Of a stretch of DNA of 37,826 nucleotides, positions 1 to 37,826 are shown piece after piece. Source of the DNA: Clostridia bacterium (GTDB lineage: Bacteria; Bacillota; Clostridia; Christensenellales; Aristaeellaceae); assembly GCA_017512905.1 (NCBI GenBank), contig JAFWEL010000112.1:1-37826 (forward strand), written 5' to 3'. The stretch's first letter is position 1. Each line of letters opens with the position of its first letter. The notes beneath the pieces were generated by a model. It was not told where the DNA came from. It did no database searches and saw only the letters and a list, made by a program, of their open reading frames with translations. Both the position numbers and the translations under genes were made by a program.

Positions 1-40
1 CCCCTGGGCCGCCATCGGTTCTCTTGACGATTAGAATGTA

Positions 41-193
41 TGGCGGCGCAGGCGCCGCCGCTACATGGGACTTTGAATTCCGTACATCGTTTTCTCGCGG
101 GAACGTATGTTTTATCCTGGCTGTAACGTTCCGTGCGCGGTTTTTTCCTGTTCCCTGTTCCCTGTTCCCTCGTCTCCCCGATAAATCAGAATT
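41..193. repeat. Intergenic repeat block at left edge
   Basis: A GC-rich inverted repeat (GGCGGCGCAGGCGCCGCC) lies at about 43-60. Three tandem copies of TGTTCCC occupy 149-169. The inverted form of the TTCTGATTTATCG word ends the block at about 178-192. The TGTTCCC-CGTCTCCCCG-ATAAATCAGA arrangement recurs at 8837-8887 and, inverted, at 37653-37715. I see no gene in 1-214. Confidence 0.7.
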
Positions 194-214
194 TACCGAC
201 CCTGCCTCTGCGCC

Positions 215-1069
215 TCACACCGCCTCAGGGCTGAGGGGCACGATTTTCTTCAGCGTGCCGTCGGCCAGCTTGTTCATGCGGTTTTTGAAGCGGCAGAGGA
301 ACGCCTCCGGGTCGGCCTGCTGGTAGCCGGGCTGCTCGAAGGCGGCCCTTTCAAACACGACGGAATAGATATAGGCGTCCTCGATATCGCCCTTGTTGTC
401 GCGGCGCTGGGTGTAGGCCGACAGCAGGATCTTCTCCATGTGAGGCGTGACGCTGAAGAAGTAGCTGGCGCAGAACATGCCCAGGCCGAACACGCAGCGG
501 GCGTACTCCGCCTTCAGCTCCTTCTGGCTCTTGTCAGCCGCCTTCACCTGGCCGGACGCCAGCTGCCGGGCTTTCACCGTGGGCAGGTGCTCGATCTCCG
601 GCAGGTCCATGTCCGCCAGCAGCGTGCCGCCGGTGTATTCATAGTTGACGTTGAAGTCGATGGGCAGGGACAGCTCCGACAGCCACGTCCCGATGGCCCG
701 CTCCACCGCCTCGTCCGAGGGCGGCAGGGCCAGCTCCTGCTCGGACCAGTCCCGGGGCAGGTCGCAGGCCAGCCGGCCGATGTTCACAAAGGCGTCAGTG
801 AGGGCCCCGGCCTCGGCCAGCTCCGCTTCGACGGCGGGGTCTGTACGGTTTGCTGCCGCGGGCCTCTGCGCCCTGCCCGCGCCGTCAAAATCCACCAGCT
901 TCCTCCGGTCATACAGCCCTGTGCCCGGGATGCCGGTGTTCAGGAACACCCCTTCCCGGCCTACATTGGCCGACACGCCCCTGCCGCTGCCCACGGTAAA
1001 GCTGACGCCTGACTTTGACAGGTTCATCCTCAGACCCTTCATTATGTTGATGTTCTTGCGAAAACGCAC
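215..1069 (-). CDS. DUF4236 domain-containing protein
   Basis: This gene encodes 284 residues starting from GTG. A strong ribosome-binding site (GGAGGG) sits about ten bases before the GTG. The first 60 residues match the DUF4236 pattern: an RFRK start, then MNLSKSGVSFTVGS and a GVFLNTGIPGTGLYDR segment. The rest (about 70-284) has no domain I recognise; it looks soluble and contains an alanine/glutamate-rich stretch. The function of DUF4236 is unknown; it is typically an N-terminal module of about 55 residues in proteins of varied architecture. A promoter about 130 bases upstream points into this gene. The family call is firm, the biochemical role is not known. Confidence 0.8.
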   Translation of the reverse strand: MRFRKNINIMKGLRMNLSKSGVSFTVGSGRGVSANVGREGVFLNTGIPGTGLYDRRKLVDFDGAGRAQRPAAANRTDPAVEAELAEAGALTDAFVNIGRLACDLPRDWSEQELALPPSDEAVERAIGTWLSELSLPIDFNVNYEYTGGTLLADMDLPEIEHLPTVKARQLASGQVKAADKSQKELKAEYARCVFGLGMFCASYFFSVTPHMEKILLSAYTQRRDNKGDIEDAYIYSVVFERAAFEQPGYQQADPEAFLCRFKNRMNKLADGTLKKIVPLSPEAV

Positions 1070-1073
1070 GGCT

Positions 1074-1157
1074 TCATCCCTCCTTCATTTGCTTGGCCGC
1101 CACGAACGCGTCTGTTCCCGGCATGTCGTAGACGTGACCCACATCCGACGTAGGCAC
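1074..1157 (-). CDS. Possible 27-codon leader ORF before the DUF4236 gene
   Basis: In the long untranslated region between the promoter at 1201-1229 and the DUF4236 gene, a GTG preceded by AAGGGG opens 27 codons that end in TGA within the ribosome-binding region of the DUF4236 gene. The stop lies four bases before that gene's GTG, so translational coupling is conceivable. The predicted peptide (with YDMPGTDAFVAAKQMKEG at its end) has ordinary composition. It may equally be the remnant of a lost gene. There is no family match I know of. Confidence 0.25.
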   Translation of the reverse strand: MPTSDVGHVYDMPGTDAFVAAKQMKEG

Positions 1158-1200
1158 AGCACCCCTTCATATCCTTCAACCAACACCCTGCATTGGACTT

Positions 1201-1229
1201 ATTATATAACAAGCCGGCAATATGCGCAA
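1201..1229 (-). promoter_or_regulatory. Sigma-A-type promoter for the DUF4236 gene
   Basis: On the minus strand, TTGCGC (1229-1224) and TATAAT (1206-1201) are separated by 17 bases. It reads toward the DUF4236 gene and leaves an untranslated leader of about 125 bases. Confidence 0.6.
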
Positions 1230-1418
1230 TACAAAACGGGATAGTCCAGGGCGACATCATTTATTTATCTCAGGCGGGAAATTTGCAAGCTGCGGCTGCA
1301 TGAAATTATCCTCGTCATGTAACCGCCCAATCATGCGGTATTTCCTTAAGGACCTGGAGGTCGCGACTGCGACCGTCTTCCCCACAGATCAGAATTCGCC
1401 AAAATCCCCATCCGCCTG

Positions 1419-1447
1419 TTTACAACCCCTTAATGTTTTGCTATAAT
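1419..1447 (+). promoter_or_regulatory. Sigma-A-type promoter for the zinc-ribbon gene
   Basis: TTTACA (1419-1424), a 17-base spacer and a perfect TATAAT (1442-1447) lie 55 bases before the ATG at 1502. The rest of 1230-1418 holds no gene; it contains a short palindrome GGTCGCGACTGCGACC near 1361-1376. Confidence 0.7.
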
Positions 1448-1501
1448 AGGTTCATCAAGGCATTGAGGGGTTTTCAGCGCCAAAAGACAGGAGGGGAGCC
1501 C

Positions 1502-2398
1502 ATGGGTTTTTTCAACAAGAAGATTTGTGATATCTGCGGCGGCGAAATCGGGCTGCTGGGCAACAAGAAGCTGGCGGACGGCAACCTGTGCAAGGACTGT
1601 GCGCGGAAGCTGTCGCCGTGGATGACGGACCGGCGGGAATCCACCGTGGAGGAGATCCGGCAGCATCTGATGTACCGGGCCCAGAACCTGCGGGCGGTAG
1701 CCGGGGTGCATCCCACGGCGGTGGTCGGCGGGAGCACAAAGGTTTACATCGACGAGGCCGGGAAGCGGTTTTTCGTCACCCACCACACCAACTGGCGGGA
1801 GGCGAACCCGGACGTGGTGGCGTTCTCCCAGGTGATGGACGTGAAGACCGAGGTGACGGAGCACCGCACCGAGGAATACCACCGGGACCCCCAGGGCCGG
1901 CAGGTGTCGTTCAATCCGCCCCGGTACCGCATGAGCTACGAATTCGACACGACGATTCTGGTGGATTCGCCCTGGTTCAACCGGATCCGCTTTGAGTTGA
2001 CGGACAACCGCCCCGAGCGAATCGGCAGCGACGAATACCGCTATTACGAGCAGCAGGCCGACGCCCTGCGGGCTGTGCTGATGAACCGGGGCACGCCCCA
2101 GCCCGCCAAGCCGGCGGCGAACCTGGCCGACGCCCTCGCCAGGGCCATCAACCAGGTGGCCGGGGCTGCCATGGGCACCGCCGCCACCGCGGTGAAGACC
2201 GCCGCCGAGGGCCAGTGGACCTGTGCCTGCGGCACGTTGAACGCCGGCAACTTCTGCACCAACTGCGGCGCGAAGCGGCCGGAAAGACAGAAGGTGTTCC
2301 GCTGCGACAAGTGCGGCTGGACCCCCGAGGACCCAACCAAGCCGCCAAAGTTCTGCCCGAACTGCGGCGACCCGTTCAATGAAGAAGACGGGATTTAA
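1502..2398 (+). CDS. DUF4428-like zinc-ribbon protein with C-terminal zinc ribbons
   Basis: The product is 298 residues. The ATG at 1502 is chosen because AGGAGGGG lies just before it; the open frame upstream has no such site. Residues 1-50 form a small zinc-binding module (CDICGGEIG then CKDCARKL) of the DUF4428 type. The middle (about 70-200) is an alpha/beta region resembling stretches found in bacterial DUF4428 proteins. The C-terminus has two further ribbons, [16 protein letters not shown] and a CDKCGW...FCPNCG pair, so eight cysteines could hold two zinc ions there. No membrane segments. Function is unknown; such ribbons usually mediate protein or nucleic-acid contacts. It has its own promoter and is followed by a hairpin at 2450-2486. 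Confidence 0.75.
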
Positions 2399-2449
2399 TG
2401 AGGAATGAGGAATGAGACGGCCTCTTCCGATGTTCCGGAACACTCAACT

Positions 2450-2486
2450 GCCGGTTGAGCGCCTGTTTTTGGCGGTTTCAACCGGC
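2450..2486 (+). terminator. Hairpin after the zinc-ribbon gene
   Basis: GCCGGTTGA (2450-2458) and TCAACCGGC (2478-2486) form a nine-pair stem, with GCGCC/GGCG able to extend pairing inside and a T-rich loop. No T tract follows, so it could be a weak terminator or an operator for the HTH gene downstream. Confidence 0.4.
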
Positions 2487-2544
2487 GGTATGTTGTGTCG
2501 GGGCTTGAAAACGGCTATGCTGGTTCCCGAAAGGAGGCATCCCG

Positions 2545-3159
2545 ATGGATCAGGTCAAAATCGGAAGGTTCGTGGCCGAGTGCCGAAAGGGCAAGGGGCT
2601 GACCCAGGCGAAGCTGGCGGAGGCGCTGAGCGTCACCGACCGGGCCGTTTCCAAGTGGGAGACGGGCAAGTCGATGCCGGACGCTTCGCTGATGCTGCCG
2701 CTTTGCGAGATCCTGGGCATATCGGTCAACGAGCTGCTGTCGGGAGAACGCATTGAGATGGAAAATTACAGCAAGATCGCCGAGGAGAACCTGGTGGCAT
2801 TGAAGCGCCAGCAGGAGGAACATGTAAAGCTGCTGCTGACGCTGGAATACGTGATCGGCTTCAGCTGCTCGATCAGCTTTATAGTGCTGATATTCGTGGC
2901 CTCGTACCTGGTGAAGCAGCCGCTGTGGCAGGGCTTGCTGATCGCCTTCGCCATCGCCGAATTCGCGGTGGGCATGCACTTCGGCATGAAGCTGGAGAGG
3001 GAGGCCGGCTACTACGAGTGCCCCCACTGCGGCCACAGGTACGTGCCCGAGAGCATGCCCTTCTGGTTCGCCATGCACATGGGCAGGACGAGGTACATGA
3101 AGTGCCCGGAGTGCGGGAAGCGGGGATGGCAGAGGAAGGTGCTGATGAGGGAGGAGTAA
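2545..3159 (+). CDS. XRE-family HTH protein with two membrane helices and a zinc ribbon
   Basis: The product is 204 residues; AAAGGAGG precedes the ATG. Residues 5-63 are an XRE/Cro-type helix-turn-helix (LTQAKLAEALSVTDRAVSKWE is the recognition region, followed by LGISVNELL). A short charged helix (70-98) leads to two hydrophobic segments at about 101-122 and 126-146. The C-terminus carries a CPHC...CPEC zinc ribbon (159-190). The XRE-plus-membrane-helix layout is common in Clostridia and suggests a membrane-tethered regulator; the zinc ribbon after the helices is an additional module. Target genes are unknown. A palindromic repeat begins one base after the stop codon. Confidence 0.75.
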   Translation: MDQVKIGRFVAECRKGKGLTQAKLAEALSVTDRAVSKWETGKSMPDASLMLPLCEILGISVNELLSGERIEMENYSKIAEENLVALKRQQEEHVKLLLTLEYVIGFSCSISFIVLIFVASYLVKQPLWQGLLIAFAIAEFAVGMHFGMKLEREAGYYECPHCGHRYVPESMPFWFAMHMGRTRYMKCPECGKRGWQRKVLMREE

Positions 3160-3160
3160 C

Positions 3161-3409
3161 TTCTGATTTATCGGGGTGATGAGCGACTCCCAAAAGCCTT
3201 CCCCCGTTGGGGAAGGTGGCCCGCGAAGCGGGTCGGATGAGGTCCTCCTTACGTTGCTAATCACGCCAATGCCCCAATAGACGTTGTTCGAGCGACGAGG
3301 ACCTCATCCGTCTTTCGGCAAAAACGCAAGCGTTTTCACCGAAATCCACCTTCCCCAGAGGGGAAGGCTACTTTTGGAACCGTCGTCATCAGCTCGGCAA
3401 ATCAGAATT
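3161..3409. repeat. MITE-like palindromic repeat, copy A
   Basis: The segment starts with TTCTGATTTATCGGGG and ends with its near inverse (CTCGGCAAATCAGAATT). Inside are further inverted pairs: CCTTCCCC/GGGGAAGG and CGGATGAGGTCCTC/GAGGACCTCATCCG, so the whole unit can fold as one long interrupted hairpin. It is near-identical along its length to 6702-6953 in the same orientation. It encodes no protein. Confidence 0.8.
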
Positions 3410-3420
3410 ATCCTTATCAA

Positions 3421-3450
3421 CAGAAAAGACCGCTTTCGCGGTCTTTTCTG
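3421..3450 (-). terminator. Terminator of the hisS-aspS-cysS operon
   Basis: CAGAAAAGACCGC and GCGGTCTTTTCTG flank a four-base loop (TTTC on the plus strand), a perfect 13-pair stem beginning ten bases after the cysS stop codon on the minus strand. Confidence 0.75.
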
Positions 3451-3460
3451 TTGTAACGGC

Positions 3461-4879
3461 CTATGCCTTCTTCACCTTCGGCCCCTTCGGGGTGTCCTCG
3501 ATGACGTAGCCCCTGGCCAGCACCTCGTCGCGGATGCGGTCGGCCTCGGCGAAATCCTTCGCCTTCTTGGCGTCGGCGCGGGCCTGCACCAGCGCCTTGA
3601 TCTCCTCGGGCACGGTGTCGGCCTCCTTCATCAGCAGGCCCAGCACGTCGCTGGCCATCACGTTCAGCATGGCAAGGCCCTCTTCAATGGCGGCTTTGCA
3701 GGGCTGCTTGGCGTCGGCGAGGGACGTGTTCATGTCCCGCACGTACTCGAACAGCACGCCCATGGCCTCGGAGGTGTTCAGGTCGTCGCACATGGCGTCG
3801 TCGAACTGGTCCATGAAAGCCTTGCCCCGCTGGATGAATGCCTTCTCGTCGTCGTTCAGCTCACGCTCGGGGGCGTGGTCCAGGGCGAACAGGGCGTTGT
3901 TGCGGGCGGTGTAAAGCCGCTCCAGGCCGGCCTTCGCCTGCTCCATCAGGTCCCGGGAGAAGTTGATGGGGCTGCGGTACTGGGCGGAGAGCATGAACAT
4001 GCGCACCACCTCGGGGTCAAATTCCTTTGAGATGTCCCGCACGGTGAAGAAGTTGCCGGCGGACTTGGACATCTTTTTATTGTCAACGTTGATGTGGCCG
4101 TTGTGCATCCAGTAGCGGGCAAAGGGCTTGCCCGTCGCGCCCTCGGACTGGGCGATCTCGTTCTCGTGGTGGGGGAAGATCAGGTCCACGCCGCCGCAGT
4201 GGATGTCGAAGGTCTCCCCCAGGTACTTCATGCTCATGGCGGAGCACTCGATGTGCCAGCCGGGACGGCCCTCGCCCCAGGGGCTCTTCCAGAAGGGCTC
4301 GCCAGGCTTCTTCGCCTTCCACAGGGCGAAGTCCATCGGGTGGCGCTTCACGTCCCCCACCTCGACCCGTGCGCCGGATTCCAGGTCGTCCAGGTCCTGG
4401 CCGATGAGCCGGCCGTAGTTGCTGCGCCAGGCCTGGGTATCGAAGTACACGTCGCCGTTGTCGGCCCGGTAGGCCAGGCCCTTGGACTCCAGCTTCTTGA
4501 TCAGGCCGATGATCTCGCCGATGTGCTTGGTGGCCCGGGGATGCACGTCCGCCTTCCTCACGCCGATGGCCTCGGCGTCCTTGAAATACTCTTCGATGTA
4601 CTTCTCGGCGATGGCCTCGACGGTGGTGCCCTCCTCGTTGGCCCGCTTGATCATCTTGTCGTCGATGTCGGTGAAGTTCTGCACGAAGGTCACCTCATAG
4701 CCCAGGTGCTCCATGAAGCGGCGCAGGGTGTCGAAGATGATGAATGGGCGGGCGTTGCCGATGTGGAAGTAGTTGTACACCGTCGGCCCGCAGGCGTAGA
4801 TGCCCACCTTGCCCTCGCGGACGGGGACGAAGGGCTCCTTCTTGCGGGAGAGGGTGTTGTAGATCATCATCTGCTTCAT
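3461..4879 (-). CDS. cysS: Cysteine--tRNA ligase
   Basis: The product is 472 residues, the usual length for bacterial CysRS. It attaches cysteine to tRNA-Cys in the cytoplasm. The class I signature HIGN is at 39-42 and KMSKS is at about 270. The zinc-binding site that selects cysteine is visible: Cys30 (ACGPTVYNY), the cysteine in WHIECSAMS, and the histidine and glutamate of [12 protein letters not shown]. The C-terminal helical and anticodon-binding region is complete. The ATG lies three bases after the aspS stop, and its ribosome-binding site (GAGGAGG) is embedded in the last aspS codons, so translation is probably coupled. It is the last gene of the operon, before the terminator at 3421-3450. 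Confidence 0.97.
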
Positions 4880-4882
4880 GGA

Positions 4883-6667
4883 TCATTCCTCCTCTGGCAG
4901 GTCCACCTTGATCTTCAAAGTCTCCAGCTGGTCGGGACGCACGTCGGCGGGCGTGTCCATCATCAGGCAGTTGGCGCTGTTGGCCTTGGGGAAGGCGATG
5001 ACATCCCGCAGGCTGTCGCTGTCCGTCAGCAGCATGACCAGCCGGTCGATGCCGAAGGCCAGGCCGCCGTGGGGCGGCGCGCCGTACTTGAAGGCGTCCA
5101 GCAGGAAGCCGAAGCGGTGATGGGCCTCCTCATGGGAAAGGCCGATCATGTCGAACATCTGGGCCTGCATGTCGCTGCGGTGGATGCGGATGGAGCCGCT
5201 GGCCAGCTCGATGCCGTTCATGACCAGGTCGTAGGCCCGGGAGCGCACCTTCTCCTTATCGGTGTCGAGGTAGACGTTGTCCTCGGCATACCAGCTGGTG
5301 AAGGGATGGTGGGCGGCGACCCAGCGCCCCTCCTCCTCGGAATACTCGAACAGCGGGAACTCGGTGACCCAGAACAGGTTGTATTTATTGTGGTCGATCA
5401 TGTCGTTGCGGCGGGCGATCTCGCAGCGCAGCGCGCCCAGCGCCTGCCAGACCACGGCCTTCTTGTCCGCGCCGAAGAAGATGATGTCCCCCGGCTCGGC
5501 CTTCATGGCCTGGCGGACCTTCTCCACCAGCTCGGGCGTCATGAACTTGTTGAAGCTGCTCTTCACATTGCCGTCGGCGGTGAAGGTCATGGTGGGCAGG
5601 CCCTTGGCCCGGTAGGTCTTGACGAACTCGGCGTAGCCGTCGATCTGCTTGCGGGTCATGGATGCCAGGCCCTTGGCGTTGATGGCCTCCACGCGGCCGC
5701 CGTTTTCAATGGCCTGATCGAACACCGCGAAGCCGGTATTGCCCAGCACATCGGTCAGGTTCACCAGCTCCATGCCGAAGCGGGTGTCGGGCTTATCGCT
5801 GCCGAAGCGCTCCATGGCCTCCACCCAGGGCATGCGGGGCAGGGGCAGGCTCAACTCAATGCCCTTGACCTCCTTGAAGATTCGGGCGAACACGCGCTCG
5901 ACGTTGGCGTAGATGTCCTCCTCGTCGATGAAGCTCATCTCGATGTCGCACTGGGTGAACTCGGGCTGGCGATCGGCGCGGTTGTCCTCGTCGCGGAAGC
6001 AGCGGGCGATCTGGTAGTACTTGTCAAACCCGGCGAGCATCAGCAGCTGCTTGTAGATCTGGGGGCTCTGGGGCAGGGCGTAGAAGGTGCCGGGCTTCAG
6101 GCGGCTGGGCACCAGGAAGTCCCGGGCCCCCTCGGGGGTGGACTTCGAGAGGATGGGGGTCTCCACCTCGGTGAAGCCCGCCTCGTCCAGGGCATAGCGG
6201 ATGCAGTTGACCACCTTGCTGCGCAGGCGCAGCTTCTCCTGCATCGACGGGCGGCGCAGGTCCAGGTAGCGGTACTTCAGGCGCACCAGCTCGTTCTCGT
6301 CGGCCTTGTCGTCGATGTAGATGGGGGGCGTCTCCGACTTGTTCAGCAGCGCAGCCTCCTTCACGAAGACCTCGATGGCGCCTGTGGCCAGGTCCCTGTT
6401 GACCGCGCCCTCGTCGCGCCTGCGGACCTCGCCCACGGCGGTGACGACGTACTCGCCCCTCAGGGAACGGCCCAGGTCGAACACCTCCTGGCCGCACACG
6501 TCGGCGTCAAACACCAGCTGCACCAGGCCCTCCCGGTCCCGCAGCCACACGAAGATCACGCCGCCCAGGTCCCGGGTGCGCTGCACCCAGCCGGAAAGGT
6601 GGACGACCTCGCCCACGTTCGCCTCGGTCAACAGACCGCAGTAATGATCCCGCTTGTGAGAAAGCAT
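4883..6667 (-). CDS. aspS: Aspartate--tRNA ligase (bacterial type)
   Basis: The product is 594 residues, typical of the long bacterial AspRS. The ATG at 6667 follows AGGAGG by eight bases; an in-frame extension upstream runs into the repeat and is not real. Domain order: N-terminal OB-fold anticodon-binding domain (about 15-105, with [11 protein letters not shown]), class II catalytic core with motif 2 ([16 protein letters not shown]), the bacterial GAD insertion (about 280-420), and motif 3 ([11 protein letters not shown]) near the C-terminus. It charges tRNA-Asp; whether it also charges tRNA-Asn cannot be told from sequence by eye. About 295 bases separate it from hisS, most of that being the palindromic repeat at 6702-6953. 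Confidence 0.97.
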
Positions 6668-6701
6668 ATGTAAAACCTCCTGTTGTGATTTCCGGTTGAT
6701 G

Positions 6702-6953
6702 AATTCTGATTTATCGAGCTGATGAGTGGCTTCCAAAAGCCTTCCCCCGTTGGGGAAGGTGGCCCGCGAAGCGGGTCGGATGAGGTCCTCCCCTCACGTT
6801 GCTATTCGCACCAATGTCCCAATAGACGTTGTTCGAGCGACGAGGACCTCATCCGTCTTTCGGCAAAAACGCAAGCGTTTTCACCGAAATCCACCTTCCC
6901 CAGAGGGGAAGGCTACTTTGGAACCGTCGCCACCAGCTCGATAAATCAGAATT
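6702..6953. repeat. MITE-like palindromic repeat, copy B, inside the hisS-aspS interval
   Basis: This unit starts AATTCTGATTTATCGAGCTG and ends with the inverse CAGCTCGATAAATCAGAATT, a 20-bp perfect terminal inverted repeat that continues imperfectly inward for about 45 bp. Internal inverted pairs match those of copy A at 3161-3409. The two copies are direct repeats flanking aspS-cysS. It ends nine bases before the hisS stop codon. Confidence 0.85.
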
Positions 6954-6961
6954 TGTTGCAT

Positions 6962-8212
6962 TCATCCCAGCATCCCGACGATCTCATCCCTCGCCACTTC
7001 CGTCTCGCTGCTCTCGACCATGTCCCTCAGCTTGACGACGCCCTTTTCCAGCTCGTCGCCGGCGATGACGATCACCTTATTGACGTTCAGCTTGTTCGCG
7101 TACTTGAACTGGGCCTTCATGCTGCGGGCGGCGTGGTCCAGGTCGGCCCTGACGCCCTTTTCGCGCAGCTCGTTGACCAGCTTCATGCCCTCCATGCGGG
7201 CGTCGTCGCCGAGGGTGACCACCAGCGCGTCCAGCGGGGCGGGGGCGGCGGGGGCGCTGCCGCGCATGTCCTGCACCATGATCATTCGTTCGATGCCCAT
7301 GCCCCAGCCAATTCCTGGGGTAGCAGGGCCGCCCAGCTCCTCCACCAGGCCGTCGTAGCGACCGCCGCCGCATACGGTCAGCTCGCCGCCGTCGGGGGTG
7401 TCGGTGATGATCTCGAACACGGTCTTGGTATAGTAATCCAGCCCGCGCACGATGCGGGGGTCGATGGCGTATTCAAGGCCCAGGGCTTCAAGGTAGGCCT
7501 TCAGCCTGCTGAAGTGGGTCGCGCACTCCTCGCACAGGTTGTCCAGCATGGCGGGAGCATCGGTGAGCTTGCCCGCGTCCTCCTTGCAGTCCAGTATGCG
7601 CATGGGGTTGCGGTCAAAGCGCTCCCGACAGGTGGCGCACAGCGTGGGCAGCTTGGGCCTGAGGTAGTCCTTCAGCTTCTCCAGGTACGCCGCCCGGCAC
7701 TTGGGGCAGCCGATAGAGTTGATGTTCAGCTTCAGGCCGTCGATGTTGTTGGCATGGAGGATGTCCATGGCCAGCTTGATGATCTCGGCGTCCACGCTGG
7801 CGTCCTTCGCGCCGAACACCTCCACGCCGTTCTGGTGGAACTGGCGCAGGCGGCCCGACTGGGGCTTTTCGTAGCGAAAGCAGGGGCAGGCCGAGTAATA
7901 CAGCTTCACCGGCAACGTATCGGCGTACATGTGGCTCTCGATGAACGCCCGCACCGCGCCGGCGGTGCCCTCGGGCTTCAGCGTGATGGAGCGGTTGCCC
8001 TTGTCCTCGAAGGTATACATCTCCTTCTGTACCACGTCGGTGGTGTCACCCACGCCGCGCTGGAACAGCTCGGTGTGCTCGAACATGGGCGTGCGAATCT
8101 CCCGGTAGCCGGCCAGCGCGCAGTTCTCCCGCATCGTATAGGCGATGTACTGCCAGCGGTGAGCGTCTTTGGGCAGCATGTCCTGGGTGCCCTTGGGGGC
8201 CTGGGTCAGCAT
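6962..8212 (-). CDS. hisS: Histidine--tRNA ligase
   Basis: The product is 416 residues. The ATG at 8212 is chosen because the protein then begins LTQAPKGTQDMLP, the usual HisRS start, with AAGGGAGA upstream; the longer frame reads back into the T-box leader. Class II motifs are visible: RTPMFEHTELF, motif 2 (FRYEKPQSGRLRQFHQ), the histidine-specific RGLDYYTKTVFE, and motif 3 (GWGMGIER). The C-terminal anticodon-binding domain follows. It charges tRNA-His. It is the first gene of the operon with aspS and cysS and is preceded by a T-box leader and a strong promoter. Confidence 0.97.
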   Translation of the reverse strand: MLTQAPKGTQDMLPKDAHRWQYIAYTMRENCALAGYREIRTPMFEHTELFQRGVGDTTDVVQKEMYTFEDKGNRSITLKPEGTAGAVRAFIESHMYADTLPVKLYYSACPCFRYEKPQSGRLRQFHQNGVEVFGAKDASVDAEIIKLAMDILHANNIDGLKLNINSIGCPKCRAAYLEKLKDYLRPKLPTLCATCRERFDRNPMRILDCKEDAGKLTDAPAMLDNLCEECATHFSRLKAYLEALGLEYAIDPRIVRGLDYYTKTVFEIITDTPDGGELTVCGGGRYDGLVEELGGPATPGIGWGMGIERMIMVQDMRGSAPAAPAPLDALVVTLGDDARMEGMKLVNELREKGVRADLDHAARSMKAQFKYANKLNVNKVIVIAGDELEKGVVKLRDMVESSETEVARDEIVGMLG

Positions 8213-8286
8213 GGCTTGATATCTCCCTTCAGTCAATATTGTATGAGGAACGAAAGGATGTCCTGTTCCTCCGGGGTGGCGGATAT

Positions 8287-8513
8287 AAAAAACGCCTCCG
8301 TCCCATGTGTAGGGGCGAAGGATTCGCGGTGCCACCCTGCTTGAAGCCGAGGCTTCGTCTCATTTTCCGTTAACGCCGGAATACGCCGCGCAGACGGCTG
8401 CTCGGGGAGTGTCGTTCGCCGCGCGTGGCATGGGGCGCTTCCAGCCGTGACGCCCTTCTCTGCAATGCCGAAGCCCGGTTACTGTTCCCGTCGTCGCAGA
8501 TTGAATATCCAAT
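8287..8513 (-). promoter_or_regulatory. T-box riboswitch leader of hisS-aspS-cysS
   Basis: On the minus strand the conserved T-box sequence AGGGTGGCACCGCG is at 8338-8325. It is followed by a GC-rich hairpin (CGCCCC...GGACGGAGGCG) and six T residues (8292-8287), the intrinsic terminator. Upstream, stem I can be drawn: GACGG pairs with CCGTC, an AGTA strand faces a GAACGACAC strand, an AGAGA bulge follows, and GGGCG pairs with CGCCC around the apical loop. The specifier loop holds GACAC (8413-8409), which contains GAC (Asp) and CAC (His) overlapping. The leader should allow read-through when the matching tRNA is uncharged. Confidence 0.9.
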
Positions 8514-8519
8514 GAAGTC

Positions 8520-8548
8520 AGTATAGGCGACGGAACGGGAAAAGTCAA
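8520..8548 (-). promoter_or_regulatory. Promoter of the hisS operon
   Basis: TTGACT (8548-8543), a 17-base spacer and TATACT (8525-8520) lie immediately upstream of the T-box leader. Confidence 0.8.
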
Positions 8549-8569
8549 GATAAATGTTGGTTTAGTAAA

Positions 8570-8888
8570 ATTCTGATTTATCGCGGGCTTGCGCCCGTTT
8601 GAAGGGGGACAGGTCCCCCTTCAATACATCCTCCTCAGATTTGCCTGAAATCCTACGGATTTCCGGGCGGCAAATCTGCAAGGAAGCGATTTTTACTCTG
8701 GTCGACAGGCTCCCTGCCGCAAAAATCGCCCCGCCCGCGGCGTACATGCCGCCGCGTACGATTGAAGATCGGGGGCGCTGCCGCCCCCCGATACTCCCCG
8801 GTAAGTTAGTGTTTGGGTTGCGGCAGCCGCTATTCCTGTTCCCTGTTTCCTGTTCCCTGTTCCCTTGTCATCCCGACAAATCAGAATC
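8570..8888. repeat. Composite intergenic repeat bounded by TTCTGATTTATCG-type ends
   Basis: It starts AATTCTGATTTATCGCGGG and ends CCCGACAAATCAGAATC, the inverse word. Between them are palindromes: TTGAAGGGGGAC/GTCCCCCTTCAA (8599-8624), CAGATTTGCC/GGCAAATCTG (8636-8678), a GGGGGCGCTGCCGCCCCC stretch near 8771, and four copies of TGTTCCC or TGTTTCC (8837-8864). The ends match the MITE-like copies but the core is different. No credible gene lies inside. Confidence 0.7.
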
Positions 8889-8927
8889 TGCCGTGACGTT
8901 AAATATCTGCAATTTGCACTTCTGCCC

Positions 8928-8956
8928 TTGACACTCAACGCCCCCCCTGCTATAAT
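8928..8956 (+). promoter_or_regulatory. Promoter of rplJ-rplL
   Basis: A consensus TTGACA (8928-8933), a 17-base spacer and TATAAT (8951-8956). Confidence 0.85.
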
Positions 8957-8962
8957 CATCAT

Positions 8963-9086
8963 TGGCTTTTGAAAGGCTCTGTGCCACAGACAGCGAGTGC
9001 GTAAGCGTAAACCTTCGGGTGCTCGCCGAGGCGCAACGGATGGTTGAATGATTACACCGCCCTTGCGTCTTGCGCAAGGGTTTTTT
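8963..9086 (+). promoter_or_regulatory. L10-type ribosomal protein leader
   Basis: The transcript between the promoter and rplJ has the arrangement of the L10 leader: a stem-rich region containing GGCTCTGTGCCACAGAC and GGGTGCTCGCC, then GGCGCAACGGATGGTTGAATGA, and finally a terminator hairpin. In Firmicutes such leaders bind the L10(L12)4 complex and control rplJL. The call rests on layout and position; no covariance model could be run. Confidence 0.7.
9060..9086 (+). terminator. Attenuator hairpin in the rplJ leader
   Basis: CCCTTGCG (9060-9067) and CGCAAGGG (9073-9080) form an eight-pair stem followed by TTTTTT. It stands 65 bases before the rplJ ATG, so it must be read through for expression. 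Confidence 0.85.
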
Positions 9087-9151
9087 AATAGCCGTCACGG
9101 CTCCGGCAGCGCCGGAAGCCGATCTGTGGACGGAATGTGAGGTGTTAGAAA

Positions 9152-9649
9152 ATGTCCAAGAATATCGAGGCGAAGAAGGGCGTCGTGGCCGATATCAAGC
9201 AGAAGTTTGAAAAGGCCCAGAGCGCTGTTCTGGTGGACTATCGCGGCCTGAACGTCGCGGAGGATACCGAGCTTCGCAACCAGCTCCGCAAGGCGGGCGT
9301 TGAGTACGCGGTTCTGAAGAACACGATGATCAACCTGGCCGTGAAGGACATGGGTCTCGACGGGATGAAGTCCCACCTGGAGGGCCCCACCGCTGTGGCC
9401 TTCGGCATGGAGGACGCGGTTGCCCCCGCCAAGGTGCTTTCCGACTTCATCAAGAAGACCAAGAAGATGACCATCAAGTGCGGCGTGGTCGACGGCGCGT
9501 ACATCGACGACAAGGGCGTCGAGGCGCTGGCGAATACCCCCAGCCGCGAGGTCCTCATTGCGCGGATCATGGGCAGCATGATGAGTTCTGTGTCCAAGTT
9601 CGTGTACTGCGTGGAAGCGATCCGCAAGAAGCAGGCCGGCGAGGAATAA
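9152..9649 (+). CDS. rplJ: 50S ribosomal protein L10
   Basis: The product is 165 residues, normal for L10. It forms the base of the ribosomal stalk, binds 23S rRNA with its N-terminal domain and carries L7/L12 dimers on its C-terminal helix. Visible family features: VLVDYRGLNVAEDTELRNQL, the EYAVLKNTMINLA segment, and AVAPAKVLSDF. A GAGGTG site precedes the ATG. It is first in a two-gene unit with rplL, behind an L10-type leader and attenuator. The pair lies upstream of rpmG here, which is not the common order. Confidence 0.97.
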   Translation: MSKNIEAKKGVVADIKQKFEKAQSAVLVDYRGLNVAEDTELRNQLRKAGVEYAVLKNTMINLAVKDMGLDGMKSHLEGPTAVAFGMEDAVAPAKVLSDFIKKTKKMTIKCGVVDGAYIDDKGVEALANTPSREVLIARIMGSMMSSVSKFVYCVEAIRKKQAGEE

Positions 9650-9700
9650 GCGCCGCCTGAACCCCAATCGAGAATTTACTAATATATGGAGGATATTATC

Positions 9701-10081
9701 ATGGCTAACAATGCTGAGATCATCGCTGCGATCGAGAAGATGACGATCCTTGAGCTGGCTGACCTGGTCAAGGAAATGGAAGAGACGTTCGGCGTGTCCG
9801 CCGCGGCTCCCGTGGTCGTGGGCGGCGCTGTGGCCGGCGGCGAGGCCGCTGCGGCTGAGGAAGAGAAGACCGAGTTCGACGTGATCCTGAAGGACGCCGG
9901 CGCCAAGAAGCTGAACGTCATCAAGATCATCCGCGAAGTCAAGCCCGGCCTGGGCCTGAAGGAAGCCAAGGCCATGGCAGACGAAGCGCCCTCCACTTTG
10001 GCGGAAGGTATCACCAAGGAAGCGGCCGAGGAAATGAAGAAGAAGTTCGAAGAAGCCGGCGCCGTGATCGAGATCAAGTAA
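9701..10081 (+). CDS. rplL: 50S ribosomal protein L7/L12
   Basis: The product is 126 residues. The ATG at 9701 is preceded by TGGAGGATATTATC; an in-frame ATG 15 bases earlier overlaps that site and is rejected. The N-terminal dimerisation domain (about 5-35), an alanine/glycine-rich hinge ([22 protein letters not shown]) split here as AAAPVVV and GGEAAAA, and the C-terminal factor-binding domain ([12 protein letters not shown]...[10 protein letters not shown]) are all present. It recruits elongation and initiation GTPases to the ribosome. A strong terminator follows, so the unit ends here. Confidence 0.97.
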
Positions 10082-10096
10082 TCCTGGCGCAAATCC

Positions 10097-10128
10097 AAGG
10101 ACCATGCGCCCCGGCGCATGGTCCTTTT
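10097..10128 (+). terminator. Terminator after rplL
   Basis: AAGGACCATGCGCC and GGCGCATGGTCCTT form a 14-pair stem with a tiny CC turn and end in TTTT, 15 bases after the rplL stop. Confidence 0.85.
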
Positions 10129-10189
10129 GAGGGAAACGCCTTTCAATCGCCCGTATATTGTAAAATTTGCCCTCCACCGCCCGATTGCC

Positions 10190-10218
10190 TTGCATTTGGC
10201 GGCGCGCTATTTTATAAT
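10190..10218 (+). promoter_or_regulatory. Promoter of rpmG-secE-nusG-rplK-rplA
   Basis: TTGCAT (10190-10195), a 17-base spacer and TATAAT (10213-10218). It starts a new unit after the rplL terminator and leaves about 110 bases of leader before rpmG. Confidence 0.75.
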
Positions 10219-10333
10219 ATATCAGTCTGCCCCGGTTGTGGGCTGCTGTTGTCGATGGCAAAAACGCCGTCGCGGGCATCGGTGGCCGCGGTAAAGCACG
10301 GGCGCCGAATCATCACATGGGGAGGTGTCAAGC

Positions 10334-10495
10334 ATGGCATCGGATAAGCGAATCAAGGTTACGCTGGCGTGCAGCGAGTGCAAGCAGCGCAATTACAATA
10401 CCATGAAGAACAAGAAGAACGATCCCGATCGTTTGGAGATGCACAAGTATTGCCGCTTCTGCAAGAAGCATACCAGCCACAAGGAGACCAAGTAA
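10334..10495 (+). CDS. rpmG: 50S ribosomal protein L33
   Basis: The product is 53 residues, starting [17 protein letters not shown], with GGAGGTGTCAAGC before the ATG. The two CxxC zinc pairs (CSEC and CRFC) make this the zinc-binding form of L33. It sits directly before secE, as in most Firmicutes. The 123 bases to secE contain a stable hairpin (GCCGACGACCC/GGGGCGTCGGC region, about 10556-10580) without a T tract, possibly a processing or attenuating element. Confidence 0.95.
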
Positions 10496-10618
10496 GGCCG
10501 TTTCCTGGCGGCAATGACCCAGCGGCGCTCGTGAGTGCGCTGCAGCGGTCGGCTGGGCCGACGACCCTTCGGGGCGTCGGCAATCGCCGTATAATGCCAT
10601 AGACAAGGATGTGAAAGC

Positions 10619-10861
10619 ATGGCAAATGAAGAGAACAAGAATACCAAGCCCGGCTTTTTCGAGCGCTTCATCGGTTTCTTCAAGGGCATCGGCCGCAGCT
10701 TCAAGAATATGTTCCACGAGCTGAAGAAGGTCTCCTGGCCCACCAGGAAGGACCTGATCAACTACTCCGTGGTGGTATTCGTATTTATGATCGTCATGGG
10801 CGTGATCATCGGCGTGTTCGACCTGGGCGCCGGCGCGCTGATCAAGCTCATTACCGGCTGA
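10619..10861 (+). CDS. secE: Preprotein translocase subunit SecE
   Basis: The product is 80 residues, the short single-helix SecE of Firmicutes. A basic amphipathic N-terminal segment (FFERFIGFFKGIGRSF) leads into the conserved HELKKVSWPTRKDLI motif, then one membrane helix (about 50-70, VVVFVFMIVMGVIIGVF). It clamps SecY in the membrane translocon. AAGGATGTG precedes the ATG. It is followed 16 bases later by nusG, the usual pairing. Confidence 0.96.
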   Translation: MANEENKNTKPGFFERFIGFFKGIGRSFKNMFHELKKVSWPTRKDLINYSVVVFVFMIVMGVIIGVFDLGAGALIKLITG

Positions 10862-10877
10862 TCTCAAGGAGCCGAAT

Positions 10878-11405
10878 ATGTCTGAAAACGCGGATATCAA
10901 ATGGTATGTTGTGCATACCTATTCCGGCTATGAGAACAAGGTGCGCGACAGCCTGCTGAAGGCCGTTGAAAACAACGGCATGCAGGACAAGATCGTGGAC
11001 GTGCGCATACCGGTGGAGGAAGCCGTCGAGATCAAGAACAACAAGCGGCGCGTTGTGCAGCGCAAGCTGCTGCCCAGCTATGTGATCGTCAAGATGGAAA
11101 TGACCAACGAGACGTGGTACCTGGTGCGCAACACCCGCGGCGTCACCGGCTTCGTGGGCTCTGGCAACAAGCCCACGCCCCTGTCGGAGACCGACTTCGC
11201 CTCCATCTTCGATACAGCCCCCCAGGCGCGCATCGACATCCAGGTGGGTGACGAGGTGCGCATACTGACCGGACTGTTCGAGAACTTCACCGGCAAGGTG
11301 ACGGCAATCGACCCGGTCAGCCAGCAGCTGAGCGTCACCGTGCCCATGCTCAAGCGCGAGACCAGCGTCGATCTGGCCTATGACGAGGTCGTCCGCGTGG
11401 ACTGA
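10878..11405 (+). CDS. nusG: Transcription termination/antitermination protein NusG
   Basis: The product is 175 residues. The NGN domain covers about 8-110 (KWYVVHTYSGYENKVRDSL at its start; TWYLVRNTRGVTGFVG) and the KOW domain about 122-175 (VGDEVRILTGLFENFTGKV). NusG binds the RNA polymerase clamp and modulates pausing and Rho or ribosome coupling. AAGGAG precedes the ATG. Downstream lie 124 bases with two hairpins and an L1-type RNA site before rplK. Confidence 0.97.
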   Translation: MSENADIKWYVVHTYSGYENKVRDSLLKAVENNGMQDKIVDVRIPVEEAVEIKNNKRRVVQRKLLPSYVIVKMEMTNETWYLVRNTRGVTGFVGSGNKPTPLSETDFASIFDTAPQARIDIQVGDEVRILTGLFENFTGKVTAIDPVSQQLSVTVPMLKRETSVDLAYDEVVRVD

Positions 11406-11472
11406 TCTTGTCCGGCCCCTCAGTGGGGTCACCGGTTGACTGAACTGACGGCGTTTCGCCGGATTTCAGTGC

Positions 11473-11505
11473 GTGGGAGGGACAGAAACTGTTCCGCTTC
11501 ACCAC
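11473..11505 (+). promoter_or_regulatory. Putative L1-binding translational operator before rplK
   Basis: GTGGGAGG, then a short bulged stretch, then CCGCTTCACCAC lies 25 bases before the rplK ATG. GTGG/CCAC can form the closing stem with an asymmetric internal loop, resembling ribosomal L1 targets. The same motif recurs at 11973-12002 before rplA. Confidence 0.5.
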
Positions 11506-11529
11506 ATACATGTTAAGGAGGAAACCCAA

Positions 11530-11955
11530 ATGGCAAAGAAAGTTACTGCGCTTATCAAGCTGCAGGTGCCCGCCGGCAAGGCGACGCCCGCGCCGCCCAT
11601 CGGCCCCGCGCTCGGCCAGCACGGCGTTAACATCCCCGGATTCTGCAAGGAATTCAACGATCGCACCGGCAAGCAGGCCGGCCTGATCATCCCGGTGGTC
11701 ATCACCGTCTACCAGGACCGTTCCTTCACCTTCATCACCAAGACCCCCCCAGCCGCCGTTCTGATCAAGAAGGCCTGCGGCATCGAGCATGCTTCCGGCC
11801 GTCCCAACAAGGACAAGGTGGCCAACATCACCAAGGCCCAGGTTCGCGAGATCGCCGAGCTGAAGATGCCCGATTTGAACGCCGCCTCCATCGAGGCCGC
11901 GATGAGCATGATCGCCGGTACCGCCCGCTCCATGGGCGTTGTGGTGGTCGATTAA
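11530..11955 (+). CDS. rplK: 50S ribosomal protein L11
   Basis: The product is 141 residues, exactly the family length. The ATG at 11530 follows AAGGAGG. The N-terminal domain ([20 protein letters not shown], with [12 protein letters not shown]) binds the GTPase centre together with L10 and the thiostrepton region of 23S rRNA; the C-terminal domain (about 75-141) ends [10 protein letters not shown]. It is followed 62 bases later by rplA. Confidence 0.97.
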
Positions 11956-11972
11956 GGTAATGCCACAGAATC

Positions 11973-12002
11973 GTGGGAGGATTATAGAATCCGCTTGACC
12001 AC
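11973..12002 (+). promoter_or_regulatory. Second putative L1-binding operator, before rplA
   Basis: GTGGGAGG...CCGCTTGACCAC repeats the motif found before rplK. It lies 15 bases before the rplA ATG and partly overlaps its ribosome-binding region, so L1 binding here could shut off translation. Confidence 0.5.
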
Positions 12003-12017
12003 AAGGAGGATGTATTC

Positions 12018-12704
12018 ATGAAAAAGGGTAAGAAATATTCCGATAGCCTGAAGCTGATCGACCGTGCGAAGCAGTATGACCCCGAGGAGGCCATCGCGCT
12101 GGTCAAGAAGACCGCCAAGGCCAAGTTTGATGAGACCGTGGAGATCTCCGTCCGCCTGGGCGTCGATCCCCGTCACGCCGACCAACAGGTCCGCGGCGCG
12201 GTGGTGCTGCCCAACGGCACCGGCAAGACCGTGCGCGTGCTGGTGATCTGCAAGGCTGACAAGGCTGCCGAGGCCGAGGCCGCCGGCGCGGATTACGTGG
12301 GCGCTGAGGACATGGTCGCCAAGATCCAGGGCGGCTGGTTCGATTTCGACGTGGTCGTCGCCACCCCCGACATGATGGGTCAGGTCGGCCGTCTGGGCCG
12401 CGTCCTGGGCCCCAAGGGCCTGATGCCTTCCCCGAAGGCCGGCACCGTCACCATGAACGTGACGCAGGCCATCCACGATATCAAAGCCGGTAAGGTCGAG
12501 TATCGCGTGGACAAGACCGCCATCATCCACTGCCCCGTGGGCAAGGCGTCCTTCAGCGAGCAGAAGCTGGTGGAGAACCTTCGCGTCCTGATGGAGGCCA
12601 TCATCAAGGCCAAGCCCGCCGCCGCCAAGGGCACCTATATCCGCTCCGCCGTGATTTCCAGCACCATGGGCCCCGGCATCAAGCTGAATTCCCTGAAGTT
12701 CTGA
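12018..12704 (+). CDS. rplA: 50S ribosomal protein L1
   Basis: The product is 228 residues. Features of L1 are clear: a [14 protein letters not shown] start, the [20 protein letters not shown] strand, [14 protein letters not shown], and [20 protein letters not shown], then the [16 protein letters not shown] segment. L1 binds 23S rRNA at the E-site stalk and represses its own operon. AAGGAGG precedes the ATG. A terminator follows; rplJ-rplL and rpoB, which commonly come next, are absent here. Confidence 0.97.
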
Positions 12705-12724
12705 TCTCACATCGGACGTTATTC

Positions 12725-12749
12725 CCCCTCCCATCCGGGAGGGGTTTTT
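12725..12749 (+). terminator. Terminator after rplA
   Basis: CCCCTCCC (12725-12732), loop ATCC, GGGAGGGG (12737-12744) and TTTTT, 20 bases after the rplA stop. Confidence 0.9.
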
Positions 12750-12830
12750 GTATGCCGTTCATGGGCAGGGCTCACGCATGAATTACAGTAGTATTGTAAC
12801 GATATGAATAAACATTGGTGTAGGGGCGGC

Positions 12831-13042
12831 GTGAACGGATTCACCATTCAGTATGCCACAAATCCGGATTTTTCCGGTGATTGCAAGTCGGTCACTTCCC
12901 GTTTAAAGGAGAACAGAAAGAATATCTTCGATTCGCCGGCGAATACGTACTATATGCGCGTAAGGGCCTTCAAACATATAGGTGTGACTGGCGGTATACG
13001 TCGGCATTGTCGCAGGCAGAGAAGGTCGTCCTCACCGATTAG
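12831..13042 (+). pseudogene. Frameshifted fibronectin-III-like C-terminal fragment
   Basis: One frame reads GFTIQYATNPDFSG ... TYYMRVRAFKHIG, and from about 12986 a different frame continues DWRYTSALSQAEKVVLTD and a stop at 13040. Joined, they match the last fibronectin type III-like repeat of Clostridial surface proteins (pattern G-Y-x-I-Q-Y-S, YYVRVRAYK, YYSAWS, KKVTI). There is no start region and the middle is damaged, so this is a relic of a large surface-protein gene. The segment 13043-13282 has no clear gene. Confidence 0.6.
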
Positions 13043-13282
13043 CGGGTTTCACTCCGCGGCGATGGTCAGCACAGGCCACGCCCCACCATCTGCCCTGGGG
13101 GGAGGTTATGCCCTCGCTGTGTCGGATATGCGGATCAATTGGGAGGAAGCTCCGCCTGGAATACCGCCCTCCGCGGCTCCCAACGCCCGCGTAAACTTTT
13201 CCGGAAAATGCCACGGGCCGGAACTTTTTCGGGCGCGGCCGCGTCCAAGGGACAAACACGAAAGCGGAGGAGGCAATGCATT

Positions 13283-14485
13283 ATGATTCGGCGGATGACG
13301 GCCCTGACTGTAGCCCTGATATTGGTGGTGATGGCGGTGCCCGCGGCGCTGGCTTCGGCTTCCTACAGCGCCCGCACGCCGCTTTCTGACGACGACGACA
13401 AGCTGGCCAATTTGCGCCTGGCGGCTCAGTCCATCGACGGCGTGACCGTCGCCGCGGGGGACAGCTTCTCCTTCAACGATACGGTGGGTCCCCGGGAAAA
13501 GCGGCGGGGCTACCGGGAGGCGCCCAACGGGCGGGGCGTTCCAGTGACCGGCGGCGGCGTGGCCCAGGCGGCTTCCACGCTGTACATGACCCTGCTGCAG
13601 ATCGACGACGTGGAGATCGACCCGGTCAAGACCTACGGCAGCCGCTTCTGCGACGATTACGTGCAGGACCCGTCCCTGGCCATCGTCACCGACTATGACG
13701 CCGGCATCGACCTGAGCTTCACAAACGACACCGGCAGCGCCCTGACCATCGACATGTGGCTGGGCGAAAATGAGTTGTGGTGCGTCGTCACCGAGGGCGG
13801 TCAGGGCGGCCCGGGGAACCTGGGCGACACCTCCGGCACAAAGCTGTCCTTCCTGGACGATGACGACTTCTTCCTGGATGACGCCCCTGCGGTCACCCAG
13901 CCCCCCGCCAGCGCAGGCGAGTGGAGCGCTTTCAAGGCCGATGACAAGGGCGACGACTACGAAATCCGGAGCGGGTCCACCCTCTATTACGCCGAGTCGG
14001 ACTCCATTCCCCTGCCCGGGGACGGCCATTCCGACCTCGTCAGGCTGGGCAGTGCCGGCATCAACTGCGGCGGCGACAGCGACGTGCTGCACAACGTGAA
14101 GCTGGCGGCGGAATGCGTCAACGACACCATGCTGGAGGCGGGCGACGTGTTCTCCTTCAACGAAGTGGTCGGCCCCCGCACCAACAAGTACGGCTATCGC
14201 CGGGCCATCAATGGCCGCGGCACGAGGGTGACCGGCGGCGGCGTGGCCCAGGTGGCCAGCGCCCTGTGGCTGGCCATCGAGGATTGCGACGAGATCGAGG
14301 TCATCGAGAAGAGCACCTACGGCAAGCGCTACAACCAGCGCTACGTCTCCGACGCCGCCGACGCGATCCTCACCGACTACGCCTCCGGAAGGGACTTCCG
14401 CTTCCGCTACACCGGTCGCTCCAGCCTGACCATCTACGCCTATGTGGAGGACGGCTGGCTGTACTGCGACATCTACGAAGGATAA
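13283..14485 (+). CDS. Secreted protein with two VanW-like domains
   Basis: The product is 400 residues. The ATG at 13283 is preceded by GGAGGAGG and begins a clean signal peptide (IRRMTALTVALILVVMAVP, cleavage likely after ALASA near residue 25). Two VanW-type domains follow. The first (about 35-190) has FSFNDTVGPREKRRGYREA and VTGGGVAQAASTLY; the second (about 265-400) has FSFNEVVGPRTNKYGYRRA and VTGGGVAQVASALW. Between them is an acidic linker (LDDDDFFLDDAPAV). Most VanW domains have GGGVCQ; both copies here have alanine in place of the cysteine. The molecular role of VanW is not known, though the family is linked to the cell envelope. Two hairpins follow the gene. Confidence 0.85.
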   Translation: MIRRMTALTVALILVVMAVPAALASASYSARTPLSDDDDKLANLRLAAQSIDGVTVAAGDSFSFNDTVGPREKRRGYREAPNGRGVPVTGGGVAQAASTLYMTLLQIDDVEIDPVKTYGSRFCDDYVQDPSLAIVTDYDAGIDLSFTNDTGSALTIDMWLGENELWCVVTEGGQGGPGNLGDTSGTKLSFLDDDDFFLDDAPAVTQPPASAGEWSAFKADDKGDDYEIRSGSTLYYAESDSIPLPGDGHSDLVRLGSAGINCGGDSDVLHNVKLAAECVNDTMLEAGDVFSFNEVVGPRTNKYGYRRAINGRGTRVTGGGVAQVASALWLAIEDCDEIEVIEKSTYGKRYNQRYVSDAADAILTDYASGRDFRFRYTGRSSLTIYAYVEDGWLYCDIYEG

Positions 14486-14542
14486 CCCCCGGGGAGGGCA
14501 ACGCCCTCCCCGGATGACATAAATTTCCCTCCCTCCTCATAA

Positions 14543-14588
14543 GCGGCGAAGGACCGGCCTCAAGGCCGGCAACCTTCGCCGTGATTTT
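14543..14588 (+). terminator. Terminator after the VanW-like gene
   Basis: GGCGAAGG and CCTTCGCC bracket CCGGCC-TCAA-GGCCGG, giving a long stem followed by GTGATTTTT. A second GC-rich hairpin (CCGGGGAGGGC/GCCCTCCCCGG) lies immediately after the stop at about 14488-14512. Confidence 0.7.
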
Positions 14589-14679
14589 TGTCGGGAGGCA
14601 CTGATGAAAAGCGCTTTCAATGCGGATGAAGGCTTGATAATCGTGGTTGGCTCCTTTTGTCAGTTGTCCTTTGATCAGT

Positions 14680-14781
14680 ATTTTGTGCAAAGTGTAGAAA
14701 AAAACCGGACATGAATGGACATTCACATCCGGTTTTTGGTCGAGGTGACAGGATTTGAACCTGCGACCTTTGGGTCCCGAA
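14680..14781 (-). repeat. Left copy of a tRNA-Pro 3'-end direct repeat (putative attachment site)
   Basis: Bases 14737-14781 match the 3' 45 bases of the tRNA-Pro(CGG) gene at 36671-36715 with one mismatch (44/45), from the anticodon loop to the CCA. The match continues without gaps through the downstream terminator hairpin and ends at 14680 (partner 36614), with changes mainly in the hairpin. The 5' half of the tRNA is missing, so this is a fragment and not a working gene. Such 3' fragments mark the far end of elements integrated in tRNA genes. Confidence 0.85.
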
Positions 14782-14975
14782 ATCCGAACAAACGTTCGTT
14801 TTTGTCATCTCCAGACAGGAAAAGGCAGCCTTTTTCCTCGCTTTTTGTCTCAGACGGACAGGGGGTGACAGATTCGGTTGTAGGATAGTTGCATGCTATT
14901 TGGAGGTGCAGCCGGGCGCTTTTGCAAGAACGGCGTTGAGAAAATGCACCGAAGATCGGTGTTTACAACGAATCA
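14782..14975. other. Intergenic stretch with terminator of the hsd operon
   Basis: No gene is visible. An AGGAAAAGGC/GCCTTTTTCCT inverted repeat lies at about 14817-14839. On the minus strand, CACCGA-TCT-TCGGTG (14961-14947) followed by CATTTTCTC is a plausible terminator just after hsdR. Confidence 0.5.
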
Positions 14976-17900
14976 TCAAGCATTTTCCTCAAAATTCTCC
15001 ACCTGCTCCATTACTTTCCGGAATACCTCCGGGCTATACTGCGGCGGATAACCGTTCTTTATCAAACAAACCTTGATATCGAATTTCAGCTGATCACGGA
15101 CAATCTGGTTGTTCAGCCAATCTGCGAACGAGGATTTTGTGTCAATGATCTCCTTGATCTTCTTTGCCAGCGCCTTACATTTGTCATTCACCTTGATGCC
15201 GTTGACAACCTTATCCTCGCCATACTCAAAATCGTATTGATCCCTCAGTGCCATCAGAATATCATAGAATGCTTTTTCCTCAAATGTAAGACCGACCTTG
15301 CGGAAGCTCTTGCGGTCTGCATCCATATCCCTGAGGATTTGAAGGGCCTGCTCCGTTGCATTCCTGATAATCTCCTCGGAGGTTTCCTCCTGTGCGGCTC
15401 CGGCTTCCTCAGCAGTCAGGTGCTTCCTTCTTTCGTGATACTGATTGATGGTTTCCTCCAGCATCTCCTGGAATCGCTTTGCCGCCATCTGGTTGGTTTT
15501 GCTGTATTCGGTGATTTGCTTCCGAAGCATCTTTACCAGTAGTTCCAGCTTCGAGGCCGGCATTTTCACATCTGACAGCCGTTCATAGTATTCAGGGCTG
15601 AAAATGTCCTCCTGCTCGCCCTCGTCCAGCACGCTCTCAACCTTGTTGTACTTCAGCGCTTCCTCCACCATCCTGGAGACGTTGCGGTTCATGACATCGG
15701 CATCAATGTCACTGGTGCCGCTCATCTTGCGGACAAAGCCCGCAATCGCCATGAAGCACTGGGCCAGGGCGGATTCATCCTCGCCCAAATCCCCTGAGGG
15801 CTGGCAGATATCATAAGCGGCCCGCATTCTTTTCACGGTCTTCAAGAAATAGTCCTTAAACGGGACCTTGCTGACGCTCTTCCCGTTACGGCTTTCCGTA
15901 TGCAGTTCCTGCGTGGAAACGAAAACATACTCTGCGGCCTTTGCAAGCAACCTGTATCGAAGCACCGGGTCTCCTTCCGGATCAAGGAACGGTTTAAGGT
16001 CATACCCCACAAACAGCTGATTGAGGATAATGAGCTCCTCTCTGAACGCATTGGTGGCCTGCTCGATATCATCCTTGGATGGCGCGACAGAATTATCACC
16101 GCCATATATTTTCACTGCTTCGCGCATGTTGTCGCGGATGCCGATATAGTCAACGATAACACCGTACTCCTTGCCCGGATACTTCCGGTTGACACGACTG
16201 ATGGTCTGGATCAGCATATGCTTCTTCAAGGGCTTATCGTTGTACATATAGGTGAGACAGGGCACGTCGAAACCTGTGATCCACATATCCACAACAATGA
16301 CAATCCGGAAGTTCGATTTCTCCTGTTTGAATGCAGCGTCAAGATCATCTGAGCGCTTATCGTTTTTCATGCCGCCCAGATAGTCGTACATTTCCTTTTT
16401 ATCATTCTTTCCGACGCTCGCCACCATCGCCATAAAGGGCATGGGCTTCAATTCGCGGAGTTCCTCCTCCGTGGCCACAACCCCGTCAGGCGTTTTTTTC
16501 TCCTCGAACCATTCCGGATAGTTCTTTTTGAAGATGGTGAGCAGCGTGTATGCTATCGTCCTGTTGGAGCATACAACCATCGCCTTCTGCACCCGGTCAG
16601 GATCATTGGCACATGCCGCAGTATAGTGGTCGTGGATATCAGCGGCCAAGCGCTCCAGACGGGAAGGCTCGCTCAGGATGATCTCCATGGAGCTCATGGC
16701 CTTCTTGCTGGCCTCGATATCCTCCTCCGTTGCGCCATCATCCGCGCACCGCTTGTAGTAGGCCTCGATCTGCCTGACCTTCTCCTGATCCAGCAGCACC
16801 TTTGTAATCCGGGGATGATACATGATGGAAACGGTCAAGCCATCCGCCACAGCCTGATCCATCGTATACCGGTCGATCTCCTGCCCGAAGGTCTGATAGG
16901 TTTCATCAATCGGAGTGCCGGTGAAACCGACAAACGTCGCGTGCGGAAGCGCCTCCCGAAGCACCTTTGCATAGGGCTTGGAAACCATGGCCTTCATATT
17001 CGCGTCGGCATCCTTGCTGAATTTGATCCGCTTGGCGTGGTCCAGCTGCGTCCGGTGCGCCTCATCGGAGAAGCAGATGATGTTGGCCCGCTCGTTGATC
17101 AGGCCAATCTTATCATCTTCCCTGTCGCAGAACTTCTGGATGGTGCAGATATAAAACCCACCGCTTTCACGTGCGCCGAGTTCCTGCCTGAGGACATTCC
17201 TGTTTGGAACCACCATCACCTCGCCGAGGTTCAGGAATTCCTTGCTCTTGGTGAACAGCTTTGATCCTTGTTTCTGGAGATCATCCCTGTCAACGATCAT
17301 GATGATCGTGGGCGAACCGATCTCCGGCACATCCGTACAGCGCAGGGCCAGCTGCCGGGCCAGGAACGCCATGGTATAGGTCTTGCCGCAGCCCGTGGCT
17401 CCGAAGTAGGTGCCGCCCTTGCCGCTCCTGGTAACGACGGATTGGATAATGCTCTGTTTCAGCAGCCGGGAGGCAAAGAACTGGGGATAGCGGCAGACGA
17501 TTTCCCGCTGCTCGCTGTCGTACTGGCTGTCCTGAAAATAGATGTAATCCCGGAATATCTCCAGGAAGCGCGCAGGGCTGTATACGCCCTTGATCATCGT
17601 CTGCATTTCCTCGAAGGGAAGCGTGGAGACCCGGTCTCCGTCATCCACGCGCCGCCAAGCATAAAAGTGTTCATAGGGCGTGCGGACGGTGCCCAACCGC
17701 GTCTTGACGCCATCGGAGATGCAGGCCAGGGGACAATAGTGCAGCAGATGCGGGATATCCCGCCAGTAACGGATATTGATCTGCTCCCAGGCGGCATAGA
17801 TGGTCGCATTCTTGTCCGCCGGGTTTTTCAGCTCCATCACGCACATCGGCAGGCCGTTGACGAACAGGAGGATATCCGGCCTTCGATTGACCGTCTGGCC

Positions 17901-18305
17901 GTTGTTGGTGTATTCCACGGTAAACTGATTGACGGCCCGGAAGATATTGTTCTTCGGTTCATCGAAGTCAATCAGCGCCACCATCCGCGCCAATCCGCTT
18001 TGCGGGACAAACTGTATGCCGTTCACCATCCAGTTATACACCTTATGTAAAACGGCAAAGTCGCTCTCCGCACCCACCAGACGCACGGTATCCATGATCT
18101 GCCGGATTTCATCGACAGTCAGGTCCGGATTCGATTTACTCAGGAATTGCTCCAGATCGTCTACATAGAGCACATCCCGCTTGGAGGCGCGCACAATGCT
18201 GTTCCCGGACAGATATTGCCAGCCTTCCTTTTCCAGGTAGTCCAGGAAGGCGTATTCAAATTCCCATTCGCAATAGCGGCCGTTGTAGTTCTGTAGCTTT
18301 GGCAT
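14976..18305 (-). CDS. hsdR: Type I restriction enzyme R subunit (HsdR)
   Basis: The product is 1109 residues, within the HsdR range. The ATG at 18305 has GGAGG eight bases upstream; an in-frame GTG 15 bases earlier overlaps that site. The N-terminal nuclease domain shows the PD-(D/E)xK pattern, RRPDILLFV...VMELKNPADK at about 140-165. The translocase follows: Walker A in FGATGCGKTYTMAF (about 302-309), the DEAH box (CFSDEAHRTQ), motif III VGFTGTPIDE, and a second RecA-like domain with ITGFDVPCLTYMYND and QTISRVNR. A helical C-terminal region should contact HsdM. It works with HsdM and HsdS to cut DNA lacking host methylation. It is the last gene of a five-gene operon. Confidence 0.95.
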   Translation of the reverse strand: MPKLQNYNGRYCEWEFEYAFLDYLEKEGWQYLSGNSIVRASKRDVLYVDDLEQFLSKSNPDLTVDEIRQIMDTVRLVGAESDFAVLHKVYNWMVNGIQFVPQSGLARMVALIDFDEPKNNIFRAVNQFTVEYTNNGQTVNRRPDILLFVNGLPMCVMELKNPADKNATIYAAWEQINIRYWRDIPHLLHYCPLACISDGVKTRLGTVRTPYEHFYAWRRVDDGDRVSTLPFEEMQTMIKGVYSPARFLEIFRDYIYFQDSQYDSEQREIVCRYPQFFASRLLKQSIIQSVVTRSGKGGTYFGATGCGKTYTMAFLARQLALRCTDVPEIGSPTIIMIVDRDDLQKQGSKLFTKSKEFLNLGEVMVVPNRNVLRQELGARESGGFYICTIQKFCDREDDKIGLINERANIICFSDEAHRTQLDHAKRIKFSKDADANMKAMVSKPYAKVLREALPHATFVGFTGTPIDETYQTFGQEIDRYTMDQAVADGLTVSIMYHPRITKVLLDQEKVRQIEAYYKRCADDGATEEDIEASKKAMSSMEIILSEPSRLERLAADIHDHYTAACANDPDRVQKAMVVCSNRTIAYTLLTIFKKNYPEWFEEKKTPDGVVATEEELRELKPMPFMAMVASVGKNDKKEMYDYLGGMKNDKRSDDLDAAFKQEKSNFRIVIVVDMWITGFDVPCLTYMYNDKPLKKHMLIQTISRVNRKYPGKEYGVIVDYIGIRDNMREAVKIYGGDNSVAPSKDDIEQATNAFREELIILNQLFVGYDLKPFLDPEGDPVLRYRLLAKAAEYVFVSTQELHTESRNGKSVSKVPFKDYFLKTVKRMRAAYDICQPSGDLGEDESALAQCFMAIAGFVRKMSGTSDIDADVMNRNVSRMVEEALKYNKVESVLDEGEQEDIFSPEYYERLSDVKMPASKLELLVKMLRKQITEYSKTNQMAAKRFQEMLEETINQYHERRKHLTAEEAGAAQEETSEEIIRNATEQALQILRDMDADRKSFRKVGLTFEEKAFYDILMALRDQYDFEYGEDKVVNGIKVNDKCKALAKKIKEIIDTKSSFADWLNNQIVRDQLKFDIKVCLIKNGYPPQYSPEVFRKVMEQVENFEENA

Positions 18306-18355
18306 TGAAATGACCTCCACCTAATTCGTTTCGAGTTGTATTTCAATCTGACCAG

Positions 18356-19297
18356 TTAACCTTCGTCAATATTAATTTCGGTATAACCATCAGAGTTACT
18401 ATCCTTTTTCGAAGGTATCGCTGCCTTGCAACTCTCAAAGAACTCCTTTGTAAGTCTCCTTTTCTCCTCATCAGACAAACCTTCTGTTTCATTTATTCTT
18501 TTGATCTCTGCATCTATGAACATTTGAATGATAGCTTTTACCTGTGCGGTATCCAGTTCGCTTTTTGAAACTTGATTATCCTCAATCAAGGACTTTTTAT
18601 CATCCTTTAGAGGTTTCAATATATCAAGAAAAAGCATAGTGATTGTATTCGTCGAAAGAAAGAATGTACACCTTACGATATTCTGCGTCAGCACTTCATT
18701 CGGCAAATGGCTGAAATAGACGAGTGAAGACGAGAAAAGCAGCATAAATAGGTTTATAGTTAAATAAACCATATGTGTAAAGGTAGATTCCACTTCTTGA
18801 TTATAAGATCGTTTATCCATCATTAGTTGGAGCTTCTGTACGAAATCAGGATTCACAAGGTCTACGGGCTTTCTTTTCTTTAGATACTCAACGATAAGAA
18901 CATTCCAGACCAAGAACACAGTTAGTGATAATCCATAAATTGTCCACTCTATCGTGAGCACATCATTTATCTCTTCAGCAGTCCATACTGCTTCATTGGT
19001 TATTGACATTAACGCGAATACCAATATGAAATATCCTAATAACAACTTGGGATAATTATTGCTCAGCCAAAAACCAAATCTGGTTTCCTTGATTCTATGT
19101 ATTCTATTACAAAAATAGATAATAGTTAGTATCGCAGCTAATAGGGCGATACATGCCGCGAACAATAGAGCTGTCTTCAATTCAATCTCGATAAAATTCC
19201 GCATACATTGAACGACTGAAAAAATGAGATAAAACGTCATAATAGCCGCCAATAATCCAATGGCGGAATAAATCAATATATCCTTTCGTTTCTTCAT
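18356..19297 (-). CDS. Unknown multi-pass membrane protein inside the hsd operon
   Basis: The product is 313 residues. Its ATG overlaps the hsdS stop codon (ATGA), so it is translated with hsdS; hsdR starts 50 bases after its stop. Six hydrophobic segments are visible at about 6-29, 39-63, 82-100, 113-139, 173-195 and 205-228. A charged helical tail (229-313) with SEEKRRLTKEFFESCK-type composition follows (read in the protein as SDEEKRRLTKEFF). I recognise no catalytic motif and no known family. The gene is clearly more AT-rich than most of the window. Its place between hsdS and hsdR suggests a partner or an inserted accessory defence gene, but no function can be assigned. Confidence 0.85.
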   Translation of the reverse strand: MKKRKDILIYSAIGLLAAIMTFYLIFSVVQCMRNFIEIELKTALLFAACIALLAAILTIIYFCNRIHRIKETRFGFWLSNNYPKLLLGYFILVFALMSITNEAVWTAEEINDVLTIEWTIYGLSLTVFLVWNVLIVEYLKKRKPVDLVNPDFVQKLQLMMDKRSYNQEVESTFTHMVYLTINLFMLLFSSSLVYFSHLPNEVLTQNIVRCTFFLSTNTITMLFLDILKPLKDDKKSLIEDNQVSKSELDTAQVKAIIQMFIDAEIKRINETEGLSDEEKRRLTKEFFESCKAAIPSKKDSNSDGYTEINIDEG

Positions 19298-20421
19298 TCC
19301 TTCTCGCCTTCCTCCAGCGATCCCTTAATCAGTATCGGACAGATATCTTTGATTTGGGCTTTGAGTCTTTCATTGATTGCTTTTCTATCAGTATATACAC
19401 TATAGATTTCAGTAATTGCCTTCTGTAGTTCTATATCAGGGCAGGGAATGTTTATTTCAAAGAAGCGTTTCTTCTCCATTCCACTTCTTACGCTGTTATC
19501 ACACAAAAACCACGCATAACGATCCGTCTCATTTCTTGATAACCACATCAGAATATACTCGGGTAGGGCTATATCTGTTTTTGATTCAAAAACAGTATAT
19601 GCAGGTGATACAATCATATCGCTATCACTTGTGTTGAGTGCAACCGGGACAACGACATCCCTCCCGACATGCAACAAATTACAAGCAAATTGCATCGGCT
19701 TAACCAGTTTATACTTAGTCAAATCTTCTCCACTAGTAACAGATAGAATAAAGAGCTTTTCTTTATTAACACCATGAACAGCAGTAATGATGCCATTTTC
19801 ATTACGAGCATCAGATTCTATGGCCAGACTGCTTAACGCATATTTCTTTACATTATGCTTAATTCCCTCTAATTCAGCGTCAAAGGTAAACTTCAAGTCC
19901 TCCAACCCATACTCATACGCCTTCTGATTGGCGACCATGGCTTTATATAGTTCCACATATTTCTGCTGAATCGAAAGCGATGGCAAAGACAAATCAACCG
20001 CACAAATATCCTCCCAGTTATAGAACTCTGTGGAACTGCCCCATGAATTGGTTATGACATAGCGATCAAATTCCGGACGATTAAAGTACATGTAGAGCCA
20101 TTCTGCCATGAGAAACCGTTCCGATGTTTCCTTAATCCGGAAAACGACATAGTCCTCTGTGCAGATTATCGGGTTATCGCCGTCATTATACGCAATACTG
20201 AATTTACTGCCATTCCTGGAGGTGCGATGATTAAAGACAAATTCACCGGGATACACGATCTGAAACTTTGTAAGATCGCGCCCATTGATATCCGCTTTTG
20301 TGAGCATGAGCAATTTCAGGTTATTCACGCCCCGAACATCGTCCGGGCCGAACTGAAGATCGTCATTCGTCACTTCCCGGAGTTCAATGTGTTCTCCGAG
20401 TTTGCATTTATTCAAGGCCAT
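19294..20421 (-). CDS. hsdS: Type I restriction-modification specificity subunit (HsdS)
   Basis: The product is 375 residues. The ATG at 20421 (protein starts MALNKCKLGEHIELREV) overlaps the end of hsdM by 14 bases; a longer frame runs antisense-free but inside hsdM and is rejected. Two half-subunits can be seen, each a target-recognition region followed by a helical spacer: about 1-190 ending in LPSLSIQQKYVELYKAM, and about 200-375 ending in NIPCPDIELQKAITEIYSVY. Those spacer segments are the classic conserved regions of HsdS. The recognised DNA sequence cannot be predicted by eye. The gene is AT-rich relative to hsdM, as often seen for exchanged specificity genes. Confidence 0.9.
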   Translation of the reverse strand: MALNKCKLGEHIELREVTNDDLQFGPDDVRGVNNLKLLMLTKADINGRDLTKFQIVYPGEFVFNHRTSRNGSKFSIAYNDGDNPIICTEDYVVFRIKETSERFLMAEWLYMYFNRPEFDRYVITNSWGSSTEFYNWEDICAVDLSLPSLSIQQKYVELYKAMVANQKAYEYGLEDLKFTFDAELEGIKHNVKKYALSSLAIESDARNENGIITAVHGVNKEKLFILSVTSGEDLTKYKLVKPMQFACNLLHVGRDVVVPVALNTSDSDMIVSPAYTVFESKTDIALPEYILMWLSRNETDRYAWFLCDNSVRSGMEKKRFFEINIPCPDIELQKAITEIYSVYTDRKAINERLKAQIKDICPILIKGSLEEGEKE

Positions 20422-22012
20422 ACCCAATCCCCCTGAACGCTTCCTCCAGCATCTTCTGAGACTGCTTTTCCTGCGCCAGTACATCACGCATCTCCTGTTG
20501 GATACGCTGCATCTCCGCCGGGAAGTCGATTTCCAGATCGTGGTCGATAAACTCAATATACTTACTGGGGATGAGACTCCAGCCGTTTCGCTCGATATCA
20601 TCCTTGCTAACGCTGCAGTATAGCTCCGGCACGGCGTACCGTGCGCCGTCCGTCCCTTCGTTCTGCCAGGTATGATAGATCATGGCGGCGCGCTCAATCT
20701 GCTTATCGTCCAGCATCACTTTTTTCTTGCTCTCATTCTTGACCGGGTTCTCCGTCCATGTGCGCAGATCCATGAACAGAATCTCGTGCTCGCGGTTGCG
20801 CAGCTTCCTGCCATGATAATCGCCGCCCCTTTTGTTCTGATTCAGAATCCAGAGGGTGACGCTGATGTCCGTCGTGATAAACAGTTCACGGGGCAGGATG
20901 ATGATGGCTTCAACCTTATCATTCTCAATCAGCTTTTGACGGATCGTCAGGGTATCGCTGTCGCCCAGCGCGCCGTTGGCCAGCAGGAATCCTGCCACGC
21001 CCTCCAGCGGTTTCATGTGGGAGAGGATGTGTAAAATCCAGGCATAGTTGGCGTTGCTCTCCGGCGGGGTCGTGTAATCCGCCCAGCGGGCATCATTTTT
21101 CAGGCTCGATTCATACCACCCCTTGAGGTTGAAAGGAGGGTTGGCCATGGTGTATAAAAAGTAGAGTCCTTTGTGCTGGTCGTTGGTGAAGGAGGAATCG
21201 TAGGTCTCTCCCAGATTGTGGCTGATGCCGCGCAAGGCCAGGTTCATCTTAGCCAGTCGATAAGTGGCGGCGTCCTTCTCCTGACCATAGACGTTGATCC
21301 TGCTGATATCGCCCATCTTCTTCGCGACGAGTTCAGCACTCTGGATGAACATACCACCAGAACCACAGCACGGATCGTACAGCGTGCCGTCGAAGGGTTC
21401 GATCATGGTTGCGATCAGCTGAACCACGTCGTGGGGCGTGTAATATTCGCCCTCCTCCTTGGTCGCGTTCACGGCAAATTCCTTGAGGAAGTATTCGTAT
21501 ACACGACCAATGAGGTCCTTCTCCTCGCCGAAGGCCTTATGGCTGATTTTATTGACCTCGTCAACCAACTGCTTTATATCGTTGGGAGCCAGATTCCTCG
21601 TTGTAAACGTGCCCTCCACAAAGCAGCCCTTTAACCGCTTGTCGGTAGAGGCAAGGGTAGCAAGAGCCGTATCCAGCGCAACATTCAGGGTCGGCGCGGG
21701 CTTGGTAATGATCTCAGACCAGCGCGCTTCCTTGGGCAGATTATAGGTGCCGTCCGTAAAAGTGGCATCATCGAAAAAAGCGGCCCGGATGTTTTCATCG
21801 TCCGGATCAAGGCCCTGCTCGATCAGGCTCTTCCGGAGATTCGCAATGCCGTCATCATATTTTTCTCCGATAAAGCGCAGGAAAACGAGCGTGAGCATCA
21901 TATCACGCTTTTCAAAGAATGACCCGGAGTTGCGGGCCTTCCGCAGTATATCCCGGCACTTAAACAGTATGGAATCCAGATTGATCTTTTCTTCGGCCTT
22001 TTTCTTCGCCAT
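20408..22012 (-). CDS. hsdM: Type I restriction-modification DNA methyltransferase subunit (HsdM)
   Basis: The product is 534 residues. AAGGAAGG precedes the ATG. The N-terminal HsdM helical domain (about 10-160) is followed by the N6-adenine methyltransferase core: motif I DPCCGSGGMF at 213-222 (SAM binding) and the catalytic NPPF at 291-294. The C-terminal helical tail should contact HsdS. With HsdS it methylates the host's recognition sites; with HsdR it forms the restriction complex. It follows the DUF4268 gene by 45 bases and overlaps hsdS. Confidence 0.96.
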   Translation of the reverse strand: MAKKKAEEKINLDSILFKCRDILRKARNSGSFFEKRDMMLTLVFLRFIGEKYDDGIANLRKSLIEQGLDPDDENIRAAFFDDATFTDGTYNLPKEARWSEIITKPAPTLNVALDTALATLASTDKRLKGCFVEGTFTTRNLAPNDIKQLVDEVNKISHKAFGEEKDLIGRVYEYFLKEFAVNATKEEGEYYTPHDVVQLIATMIEPFDGTLYDPCCGSGGMFIQSAELVAKKMGDISRINVYGQEKDAATYRLAKMNLALRGISHNLGETYDSSFTNDQHKGLYFLYTMANPPFNLKGWYESSLKNDARWADYTTPPESNANYAWILHILSHMKPLEGVAGFLLANGALGDSDTLTIRQKLIENDKVEAIIILPRELFITTDISVTLWILNQNKRGGDYHGRKLRNREHEILFMDLRTWTENPVKNESKKKVMLDDKQIERAAMIYHTWQNEGTDGARYAVPELYCSVSKDDIERNGWSLIPSKYIEFIDHDLEIDFPAEMQRIQQEMRDVLAQEKQSQKMLEEAFRGIGYGLE

Positions 22013-22057
22013 AAGGCAAGCCTTCCTTTGTAGAGAATTTGATGATTACCGGCCTGA

Positions 22058-22984
22058 TTACAAGTATTGCTTGAACACATCCCGCATTTTCACCGCTGCG
22101 TCGATGGAGGCATTCATCAGCGCTTCATAATTGGAATGATCGTCAAAGTTCAGGCCGTCGATGGTGTACTTGATCCGGGACGCCTTCTTATTATCCAGGC
22201 GATCCCAAACGACAGGGAATCCCAGCTGCTGTTCGATTTCGTCCTTTTGCTCAAACAGCCGGTCAAACAGCGCTTTGTTGTTATTGATGTAGAATTCCAC
22301 CACGATATTGCCATCCTTATTAATGAGATTGATGGCGACATGGGCTTCGCTGGTGCCAACAGCCACATCATACCAGTGGTCGGTGGATGCCTTTCTGATG
22401 TTGAAGGGTTTCCCTCGACTGGCTACCACCTGGTTGAACTGCTCCCAGAAGAAAAGCCGCTCGGATTGACGCTTGTTTAGTTCATCATCTCCGCCCTTGG
22501 CCTTGCTCCGCTTCACAAAGTCGTTGGGCTTCTCGACCACTTCAAACTTGGGGGCCGGATCAGAATTGCCGATCCTGTAAGCATGGATTTCAATAAGAAA
22601 GAAATTGATATCCCCAGCGGTATTGTTGTTCAGCCACTCGATGGCGGCGCGGTGTTCTTCCTTCGCTTCCCGCACGATCCAAACCATCACCTTGGCGTCC
22701 AGGCCGGAGGCGTAGGTGATGATCTTGCCGAGGTGGTCGTGGTTGGTGCCTTCCAGCTGGTTTTCGATGATTACCGTTATGCCGGACGTTTCGTCCTTGG
22801 CCACGAGGTCGCAACGATAGGGGCCGACATAGACCTCCTTGTCCACGTCAACCAGCGTCAGGCCCAGGATTTCGTTCAAATACTCCAGGTTGGCAGGACG
22901 GGCCAGCCAGTTTGAAAAATCATATTGCTCGTGCCGCCACAGTTCACGCACATCAACCTCGGTCAGCCTGCCTATGCTCGCCAT
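22058..22984 (-). CDS. DUF4268 domain protein, PD-(D/E)xK nuclease-like
   Basis: The product is 308 residues. The ATG at 22984 is chosen for its GAGGAG site; a GTG nine bases earlier is less likely. The N-terminal half has a nuclease-like core: CDLVAKDE (Asp59) then VIIENQLEGTNHDHLGKII (Glu74, Gln76), the D...ExQ arrangement seen in some PD-(D/E)xK enzymes. The C-terminal half (about 165-300) matches the DUF4268 pattern (FWEQFNQVV, HWYDVAVGTSEAHVAI, FYINNNKALFDRL). It is first in the operon before hsdM and has its own promoter. A role in defence or repair is inferred from position only. Confidence 0.8.
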   Translation of the reverse strand: MASIGRLTEVDVRELWRHEQYDFSNWLARPANLEYLNEILGLTLVDVDKEVYVGPYRCDLVAKDETSGITVIIENQLEGTNHDHLGKIITYASGLDAKVMVWIVREAKEEHRAAIEWLNNNTAGDINFFLIEIHAYRIGNSDPAPKFEVVEKPNDFVKRSKAKGGDDELNKRQSERLFFWEQFNQVVASRGKPFNIRKASTDHWYDVAVGTSEAHVAINLINKDGNIVVEFYINNNKALFDRLFEQKDEIEQQLGFPVVWDRLDNKKASRIKYTIDGLNFDDHSNYEALMNASIDAAVKMRDVFKQYL

Positions 22985-23035
22985 GGAAAGCACTCCTCAT
23001 AACGCAATCTAAACAATTCATCATTCCCCTCTTAC

Positions 23036-23064
23036 ATTATAACAAAAACAGCTGGAGTATTCAA
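23036..23064 (-). promoter_or_regulatory. Promoter of the DUF4268-hsdMS-membrane-hsdR operon
   Basis: TTGAAT (23064-23059), a 17-base spacer and TATAAT (23041-23036) on the minus strand, about 52 bases before the DUF4268 ATG. The -35 box overlaps the last bases of the truncated gene next door. No other promoter is evident before hsdR. Confidence 0.75.
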
Positions 23065-23617
23065 TACAGCTTTGTGGGCTTCATGCTGATATCATCATCC
23101 AGGGACATGATGTATTCCCGCAATTCCATATAGAGCTCCCGGCTTGCGTCGGTACCATCCTTCAAACGATCATCTTCGGTGTAGACGATCACCTCCGTGG
23201 GCGTCGGAGGAGTTTCCCCGCCACCTGCCGGGTCAGGCGTAACAGTGCCGTGTGGCGGGGTCACATAACCGGTAATGCTGGCTCCGGTGCTGGTGGGCTT
23301 GATCTGCTCGAACTGGATGATGTCCTGGTCATACCGCTTGATCTTCCACAGCTCCATGGGAAGGTCGCTGAAATTAATGGAGTTCAATTGATACTTGGTA
23401 TACTGGGGCGCGACGAAGTATACGCGCACCTGTGTCCAATCGAAATCCCCCAGTCCCTTGCTGACGTTGAATACCTGGTTGTATTTCAATACGAAATCCG
23501 CCTTGTGATTGAGCAGCGTGGCAATGTAGCTGTATCCCTGATCGACAACGGAAAAGTTCCGGTCGTTCTTATACTCGATGATCACAAAAGCATTGGTGGT
23601 GGCATTGTAGGCCAAAG
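23061..23617 (-). pseudogene. N-terminally truncated nuclease-like protein (DUF5655-type)
   Basis: From about 23617 the frame reads LAYNATTNAFVIIEYKNDRNFSVVDQGY, the middle of a PD-(D/E)xK-like family usually starting with about 60-80 more residues (IEYK is the ExK part). Homology continues through FVAPQYTKYQLNSINFSDLPMELWKIKRYD to a proline-rich linker and the end of a DUF5655-like tail, stopping at 23061. The missing N-terminus is replaced by unrelated GC-rich sequence, so the gene was cut by a rearrangement and should be inactive. Confidence 0.75.
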
Positions 23618-23701
23618 GCGAACGACCCGGCGACCTTCGGCAGCTTTGAGGATGCGATGCGCGTGGCCGGCGATCCCCGCTGGGATATGAATGAATACTG
23701 A
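23618..23701 (+). other. Remnant of an unrecognised gene at a recombination junction
   Basis: Immediately at the break in the truncated nuclease gene, the plus strand reads NDPATFGSFEDAMRVAGDPR and then WDMNEY before TGA at 23699. The codon pattern is GC-rich and looks like real coding sequence, unlike the flank. I do not recognise the family; the NDPATFGSFEDA stretch is reminiscent of mobile-element primase-type proteins, but this is only an impression. Confidence 0.3.
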
Positions 23702-23935
23702 CAAATAGCTCATATAGCCACACACCGTACACGGGGATGCGAGGAGAGTTTTTTCTTACACTGTCAAAGCATCCCCGTGAAATACAAAGGATACCTGCCC
23801 GTTATGGCAGTGCCTTTTTCAGTCAGCTGAGAGAATATATCGGAAAAGAAGTGTGTGATCTGCTGAACGAGTGAAAAGCAGACTGCGTTTCAAGCGCTCA
23901 GAGCTTGATATTTACAACAGCATATGGTAAGATGG
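23702..23935. other. Non-coding junction region before hipB
   Basis: A ten-pair inverted repeat ACGGGGATGC (23731-23740) / GCATCCCCGT (23769-23778) is present. A short frame reading FFSQLREYIGKEVCDLLNE ends at about 23874 and may be another gene remnant. No complete gene is visible. Confidence 0.4.
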
Positions 23936-23997
23936 AATAGATCATATATGAAACGAATAAGATAAAATATCGAACAGTAGCTAAAATATGATCTATT
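23936..23997 (+). promoter_or_regulatory. Promoter region and paired operator of hipBA
   Basis: AATAGATCATAT (23936-23947) and its exact inverse ATATGATCTATT (23986-23997) lie 38 bases apart. Between them is a TAAAAT -10-like box (23963-23968). This arrangement fits autoregulation by the HTH protein encoded just downstream, with two half-operators bracketing the promoter. Confidence 0.55.
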
Positions 23998-24011
23998 TTG
24001 GAGGAGCTCTG

Positions 24012-24293
24012 ATGAACCAATATGTATGGGAGACAGCCGAGGAAATGGATGCCGCACTCGCAAAGCGCATTCGTGGTATTCGAAAGCGGCGGCGGTTGAC
24101 ACAACAGGCCTTGAGCGAAAGGAGCGGGGTAAGTCTTGGCACTCTAAAGCGATTTGAAACAACAGGACAAATCTCGCTGCTTTCATTGACGAAGCTCGCC
24201 ATTGCGCTGGGCTGTGAAAATGAGATTCGGTCTCTGTTTGACAATGTGGTTTATGAAAGCATCGAGGAGGTCATCGATGAAAGCAAAGGTTGA
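24012..24293 (+). CDS. HipB-like XRE antitoxin
   Basis: The product is 93 residues. The ATG at 24012 follows TTGGAGGAGC. A helix-turn-helix occupies about 20-75 (RIRGIRKRRRLTQQALSERS, then VSLGTLKRFETTG). Its last 17 bases overlap the start of hipA, so the pair is co-translated. In HipBA modules HipB binds the operator and holds HipA inactive. The inverted repeat upstream is a likely binding site. Confidence 0.85.
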   Translation: MNQYVWETAEEMDAALAKRIRGIRKRRRLTQQALSERSGVSLGTLKRFETTGQISLLSLTKLAIALGCENEIRSLFDNVVYESIEEVIDESKG

Positions 24294-25404
24294 ACGTGTC
24301 TTGGTATGCCTTGGCGAGAAGCTCGTGGGCACGTTGGCGGAGACGGCCAACCACAGGGTTGCTTTTGAATATTCACCCAAGTGGCTGGAGACAGGCTTTC
24401 CGATCAGCCCGTTTTCCCTTCCGCTGGAAAGCCGTGTCTTTGTTCCGGAGAAACTGACATTTGACGGTCTGTTCGGAGTTTTTGCCGACAGTCTTCCGGA
24501 CAGTTGGGGACAGTTGCTCGTCGATCGAATGCTTCAGCGACAGGGCTACGATCCTGAGGAGGTATCCCCTCTTCAACGATTGTGCATCGTAGGTGATGCA
24601 GGGATGGGTGCGTTGTGCTATCGGCCTGCCTGGACGCTGGCCGGCCAGAGTTCACCATCCGACCTGGATGAAATGGCAGAGGCTTGTAGAGCAATCCTCA
24701 ATCAGGAGGAAACAGAGGAACTCGATAAGCTGTTCATCATGGGCGGAAGCAGCGGTGGAGCGAGGCCAAAAGTGGTGACAGACGAATGGATTATCAAGTT
24801 TCCCGCTACGAGAGAGCGTCCGGATTCAGGCATCATGGAGAAGGCCTATATGGATTGCGCTGAAGCCTGCGGCATCATTGTACCGGAGACACAAATCAGA
24901 CCTTCCGGACGTTGTGTTGGGTATTTTGCTGCGAAACGCTTTGACCGCATTCGTAAGACCGACGGCGCCCTTCAAAGGAGGCACATGCTGACTGCAGCGG
25001 CGATTCTTGAGGTGGACTGGCGTACACCTTCGCTGGATTACCATACACTGATGAAGCTGACAAAAATCATCTGTCGGGATAATCCAGAGGATGTGCGGCA
25101 GCTCTACCTGCGCATGTGTTTTAATGTCTTTTCTCATAACCGCGACGACCATGCCAAGAATTTCTCATTCCTGTACGATGACGCCAAGGATCTTTGGCAT
25201 CTGTCTCCTGCTTATGACCTGACCTGGAGCAGCACGTATTTCGGTGAACATACGACTACCGTAGACGGAAATGGGCGTAATCCTGATTTACGTGAACTGG
25301 TCAATGTGGGAACTCGTGCGGGACTCAGCAAGAGAAAATGTGTTGAGCTGGCTGAACAGGTGCGGGAACAGACTGGGGAGCTTGTGAGAATATGGGGTAT
25401 ATGA
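24277..25404 (+). CDS. HipA-family serine/threonine kinase toxin
   Basis: The product is 375 residues. The ATG at 24277 follows CGAGGAGG inside hipB. The N-terminal HipA_N-like domain covers about 5-100 (FGVFADSLPDSWGQLLVDR). The kinase has a P-loop-like GGSSGGARPK (156-165), the nucleotide-binding lysine in IIKFPA (about 174), the catalytic loop SHNRDDHAKNFSF (286-298) and the metal-binding SPAYDLT (310-316). All key residues appear intact. HipA kinases phosphorylate targets such as glutamyl-tRNA synthetase and cause growth arrest; the target here is unknown. Next to the restriction operon, the pair fits a defence or stabilisation role. Confidence 0.9.
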   Translation: MKAKVERVLVCLGEKLVGTLAETANHRVAFEYSPKWLETGFPISPFSLPLESRVFVPEKLTFDGLFGVFADSLPDSWGQLLVDRMLQRQGYDPEEVSPLQRLCIVGDAGMGALCYRPAWTLAGQSSPSDLDEMAEACRAILNQEETEELDKLFIMGGSSGGARPKVVTDEWIIKFPATRERPDSGIMEKAYMDCAEACGIIVPETQIRPSGRCVGYFAAKRFDRIRKTDGALQRRHMLTAAAILEVDWRTPSLDYHTLMKLTKIICRDNPEDVRQLYLRMCFNVFSHNRDDHAKNFSFLYDDAKDLWHLSPAYDLTWSSTYFGEHTTTVDGNGRNPDLRELVNVGTRAGLSKRKCVELAEQVREQTGELVRIWGI

Positions 25405-25423
25405 TGTGCGGGGAGGTGCGCAG

Positions 25424-25972
25424 GTGAAGCGGAAGACAGCGAAGGAGCTGCTGGCGGAATCCTTTCGGGAGCTGGCGCAGGAACGGGACATCGACAGGAT
25501 CACGGTGCAGGATATCGTGAAAAACTGCGGATATTCCATCGCGACCTTCTATCGGCAGTTCAAGGACAAGTACGACCTCATCGCCTGGGACTATGCCCGC
25601 GATCTGCAAAAGCTGCTGGAGCAGGAGGACGGCACCTGGAAGGACTGGCGGCAGTCCCTTTCAGAAGCGGCGAATTATTACGATGAGCAGCGGCAATACC
25701 TCGCCAATCTGCTCACCAATACGAACGGATACGATTCGTTTATCCGGTATATGACCCAGATCCACTTCAACGCCCTGATGAATCGCATTCGGGCTACTTC
25801 CGATCCTGATGGACCGGACAGGAAGACGGAGATGCTCGTGCGGCTATATGGCTTCGGCACGGTCATGCTCACCTGCGAGTGGATTCTGGGAAAATACCCC
25901 GTGAGCCGGGAAACACTGACAGAGGTGTACGACGCCTCGCTGCCGGAGCCGCTGCACATCTATTTCCAATAA
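25424..25972 (+). CDS. TetR-family transcriptional regulator
   Basis: The product is 182 residues from a GTG at 25424, chosen because GGGGAGG sits seven bases upstream. It lies 19 bases after hipA. The TetR N-terminal HTH is at about 5-50 (LAQERDIDRITVQDIVKNCG, YSIATFYRQFKDKYDLI). The remaining helices form the ligand-binding and dimer domain, with the look of the YxaF/DhaS-type group. It is followed by a ferritin-like gene with a palindrome at its promoter, which may be its target. Confidence 0.85.
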   Translation: MKRKTAKELLAESFRELAQERDIDRITVQDIVKNCGYSIATFYRQFKDKYDLIAWDYARDLQKLLEQEDGTWKDWRQSLSEAANYYDEQRQYLANLLTNTNGYDSFIRYMTQIHFNALMNRIRATSDPDGPDRKTEMLVRLYGFGTVMLTCEWILGKYPVSRETLTEVYDASLPEPLHIYFQ

Positions 25973-25994
25973 CAAATGACAGGATGTCGCTGTT

Positions 25995-26013
25995 TTTTCT
26001 CATAATGAGAAAA
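25995..26013 (+). terminator. Palindrome after tetR
   Basis: TTTTCTCAT-A-ATGAGAAAA is a perfect 19-base palindrome 23 bases after the tetR stop. It could be an operator or part of a terminator; the pairing region is AT-rich. Confidence 0.4.
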
Positions 26014-26030
26014 TTTCGCAACATTCTGAA

Positions 26031-26079
26031 TTGATTTATTCCCACCGATCATTACAATAATAGTTGTGATTGCACACAA
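26031..26079 (+). promoter_or_regulatory. Promoter and operator of the ferritin-like gene
   Basis: TTGATT (26031-26036), a 16-base spacer and TACAAT (26053-26058) are followed at about +1 by TTGTG-ATTGCA-CACAA (26064-26079), an inverted repeat of TetR-operator size. The position would block transcription initiation. Confidence 0.55.
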
Positions 26080-26103
26080 TCAAATGATATGGAGGGAAAG
26101 ACA

Positions 26104-26553
26104 ATGACGAAAATCGAGTTCCTGCAGGCGCTGGCAAAGGGCTGGTTCGGCAATTCCCAGCAGCATTCCATTCAGGCTCAGCTTTTGAAGCAGCGCGGCT
26201 TCGGCAAGCTGGCGGACAAGATCATGGCGGAATCCGACGAGGAGTGGGCCGAGGCCAAGAAGGTGAACGCCCGCCTGATCGAGCTGGGCGTGACCCCGAA
26301 GGTGGAGCTGCAGGAGTATCCCGTGTTCACGGACATCAAGGAAATGCTGGAGTACGACTGCAAGGACGCCGCCGAGGCGCTGCCCATGATGAGCAAGGCG
26401 CTTTCGATGTTCGAGGACGATTTCGTGACCCGCAGCATGATCCAGGAGTTCATCGTGGACGAGCAGGATCACTTCAACTGGGTGCGGCAGCACCTGAGCC
26501 TGATGCAGGAGATCGGGATGGAGAACTACCTGATCGAGCAGCTGGGCGAATGA
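26104..26553 (+). CDS. Ferritin-like (bacterioferritin-type) protein
   Basis: The product is 149 residues; TGGAGGG precedes the ATG at 26104. It reads as a four-helix-bundle ferritin-like protein. Helices B and D carry the likely metal ligands: KIMAESDEEWAEAKKVNARL and EFIVDEQDHFNWVRQHLSLM, followed by IGMENYLIEQLG, the typical bacterioferritin end. One usual ExxH pair is altered (EEWAE instead of EIEHA), so the di-iron site may be modified. It probably stores or detoxifies iron. It shares a transcript with a small HTH gene ten bases downstream. Confidence 0.75.
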   Translation: MTKIEFLQALAKGWFGNSQQHSIQAQLLKQRGFGKLADKIMAESDEEWAEAKKVNARLIELGVTPKVELQEYPVFTDIKEMLEYDCKDAAEALPMMSKALSMFEDDFVTRSMIQEFIVDEQDHFNWVRQHLSLMQEIGMENYLIEQLGE

Positions 26554-26563
26554 GGCGAGCGAA

Positions 26564-26746
26564 ATGAATGAGAAGGAAATGATCCTTGAGGCCATGCGCA
26601 AGGCGGGCGAGCCGCTGAACGCGGGCAAGGTCGCGGAGCTGACGGGGCTGGACCGCAAGGTGGTCGACAAGGCCTTTGCGGCGATGAAGAAGGAAGGCGC
26701 CATCGTGTCTCCCATCCGCTGCAAGTGGGAACCCGCTGAGAAGTAA
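26564..26746 (+). CDS. Small winged-helix protein
   Basis: The product is 60 residues, with GAGGCGAG upstream. The sequence (EMILEAMRKAGEPLNAGKVA, ELTGLDRKVVDKAFAAMKKE) is a compact winged-helix fold seen in small Clostridial proteins of unknown role. It ends CKWEPAEK. It lies ten bases after the ferritin-like gene, so it is probably co-expressed. It may bind DNA, or serve as a small adaptor. Confidence 0.7.
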   Translation: MNEKEMILEAMRKAGEPLNAGKVAELTGLDRKVVDKAFAAMKKEGAIVSPIRCKWEPAEK

Positions 26747-26763
26747 GGAACAGGCAAGAGGGC

Positions 26764-26795
26764 AAGGGGCTGACGACATCCATCGCCAGCCCCTT
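26764..26795 (+). terminator. Hairpin between the ferritin unit and ohrR
   Basis: AAGGGGCTG (26764-26772) and CAGCCCCTT (26787-26795) form a nine-pair stem. A T tract is absent, so termination would be partial. Confidence 0.5.
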
Positions 26796-26815
26796 CGTCA
26801 AAGATGGAGATGACG

Positions 26816-27277
26816 ATGGAGAACATTCAGAGCGACGCAAGATGTGATGGCATCCGCCTTCGCAACCAAATCTGCTTTCCGCTGTACGCCTGCGCGAAGG
26901 AGGTCATCCGCCAGTACAGGAGGCCCTTGGAAGCGCTGGGCCTGACCTATACGCAGTACATCGTGATGATGGTGCTGTGGGAGCAGGGCGACATGACGGA
27001 GAGCGCGCTGGGCCACACCGTGCGCCTGGATTCCGGGACGCTGACACCGCTTTTGAAGCGCCTGGAGAAGCAGGGGCTGATCGTGCGCACCCACCCCCAG
27101 AGCCGGGAGCGCAAGCTGTTTCTGTCGTTGACGGAGGAAGGGATGGCGCTGAGGGACCGCGCACTGGAGGTACCCGGGCAGATGAACGGCTGCATCGACC
27201 TGCCGACGGAGGAGCTGATGCAGCTGAAAACCCTGTTGGACAAAGCACTTACAAAAATGGGGAGGACGAGAAAATGA
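26816..27277 (+). CDS. MarR/OhrR-family peroxide-sensing regulator
   Basis: The product is 153 residues from the ATG at 26816 (GGAG six bases upstream); an ATG at 26804 is an alternative. The segment LRNQICFPLYACAKEVIRQY, then LGLTYTQYIVMMVLWE, closely follows OhrR, with Cys20 in the position of the redox-sensing cysteine. The winged helix follows (LGHTVRLDSGTLTPLLKRLE, QSRERKLFLSLTEEG). OhrR proteins release DNA when the cysteine is oxidised by organic peroxides. Its stop overlaps the start of the peroxidase gene (ATGA), consistent with direct control of that gene. Confidence 0.88.
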   Translation: MENIQSDARCDGIRLRNQICFPLYACAKEVIRQYRRPLEALGLTYTQYIVMMVLWEQGDMTESALGHTVRLDSGTLTPLLKRLEKQGLIVRTHPQSRERKLFLSLTEEGMALRDRALEVPGQMNGCIDLPTEELMQLKTLLDKALTKMGRTRK

Positions 27278-27813
27278 TCTATGATTACACTTTGAAGACG
27301 GGCAAGGGCGGAGAACTGAACCTTTCGGACTACAGGGGCAAGGTCATTCTGGTGGTGAACACCGCCACCGGCTGCGGCTTCACCCCGCAGTACGCGCCCA
27401 TCGAGCAGCTGTACCGGGACTATCACGACCAGGGGCTGGAGATCGTGGACATCCCCTGCAACCAGTTCGGCGGCCAGGCCCCCGGCTCGGACGACGAGAT
27501 CCACGAATTCTGCACCGTCCACTACAATACCACCTTTCCGCAGATGAAGAAGGCCGACGTCAACGGCCCAAATGAGCTGCCGCTGTACACCTACCTCAAG
27601 TCCCAGAAGGGCTTTGAGGGCTTCCAGGACCACCAGTACAGGGCGCTGCTGGAGAAGATGTTCTCCGAGGCGGACCCGGATTGGGCCAGCAAGCCGGACA
27701 TCAAGTGGAACTTCACCAAGTTCATCGTCGACCGCCAGGGCAATGTCGTGGCCCGCTTCGAGCCCACCGCCGACATGGCGGAGGTGGAGGCGTGCGTGAA
27801 GGCGCTGCTGTGA
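27274..27813 (+). CDS. Glutathione peroxidase family (thiol peroxidase)
   Basis: The product is 179 residues. The start overlaps the ohrR stop by four bases and has GGGGAGG upstream. The peroxidatic Cys34 lies in NTATGCGFTPQY; the partner residues of the active site are in CNQFGGQ and WNFTKF. A further cysteine in EFCTVHYNTTFP is in the position used for disulfide formation by thioredoxin-dependent members. In bacteria of this type the electron donor is more likely thioredoxin than glutathione. It reduces hydrogen and organic peroxides. The ohrR-peroxidase pairing supports a peroxide response. Confidence 0.93.
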   Translation: MIYDYTLKTGKGGELNLSDYRGKVILVVNTATGCGFTPQYAPIEQLYRDYHDQGLEIVDIPCNQFGGQAPGSDDEIHEFCTVHYNTTFPQMKKADVNGPNELPLYTYLKSQKGFEGFQDHQYRALLEKMFSEADPDWASKPDIKWNFTKFIVDRQGNVVARFEPTADMAEVEACVKALL

Positions 27814-27834
27814 GAAATAACGGAGGGTTAGAGC

Positions 27835-28041
27835 ATGATTACCAAAGAAATGAGTATCGGACAGGTCATGGAAATCGACCGGACAATGGCGCCTATCCTG
27901 ATGGAATATGGGATGCACTGCTTTGGCTGCCCCTTCAGCCAGATGGAGAGTTTGGAGATGGGCTGCGCGGCCCACGGGCAGGACGTCAACGAGCTGGTGG
28001 ATAAGCTGAACGACTATCTGAACAAAAAGGTCGAGGGTTGA
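27835..28041 (+). CDS. DUF1858 domain protein
   Basis: The product is 68 residues with CGGAGGG upstream. It shows the DUF1858 pattern: EMSIGQVMEIDRTMAPILME, then YGMHCFGCPFSQMESLEMGC and AAHGQDVNELVDKLNDYL. Three cysteines (HCFGC and MGC) could hold a metal or form disulfides. DUF1858 domains occur alone or fused to redox proteins such as hybrid-cluster-type enzymes; the function is unknown. It lies 21 bases after the peroxidase gene and is probably co-expressed. Confidence 0.85.
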   Translation: MITKEMSIGQVMEIDRTMAPILMEYGMHCFGCPFSQMESLEMGCAAHGQDVNELVDKLNDYLNKKVEG

Positions 28042-28059
28042 AAAGAGAGGGTAAAGTAT

Positions 28060-28218
28060 ATGAGCGCAGGAACCGTTATACTGATCGTCGTTGCCGTACT
28101 GCTTGTCTGCTGCTGTATCACCCATCGCCGGGTCATCCGGGCGCTTGTGAAGCACGAGCCCATGCCCAAGGCTCCGAAGTGGCATTTCTGGGTGCCTGAA
28201 AAGGGCAGGCGCAGCTGA
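28060..28218 (+). CDS. Small single-pass membrane protein
   Basis: The product is 52 residues. GAGAGGG precedes the ATG. One hydrophobic helix (TVILIVVAVLLVCCCI, about 5-20) is followed by a basic cytosolic tail (THRRVIRALVKHEP, then PKAPKWHFWVPEKGRRS). Three adjacent cysteines at the end of the helix are unusual. No family is recognised. It sits 18 bases after the DUF1858 gene and 20 bases before the ZIP transporter gene, so it belongs to the same transcript. Confidence 0.65.
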   Translation: MSAGTVILIVVAVLLVCCCITHRRVIRALVKHEPMPKAPKWHFWVPEKGRRS

Positions 28219-28238
28219 TTGCGAATGAGGGATTTGAC

Positions 28239-29018
28239 ATGAACGCACAGGTTTGGATGGGCATACTGCTGCCCTTTTTGGGAACCAGCCTCGGCGCGGC
28301 GATGGTGTTCGTGCTGAAGGATCAGATCTCCGACGGCGTTCAGCGGATGCTCACCGGCTTTGCCGCGGGCGTGATGGTGGCGGCCTCCTTCTGGAGTTTG
28401 CTGCAGCCCGCGCTGGAAGGTGCGGAGCAAATGGGAAAGCTGTCTTTCATTCCCGCCGCCGTGGGATTTCTGGTGGGCATTGGCTTTTTGTTGCTGCTGG
28501 ACAACGTGACGCCCCACATGCACATGGATGAGCAGTCCGAGGGCCCGAAAAGCAGCCTTAAGCGCACAACAAAGCTGATCCTGGCGGTGACGCTGCACAA
28601 CATCCCCGAGGGCATGGCCGTGGGCGTGGTCTACGCGGGCTGGGTCGCGGGAGAGACGGGTGTGAGCCAAGCGGCGGCCTTCGCGCTGGCGCTGGGCATC
28701 GCGCTGCAGAACTTTCCGGAGGGGGCCATCGTGTCCATGCCCCTGCGGGCGGCGGGCATGCCGAAGGGGAAGACCTTCTGGTACGGCGTGCTGTCCGGCG
28801 TCGTGGAGCCCATCGCGGCGCTGATCACCATCGCCGCCGCCAGCGCGGTGGTGTCCATACTCCCCTACCTGCTGGCCTTTGCCGCGGGCGCGATGTTTTA
28901 CGTGGTGGTGGAGGAGCTGATCCCGGAGATGTCAGAGGGCGAGCACTCCAACGTGGGCACCGTGGCCTTCGCGCTGGGCTTTGTATTGATGATGGTGCTG
29001 GACGTGGCACTGGGATAG
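28239..29018 (+). CDS. ZIP-family metal transporter
   Basis: The product is 259 residues with seven or eight membrane helices. The metal-binding signatures are in helices IV and V: HNIPEG at 120-125 and QNFPEG at 157-162. A histidine/acidic loop (TPHMHMDEQSEGP, about 91-103) lies between helices III and IV, as is normal for ZIPs. It probably imports zinc, iron or manganese. A DtxR/MntR-type regulator is encoded two genes downstream, and peroxide genes upstream, which fits manganese or zinc supply under oxidative stress (inference). Confidence 0.92.
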   Translation: MNAQVWMGILLPFLGTSLGAAMVFVLKDQISDGVQRMLTGFAAGVMVAASFWSLLQPALEGAEQMGKLSFIPAAVGFLVGIGFLLLLDNVTPHMHMDEQSEGPKSSLKRTTKLILAVTLHNIPEGMAVGVVYAGWVAGETGVSQAAAFALALGIALQNFPEGAIVSMPLRAAGMPKGKTFWYGVLSGVVEPIAALITIAAASAVVSILPYLLAFAAGAMFYVVVEELIPEMSEGEHSNVGTVAFALGFVLMMVLDVALG

Positions 29019-29041
29019 AACAACGACAAGGAGAGTTTACC

Positions 29042-30514
29042 ATGCTTAAGGATTATGAATTCTGGTTTGTGGTGGGCAGTCAGTTCCTGTACGGCCCCGA
29101 GGTGCTTGAGACCGTGGCGACCCGCGCCCAGGAGATGACCGACAAGCTGAACGCCTCCGGCAACCTGCCCTGCAAGCTGGTGTATAAGGTAACCGCCAAG
29201 ACCAACAAAGAGATCACCGACGTGGTGCGCGAGGCCAACTACGACCCGAAGTGCGCGGGCATCATCACCTGGTGCCACACGTTCAGCCCGTCCAAGATGT
29301 GGATCAACGGCTTTGCGAACCTGCAGAAGCCCTATTGCCACTTCGCCACCCAGTACAACCGCTCCATCCCCAACGAAGAGATCGACATGGACTTCATGAA
29401 CCTGAACCAGGCCGCCCACGGCGACCGGGAGCACGGCTTCATCGCGGCCCGGCTGCGGATGCCCCGGAAGGTCATCGCCGGCTACTGGGAGGATGAGGAC
29501 GTCCAGAAGCGGATCGGCAGCTGGATGCGCGCCGCGGTGGGCGTGGCGTTCTCCAAGGGCCTCAAGGTCATGCGCTTCGGCGACAACATGCGCGAGGTGG
29601 CCGTCACCGAGGGCGACAAGGTGGAGGCGCAGATCAAGCTAGGCTGGCAGGTGAACACCTGGCCGGTGGGCAAGCTGGTCAAGACCATGGACGAGGTCAC
29701 CGAGGCGGAGATCGACGCGCTGATGGAGACCTACTGCCGCGAGTACACCCTGAACACCGACGACATCGCCACCGTGCGCTATCAGGCCCGGGAAGAGATC
29801 GCCATGAAGAAGATGCTGGACGCCGAGGGCTGCATGGCCTTTTCCAACACCTTCCAGGATCTCTACGGCATGAAGCAGCTGCCCGGCCTGGCCAGCCAGC
29901 ACCTGATGGCCCAGGGCTATGGCTACGGCGGTGAGGGCGACTGGAAGGTCAGCGCCATGACCGCCATCATGAAGGCCATGAGCGAGGGTATGACCGGCGG
30001 CACCGCCTTCATGGAGGACTACACCTACAACCTGGAGCCGGACGCGAAGTACAGCCTGGGCGCGCACATGCTGGAGGTCTGCCCCAGCGTGGCGGCGGAG
30101 AAGCCCCGCATCGAGGTGCATCCGCTGGGCATCGGCGACCGCGAGCCCCCGGCCCGGCTGGTGTTCGAGGGACACGAAGGCCCCGGCATCGTGGTGAGCC
30201 TCATTGACATGGGCGGCAGGCTTCGTCTGATCGTGCAGGACATCCAGTGCGTCAAGCCCATACTGCCCATGCCGAACCTGCCCGTGGCCCGGGTCATGTG
30301 GAAGGCCTTCCCGGACCTGACCACCGGCGTGGAGTGCTGGATCGCCGCGGGCGGCGCGCACCACACCGTGCTTTCCTACGACGTGACCGCCGAGCAGATG
30401 AAGGACTGGGCGCGGATGATGGACATCGAGTTCGTGCACATCACGAAGGACACCACCGTCGAGGCGCTGGAGCAGCAGCTGTTCCTGAACGATTTGGCGT
30501 GGAAACTGAAATAA
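29042..30514 (+). CDS. araA: L-arabinose isomerase
   Basis: The product is 490 residues, the family length. The start FWFVVGSQFLYG is characteristic. The metal and catalytic residues are in place: Glu298 (GYGYGGEGDWK), Glu325 (AFMEDYTY), His342 (SLGAHMLEVCP) and His440/441 (GGAHHTV). It converts L-arabinose to L-ribulose using manganese, and can accept D-galactose. No araB, araD, transporter or AraR is nearby, so it is an isolated sugar gene between a metal transporter and a metal-dependent regulator. AAGGAGAG precedes the ATG. Confidence 0.95.
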   Translation: MLKDYEFWFVVGSQFLYGPEVLETVATRAQEMTDKLNASGNLPCKLVYKVTAKTNKEITDVVREANYDPKCAGIITWCHTFSPSKMWINGFANLQKPYCHFATQYNRSIPNEEIDMDFMNLNQAAHGDREHGFIAARLRMPRKVIAGYWEDEDVQKRIGSWMRAAVGVAFSKGLKVMRFGDNMREVAVTEGDKVEAQIKLGWQVNTWPVGKLVKTMDEVTEAEIDALMETYCREYTLNTDDIATVRYQAREEIAMKKMLDAEGCMAFSNTFQDLYGMKQLPGLASQHLMAQGYGYGGEGDWKVSAMTAIMKAMSEGMTGGTAFMEDYTYNLEPDAKYSLGAHMLEVCPSVAAEKPRIEVHPLGIGDREPPARLVFEGHEGPGIVVSLIDMGGRLRLIVQDIQCVKPILPMPNLPVARVMWKAFPDLTTGVECWIAAGGAHHTVLSYDVTAEQMKDWARMMDIEFVHITKDTTVEALEQQLFLNDLAWKLK

Positions 30515-30565
30515 GAGAATTTAAATAAGATCGACGGAGCGGCGCAAATGCCCGGAGGGTTAATC

Positions 30566-30961
30566 ATGAAGCATCATTCAAGTAAGTCGTTGACGACTTC
30601 AAGCGAAAACTACTTGGAAGCCGTGCTGATGGTTCAGGAGAAGAAGGTCGTGGCGCGTTCCGTCGATCTGGCACAGAAGCTCGGCGTCAGCAAGCCCAGC
30701 GTCAGCGTGGCGGTACACGCGCTGGAGAATGAAGGCTATCTGATCATCGGCGATGACAAGGCGCTTCGCCTGACAGATGCCGGGAAGGCGATTGCCGAAG
30801 AGGTCTATGAGAAGCATCGCTTTTTCACAAAGGCGCTGATTCGGCTGGGCGTCGATCCCCGGATTGCGGAGGATGACGCATGTCGAATTGAGCATGATGT
30901 CAGCGAGGGAACCTTTTCCATCCTCAAGGCCTATGCACGCAGGTGTACGGGGGAGGTTTAA
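30566..30961 (+). CDS. DtxR/MntR-family metal-dependent regulator
   Basis: The product is 131 residues from the ATG at 30566 (CGGAGGG upstream). The winged helix covers about 8-70 (SSENYLEAVLMVQEKKVVAR, LGVSKPSVSVAVHALENEGY). The dimer and metal domain follows, with KHRFFTKALIRLGV and DACRIEHDVSEGTF, where the Glu-His pair supplies metal ligands. No SH3-like third domain is present, so it is a short form like MntR. Targets may include the ZIP transporter gene upstream. Confidence 0.88.
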   Translation: MKHHSSKSLTTSSENYLEAVLMVQEKKVVARSVDLAQKLGVSKPSVSVAVHALENEGYLIIGDDKALRLTDAGKAIAEEVYEKHRFFTKALIRLGVDPRIAEDDACRIEHDVSEGTFSILKAYARRCTGEV

Positions 30962-30988
30962 GCCAGTCGCTTTAGGAGGGGGATGAGA

Positions 30989-31438
30989 ATGGATCGGCAG
31001 GAAGATATGGAAACACGGGATGAATTGCGCAAACGCATTGGCGACCTTGCATGGGACGTGACCCAGAACGCGGCTACAGAGCGGGCTTTCGCCGGCGAAT
31101 ACGACGATTTCTTTGAAAGGGGCATCTATGTGGACGTGGTCAGCGGCGAGCCGCTGTTTACCTCGCTGGATAAATACGATTCCGGCTGCGGCTGGCCTGC
31201 CTTCACGCGCCCCATTACGGAGAATGCCGTCAGGGAGAAGAGGGATATGTCTCACTTCATGGTTCGCACCGAGGTGCGAAGCGCGGGAGCCGATTCCCAT
31301 CTGGGGCATGTGTTCAACGACGGCCCCGCCGAGCGCGGCGGTCTGCGCTACTGCATCAATTCCGCTGCGCTGCGCTTTATCCCCTTTGATGAGATGGAGA
31401 CCCAGGGCTATGGCGCGTATAAAGCGCTCTTTGAATAG
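30989..31438 (+). CDS. msrB: Peptide-methionine (R)-S-oxide reductase
   Basis: The product is 149 residues. The ATG at 30989 is preferred: AGGAGG is nine bases upstream, whereas the ATG at 30983 is too close to it. The catalytic Cys122 is in [13 protein letters not shown] and the recycling Cys67 in SGCGWPAF. The substrate loop [11 protein letters not shown] is intact. The CxxC zinc pairs of one MsrB subgroup are absent. It repairs R-methionine sulfoxide in oxidised proteins using thioredoxin. It fits the oxidative-stress run of genes. Confidence 0.96.
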
Positions 31439-31455
31439 CAAAGGAGGACTGCAAT

Positions 31456-32397
31456 ATGGAAATCAAGGCGGTTAAATTCAGAAAAGACGGGTTTTACACC
31501 CAGCCCTTCGCTTTCGGCGGAGAGGAGGGCATGGACAAGTTCGATCCCAACATCCGCTATCGCGGAAGTTTGCAAAATTACCTGATCGATACGGGGGACG
31601 AGGTCATCCTTTTGGATACCGGCTTCACCGATGCCGTGCCAGAGGAAGTGCCGGATGAAAAGGCTATGGGCTTCACGGGCTACGCCATCTCCGACTACAT
31701 GACCGCGTTCAAGACCATGGGCTATCAGCCGGAGCAGGTGACGAAGATACTGCTGACGCATCGGCACAGCGACCACTCAGGCAGCATTGGCCTGTTTCCC
31801 AACGCGAAGGTCTATGTGAACGCGGACGAACTGGGCGCGGAGGAATTGCAGGGCGTGGACAATCTTGTTCCGGTGAAGTACACCGACGGCCCCTACTATA
31901 ACTTCCCCGAAAGCCAGAAGATCATGGACGGGGTTTATATGGTCAGGGCGAAGGGCCATACTGTGGGCAACAGCGTCGTAATCATCGAAAAGGACGGCCT
32001 GTTCTACATGTTCCATGCAGATATCACCTATGTGGACGAGGCTCTGTATGAGAACAAGGTGTCCGTCGTGTTCGACGATCTGTCTGAATCCCGCGTGACG
32101 CTGGATCGGGTGCGGGAATTTGTGCGCAGCCATCCCACCGTCTACATGGGCACCCACACGCCCCAGGGCTATGAAAACCTGGAGGCCAACCGAGTGATCG
32201 ACCTGGACAATCCGGTGCCGACCGTGTATGCCGATGTGGACTTCTCCGCCGCTCAGGGCACGGGCAAGTACGTCTGCTCCATCTGCGGCTACGTCTACGA
32301 TCCTGCCGAGCACGACGGCGTGGCCTTTGAGGACCTGCCCGAGGACTGGCGCTGCCCGCGATGCAAGCAACCCAAGGAGAAGTTTAACAGAGCGTGA
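31456..32397 (+). CDS. Metallo-beta-lactamase fold protein fused to a rubredoxin
   Basis: The product is 313 residues; AAAGGAGG precedes the ATG. Residues 1-255 form a metallo-beta-lactamase fold with the HxHxDH motif (His102, His104, Asp106, His107) and further ligands His168 (AKGHTVGN), Asp189 (FHADITY) and His234 (MGTHTPQ). Residues 270-313 are a complete rubredoxin: CSIC (274, 277) and CPRC (300, 303). The flavodoxin domain of classical flavo-di-iron enzymes is absent, and the HRHSDH motif is of the zinc hydrolase/lactonase type, not the HxExD type of those oxygen reductases. Separate flavodoxin-like proteins are encoded nearby. The reaction is unknown; a redox-linked hydrolase or a reductase is possible. 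Confidence 0.9.
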
Positions 32398-32454
32398 ACA
32401 GGGAACGACAGCTATAATCCACGCCTGTGGAAGAGAATAAAGGAGGAATACATC

Positions 32455-32967
32455 ATGAAGATCACCATACTGAACGGAAGCCCCAGGAAGCAGAACACCG
32501 CCGCGATGGTCGAGGCCTTTGCCGAGGGCGCGAAGGCCGCGGGGCATGAGGTCGAGACCATCCAGGTCGGCAAGCTGAAGATCAACGGCTGTCTTGCCTG
32601 CGAATACTGTCATGGCAAGGGCGAGGGCAAGTGCGTCCAGAAGGACGACATGGAGAAGGTCATGCCCGCCTATCAGGACTGCGACATGATCGTGTTCGCC
32701 TCCCCCATCTACTACTTCGACATGACGGCCCAGCTCTCCGCCGCGATCCAGAGGGTCTATGCCATCGGCAAGCCCCCGAAGGCGACGAAGGCCGCGCTGC
32801 TGCTGAGCTCCGCGTCTCCGAATCCCTTTGAGGGCGCGATCGCGACCTACAGGAACATGCTCGCCTTCATGGGCATTGAGGACAAGGGCGTCATCACCGC
32901 CGCGGGCGATGAGAACGGCTCCGAAGCCAAGCTTGCGGAGATCCGCGAATTCGCCAAGGCGCTGTAA
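32455..32967 (+). CDS. NADPH-dependent FMN reductase / flavodoxin-like protein
   Basis: The product is 170 residues with AAAGGAGGA upstream. The FMN phosphate loop is at the start (LNGSPRKQNTAAMVEAF). A cysteine pair in INGCLACEYCHGKGEGKC suggests an iron-sulfur flavoprotein-like or disulfide site. FASPIYYFDMTAQL is the second FMN contact. It likely reduces quinones, iron or flavin with NAD(P)H. It lies 57 bases after the MBL-rubredoxin gene and may supply electrons to it (inference). Confidence 0.9.
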   Translation: MKITILNGSPRKQNTAAMVEAFAEGAKAAGHEVETIQVGKLKINGCLACEYCHGKGEGKCVQKDDMEKVMPAYQDCDMIVFASPIYYFDMTAQLSAAIQRVYAIGKPPKATKAALLLSSASPNPFEGAIATYRNMLAFMGIEDKGVITAAGDENGSEAKLAEIREFAKAL

Positions 32968-32991
32968 CCCTCCAGAAAGAATGCAGACAAG

Positions 32992-33030
32992 CCATGACCA
33001 CAGGTGCCTTAAGAACATCTGTGGTCATGG
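32992..33030 (+). promoter_or_regulatory. Perfect 12-bp inverted repeat between FMN reductase and rrf2
   Basis: CCATGACCACAG (32992-33003) and CTGTGGTCATGG (33019-33030) are exact inverses with a 15-base loop. It may be a terminator for the upstream gene or an operator for the Rrf2 regulator. No T tract follows directly. Confidence 0.6.
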
Positions 33031-33071
33031 GGCTATTATGCAGAACAATGACGGGAATTGGAGGGGTGATA

Positions 33072-33512
33072 ATTCAGATATCCAGCAGGTTCACAGTCGC
33101 GCTGCACATCTTCACCTGTGTGGATGTCTTCAAGGATGATTACAAGGTGACCAGCGAATTCCTTGCGGGCAGCATCAACACCAATCCCGTCATTATCAGA
33201 AACATACTCTCTCAGTTGAGAAAAGCCGGACTGATCACCGTTGCCAGAGGCACGGGCGGCATCACCGTCAATCGTCCCCTCAATGAAATCACCTTCTTCG
33301 ACGTCTATCAGGCCATCGAGCCGGTGGAGGGTGGAGACCTGTTCCGCTTCCATGAAGCGCCGAACCCTGCCTGCCCGGTGGGCCGCAACATCCACGCATT
33401 GCTGGACGACAAACTGAAAACCATCCAGAACGCGATGGAGGATGAGATGCGGAGGTATACCTTGGCAGACCTGAGAACGGACATGCAGGAACTCTTAGCC
33501 AAAGAAGAATAA
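33072..33512 (+). CDS. Rrf2-family regulator, apparently starting at ATT
   Basis: The product is 146 residues from 33072. Rrf2 proteins start M-x-ISSRFTVAxHI; here the equivalent residue is encoded by ATT, and GGAGG (33060-33064) lies seven bases before it. The nearest normal starts, GTG 33066 (one base after the site) and ATG 33048 (no site), are poorer. The winged helix is at about 1-65 (SEFLAGSINTNPVIIRNILS, LRKAGLITVARGTGGITVN). A single Cys in NPACPVGRNI lies where iron-sulfur Rrf2 proteins have three; so it more likely senses thiols or redox by another means. It probably controls the flanking redox genes. Confidence 0.8.
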   Translation: MQISSRFTVALHIFTCVDVFKDDYKVTSEFLAGSINTNPVIIRNILSQLRKAGLITVARGTGGITVNRPLNEITFFDVYQAIEPVEGGDLFRFHEAPNPACPVGRNIHALLDDKLKTIQNAMEDEMRRYTLADLRTDMQELLAKEE

Positions 33513-33521
33513 GCAGTTGGC

Positions 33522-33551
33522 CTCCGATGCGCCTGTCATCGGAGTTTTTTT
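33522..33551 (+). terminator. Terminator after rrf2
   Basis: CTCCGATG (33522-33529), loop, CATCGGAG (33537-33544) and seven T residues, nine bases after the stop. Confidence 0.9.
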
Positions 33552-33795
33552 GAGAGAAGCAGCTAATAAACCATTATCGGTGACACCCCGTCATCGTTCC
33601 GCACCACGCGGCACTTTGATGGGGTGTCGCCTCTTTTCTCCCCACGTGAGCCCAACGTTTGCCCTGTCGCGGGCTTTCTGATCCAGTCCGACACGTGGCC
33701 ATCCCAGCGCCGAGCCCACTACAGGGGCCGACGTGGGGGCAACTTGCAAAGGAAACGCAGACGTGACGAGACCTTTGAAGTTTCCTCTTTAACTC
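33552..33795. other. Intergenic region between rrf2 and hxlR
   Basis: No convincing gene. GACACCCC (33582-33589) and GGGGTGTC (33621-33628) form a hairpin around 33580-33630. Both strands are partly open with basic, low-complexity frames, which may be remnants of an old repeat. hxlR ends at 33796 on the other strand. Confidence 0.4.
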
Positions 33796-34170
33796 TCACA
33801 ATAACCTCAATTCATACTGAATCTGTTCCTCTCCCCAGGCATGAATCGCCAGCAGCACCGGTGTGAGCGCTTCGCCTCGTTTACTGAGCGTGTACTCCGT
33901 CCTGGGCGGCACAATGGGGTACATTTTTCTTACGATCAGCCCGTCCTCCTCCAGTTCACGCAGCGCCTTGGAAAGCATGACATCGCTGATGCCGGGAATG
34001 TCCCGCCGCAGCTCACTGAATCGAAGCGGGCGCTTCTCATCTGCCAGGTGCCAGAGGATCGGGATCTTCCAGCGCTGCCCAATGATCGAAAGCACATACC
34101 GCACTGGACAGACCTCCTCGCCGCGCTTCAGCATTTCCTTCATTTCGATGTGTTCCTGACTGCTGCTCAT
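33796..34170 (-). CDS. HxlR-family redox-type regulator
   Basis: The product is 124 residues from the ATG at 34170 (GGAGG five bases upstream). The HxlR core is clear: VCPVRYVLSIIGQRWKIPIL, LRFSELRRDIPGISDVMLSK, then ALRELEEDGLIVRKMY and PRTEYTLSKRGEAL. The single N-terminal cysteine (EEVCPVRY) is at the position that senses quinones, aldehydes or disulfide stress in relatives such as YodB and HypR. It is divergent from the flavodoxin-like/nitroreductase genes, which are its likely targets. Confidence 0.92.
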   Translation of the reverse strand: MSSSQEHIEMKEMLKRGEEVCPVRYVLSIIGQRWKIPILWHLADEKRPLRFSELRRDIPGISDVMLSKALRELEEDGLIVRKMYPIVPPRTEYTLSKRGEALTPVLLAIHAWGEEQIQYELRLL

Positions 34171-34181
34171 GACTGCCTCCA

Positions 34182-34201
34182 TACTAAGAAAAATATTAGT
34201 A
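34182..34201. promoter_or_regulatory. Putative HxlR operator
   Basis: TACTAA (34182-34187) and TTAGTA (34196-34201) are inverse, with an AT-rich eight-base spacer. It lies between the hxlR start and the promoter of the divergent gene, where a regulator could control both. Confidence 0.6.
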
Positions 34202-34202
34202 C

Positions 34203-34231
34203 TTGTTTATGTTTTATCTGTTTGGTATAAT
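34203..34231 (+). promoter_or_regulatory. Promoter of the flavodoxin-like/nitroreductase cluster
   Basis: TTGTTT (34203-34208), a 17-base spacer and TATAAT (34226-34231), directly next to the putative operator. Confidence 0.7.
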
Positions 34232-34278
34232 AGCAGATGTCAGGATAAAACGCAAGTTCTTTTTCGGAGGTAGAGAAG

Positions 34279-35007
34279 ATGAAGGTTATTGCGATCAACG
34301 GTTCTCCCCGCAGGAGGTGGAACACCGCCCAGCTGTGCCAGGCCGCGCTGGAAGGGGCGGCAGCCGCGGGCGCTGAGACTGAGCTCATTCACCTGGAAAC
34401 CATGAAATTCAAGGGCTGCATGAGCTGCTATGCCTGCCATAGCAAGAAGAAATACGACACGAAAGTCTGTTATTACAAGGATGAGCTGACCGAAACGCTG
34501 AACAAGTGCATCGAGGCCGACGCCATCATCATCGGCACCCCGATCTATTACGGCTTCGCCACCGGCGACGTGCGGGCATTCATGGAGCGGCTGATGTTTC
34601 CAATTGACACCTACGAGGTGGACAGCGAGGGCTATCGGCCCATCAAGCTGGACAGGATCATCCCTACGGCCATGATCTACACCATGAACGCCAGCGAGCC
34701 CTTCCTCAGGGGAAACACCGCCCTGGCCATGAATGAGAGCGAGCTGCGCCGGATGTTCGGATATTCCGAGAGCTATTATGCCTATGATACCTGCCAGTTC
34801 AACAACTATGACCTTTACGCCGCCAACCTGTTCAACGCCGAGCACAAATACGAGCGCCGGGAGAAGCAGTTCCCCATCGACCTGGAAAACTGCCGCCAGC
34901 TGGGTGCGCGCCTGGTAGAAAAGGCGAAGGAGGCCCAGGCGGGCACGCTGGTGCGGGAGCGCCTGCGCCTGCCGGAGGAATTCCTGAAGGAAATGCACAT
35001 CATCTGA
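34279..35007 (+). CDS. Flavodoxin-family FMN-dependent reductase
   Basis: The product is 242 residues; TCGGAGGT precedes the ATG. The start INGSPRRRWNTAQLCQ is the FMN phosphate loop. GCMSCYACHSKKKYD carries three cysteines, and IIGTPIYYGFATGDVRAFME is the second FMN contact. A C-terminal extension (about 180-242) is longer than in the 170-residue paralogue at 32455. It is the first gene of a three-gene unit under the HxlR-controlled promoter. It probably reduces quinones or other electrophiles. Confidence 0.88.
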   Translation: MKVIAINGSPRRRWNTAQLCQAALEGAAAAGAETELIHLETMKFKGCMSCYACHSKKKYDTKVCYYKDELTETLNKCIEADAIIIGTPIYYGFATGDVRAFMERLMFPIDTYEVDSEGYRPIKLDRIIPTAMIYTMNASEPFLRGNTALAMNESELRRMFGYSESYYAYDTCQFNNYDLYAANLFNAEHKYERREKQFPIDLENCRQLGARLVEKAKEAQAGTLVRERLRLPEEFLKEMHII

Positions 35008-35021
35008 GGAGGCTTTTCGAT

Positions 35022-35666
35022 ATGAAGATCGTTGCCGTGAACGGAGGCCCGCGCAAGGGCAAGAACACCGACCAGATGCTGGATGCCTTCATCGAAGGCG
35101 TAAAGAGCGCCGCGCCGGACGCGGAGGTGGAGGTCATTCGACTGTACGATTACGCCTTCAAGGGCTGCATGAGCTGCTTCGCCTGTCAGATGGAGAAGAA
35201 TCGGGACGACCTGGGATGCCGGATCAAGGATGAGGTTTCCGATCTGCTCAGGGACACCTTCCACGCGGACGGCATCGTGTTCGCCAGTCCCATCTACTAC
35301 TGCAACGTGTCTGCCCAGTTGCGGCTGTTCTGGGAGCGGCTGCAGTATCCCGGCCATTCGCCGAAGATGATACCCACCGCGCTGATCTACACCATGAACG
35401 CCAACGAAGAACAAACCGAGCAGTTCATGGGCAAGCCGCTGGAACTGAACAGCTGGTACCTGGAGGGGTGCTTCGGCGTGAAGCCGGAGGTCGTCTGTTC
35501 CTACGACACCTTCCAGTATAACGACAGCGAGCGCTTCAACGCCGCCTTCCGGGAGCCTGCCGCCCGCAAGAAGGCATTGCACGATCAGAAGTTTACAAGC
35601 GATCTGCGAAACGCCCGCGACGCCGGTACGCGGCTGGTTCATAAGATCAAGGAGGTACAGAAATGA
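35022..35666 (+). CDS. Flavodoxin-family FMN-dependent reductase (second paralogue)
   Basis: The product is 214 residues; GAGGAGG precedes the ATG and it starts 14 bases after the previous gene. It shares the layout of its neighbour: VNGGPRKGKNTDQMLD, FKGCMSCFACQMEKN and FASPIYYCNVSAQLRLFWE, then YTMNANEEQTEQFM. The two are evidently related by duplication but have diverged widely. Its last four bases overlap the nitroreductase start, so translation is coupled. Confidence 0.88.
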   Translation: MKIVAVNGGPRKGKNTDQMLDAFIEGVKSAAPDAEVEVIRLYDYAFKGCMSCFACQMEKNRDDLGCRIKDEVSDLLRDTFHADGIVFASPIYYCNVSAQLRLFWERLQYPGHSPKMIPTALIYTMNANEEQTEQFMGKPLELNSWYLEGCFGVKPEVVCSYDTFQYNDSERFNAAFREPAARKKALHDQKFTSDLRNARDAGTRLVHKIKEVQK

Positions 35667-36181
35667 GCTTTATGGATTTGTGCCGGGAACGGTATTCCGT
35701 TCGGCAATTCGACCCGAAACCTGTGGAAGATGAAAAGATCAGCCAGATTCTTGAGGCGGGACGCATTGCTCCGACAGCATGCAATTATCAGCCCCAGAGG
35801 GTCTATGTGGTCAAGAGTGAAGAGGCCCGCGCAAAGCTGTCCACTGTGACGCGCATGACCTATGGCGCTCCCGTCGTTCTCATGGTGTGCTACGACAAGG
35901 ACAAGAGTTGGAAGAACACGCCCCAGACCTTTGGCGAGGACTACGATGGCGGTGAGATGGATGCCTGCATCGTCGGAACGCAGATGATGTACATGGCGAC
36001 AGAGCTTGGCCTCGGCACGCTGTGGGCGAGGGGTTTCAATGCCACGCAGATTCATGACGTGATGGGGCTGCCGGAGAACGTCTGCGTCAGTTTTCTTCTG
36101 GATGTGGGCTATCCGGCGGAAGGCTCAGTGAATCACCATACCCCAAGAAAAGCCATTGGGGAAATGGTCGTTGAATTGTAA
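35663..36181 (+). CDS. Nitroreductase family protein
   Basis: The product is 172 residues and starts inside the stop of the upstream gene (ATGA), with GGAGG upstream. The FMN-binding start RERYSVRQFDPKPVEDEKIS, then RIAPTACNYQPQRVYVVKS is typical. The C-terminal FMN contact MATELGLGTLWARGF and LPENVCVSFLLDVGYPAEG are present. It reduces nitro or quinone compounds using NAD(P)H. With the two flavodoxin-like proteins and HxlR it forms an electrophile or quinone detoxification unit. Confidence 0.93.
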   Translation: MSFMDLCRERYSVRQFDPKPVEDEKISQILEAGRIAPTACNYQPQRVYVVKSEEARAKLSTVTRMTYGAPVVLMVCYDKDKSWKNTPQTFGEDYDGGEMDACIVGTQMMYMATELGLGTLWARGFNATQIHDVMGLPENVCVSFLLDVGYPAEGSVNHHTPRKAIGEMVVEL

Positions 36182-36198
36182 GCCTGAACCGCGATACA

Positions 36199-36306
36199 CT
36201 TGTTGAATGGAAACAAAAAGCAATGATTACAAATCCGGAGCGGTTGTGCCAAGATCTGGATCAAATTGTCCTTCCGTTTATTGAGAGGGCCATTACAAGC
36301 AACTAA
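36199..36306 (+). pseudogene. Possible 3' gene remnant after the nitroreductase
   Basis: A frame reading LVEWKQKAMITNPERLCQDL and then DQIVLPFIERAITSN ends in TAA at 36304. It looks like a protein C-terminus without a start or ribosome-binding site, so it may be the tail of a deleted gene. The family is not recognised. Confidence 0.3.
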
Positions 36307-36338
36307 TCATCACGATAGAAAGCTGCAACCACAGACAG

Positions 36339-36370
36339 GCAGACCTGCGATTCAATCATCGCAGGTCTGC
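36339..36370. terminator. Terminator-like hairpin closing the redox cluster
   Basis: GCAGACCTGCGAT (36339-36351) and ATCGCAGGTCTGC (36358-36370) are exact inverses, 13 pairs with a six-base loop. Only scattered T residues follow. Confidence 0.65.
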
Positions 36371-36613
36371 TCCTATGTTACTTTATCCGTTATTTGGTTA
36401 TCGCTTTATTCGACCCTTTAGCCCGATGCCAAAATGAGCAATAAACCGTGATTGTCGTATTCCAAAAAAGGGATAACGGCCTCTTGGCGGCAGCCAAAAT
36501 GTCCGACCAAAACCGGTTCTGTCTCGGAGACCGGATATCATGTAACTCTATCAAACAATATCCGTTGCAATCCGGTTGCATCCGAAATGTCCACTATCCG
36601 TTAAAATCGGGTA
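36371..36613. other. Non-coding region beside the right tRNA-Pro repeat, with ATCCG-type direct repeats
   Basis: No gene is seen. Short direct repeats occur at about 36569-36604: ATCCGTTGCA, ATCCGGTTGCA, ATCCGAAATG, and CTATCCGTTAAA. Repeats of this kind next to a tRNA integration site could be recombinase arm sites, or may simply be local duplication. Confidence 0.35.
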
Positions 36614-36715
36614 ATTTTGTGCAAAGGGTAGAAAAAAGCCGGACAAGAAAGGACTTTCTTGCCCGGTTTTTGGTCGAGGTGACAGGATTTGAACCTGCGA
36701 CCTTTTGGTCCCGAA
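36614..36715 (-). repeat. Right copy of the tRNA-Pro 3'-end direct repeat (putative attachment site)
   Basis: It is aligned without gaps to 14680-14781 (constant offset 21,934). It consists of the 3' half of the intact tRNA-Pro gene, its terminator hairpin (CCGGGCAAGAAAG/CTTTCTTGTCCGG with T residues on the minus strand) and the ATTTTGTGCAAAG flank. Changes between copies are concentrated in the hairpin. Confidence 0.85.
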
Positions 36716-36747
36716 CCAAACGCGCTACCAAACTGCGCTACACCTCG
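36671..36747 (-). tRNA. tRNA-Pro (anticodon CGG)
   Basis: 77 bases including encoded CCA. The acceptor stem CGAGGTG pairs with CACCTCG. The anticodon loop is TTCGGGA between TTTGG and CCAAA, giving CGG. The T arm has GGTTCAAATCC. It is followed seven bases upstream by tRNA-Thr on the same strand and ends in a terminator hairpin. Confidence 0.96.
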
Positions 36748-36753
36748 TTGTCA

Positions 36754-36829
36754 TGGAGCCAATGAAGGGACTCGAACCCTTGACCTGCGGTTTACGAAAC
36801 CGCTGCTCTGCCAACTGAGCTACATTGGC
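36754..36829 (-). tRNA. tRNA-Thr (anticodon CGT)
   Basis: 76 bases including encoded CCA. The acceptor stem GCCAATG pairs with CATTGGC. The anticodon loop TTCGTAA lies between GCGGT and ACCGC, giving CGT. The D arm (AGCTCAGTTGGCAGAGC) and T arm (GGGTTCGAGTCCC) are standard. It is the first gene of a two-tRNA unit. Confidence 0.97.
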
Positions 36830-36856
36830 GCAAAACACCGCCGCTGACAGTTTAGA

Positions 36857-36886
36857 ATTATACCATATTTGACAGCGGTTTGTCCA
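36857..36886 (-). promoter_or_regulatory. Promoter of the tRNA-Thr/tRNA-Pro unit
   Basis: TGGACA (36886-36881), an 18-base spacer and TATAAT (36862-36857) on the minus strand, 27 bases before tRNA-Thr. Confidence 0.65.
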
Positions 36887-36923
36887 TAGGCTGAGAGGCG
36901 GGATGAGATATTTAACAATCCGG

Positions 36924-37334
36924 TCAGATGACGATCCCCTCCAGGTGATCCAGCTCGTGCTGGATGATCTGGGCGATCCAGCCGGAATAGCGCTGGCGTC
37001 GCTTTTGCCATGCCTCGTCCCGGTATTCCACGGTGATGTTCTGATAGCGCGTAGCCCTGCGCGTTCCGTCCAGGGACAGGCAGCCCTCCTCGGCCTCGTA
37101 GGGGGTGTCCCGCAGGACGATGGCTGGGTTGTACATCACCAGGTCGGCCGGGGGGAGGCTGACGACGATCACCCGCTTCTTCACGCCGATCATATTGGCG
37201 GCCATGCCGACGCAGCCGGACCGGTGGGCGGCCAGCGTGTCCCGCAGGTCACGGCCAACGGCGCGGTCCGCCGTGGTTGCCGGGTCCGATTTCTGGCCGA
37301 GAAAGAAGGTGTCCCTGACAATTGGACGAATCAT
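36924..37334 (-). CDS. def: Peptide deformylase
   Basis: The product is 136 residues, short for the family. AAGGAG precedes the ATG. Motif 2 EGCLS (83-87) and motif 3 HELDHLEG (126-133) supply the metal-binding Cys and two His, plus the catalytic Glu. Motif 1 reads GCVGMAANMIG (40-50) instead of GxGxAAxQ, so the usual glutamine is methionine. This variant form occurs in Clostridia to my recollection. The C-terminus stops soon after motif 3. It removes the formyl group from new proteins. A second, more standard deformylase may exist elsewhere in the genome. Confidence 0.9.
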   Translation of the reverse strand: MIRPIVRDTFFLGQKSDPATTADRAVGRDLRDTLAAHRSGCVGMAANMIGVKKRVIVVSLPPADLVMYNPAIVLRDTPYEAEEGCLSLDGTRRATRYQNITVEYRDEAWQKRRQRYSGWIAQIIQHELDHLEGIVI

Positions 37335-37368
37335 GCGCCGTCACTCCTTCGCGGTGATTTACGGGGCT

Positions 37369-37397
37369 ATTATACCCCATGGCGACGGGGATGTCCA
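37369..37397 (-). promoter_or_regulatory. Promoter of def
   Basis: TGGACA (37397-37392), a 17-base spacer and TATAAT (37374-37369) on the minus strand, 34 bases before the ATG. Confidence 0.75.
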
Positions 37398-37411
37398 GAG
37401 AGAATTATTGC

Positions 37412-37440
37412 TTGTGCAAAGGCGGGATTAATGATATAAT
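37412..37440 (+). promoter_or_regulatory. Plus-strand promoter-like site facing the repeat region
   Basis: TTGTGC (37412-37417), a 17-base spacer and TATAAT (37435-37440). No open reading frame with a ribosome-binding site follows before the window ends; the transcript would run into repeats. Confidence 0.45.
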
Positions 37441-37476
37441 TAAAAGGGTTGCCCATAGCTGTTCAGGCATAGGCAG

Positions 37477-37735
37477 ATTCTGATTTGTCGGGCAAATGAG
37501 ACCCTGCTGTAGGGGCGCCATCACGTGCGCGGGAAGCGCGCGCGATACCGATTAGCGGCGCCCGTCTTGTACGTTGCGTTTCGTTGTACCTGGCGGGCGG
37601 CGCCCTAAAGGACTTGCTTCGCGGCGCAACGCCGCCCCTACATTTGGAAAACTCTGATTTGTCGGGGAGACGAGGGAACAGGGAACAGGGAACAGGGAAC
37701 AGGGAACAGGGAACAGGAATGGCGGCTGCCGCGAA
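37477..37735. repeat. Composite repeat block with TTCTGATTTGTCG words and GGGAACA tandem repeat
   Basis: ATTCTGATTTGTCGGG is at 37477-37492 and TCTGATTTGTCGGGG at about 37653-37667, both in plus orientation. Between them are GC-rich inverted segments (GGCGCC, GGGCGGCGCC, GCGGCGCAACGCCGC). Six exact copies of GGGAACA occupy 37674-37715. The second word plus the tandem array is the inverse of the block at 149-193. No gene is visible in 37441-37762. Confidence 0.7.
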
Positions 37736-37762
37736 CATATCGATAACGTACGAGTTGTAGCG

Positions 37763-37826
37763 GCCCTAAAGGACTAACTTCGTGTCGCCCTAAAGGACTA
37801 ACTTCGTGTCGCCCTAAAGGACTAAC
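37763..37826. repeat. 24-bp tandem repeat running off the window
   Basis: The unit GCCCTAAAGGACTAACTTCG plus TGTC is repeated exactly from 37763, 37787 and 37811 to the last base of the window, so the full copy number is unknown. A diverged copy of the unit start (GCCCTAAAGGACTTGCTTCG) is at about 37604. Confidence 0.85.

Follow-up and report, generated by a model that had tools for sequence, protein, structure and literature searches.

A probable decayed composite island, with no visible integrase, at tRNA-Pro(CGG) in a Clostridia bacterium

The stretch analysed here (the window, 37,826 bp) makes up an entire contig in the draft genome of a Clostridia bacterium (209 contigs, 92.35% complete, 4.41% contamination). 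Its main feature is a segment with two kinds of cargo, a redox and metal cassette on the side of a tRNA-Pro(CGG) gene and, distal to it, a type I restriction-modification (RM) system, two PADLOC candidate families and HipBA. The distal half begins, on the minus strand, with hsdR for the restriction subunit (14976-18320), a gene for a 313-aa protein (18356-19297), hsdS for the specificity subunit (19294-20601) and hsdM for the methylase subunit (20408-22012); these are followed by a DUF4268 protein of candidate family PDC-S11 (22058-22993) and, by PADLOC, a protein of candidate family PDC-S18 (23061-23732), both also on the minus strand. The three hsd genes and the DUF4268 gene were recognised by both Pfam and PADLOC. 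The 313-aa protein belongs to no known family (no match in Pfam, PADLOC or PHROGs, and none convincing in the PDB), and its gene, within the RM operon between hsdS and hsdR, lies in the lowest-G+C part (0.398 over 18356-20601). On the plus strand, hipA (24202-25404, Pfam) is preceded by a probable HipB regulator (23988-24293), which has helix-turn-helix-type matches only and is named from its position. The redox half, likewise on the plus strand, opens with a cassette common to four genomes of the genus (G016, G008, G003 and G010; 25403-32974) that encodes a TetR regulator, a ferritin-like protein, a glutathione peroxidase, a ZIP transporter, araA, a DtxR-type regulator, MsrB, a metallo-lactamase/rubredoxin protein and a flavodoxin-like reductase, and continues with an Rrf2 regulator, an unknown 129-aa ORF, two flavodoxin-like reductases and a nitroreductase (32994-36181). 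This is the cargo of type I RM, HipBA, redox and metal genes that an earlier note, made from the sequence alone, had described, with the proviso that HipB is only probable. The composition of the segment is mosaic, shifting near 25.4 kb from a G+C of 0.494 in the defence half to 0.577 in the redox half, while that of the left flank is 0.608.

Some smaller features also deserve mention. A structured, hairpin-rich repeat at 33576-33746 (minus; fold z-score -3.23) has no Rfam family at the gathering threshold; it has 24 further matches in 11 other genomes of the genus and one in its own, and six of the 24 are on contigs with a tRNA-Pro site or fragment. The contig end (37660-37826) carries short tandem motifs, with repeated 'gaacagg' and 'ccctaaaggactaacttcgtgtcg' units, which are possibly the cause of the contig ending there. 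In the left flank, the long plus-strand ORFs at 3284-4030, 4094-6673 and 6722-8344 were considered and rejected as genes. They match no families, and the true genes are cysS, aspS and hisS on the minus strand; the second and third are very long shadow frames opposite aspS/cysS and hisS, respectively, that are misleading for ORF-based annotation. A genus search with the 859-aa plus-strand frame thus in effect traced aspS and cysS.

The segment is bracketed by a direct repeat whose copies (14680-14781 and 36614-36715, both minus strand) align without gaps over 102 bp and are identical at 92 positions (tRNA 3' half, 44/45; terminator part, 48/57); on recomputation the coordinates and the 44/45 agreed with the earlier note. 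ARAGORN makes a single tRNA-Pro(CGG) call, at 36671-36747 (minus; also matched by the Rfam tRNA model and the core pattern), next to a tRNA-Thr(CGT) at 36754-36829. This intact gene, with its 45-bp core at 36671-36715, is the likely integration target. The left copy of the core (14737-14781, minus) receives no tRNA call and is a displaced 3' half that runs from gene position 33, where the anticodon loop begins (the anticodon is 35-37), to CCA. Placed 3' of the intact tRNA and oriented like it, the fragment has the order and orientation that fit integration at the tRNA. A BLAST search of the same genome with a 134-bp tRNA-plus-terminator query found the left copy at E 3.4e-34 and only one other match, of 81%, on another contig. 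No third copy of the tRNA half is present inside the segment, where the best local alignment score was 24 compared with a mean of 22.7 and a maximum of 28 for 50 shuffles. Outside the fragment is a second terminator (14680-14736, minus), which resembles the right-arm type for 57 bp before homology ends. In a fold check both terminators form full hairpins despite nine base differences, and therefore look separately maintained rather than freshly duplicated. This bears on the earlier suggestion of an unusually long att site: the repeat does reach past the tRNA, but the block of identity is confined to the 45-bp tRNA half, and the further 57 bp may be read more simply as two diverged terminators of one arm type.

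As had been noted earlier, no integrase is visible. The genome has seven Phage_integrase matches, none of them on the window contig, and a tblastn comparison of the window with 14 integrase sequences from relatives, some of the sequences partial, gave only scattered weak matches, the best (E 0.009) lying inside cysS. Among the window ORFs scanned, there was no integrase, no primase and no other recombinase, and a Pfam scan of these ORFs revealed no conjugation or mobilization module.

Does this arrangement recur elsewhere? We searched 28 genomes of the genus, own genome included, for the 45-bp core, allowing three mismatches at most; all compared genomes are drafts in which many contigs end near tRNA-Pro. 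The core occurs at 37 places in 23 of the 28 genomes (absent from G002, G007, G011, G017 and G020). By their flanks, 20 of these places were classed as the tRNA site: ARAGORN calls an intact gene at 17 of them, the 5' half is damaged at two (G014 and G021), and a contig end cuts the remaining one (G008). The other 17, all examined with their flanks, are displaced fragments spread over 14 genomes, and 16 of them start on the same, first anticodon-loop base; the exception is a G013 copy with mismatches that matches one base further. Additional pieces comprise a G012 fragment with an 11-base gap and stubs of 24 bases (G025) and 23 bases (G026). In nine genomes, tyrosine integrases were found downstream of the tRNA or of a fragment, within 2 kb and directed toward it (11 integrases: two each in G003 and G025, one each in G004, G010, G018, G021, G023, G024 and G026); no adjacent integrase was seen in the examined stretches of 17 other genomes, not counting our own; for several of them the contig ends nearby. 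The integrases form three groups: A (49-100% identical), B (two sequences, 31%) and C (58-95%, including two partial G014 copies). In tblastx comparisons, the group A elements of G003, G010, G023 and G025 are alike over much of their compared length, and the site holds tandem arrangements in G025 and G003. With 16 of 17 fragments cut at one base and 11 integrases of three groups nearby, tRNA-Pro(CGG) is an integration hotspot in the genus, and the recurrence of same-base fragments and integrases at one tRNA bears out the earlier view of the repeat as the footprint of an integrated element. At least three integrase groups thus use one tRNA-Pro(CGG) base, recurrently through the genus, and defence and redox genes collect there. 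Two observations concern individual copies of the site. The group A integrases of G003:C243 and G004:C173 (L084, L088) are identical over 448 aa, as are the adjoining 600 bp, reflecting either recent transfer or bin contamination; and the tRNA-Pro(CGG) genes at L068:880-935 (G014) and L080:19498-19560 (G021) lack part of the 5' half and give no ARAGORN call.

The ends of the segment are also shared with other species. Just inside the left fragment, the distal arm (14782-14895, minus; about 114 bp) is nearly invariant in six species (the window, G021, G010, G006, G016 and G012), with longer homology in some. Further in, the sequence is mostly different among the six and the cargo differs, although G016 has a type I RM system at the same distal end as the window and homology to G012 extends into the last 26 codons of hsdR (24/26, 92%) before it ends. 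In a collection with one genome each for 84,980 species, perhaps not including our own genome, the exact distal-arm pattern gave five records, which match the five other genomes of the genus, and none in any other genus. With up to three mismatches, the arm was found among 250 family genomes (19 of the genus) in four of the genus, including our own, and, at three mismatches, in one of another genus; viral contigs gave no match to the pattern. The earlier note had proposed that a left fragment in genomes lacking the whole segment would speak against its reading. The distal arm and fragment do occur with other cargo in five other species, and this marks the left fragment as a shared element end. 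On the other side, the right, tRNA-proximal arm (36358-36670, minus) comprises the terminator hairpin and sequence common to G001, G008, G012, G014 and G016, the shared part covering 141-313 bp after the tRNA at 70-82% identity. Beyond an arm of the window type, G001 retains the C-terminal 26 aa of a group C integrase (92% to G014), some 355 bp from CCA; in G024 and G018, where the group C gene is whole, it ends 417 bp and 391 bp from CCA, respectively. The fullest view of a related element comes from G021, where one contig carries a damaged tRNA-Pro half and, 26.6 kb away, a fragment. The stretch between the two, of which ten proteins were scanned, encodes a group C integrase and a D5/DUF5906 primase-like protein, along with type I RM methylase and specificity proteins, McrBC, DUF1848 and a helicase that has a PLD nuclease-like domain. 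The distal arm of this element is that of the window; its right arm is a different one. Window-type right and distal arms occur together with an intact group C integrase in no single relative. Judged from these sequences, the window appears to hold both ends of a group C-type element without its integration module. Its conserved distal arm runs up to the boundary base shared by the fragments, and since the group C integrase is missing, we file it as a remnant rather than as a member of group C.

In the redox half, blocks within 25403-32974 match contigs of G016, G008, G003 and G010 at 89-95% DNA identity and in partly different order, with lower values for MsrB of G008 (78%) and the metallo-lactamase/rubredoxin protein of G016 and G008 (69%). 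At four-fold degenerate sites, identity to G016 and G008 reaches 83-91% for araA, ZIP, glutathione peroxidase and ferritin, compared with 67-76% for the core genes that could be used (three in G016, cysS alone in G008). The corresponding values for G003 are 93% for araA (half the gene) and 76% for cysS, and G010 shows no clear excess (76-83% vs 69-81% for core genes). By cysS, aspS and hisS, the closest kin among eight genomes compared are G023 and G013, and neither has an araA match. The four-fold identity above that of core genes and the absence of araA from the closest kin suggest that the redox half is probably a cassette shared horizontally between species. Plasmid and phage records gave five short matches (70-77%) in this half, one annotated as araA. 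The earlier note had also named redox genes at this place without the left fragment as an argument against an element; in the other genomes these genes were found on contigs without tRNA-Pro, never beside one.

An uninterrupted tRNA-Pro/VanW site, the empty counterpart suggested earlier, was not found in the genus genomes searched, which are drafts with many contigs ending near the tRNA. The cysS-to-rplA block of the window recurs in G023, G013, G018 and G011, with different sequence after rplA. For VanW, the best relative is in G018 (65%), and a VanW scan of named genomes confirmed none; on G018:C50, VanW occurs together with genes found outside the fragments in G021 and G014, a gene set that is at most a hint of the empty site. 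In G005, sequence from about 140 bp after the tRNA recurs outside the G014 fragment and beyond the G009 tRNA, so that G005 may represent an unoccupied site, though its flank differs from that of the window. A link between the G011 genes by rplA and the G027 genes by the fragment was considered and dropped, as the two share only YkuD and peptidoglycan-binding domains; VanW is unrelated to these genes.

We favour, with a probability of roughly 0.7, the reading that the segment is a decayed composite island, similar to a cis-mobilizable element (CIME) and the remnant of a tyrosine-integrase element at tRNA-Pro(CGG). The parent would have entered by site-specific recombination in the anticodon loop, a step supported by the common boundary base and by integrases at the same site in other genomes; its own 3' half would have rebuilt the tRNA and pushed the old one out to 14737-14781. 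We infer a parent of a genus-specific kind, with, from the tRNA outward, a terminator arm, a group C integrase, defence genes and the conserved distal arm, and possibly a primase-like gene after the integrase, as in the fuller relative G021. The integration module would then have been lost, presumably by deletion, and the redox cassette gained, in this or another order and either in one element or by collapse of two. No replacement integrase would have followed, leaving an island that is now non-autonomous and probably immobile. It may persist because it is free of recombinases, and RM and HipBA may help to retain it by selecting against its loss, as reported for a HipAB-carrying composite island (PMC8978831). 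Two results count against this reading: no empty site turned up in the draft genomes searched, and no one relative combines both window-type arms with an intact group C integrase. Of the three options in the earlier note, a decayed island, mobilisation in trans and tRNA duplication, we thus keep the first.

The strongest competitor specifies a collapse of tandem elements, in which one deletion took both the internal fragment and the integrase and joined a redox half from one element to a defence half from another. It would account for the composition shift between the halves and has precedents in the tandem arrays of G025 and G003 and in a group C integrase sequence of G014 about 8 kb beyond the tRNA; moreover, outside the left fragment a right-type arm is kept for no more than its first 57 bp, as if another element began there. 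We regard it as possible but doubtful, as no internal tRNA-half remnant is left and a single element with swapped modules fits the data equally. That the island is still mobile, its arms being recognised in trans or by accretion by the group C integrase of a co-resident element, is improbable. The two arms and the core show little sign of decay and the cargo varies among elements with the same distal arm, but the nearest group C integrase match in this genome (92% complete) is a 99-aa stretch on contig C207 (55% identical) with four stops rather than an intact gene, which leaves mobilisation in trans unsupported. A wider version seems just as improbable to us, namely a standing class of non-autonomous islands in the genus that keep the two arms, swap cargo such as defence and redox genes freely and make use of the group C integrases that other tRNA-Pro(CGG) elements carry, the conserved distal arm being the end that is recognised. 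Somewhat less probable again is that the redox half belongs to the native chromosome downstream of tRNA-Pro, the defence half alone being foreign: the redox half is nearer in G+C to the left flank than the defence half is, but araA is missing from the two closest kin and is closer at four-fold sites to G016, G008 and G003 than core genes are, and no second fragment separates the halves. A false join of unrelated DNA, through assembly or binning error, is very unlikely. It could be suspected from the draft state and contamination of the genome and from contigs of several relatives that stop at or just past tRNA-Pro, yet the repeat copies are not identical (10 differences in 102 bases), and tRNA and fragment share one contig in G021, G023, G025 and G003. 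Finally, segmental duplication of the tRNA end without an element, to which the inclusion of the terminator in the repeat might point, can practically be dismissed given a boundary base that is the same in other species rather than private to this genome, integrases at the site and a conserved inner arm.

The decayed island can be placed among known systems, although we found no paper that joins all the topics of tRNA-Pro islands in rumen metagenome-assembled genomes. That integration leaves tRNA fragments behind is well documented (PMC9897764). In Islander, whose att sites are anticodon-centred in 2083 of 3919 tRNA islands (PMC4383910), islands are recognised by an intact tRNA and a downstream 3' fragment of the same orientation 2-200 kb away; our locus has these, with the fragment correctly placed and oriented and the boundary in the anticodon loop. 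Islander as described there also requires an integrase ORF inside the island; as there is none here, its filter would reject the locus, and we do not file it as an active Islander-type island. The composite island CGI48 of Shewanella likewise carries HipAB in a tRNA gene (tRNA-Trp); it differs in that it is reported to excise with an integrase and an excisionase (PMC8978831); in the window, retention by HipBA is presumed. Also comparable are the ssrA islands of Dehalococcoides, which form arrays at one RNA gene, some of them without an integration module, and have conserved repeat-adjacent sequence; the target there is a tmRNA gene and the enzyme a serine recombinase, as opposed to tRNA-Pro and tyrosine integrases (PMC3146451). 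The nearest likeness is with the CIMEs described in Streptococcus salivarius, att-bracketed cargo without recombination genes, at hotspots that also hold tandem elements; the same source refers to 215 CIMEs in S. agalactiae, located at tRNA-Lys(CTT) (PMC7563491). By sequence, the segment has att-type repeats at both ends and, among the ORFs scanned, neither recombination genes nor a conjugation or mobilization module. CIMEs are defined there as derived from ICEs or IMEs (PMC7563491); the parent of our island may have been an ICE, an IME or a satellite, and its fuller relative G021 has an integrase and a D5-type primase. The conserved arms give exact coordinates for the element ends, and the locus, taken singly, is most likely a decayed island of a well-known type: another att-bracketed, anticodon-centred island without recombination genes.
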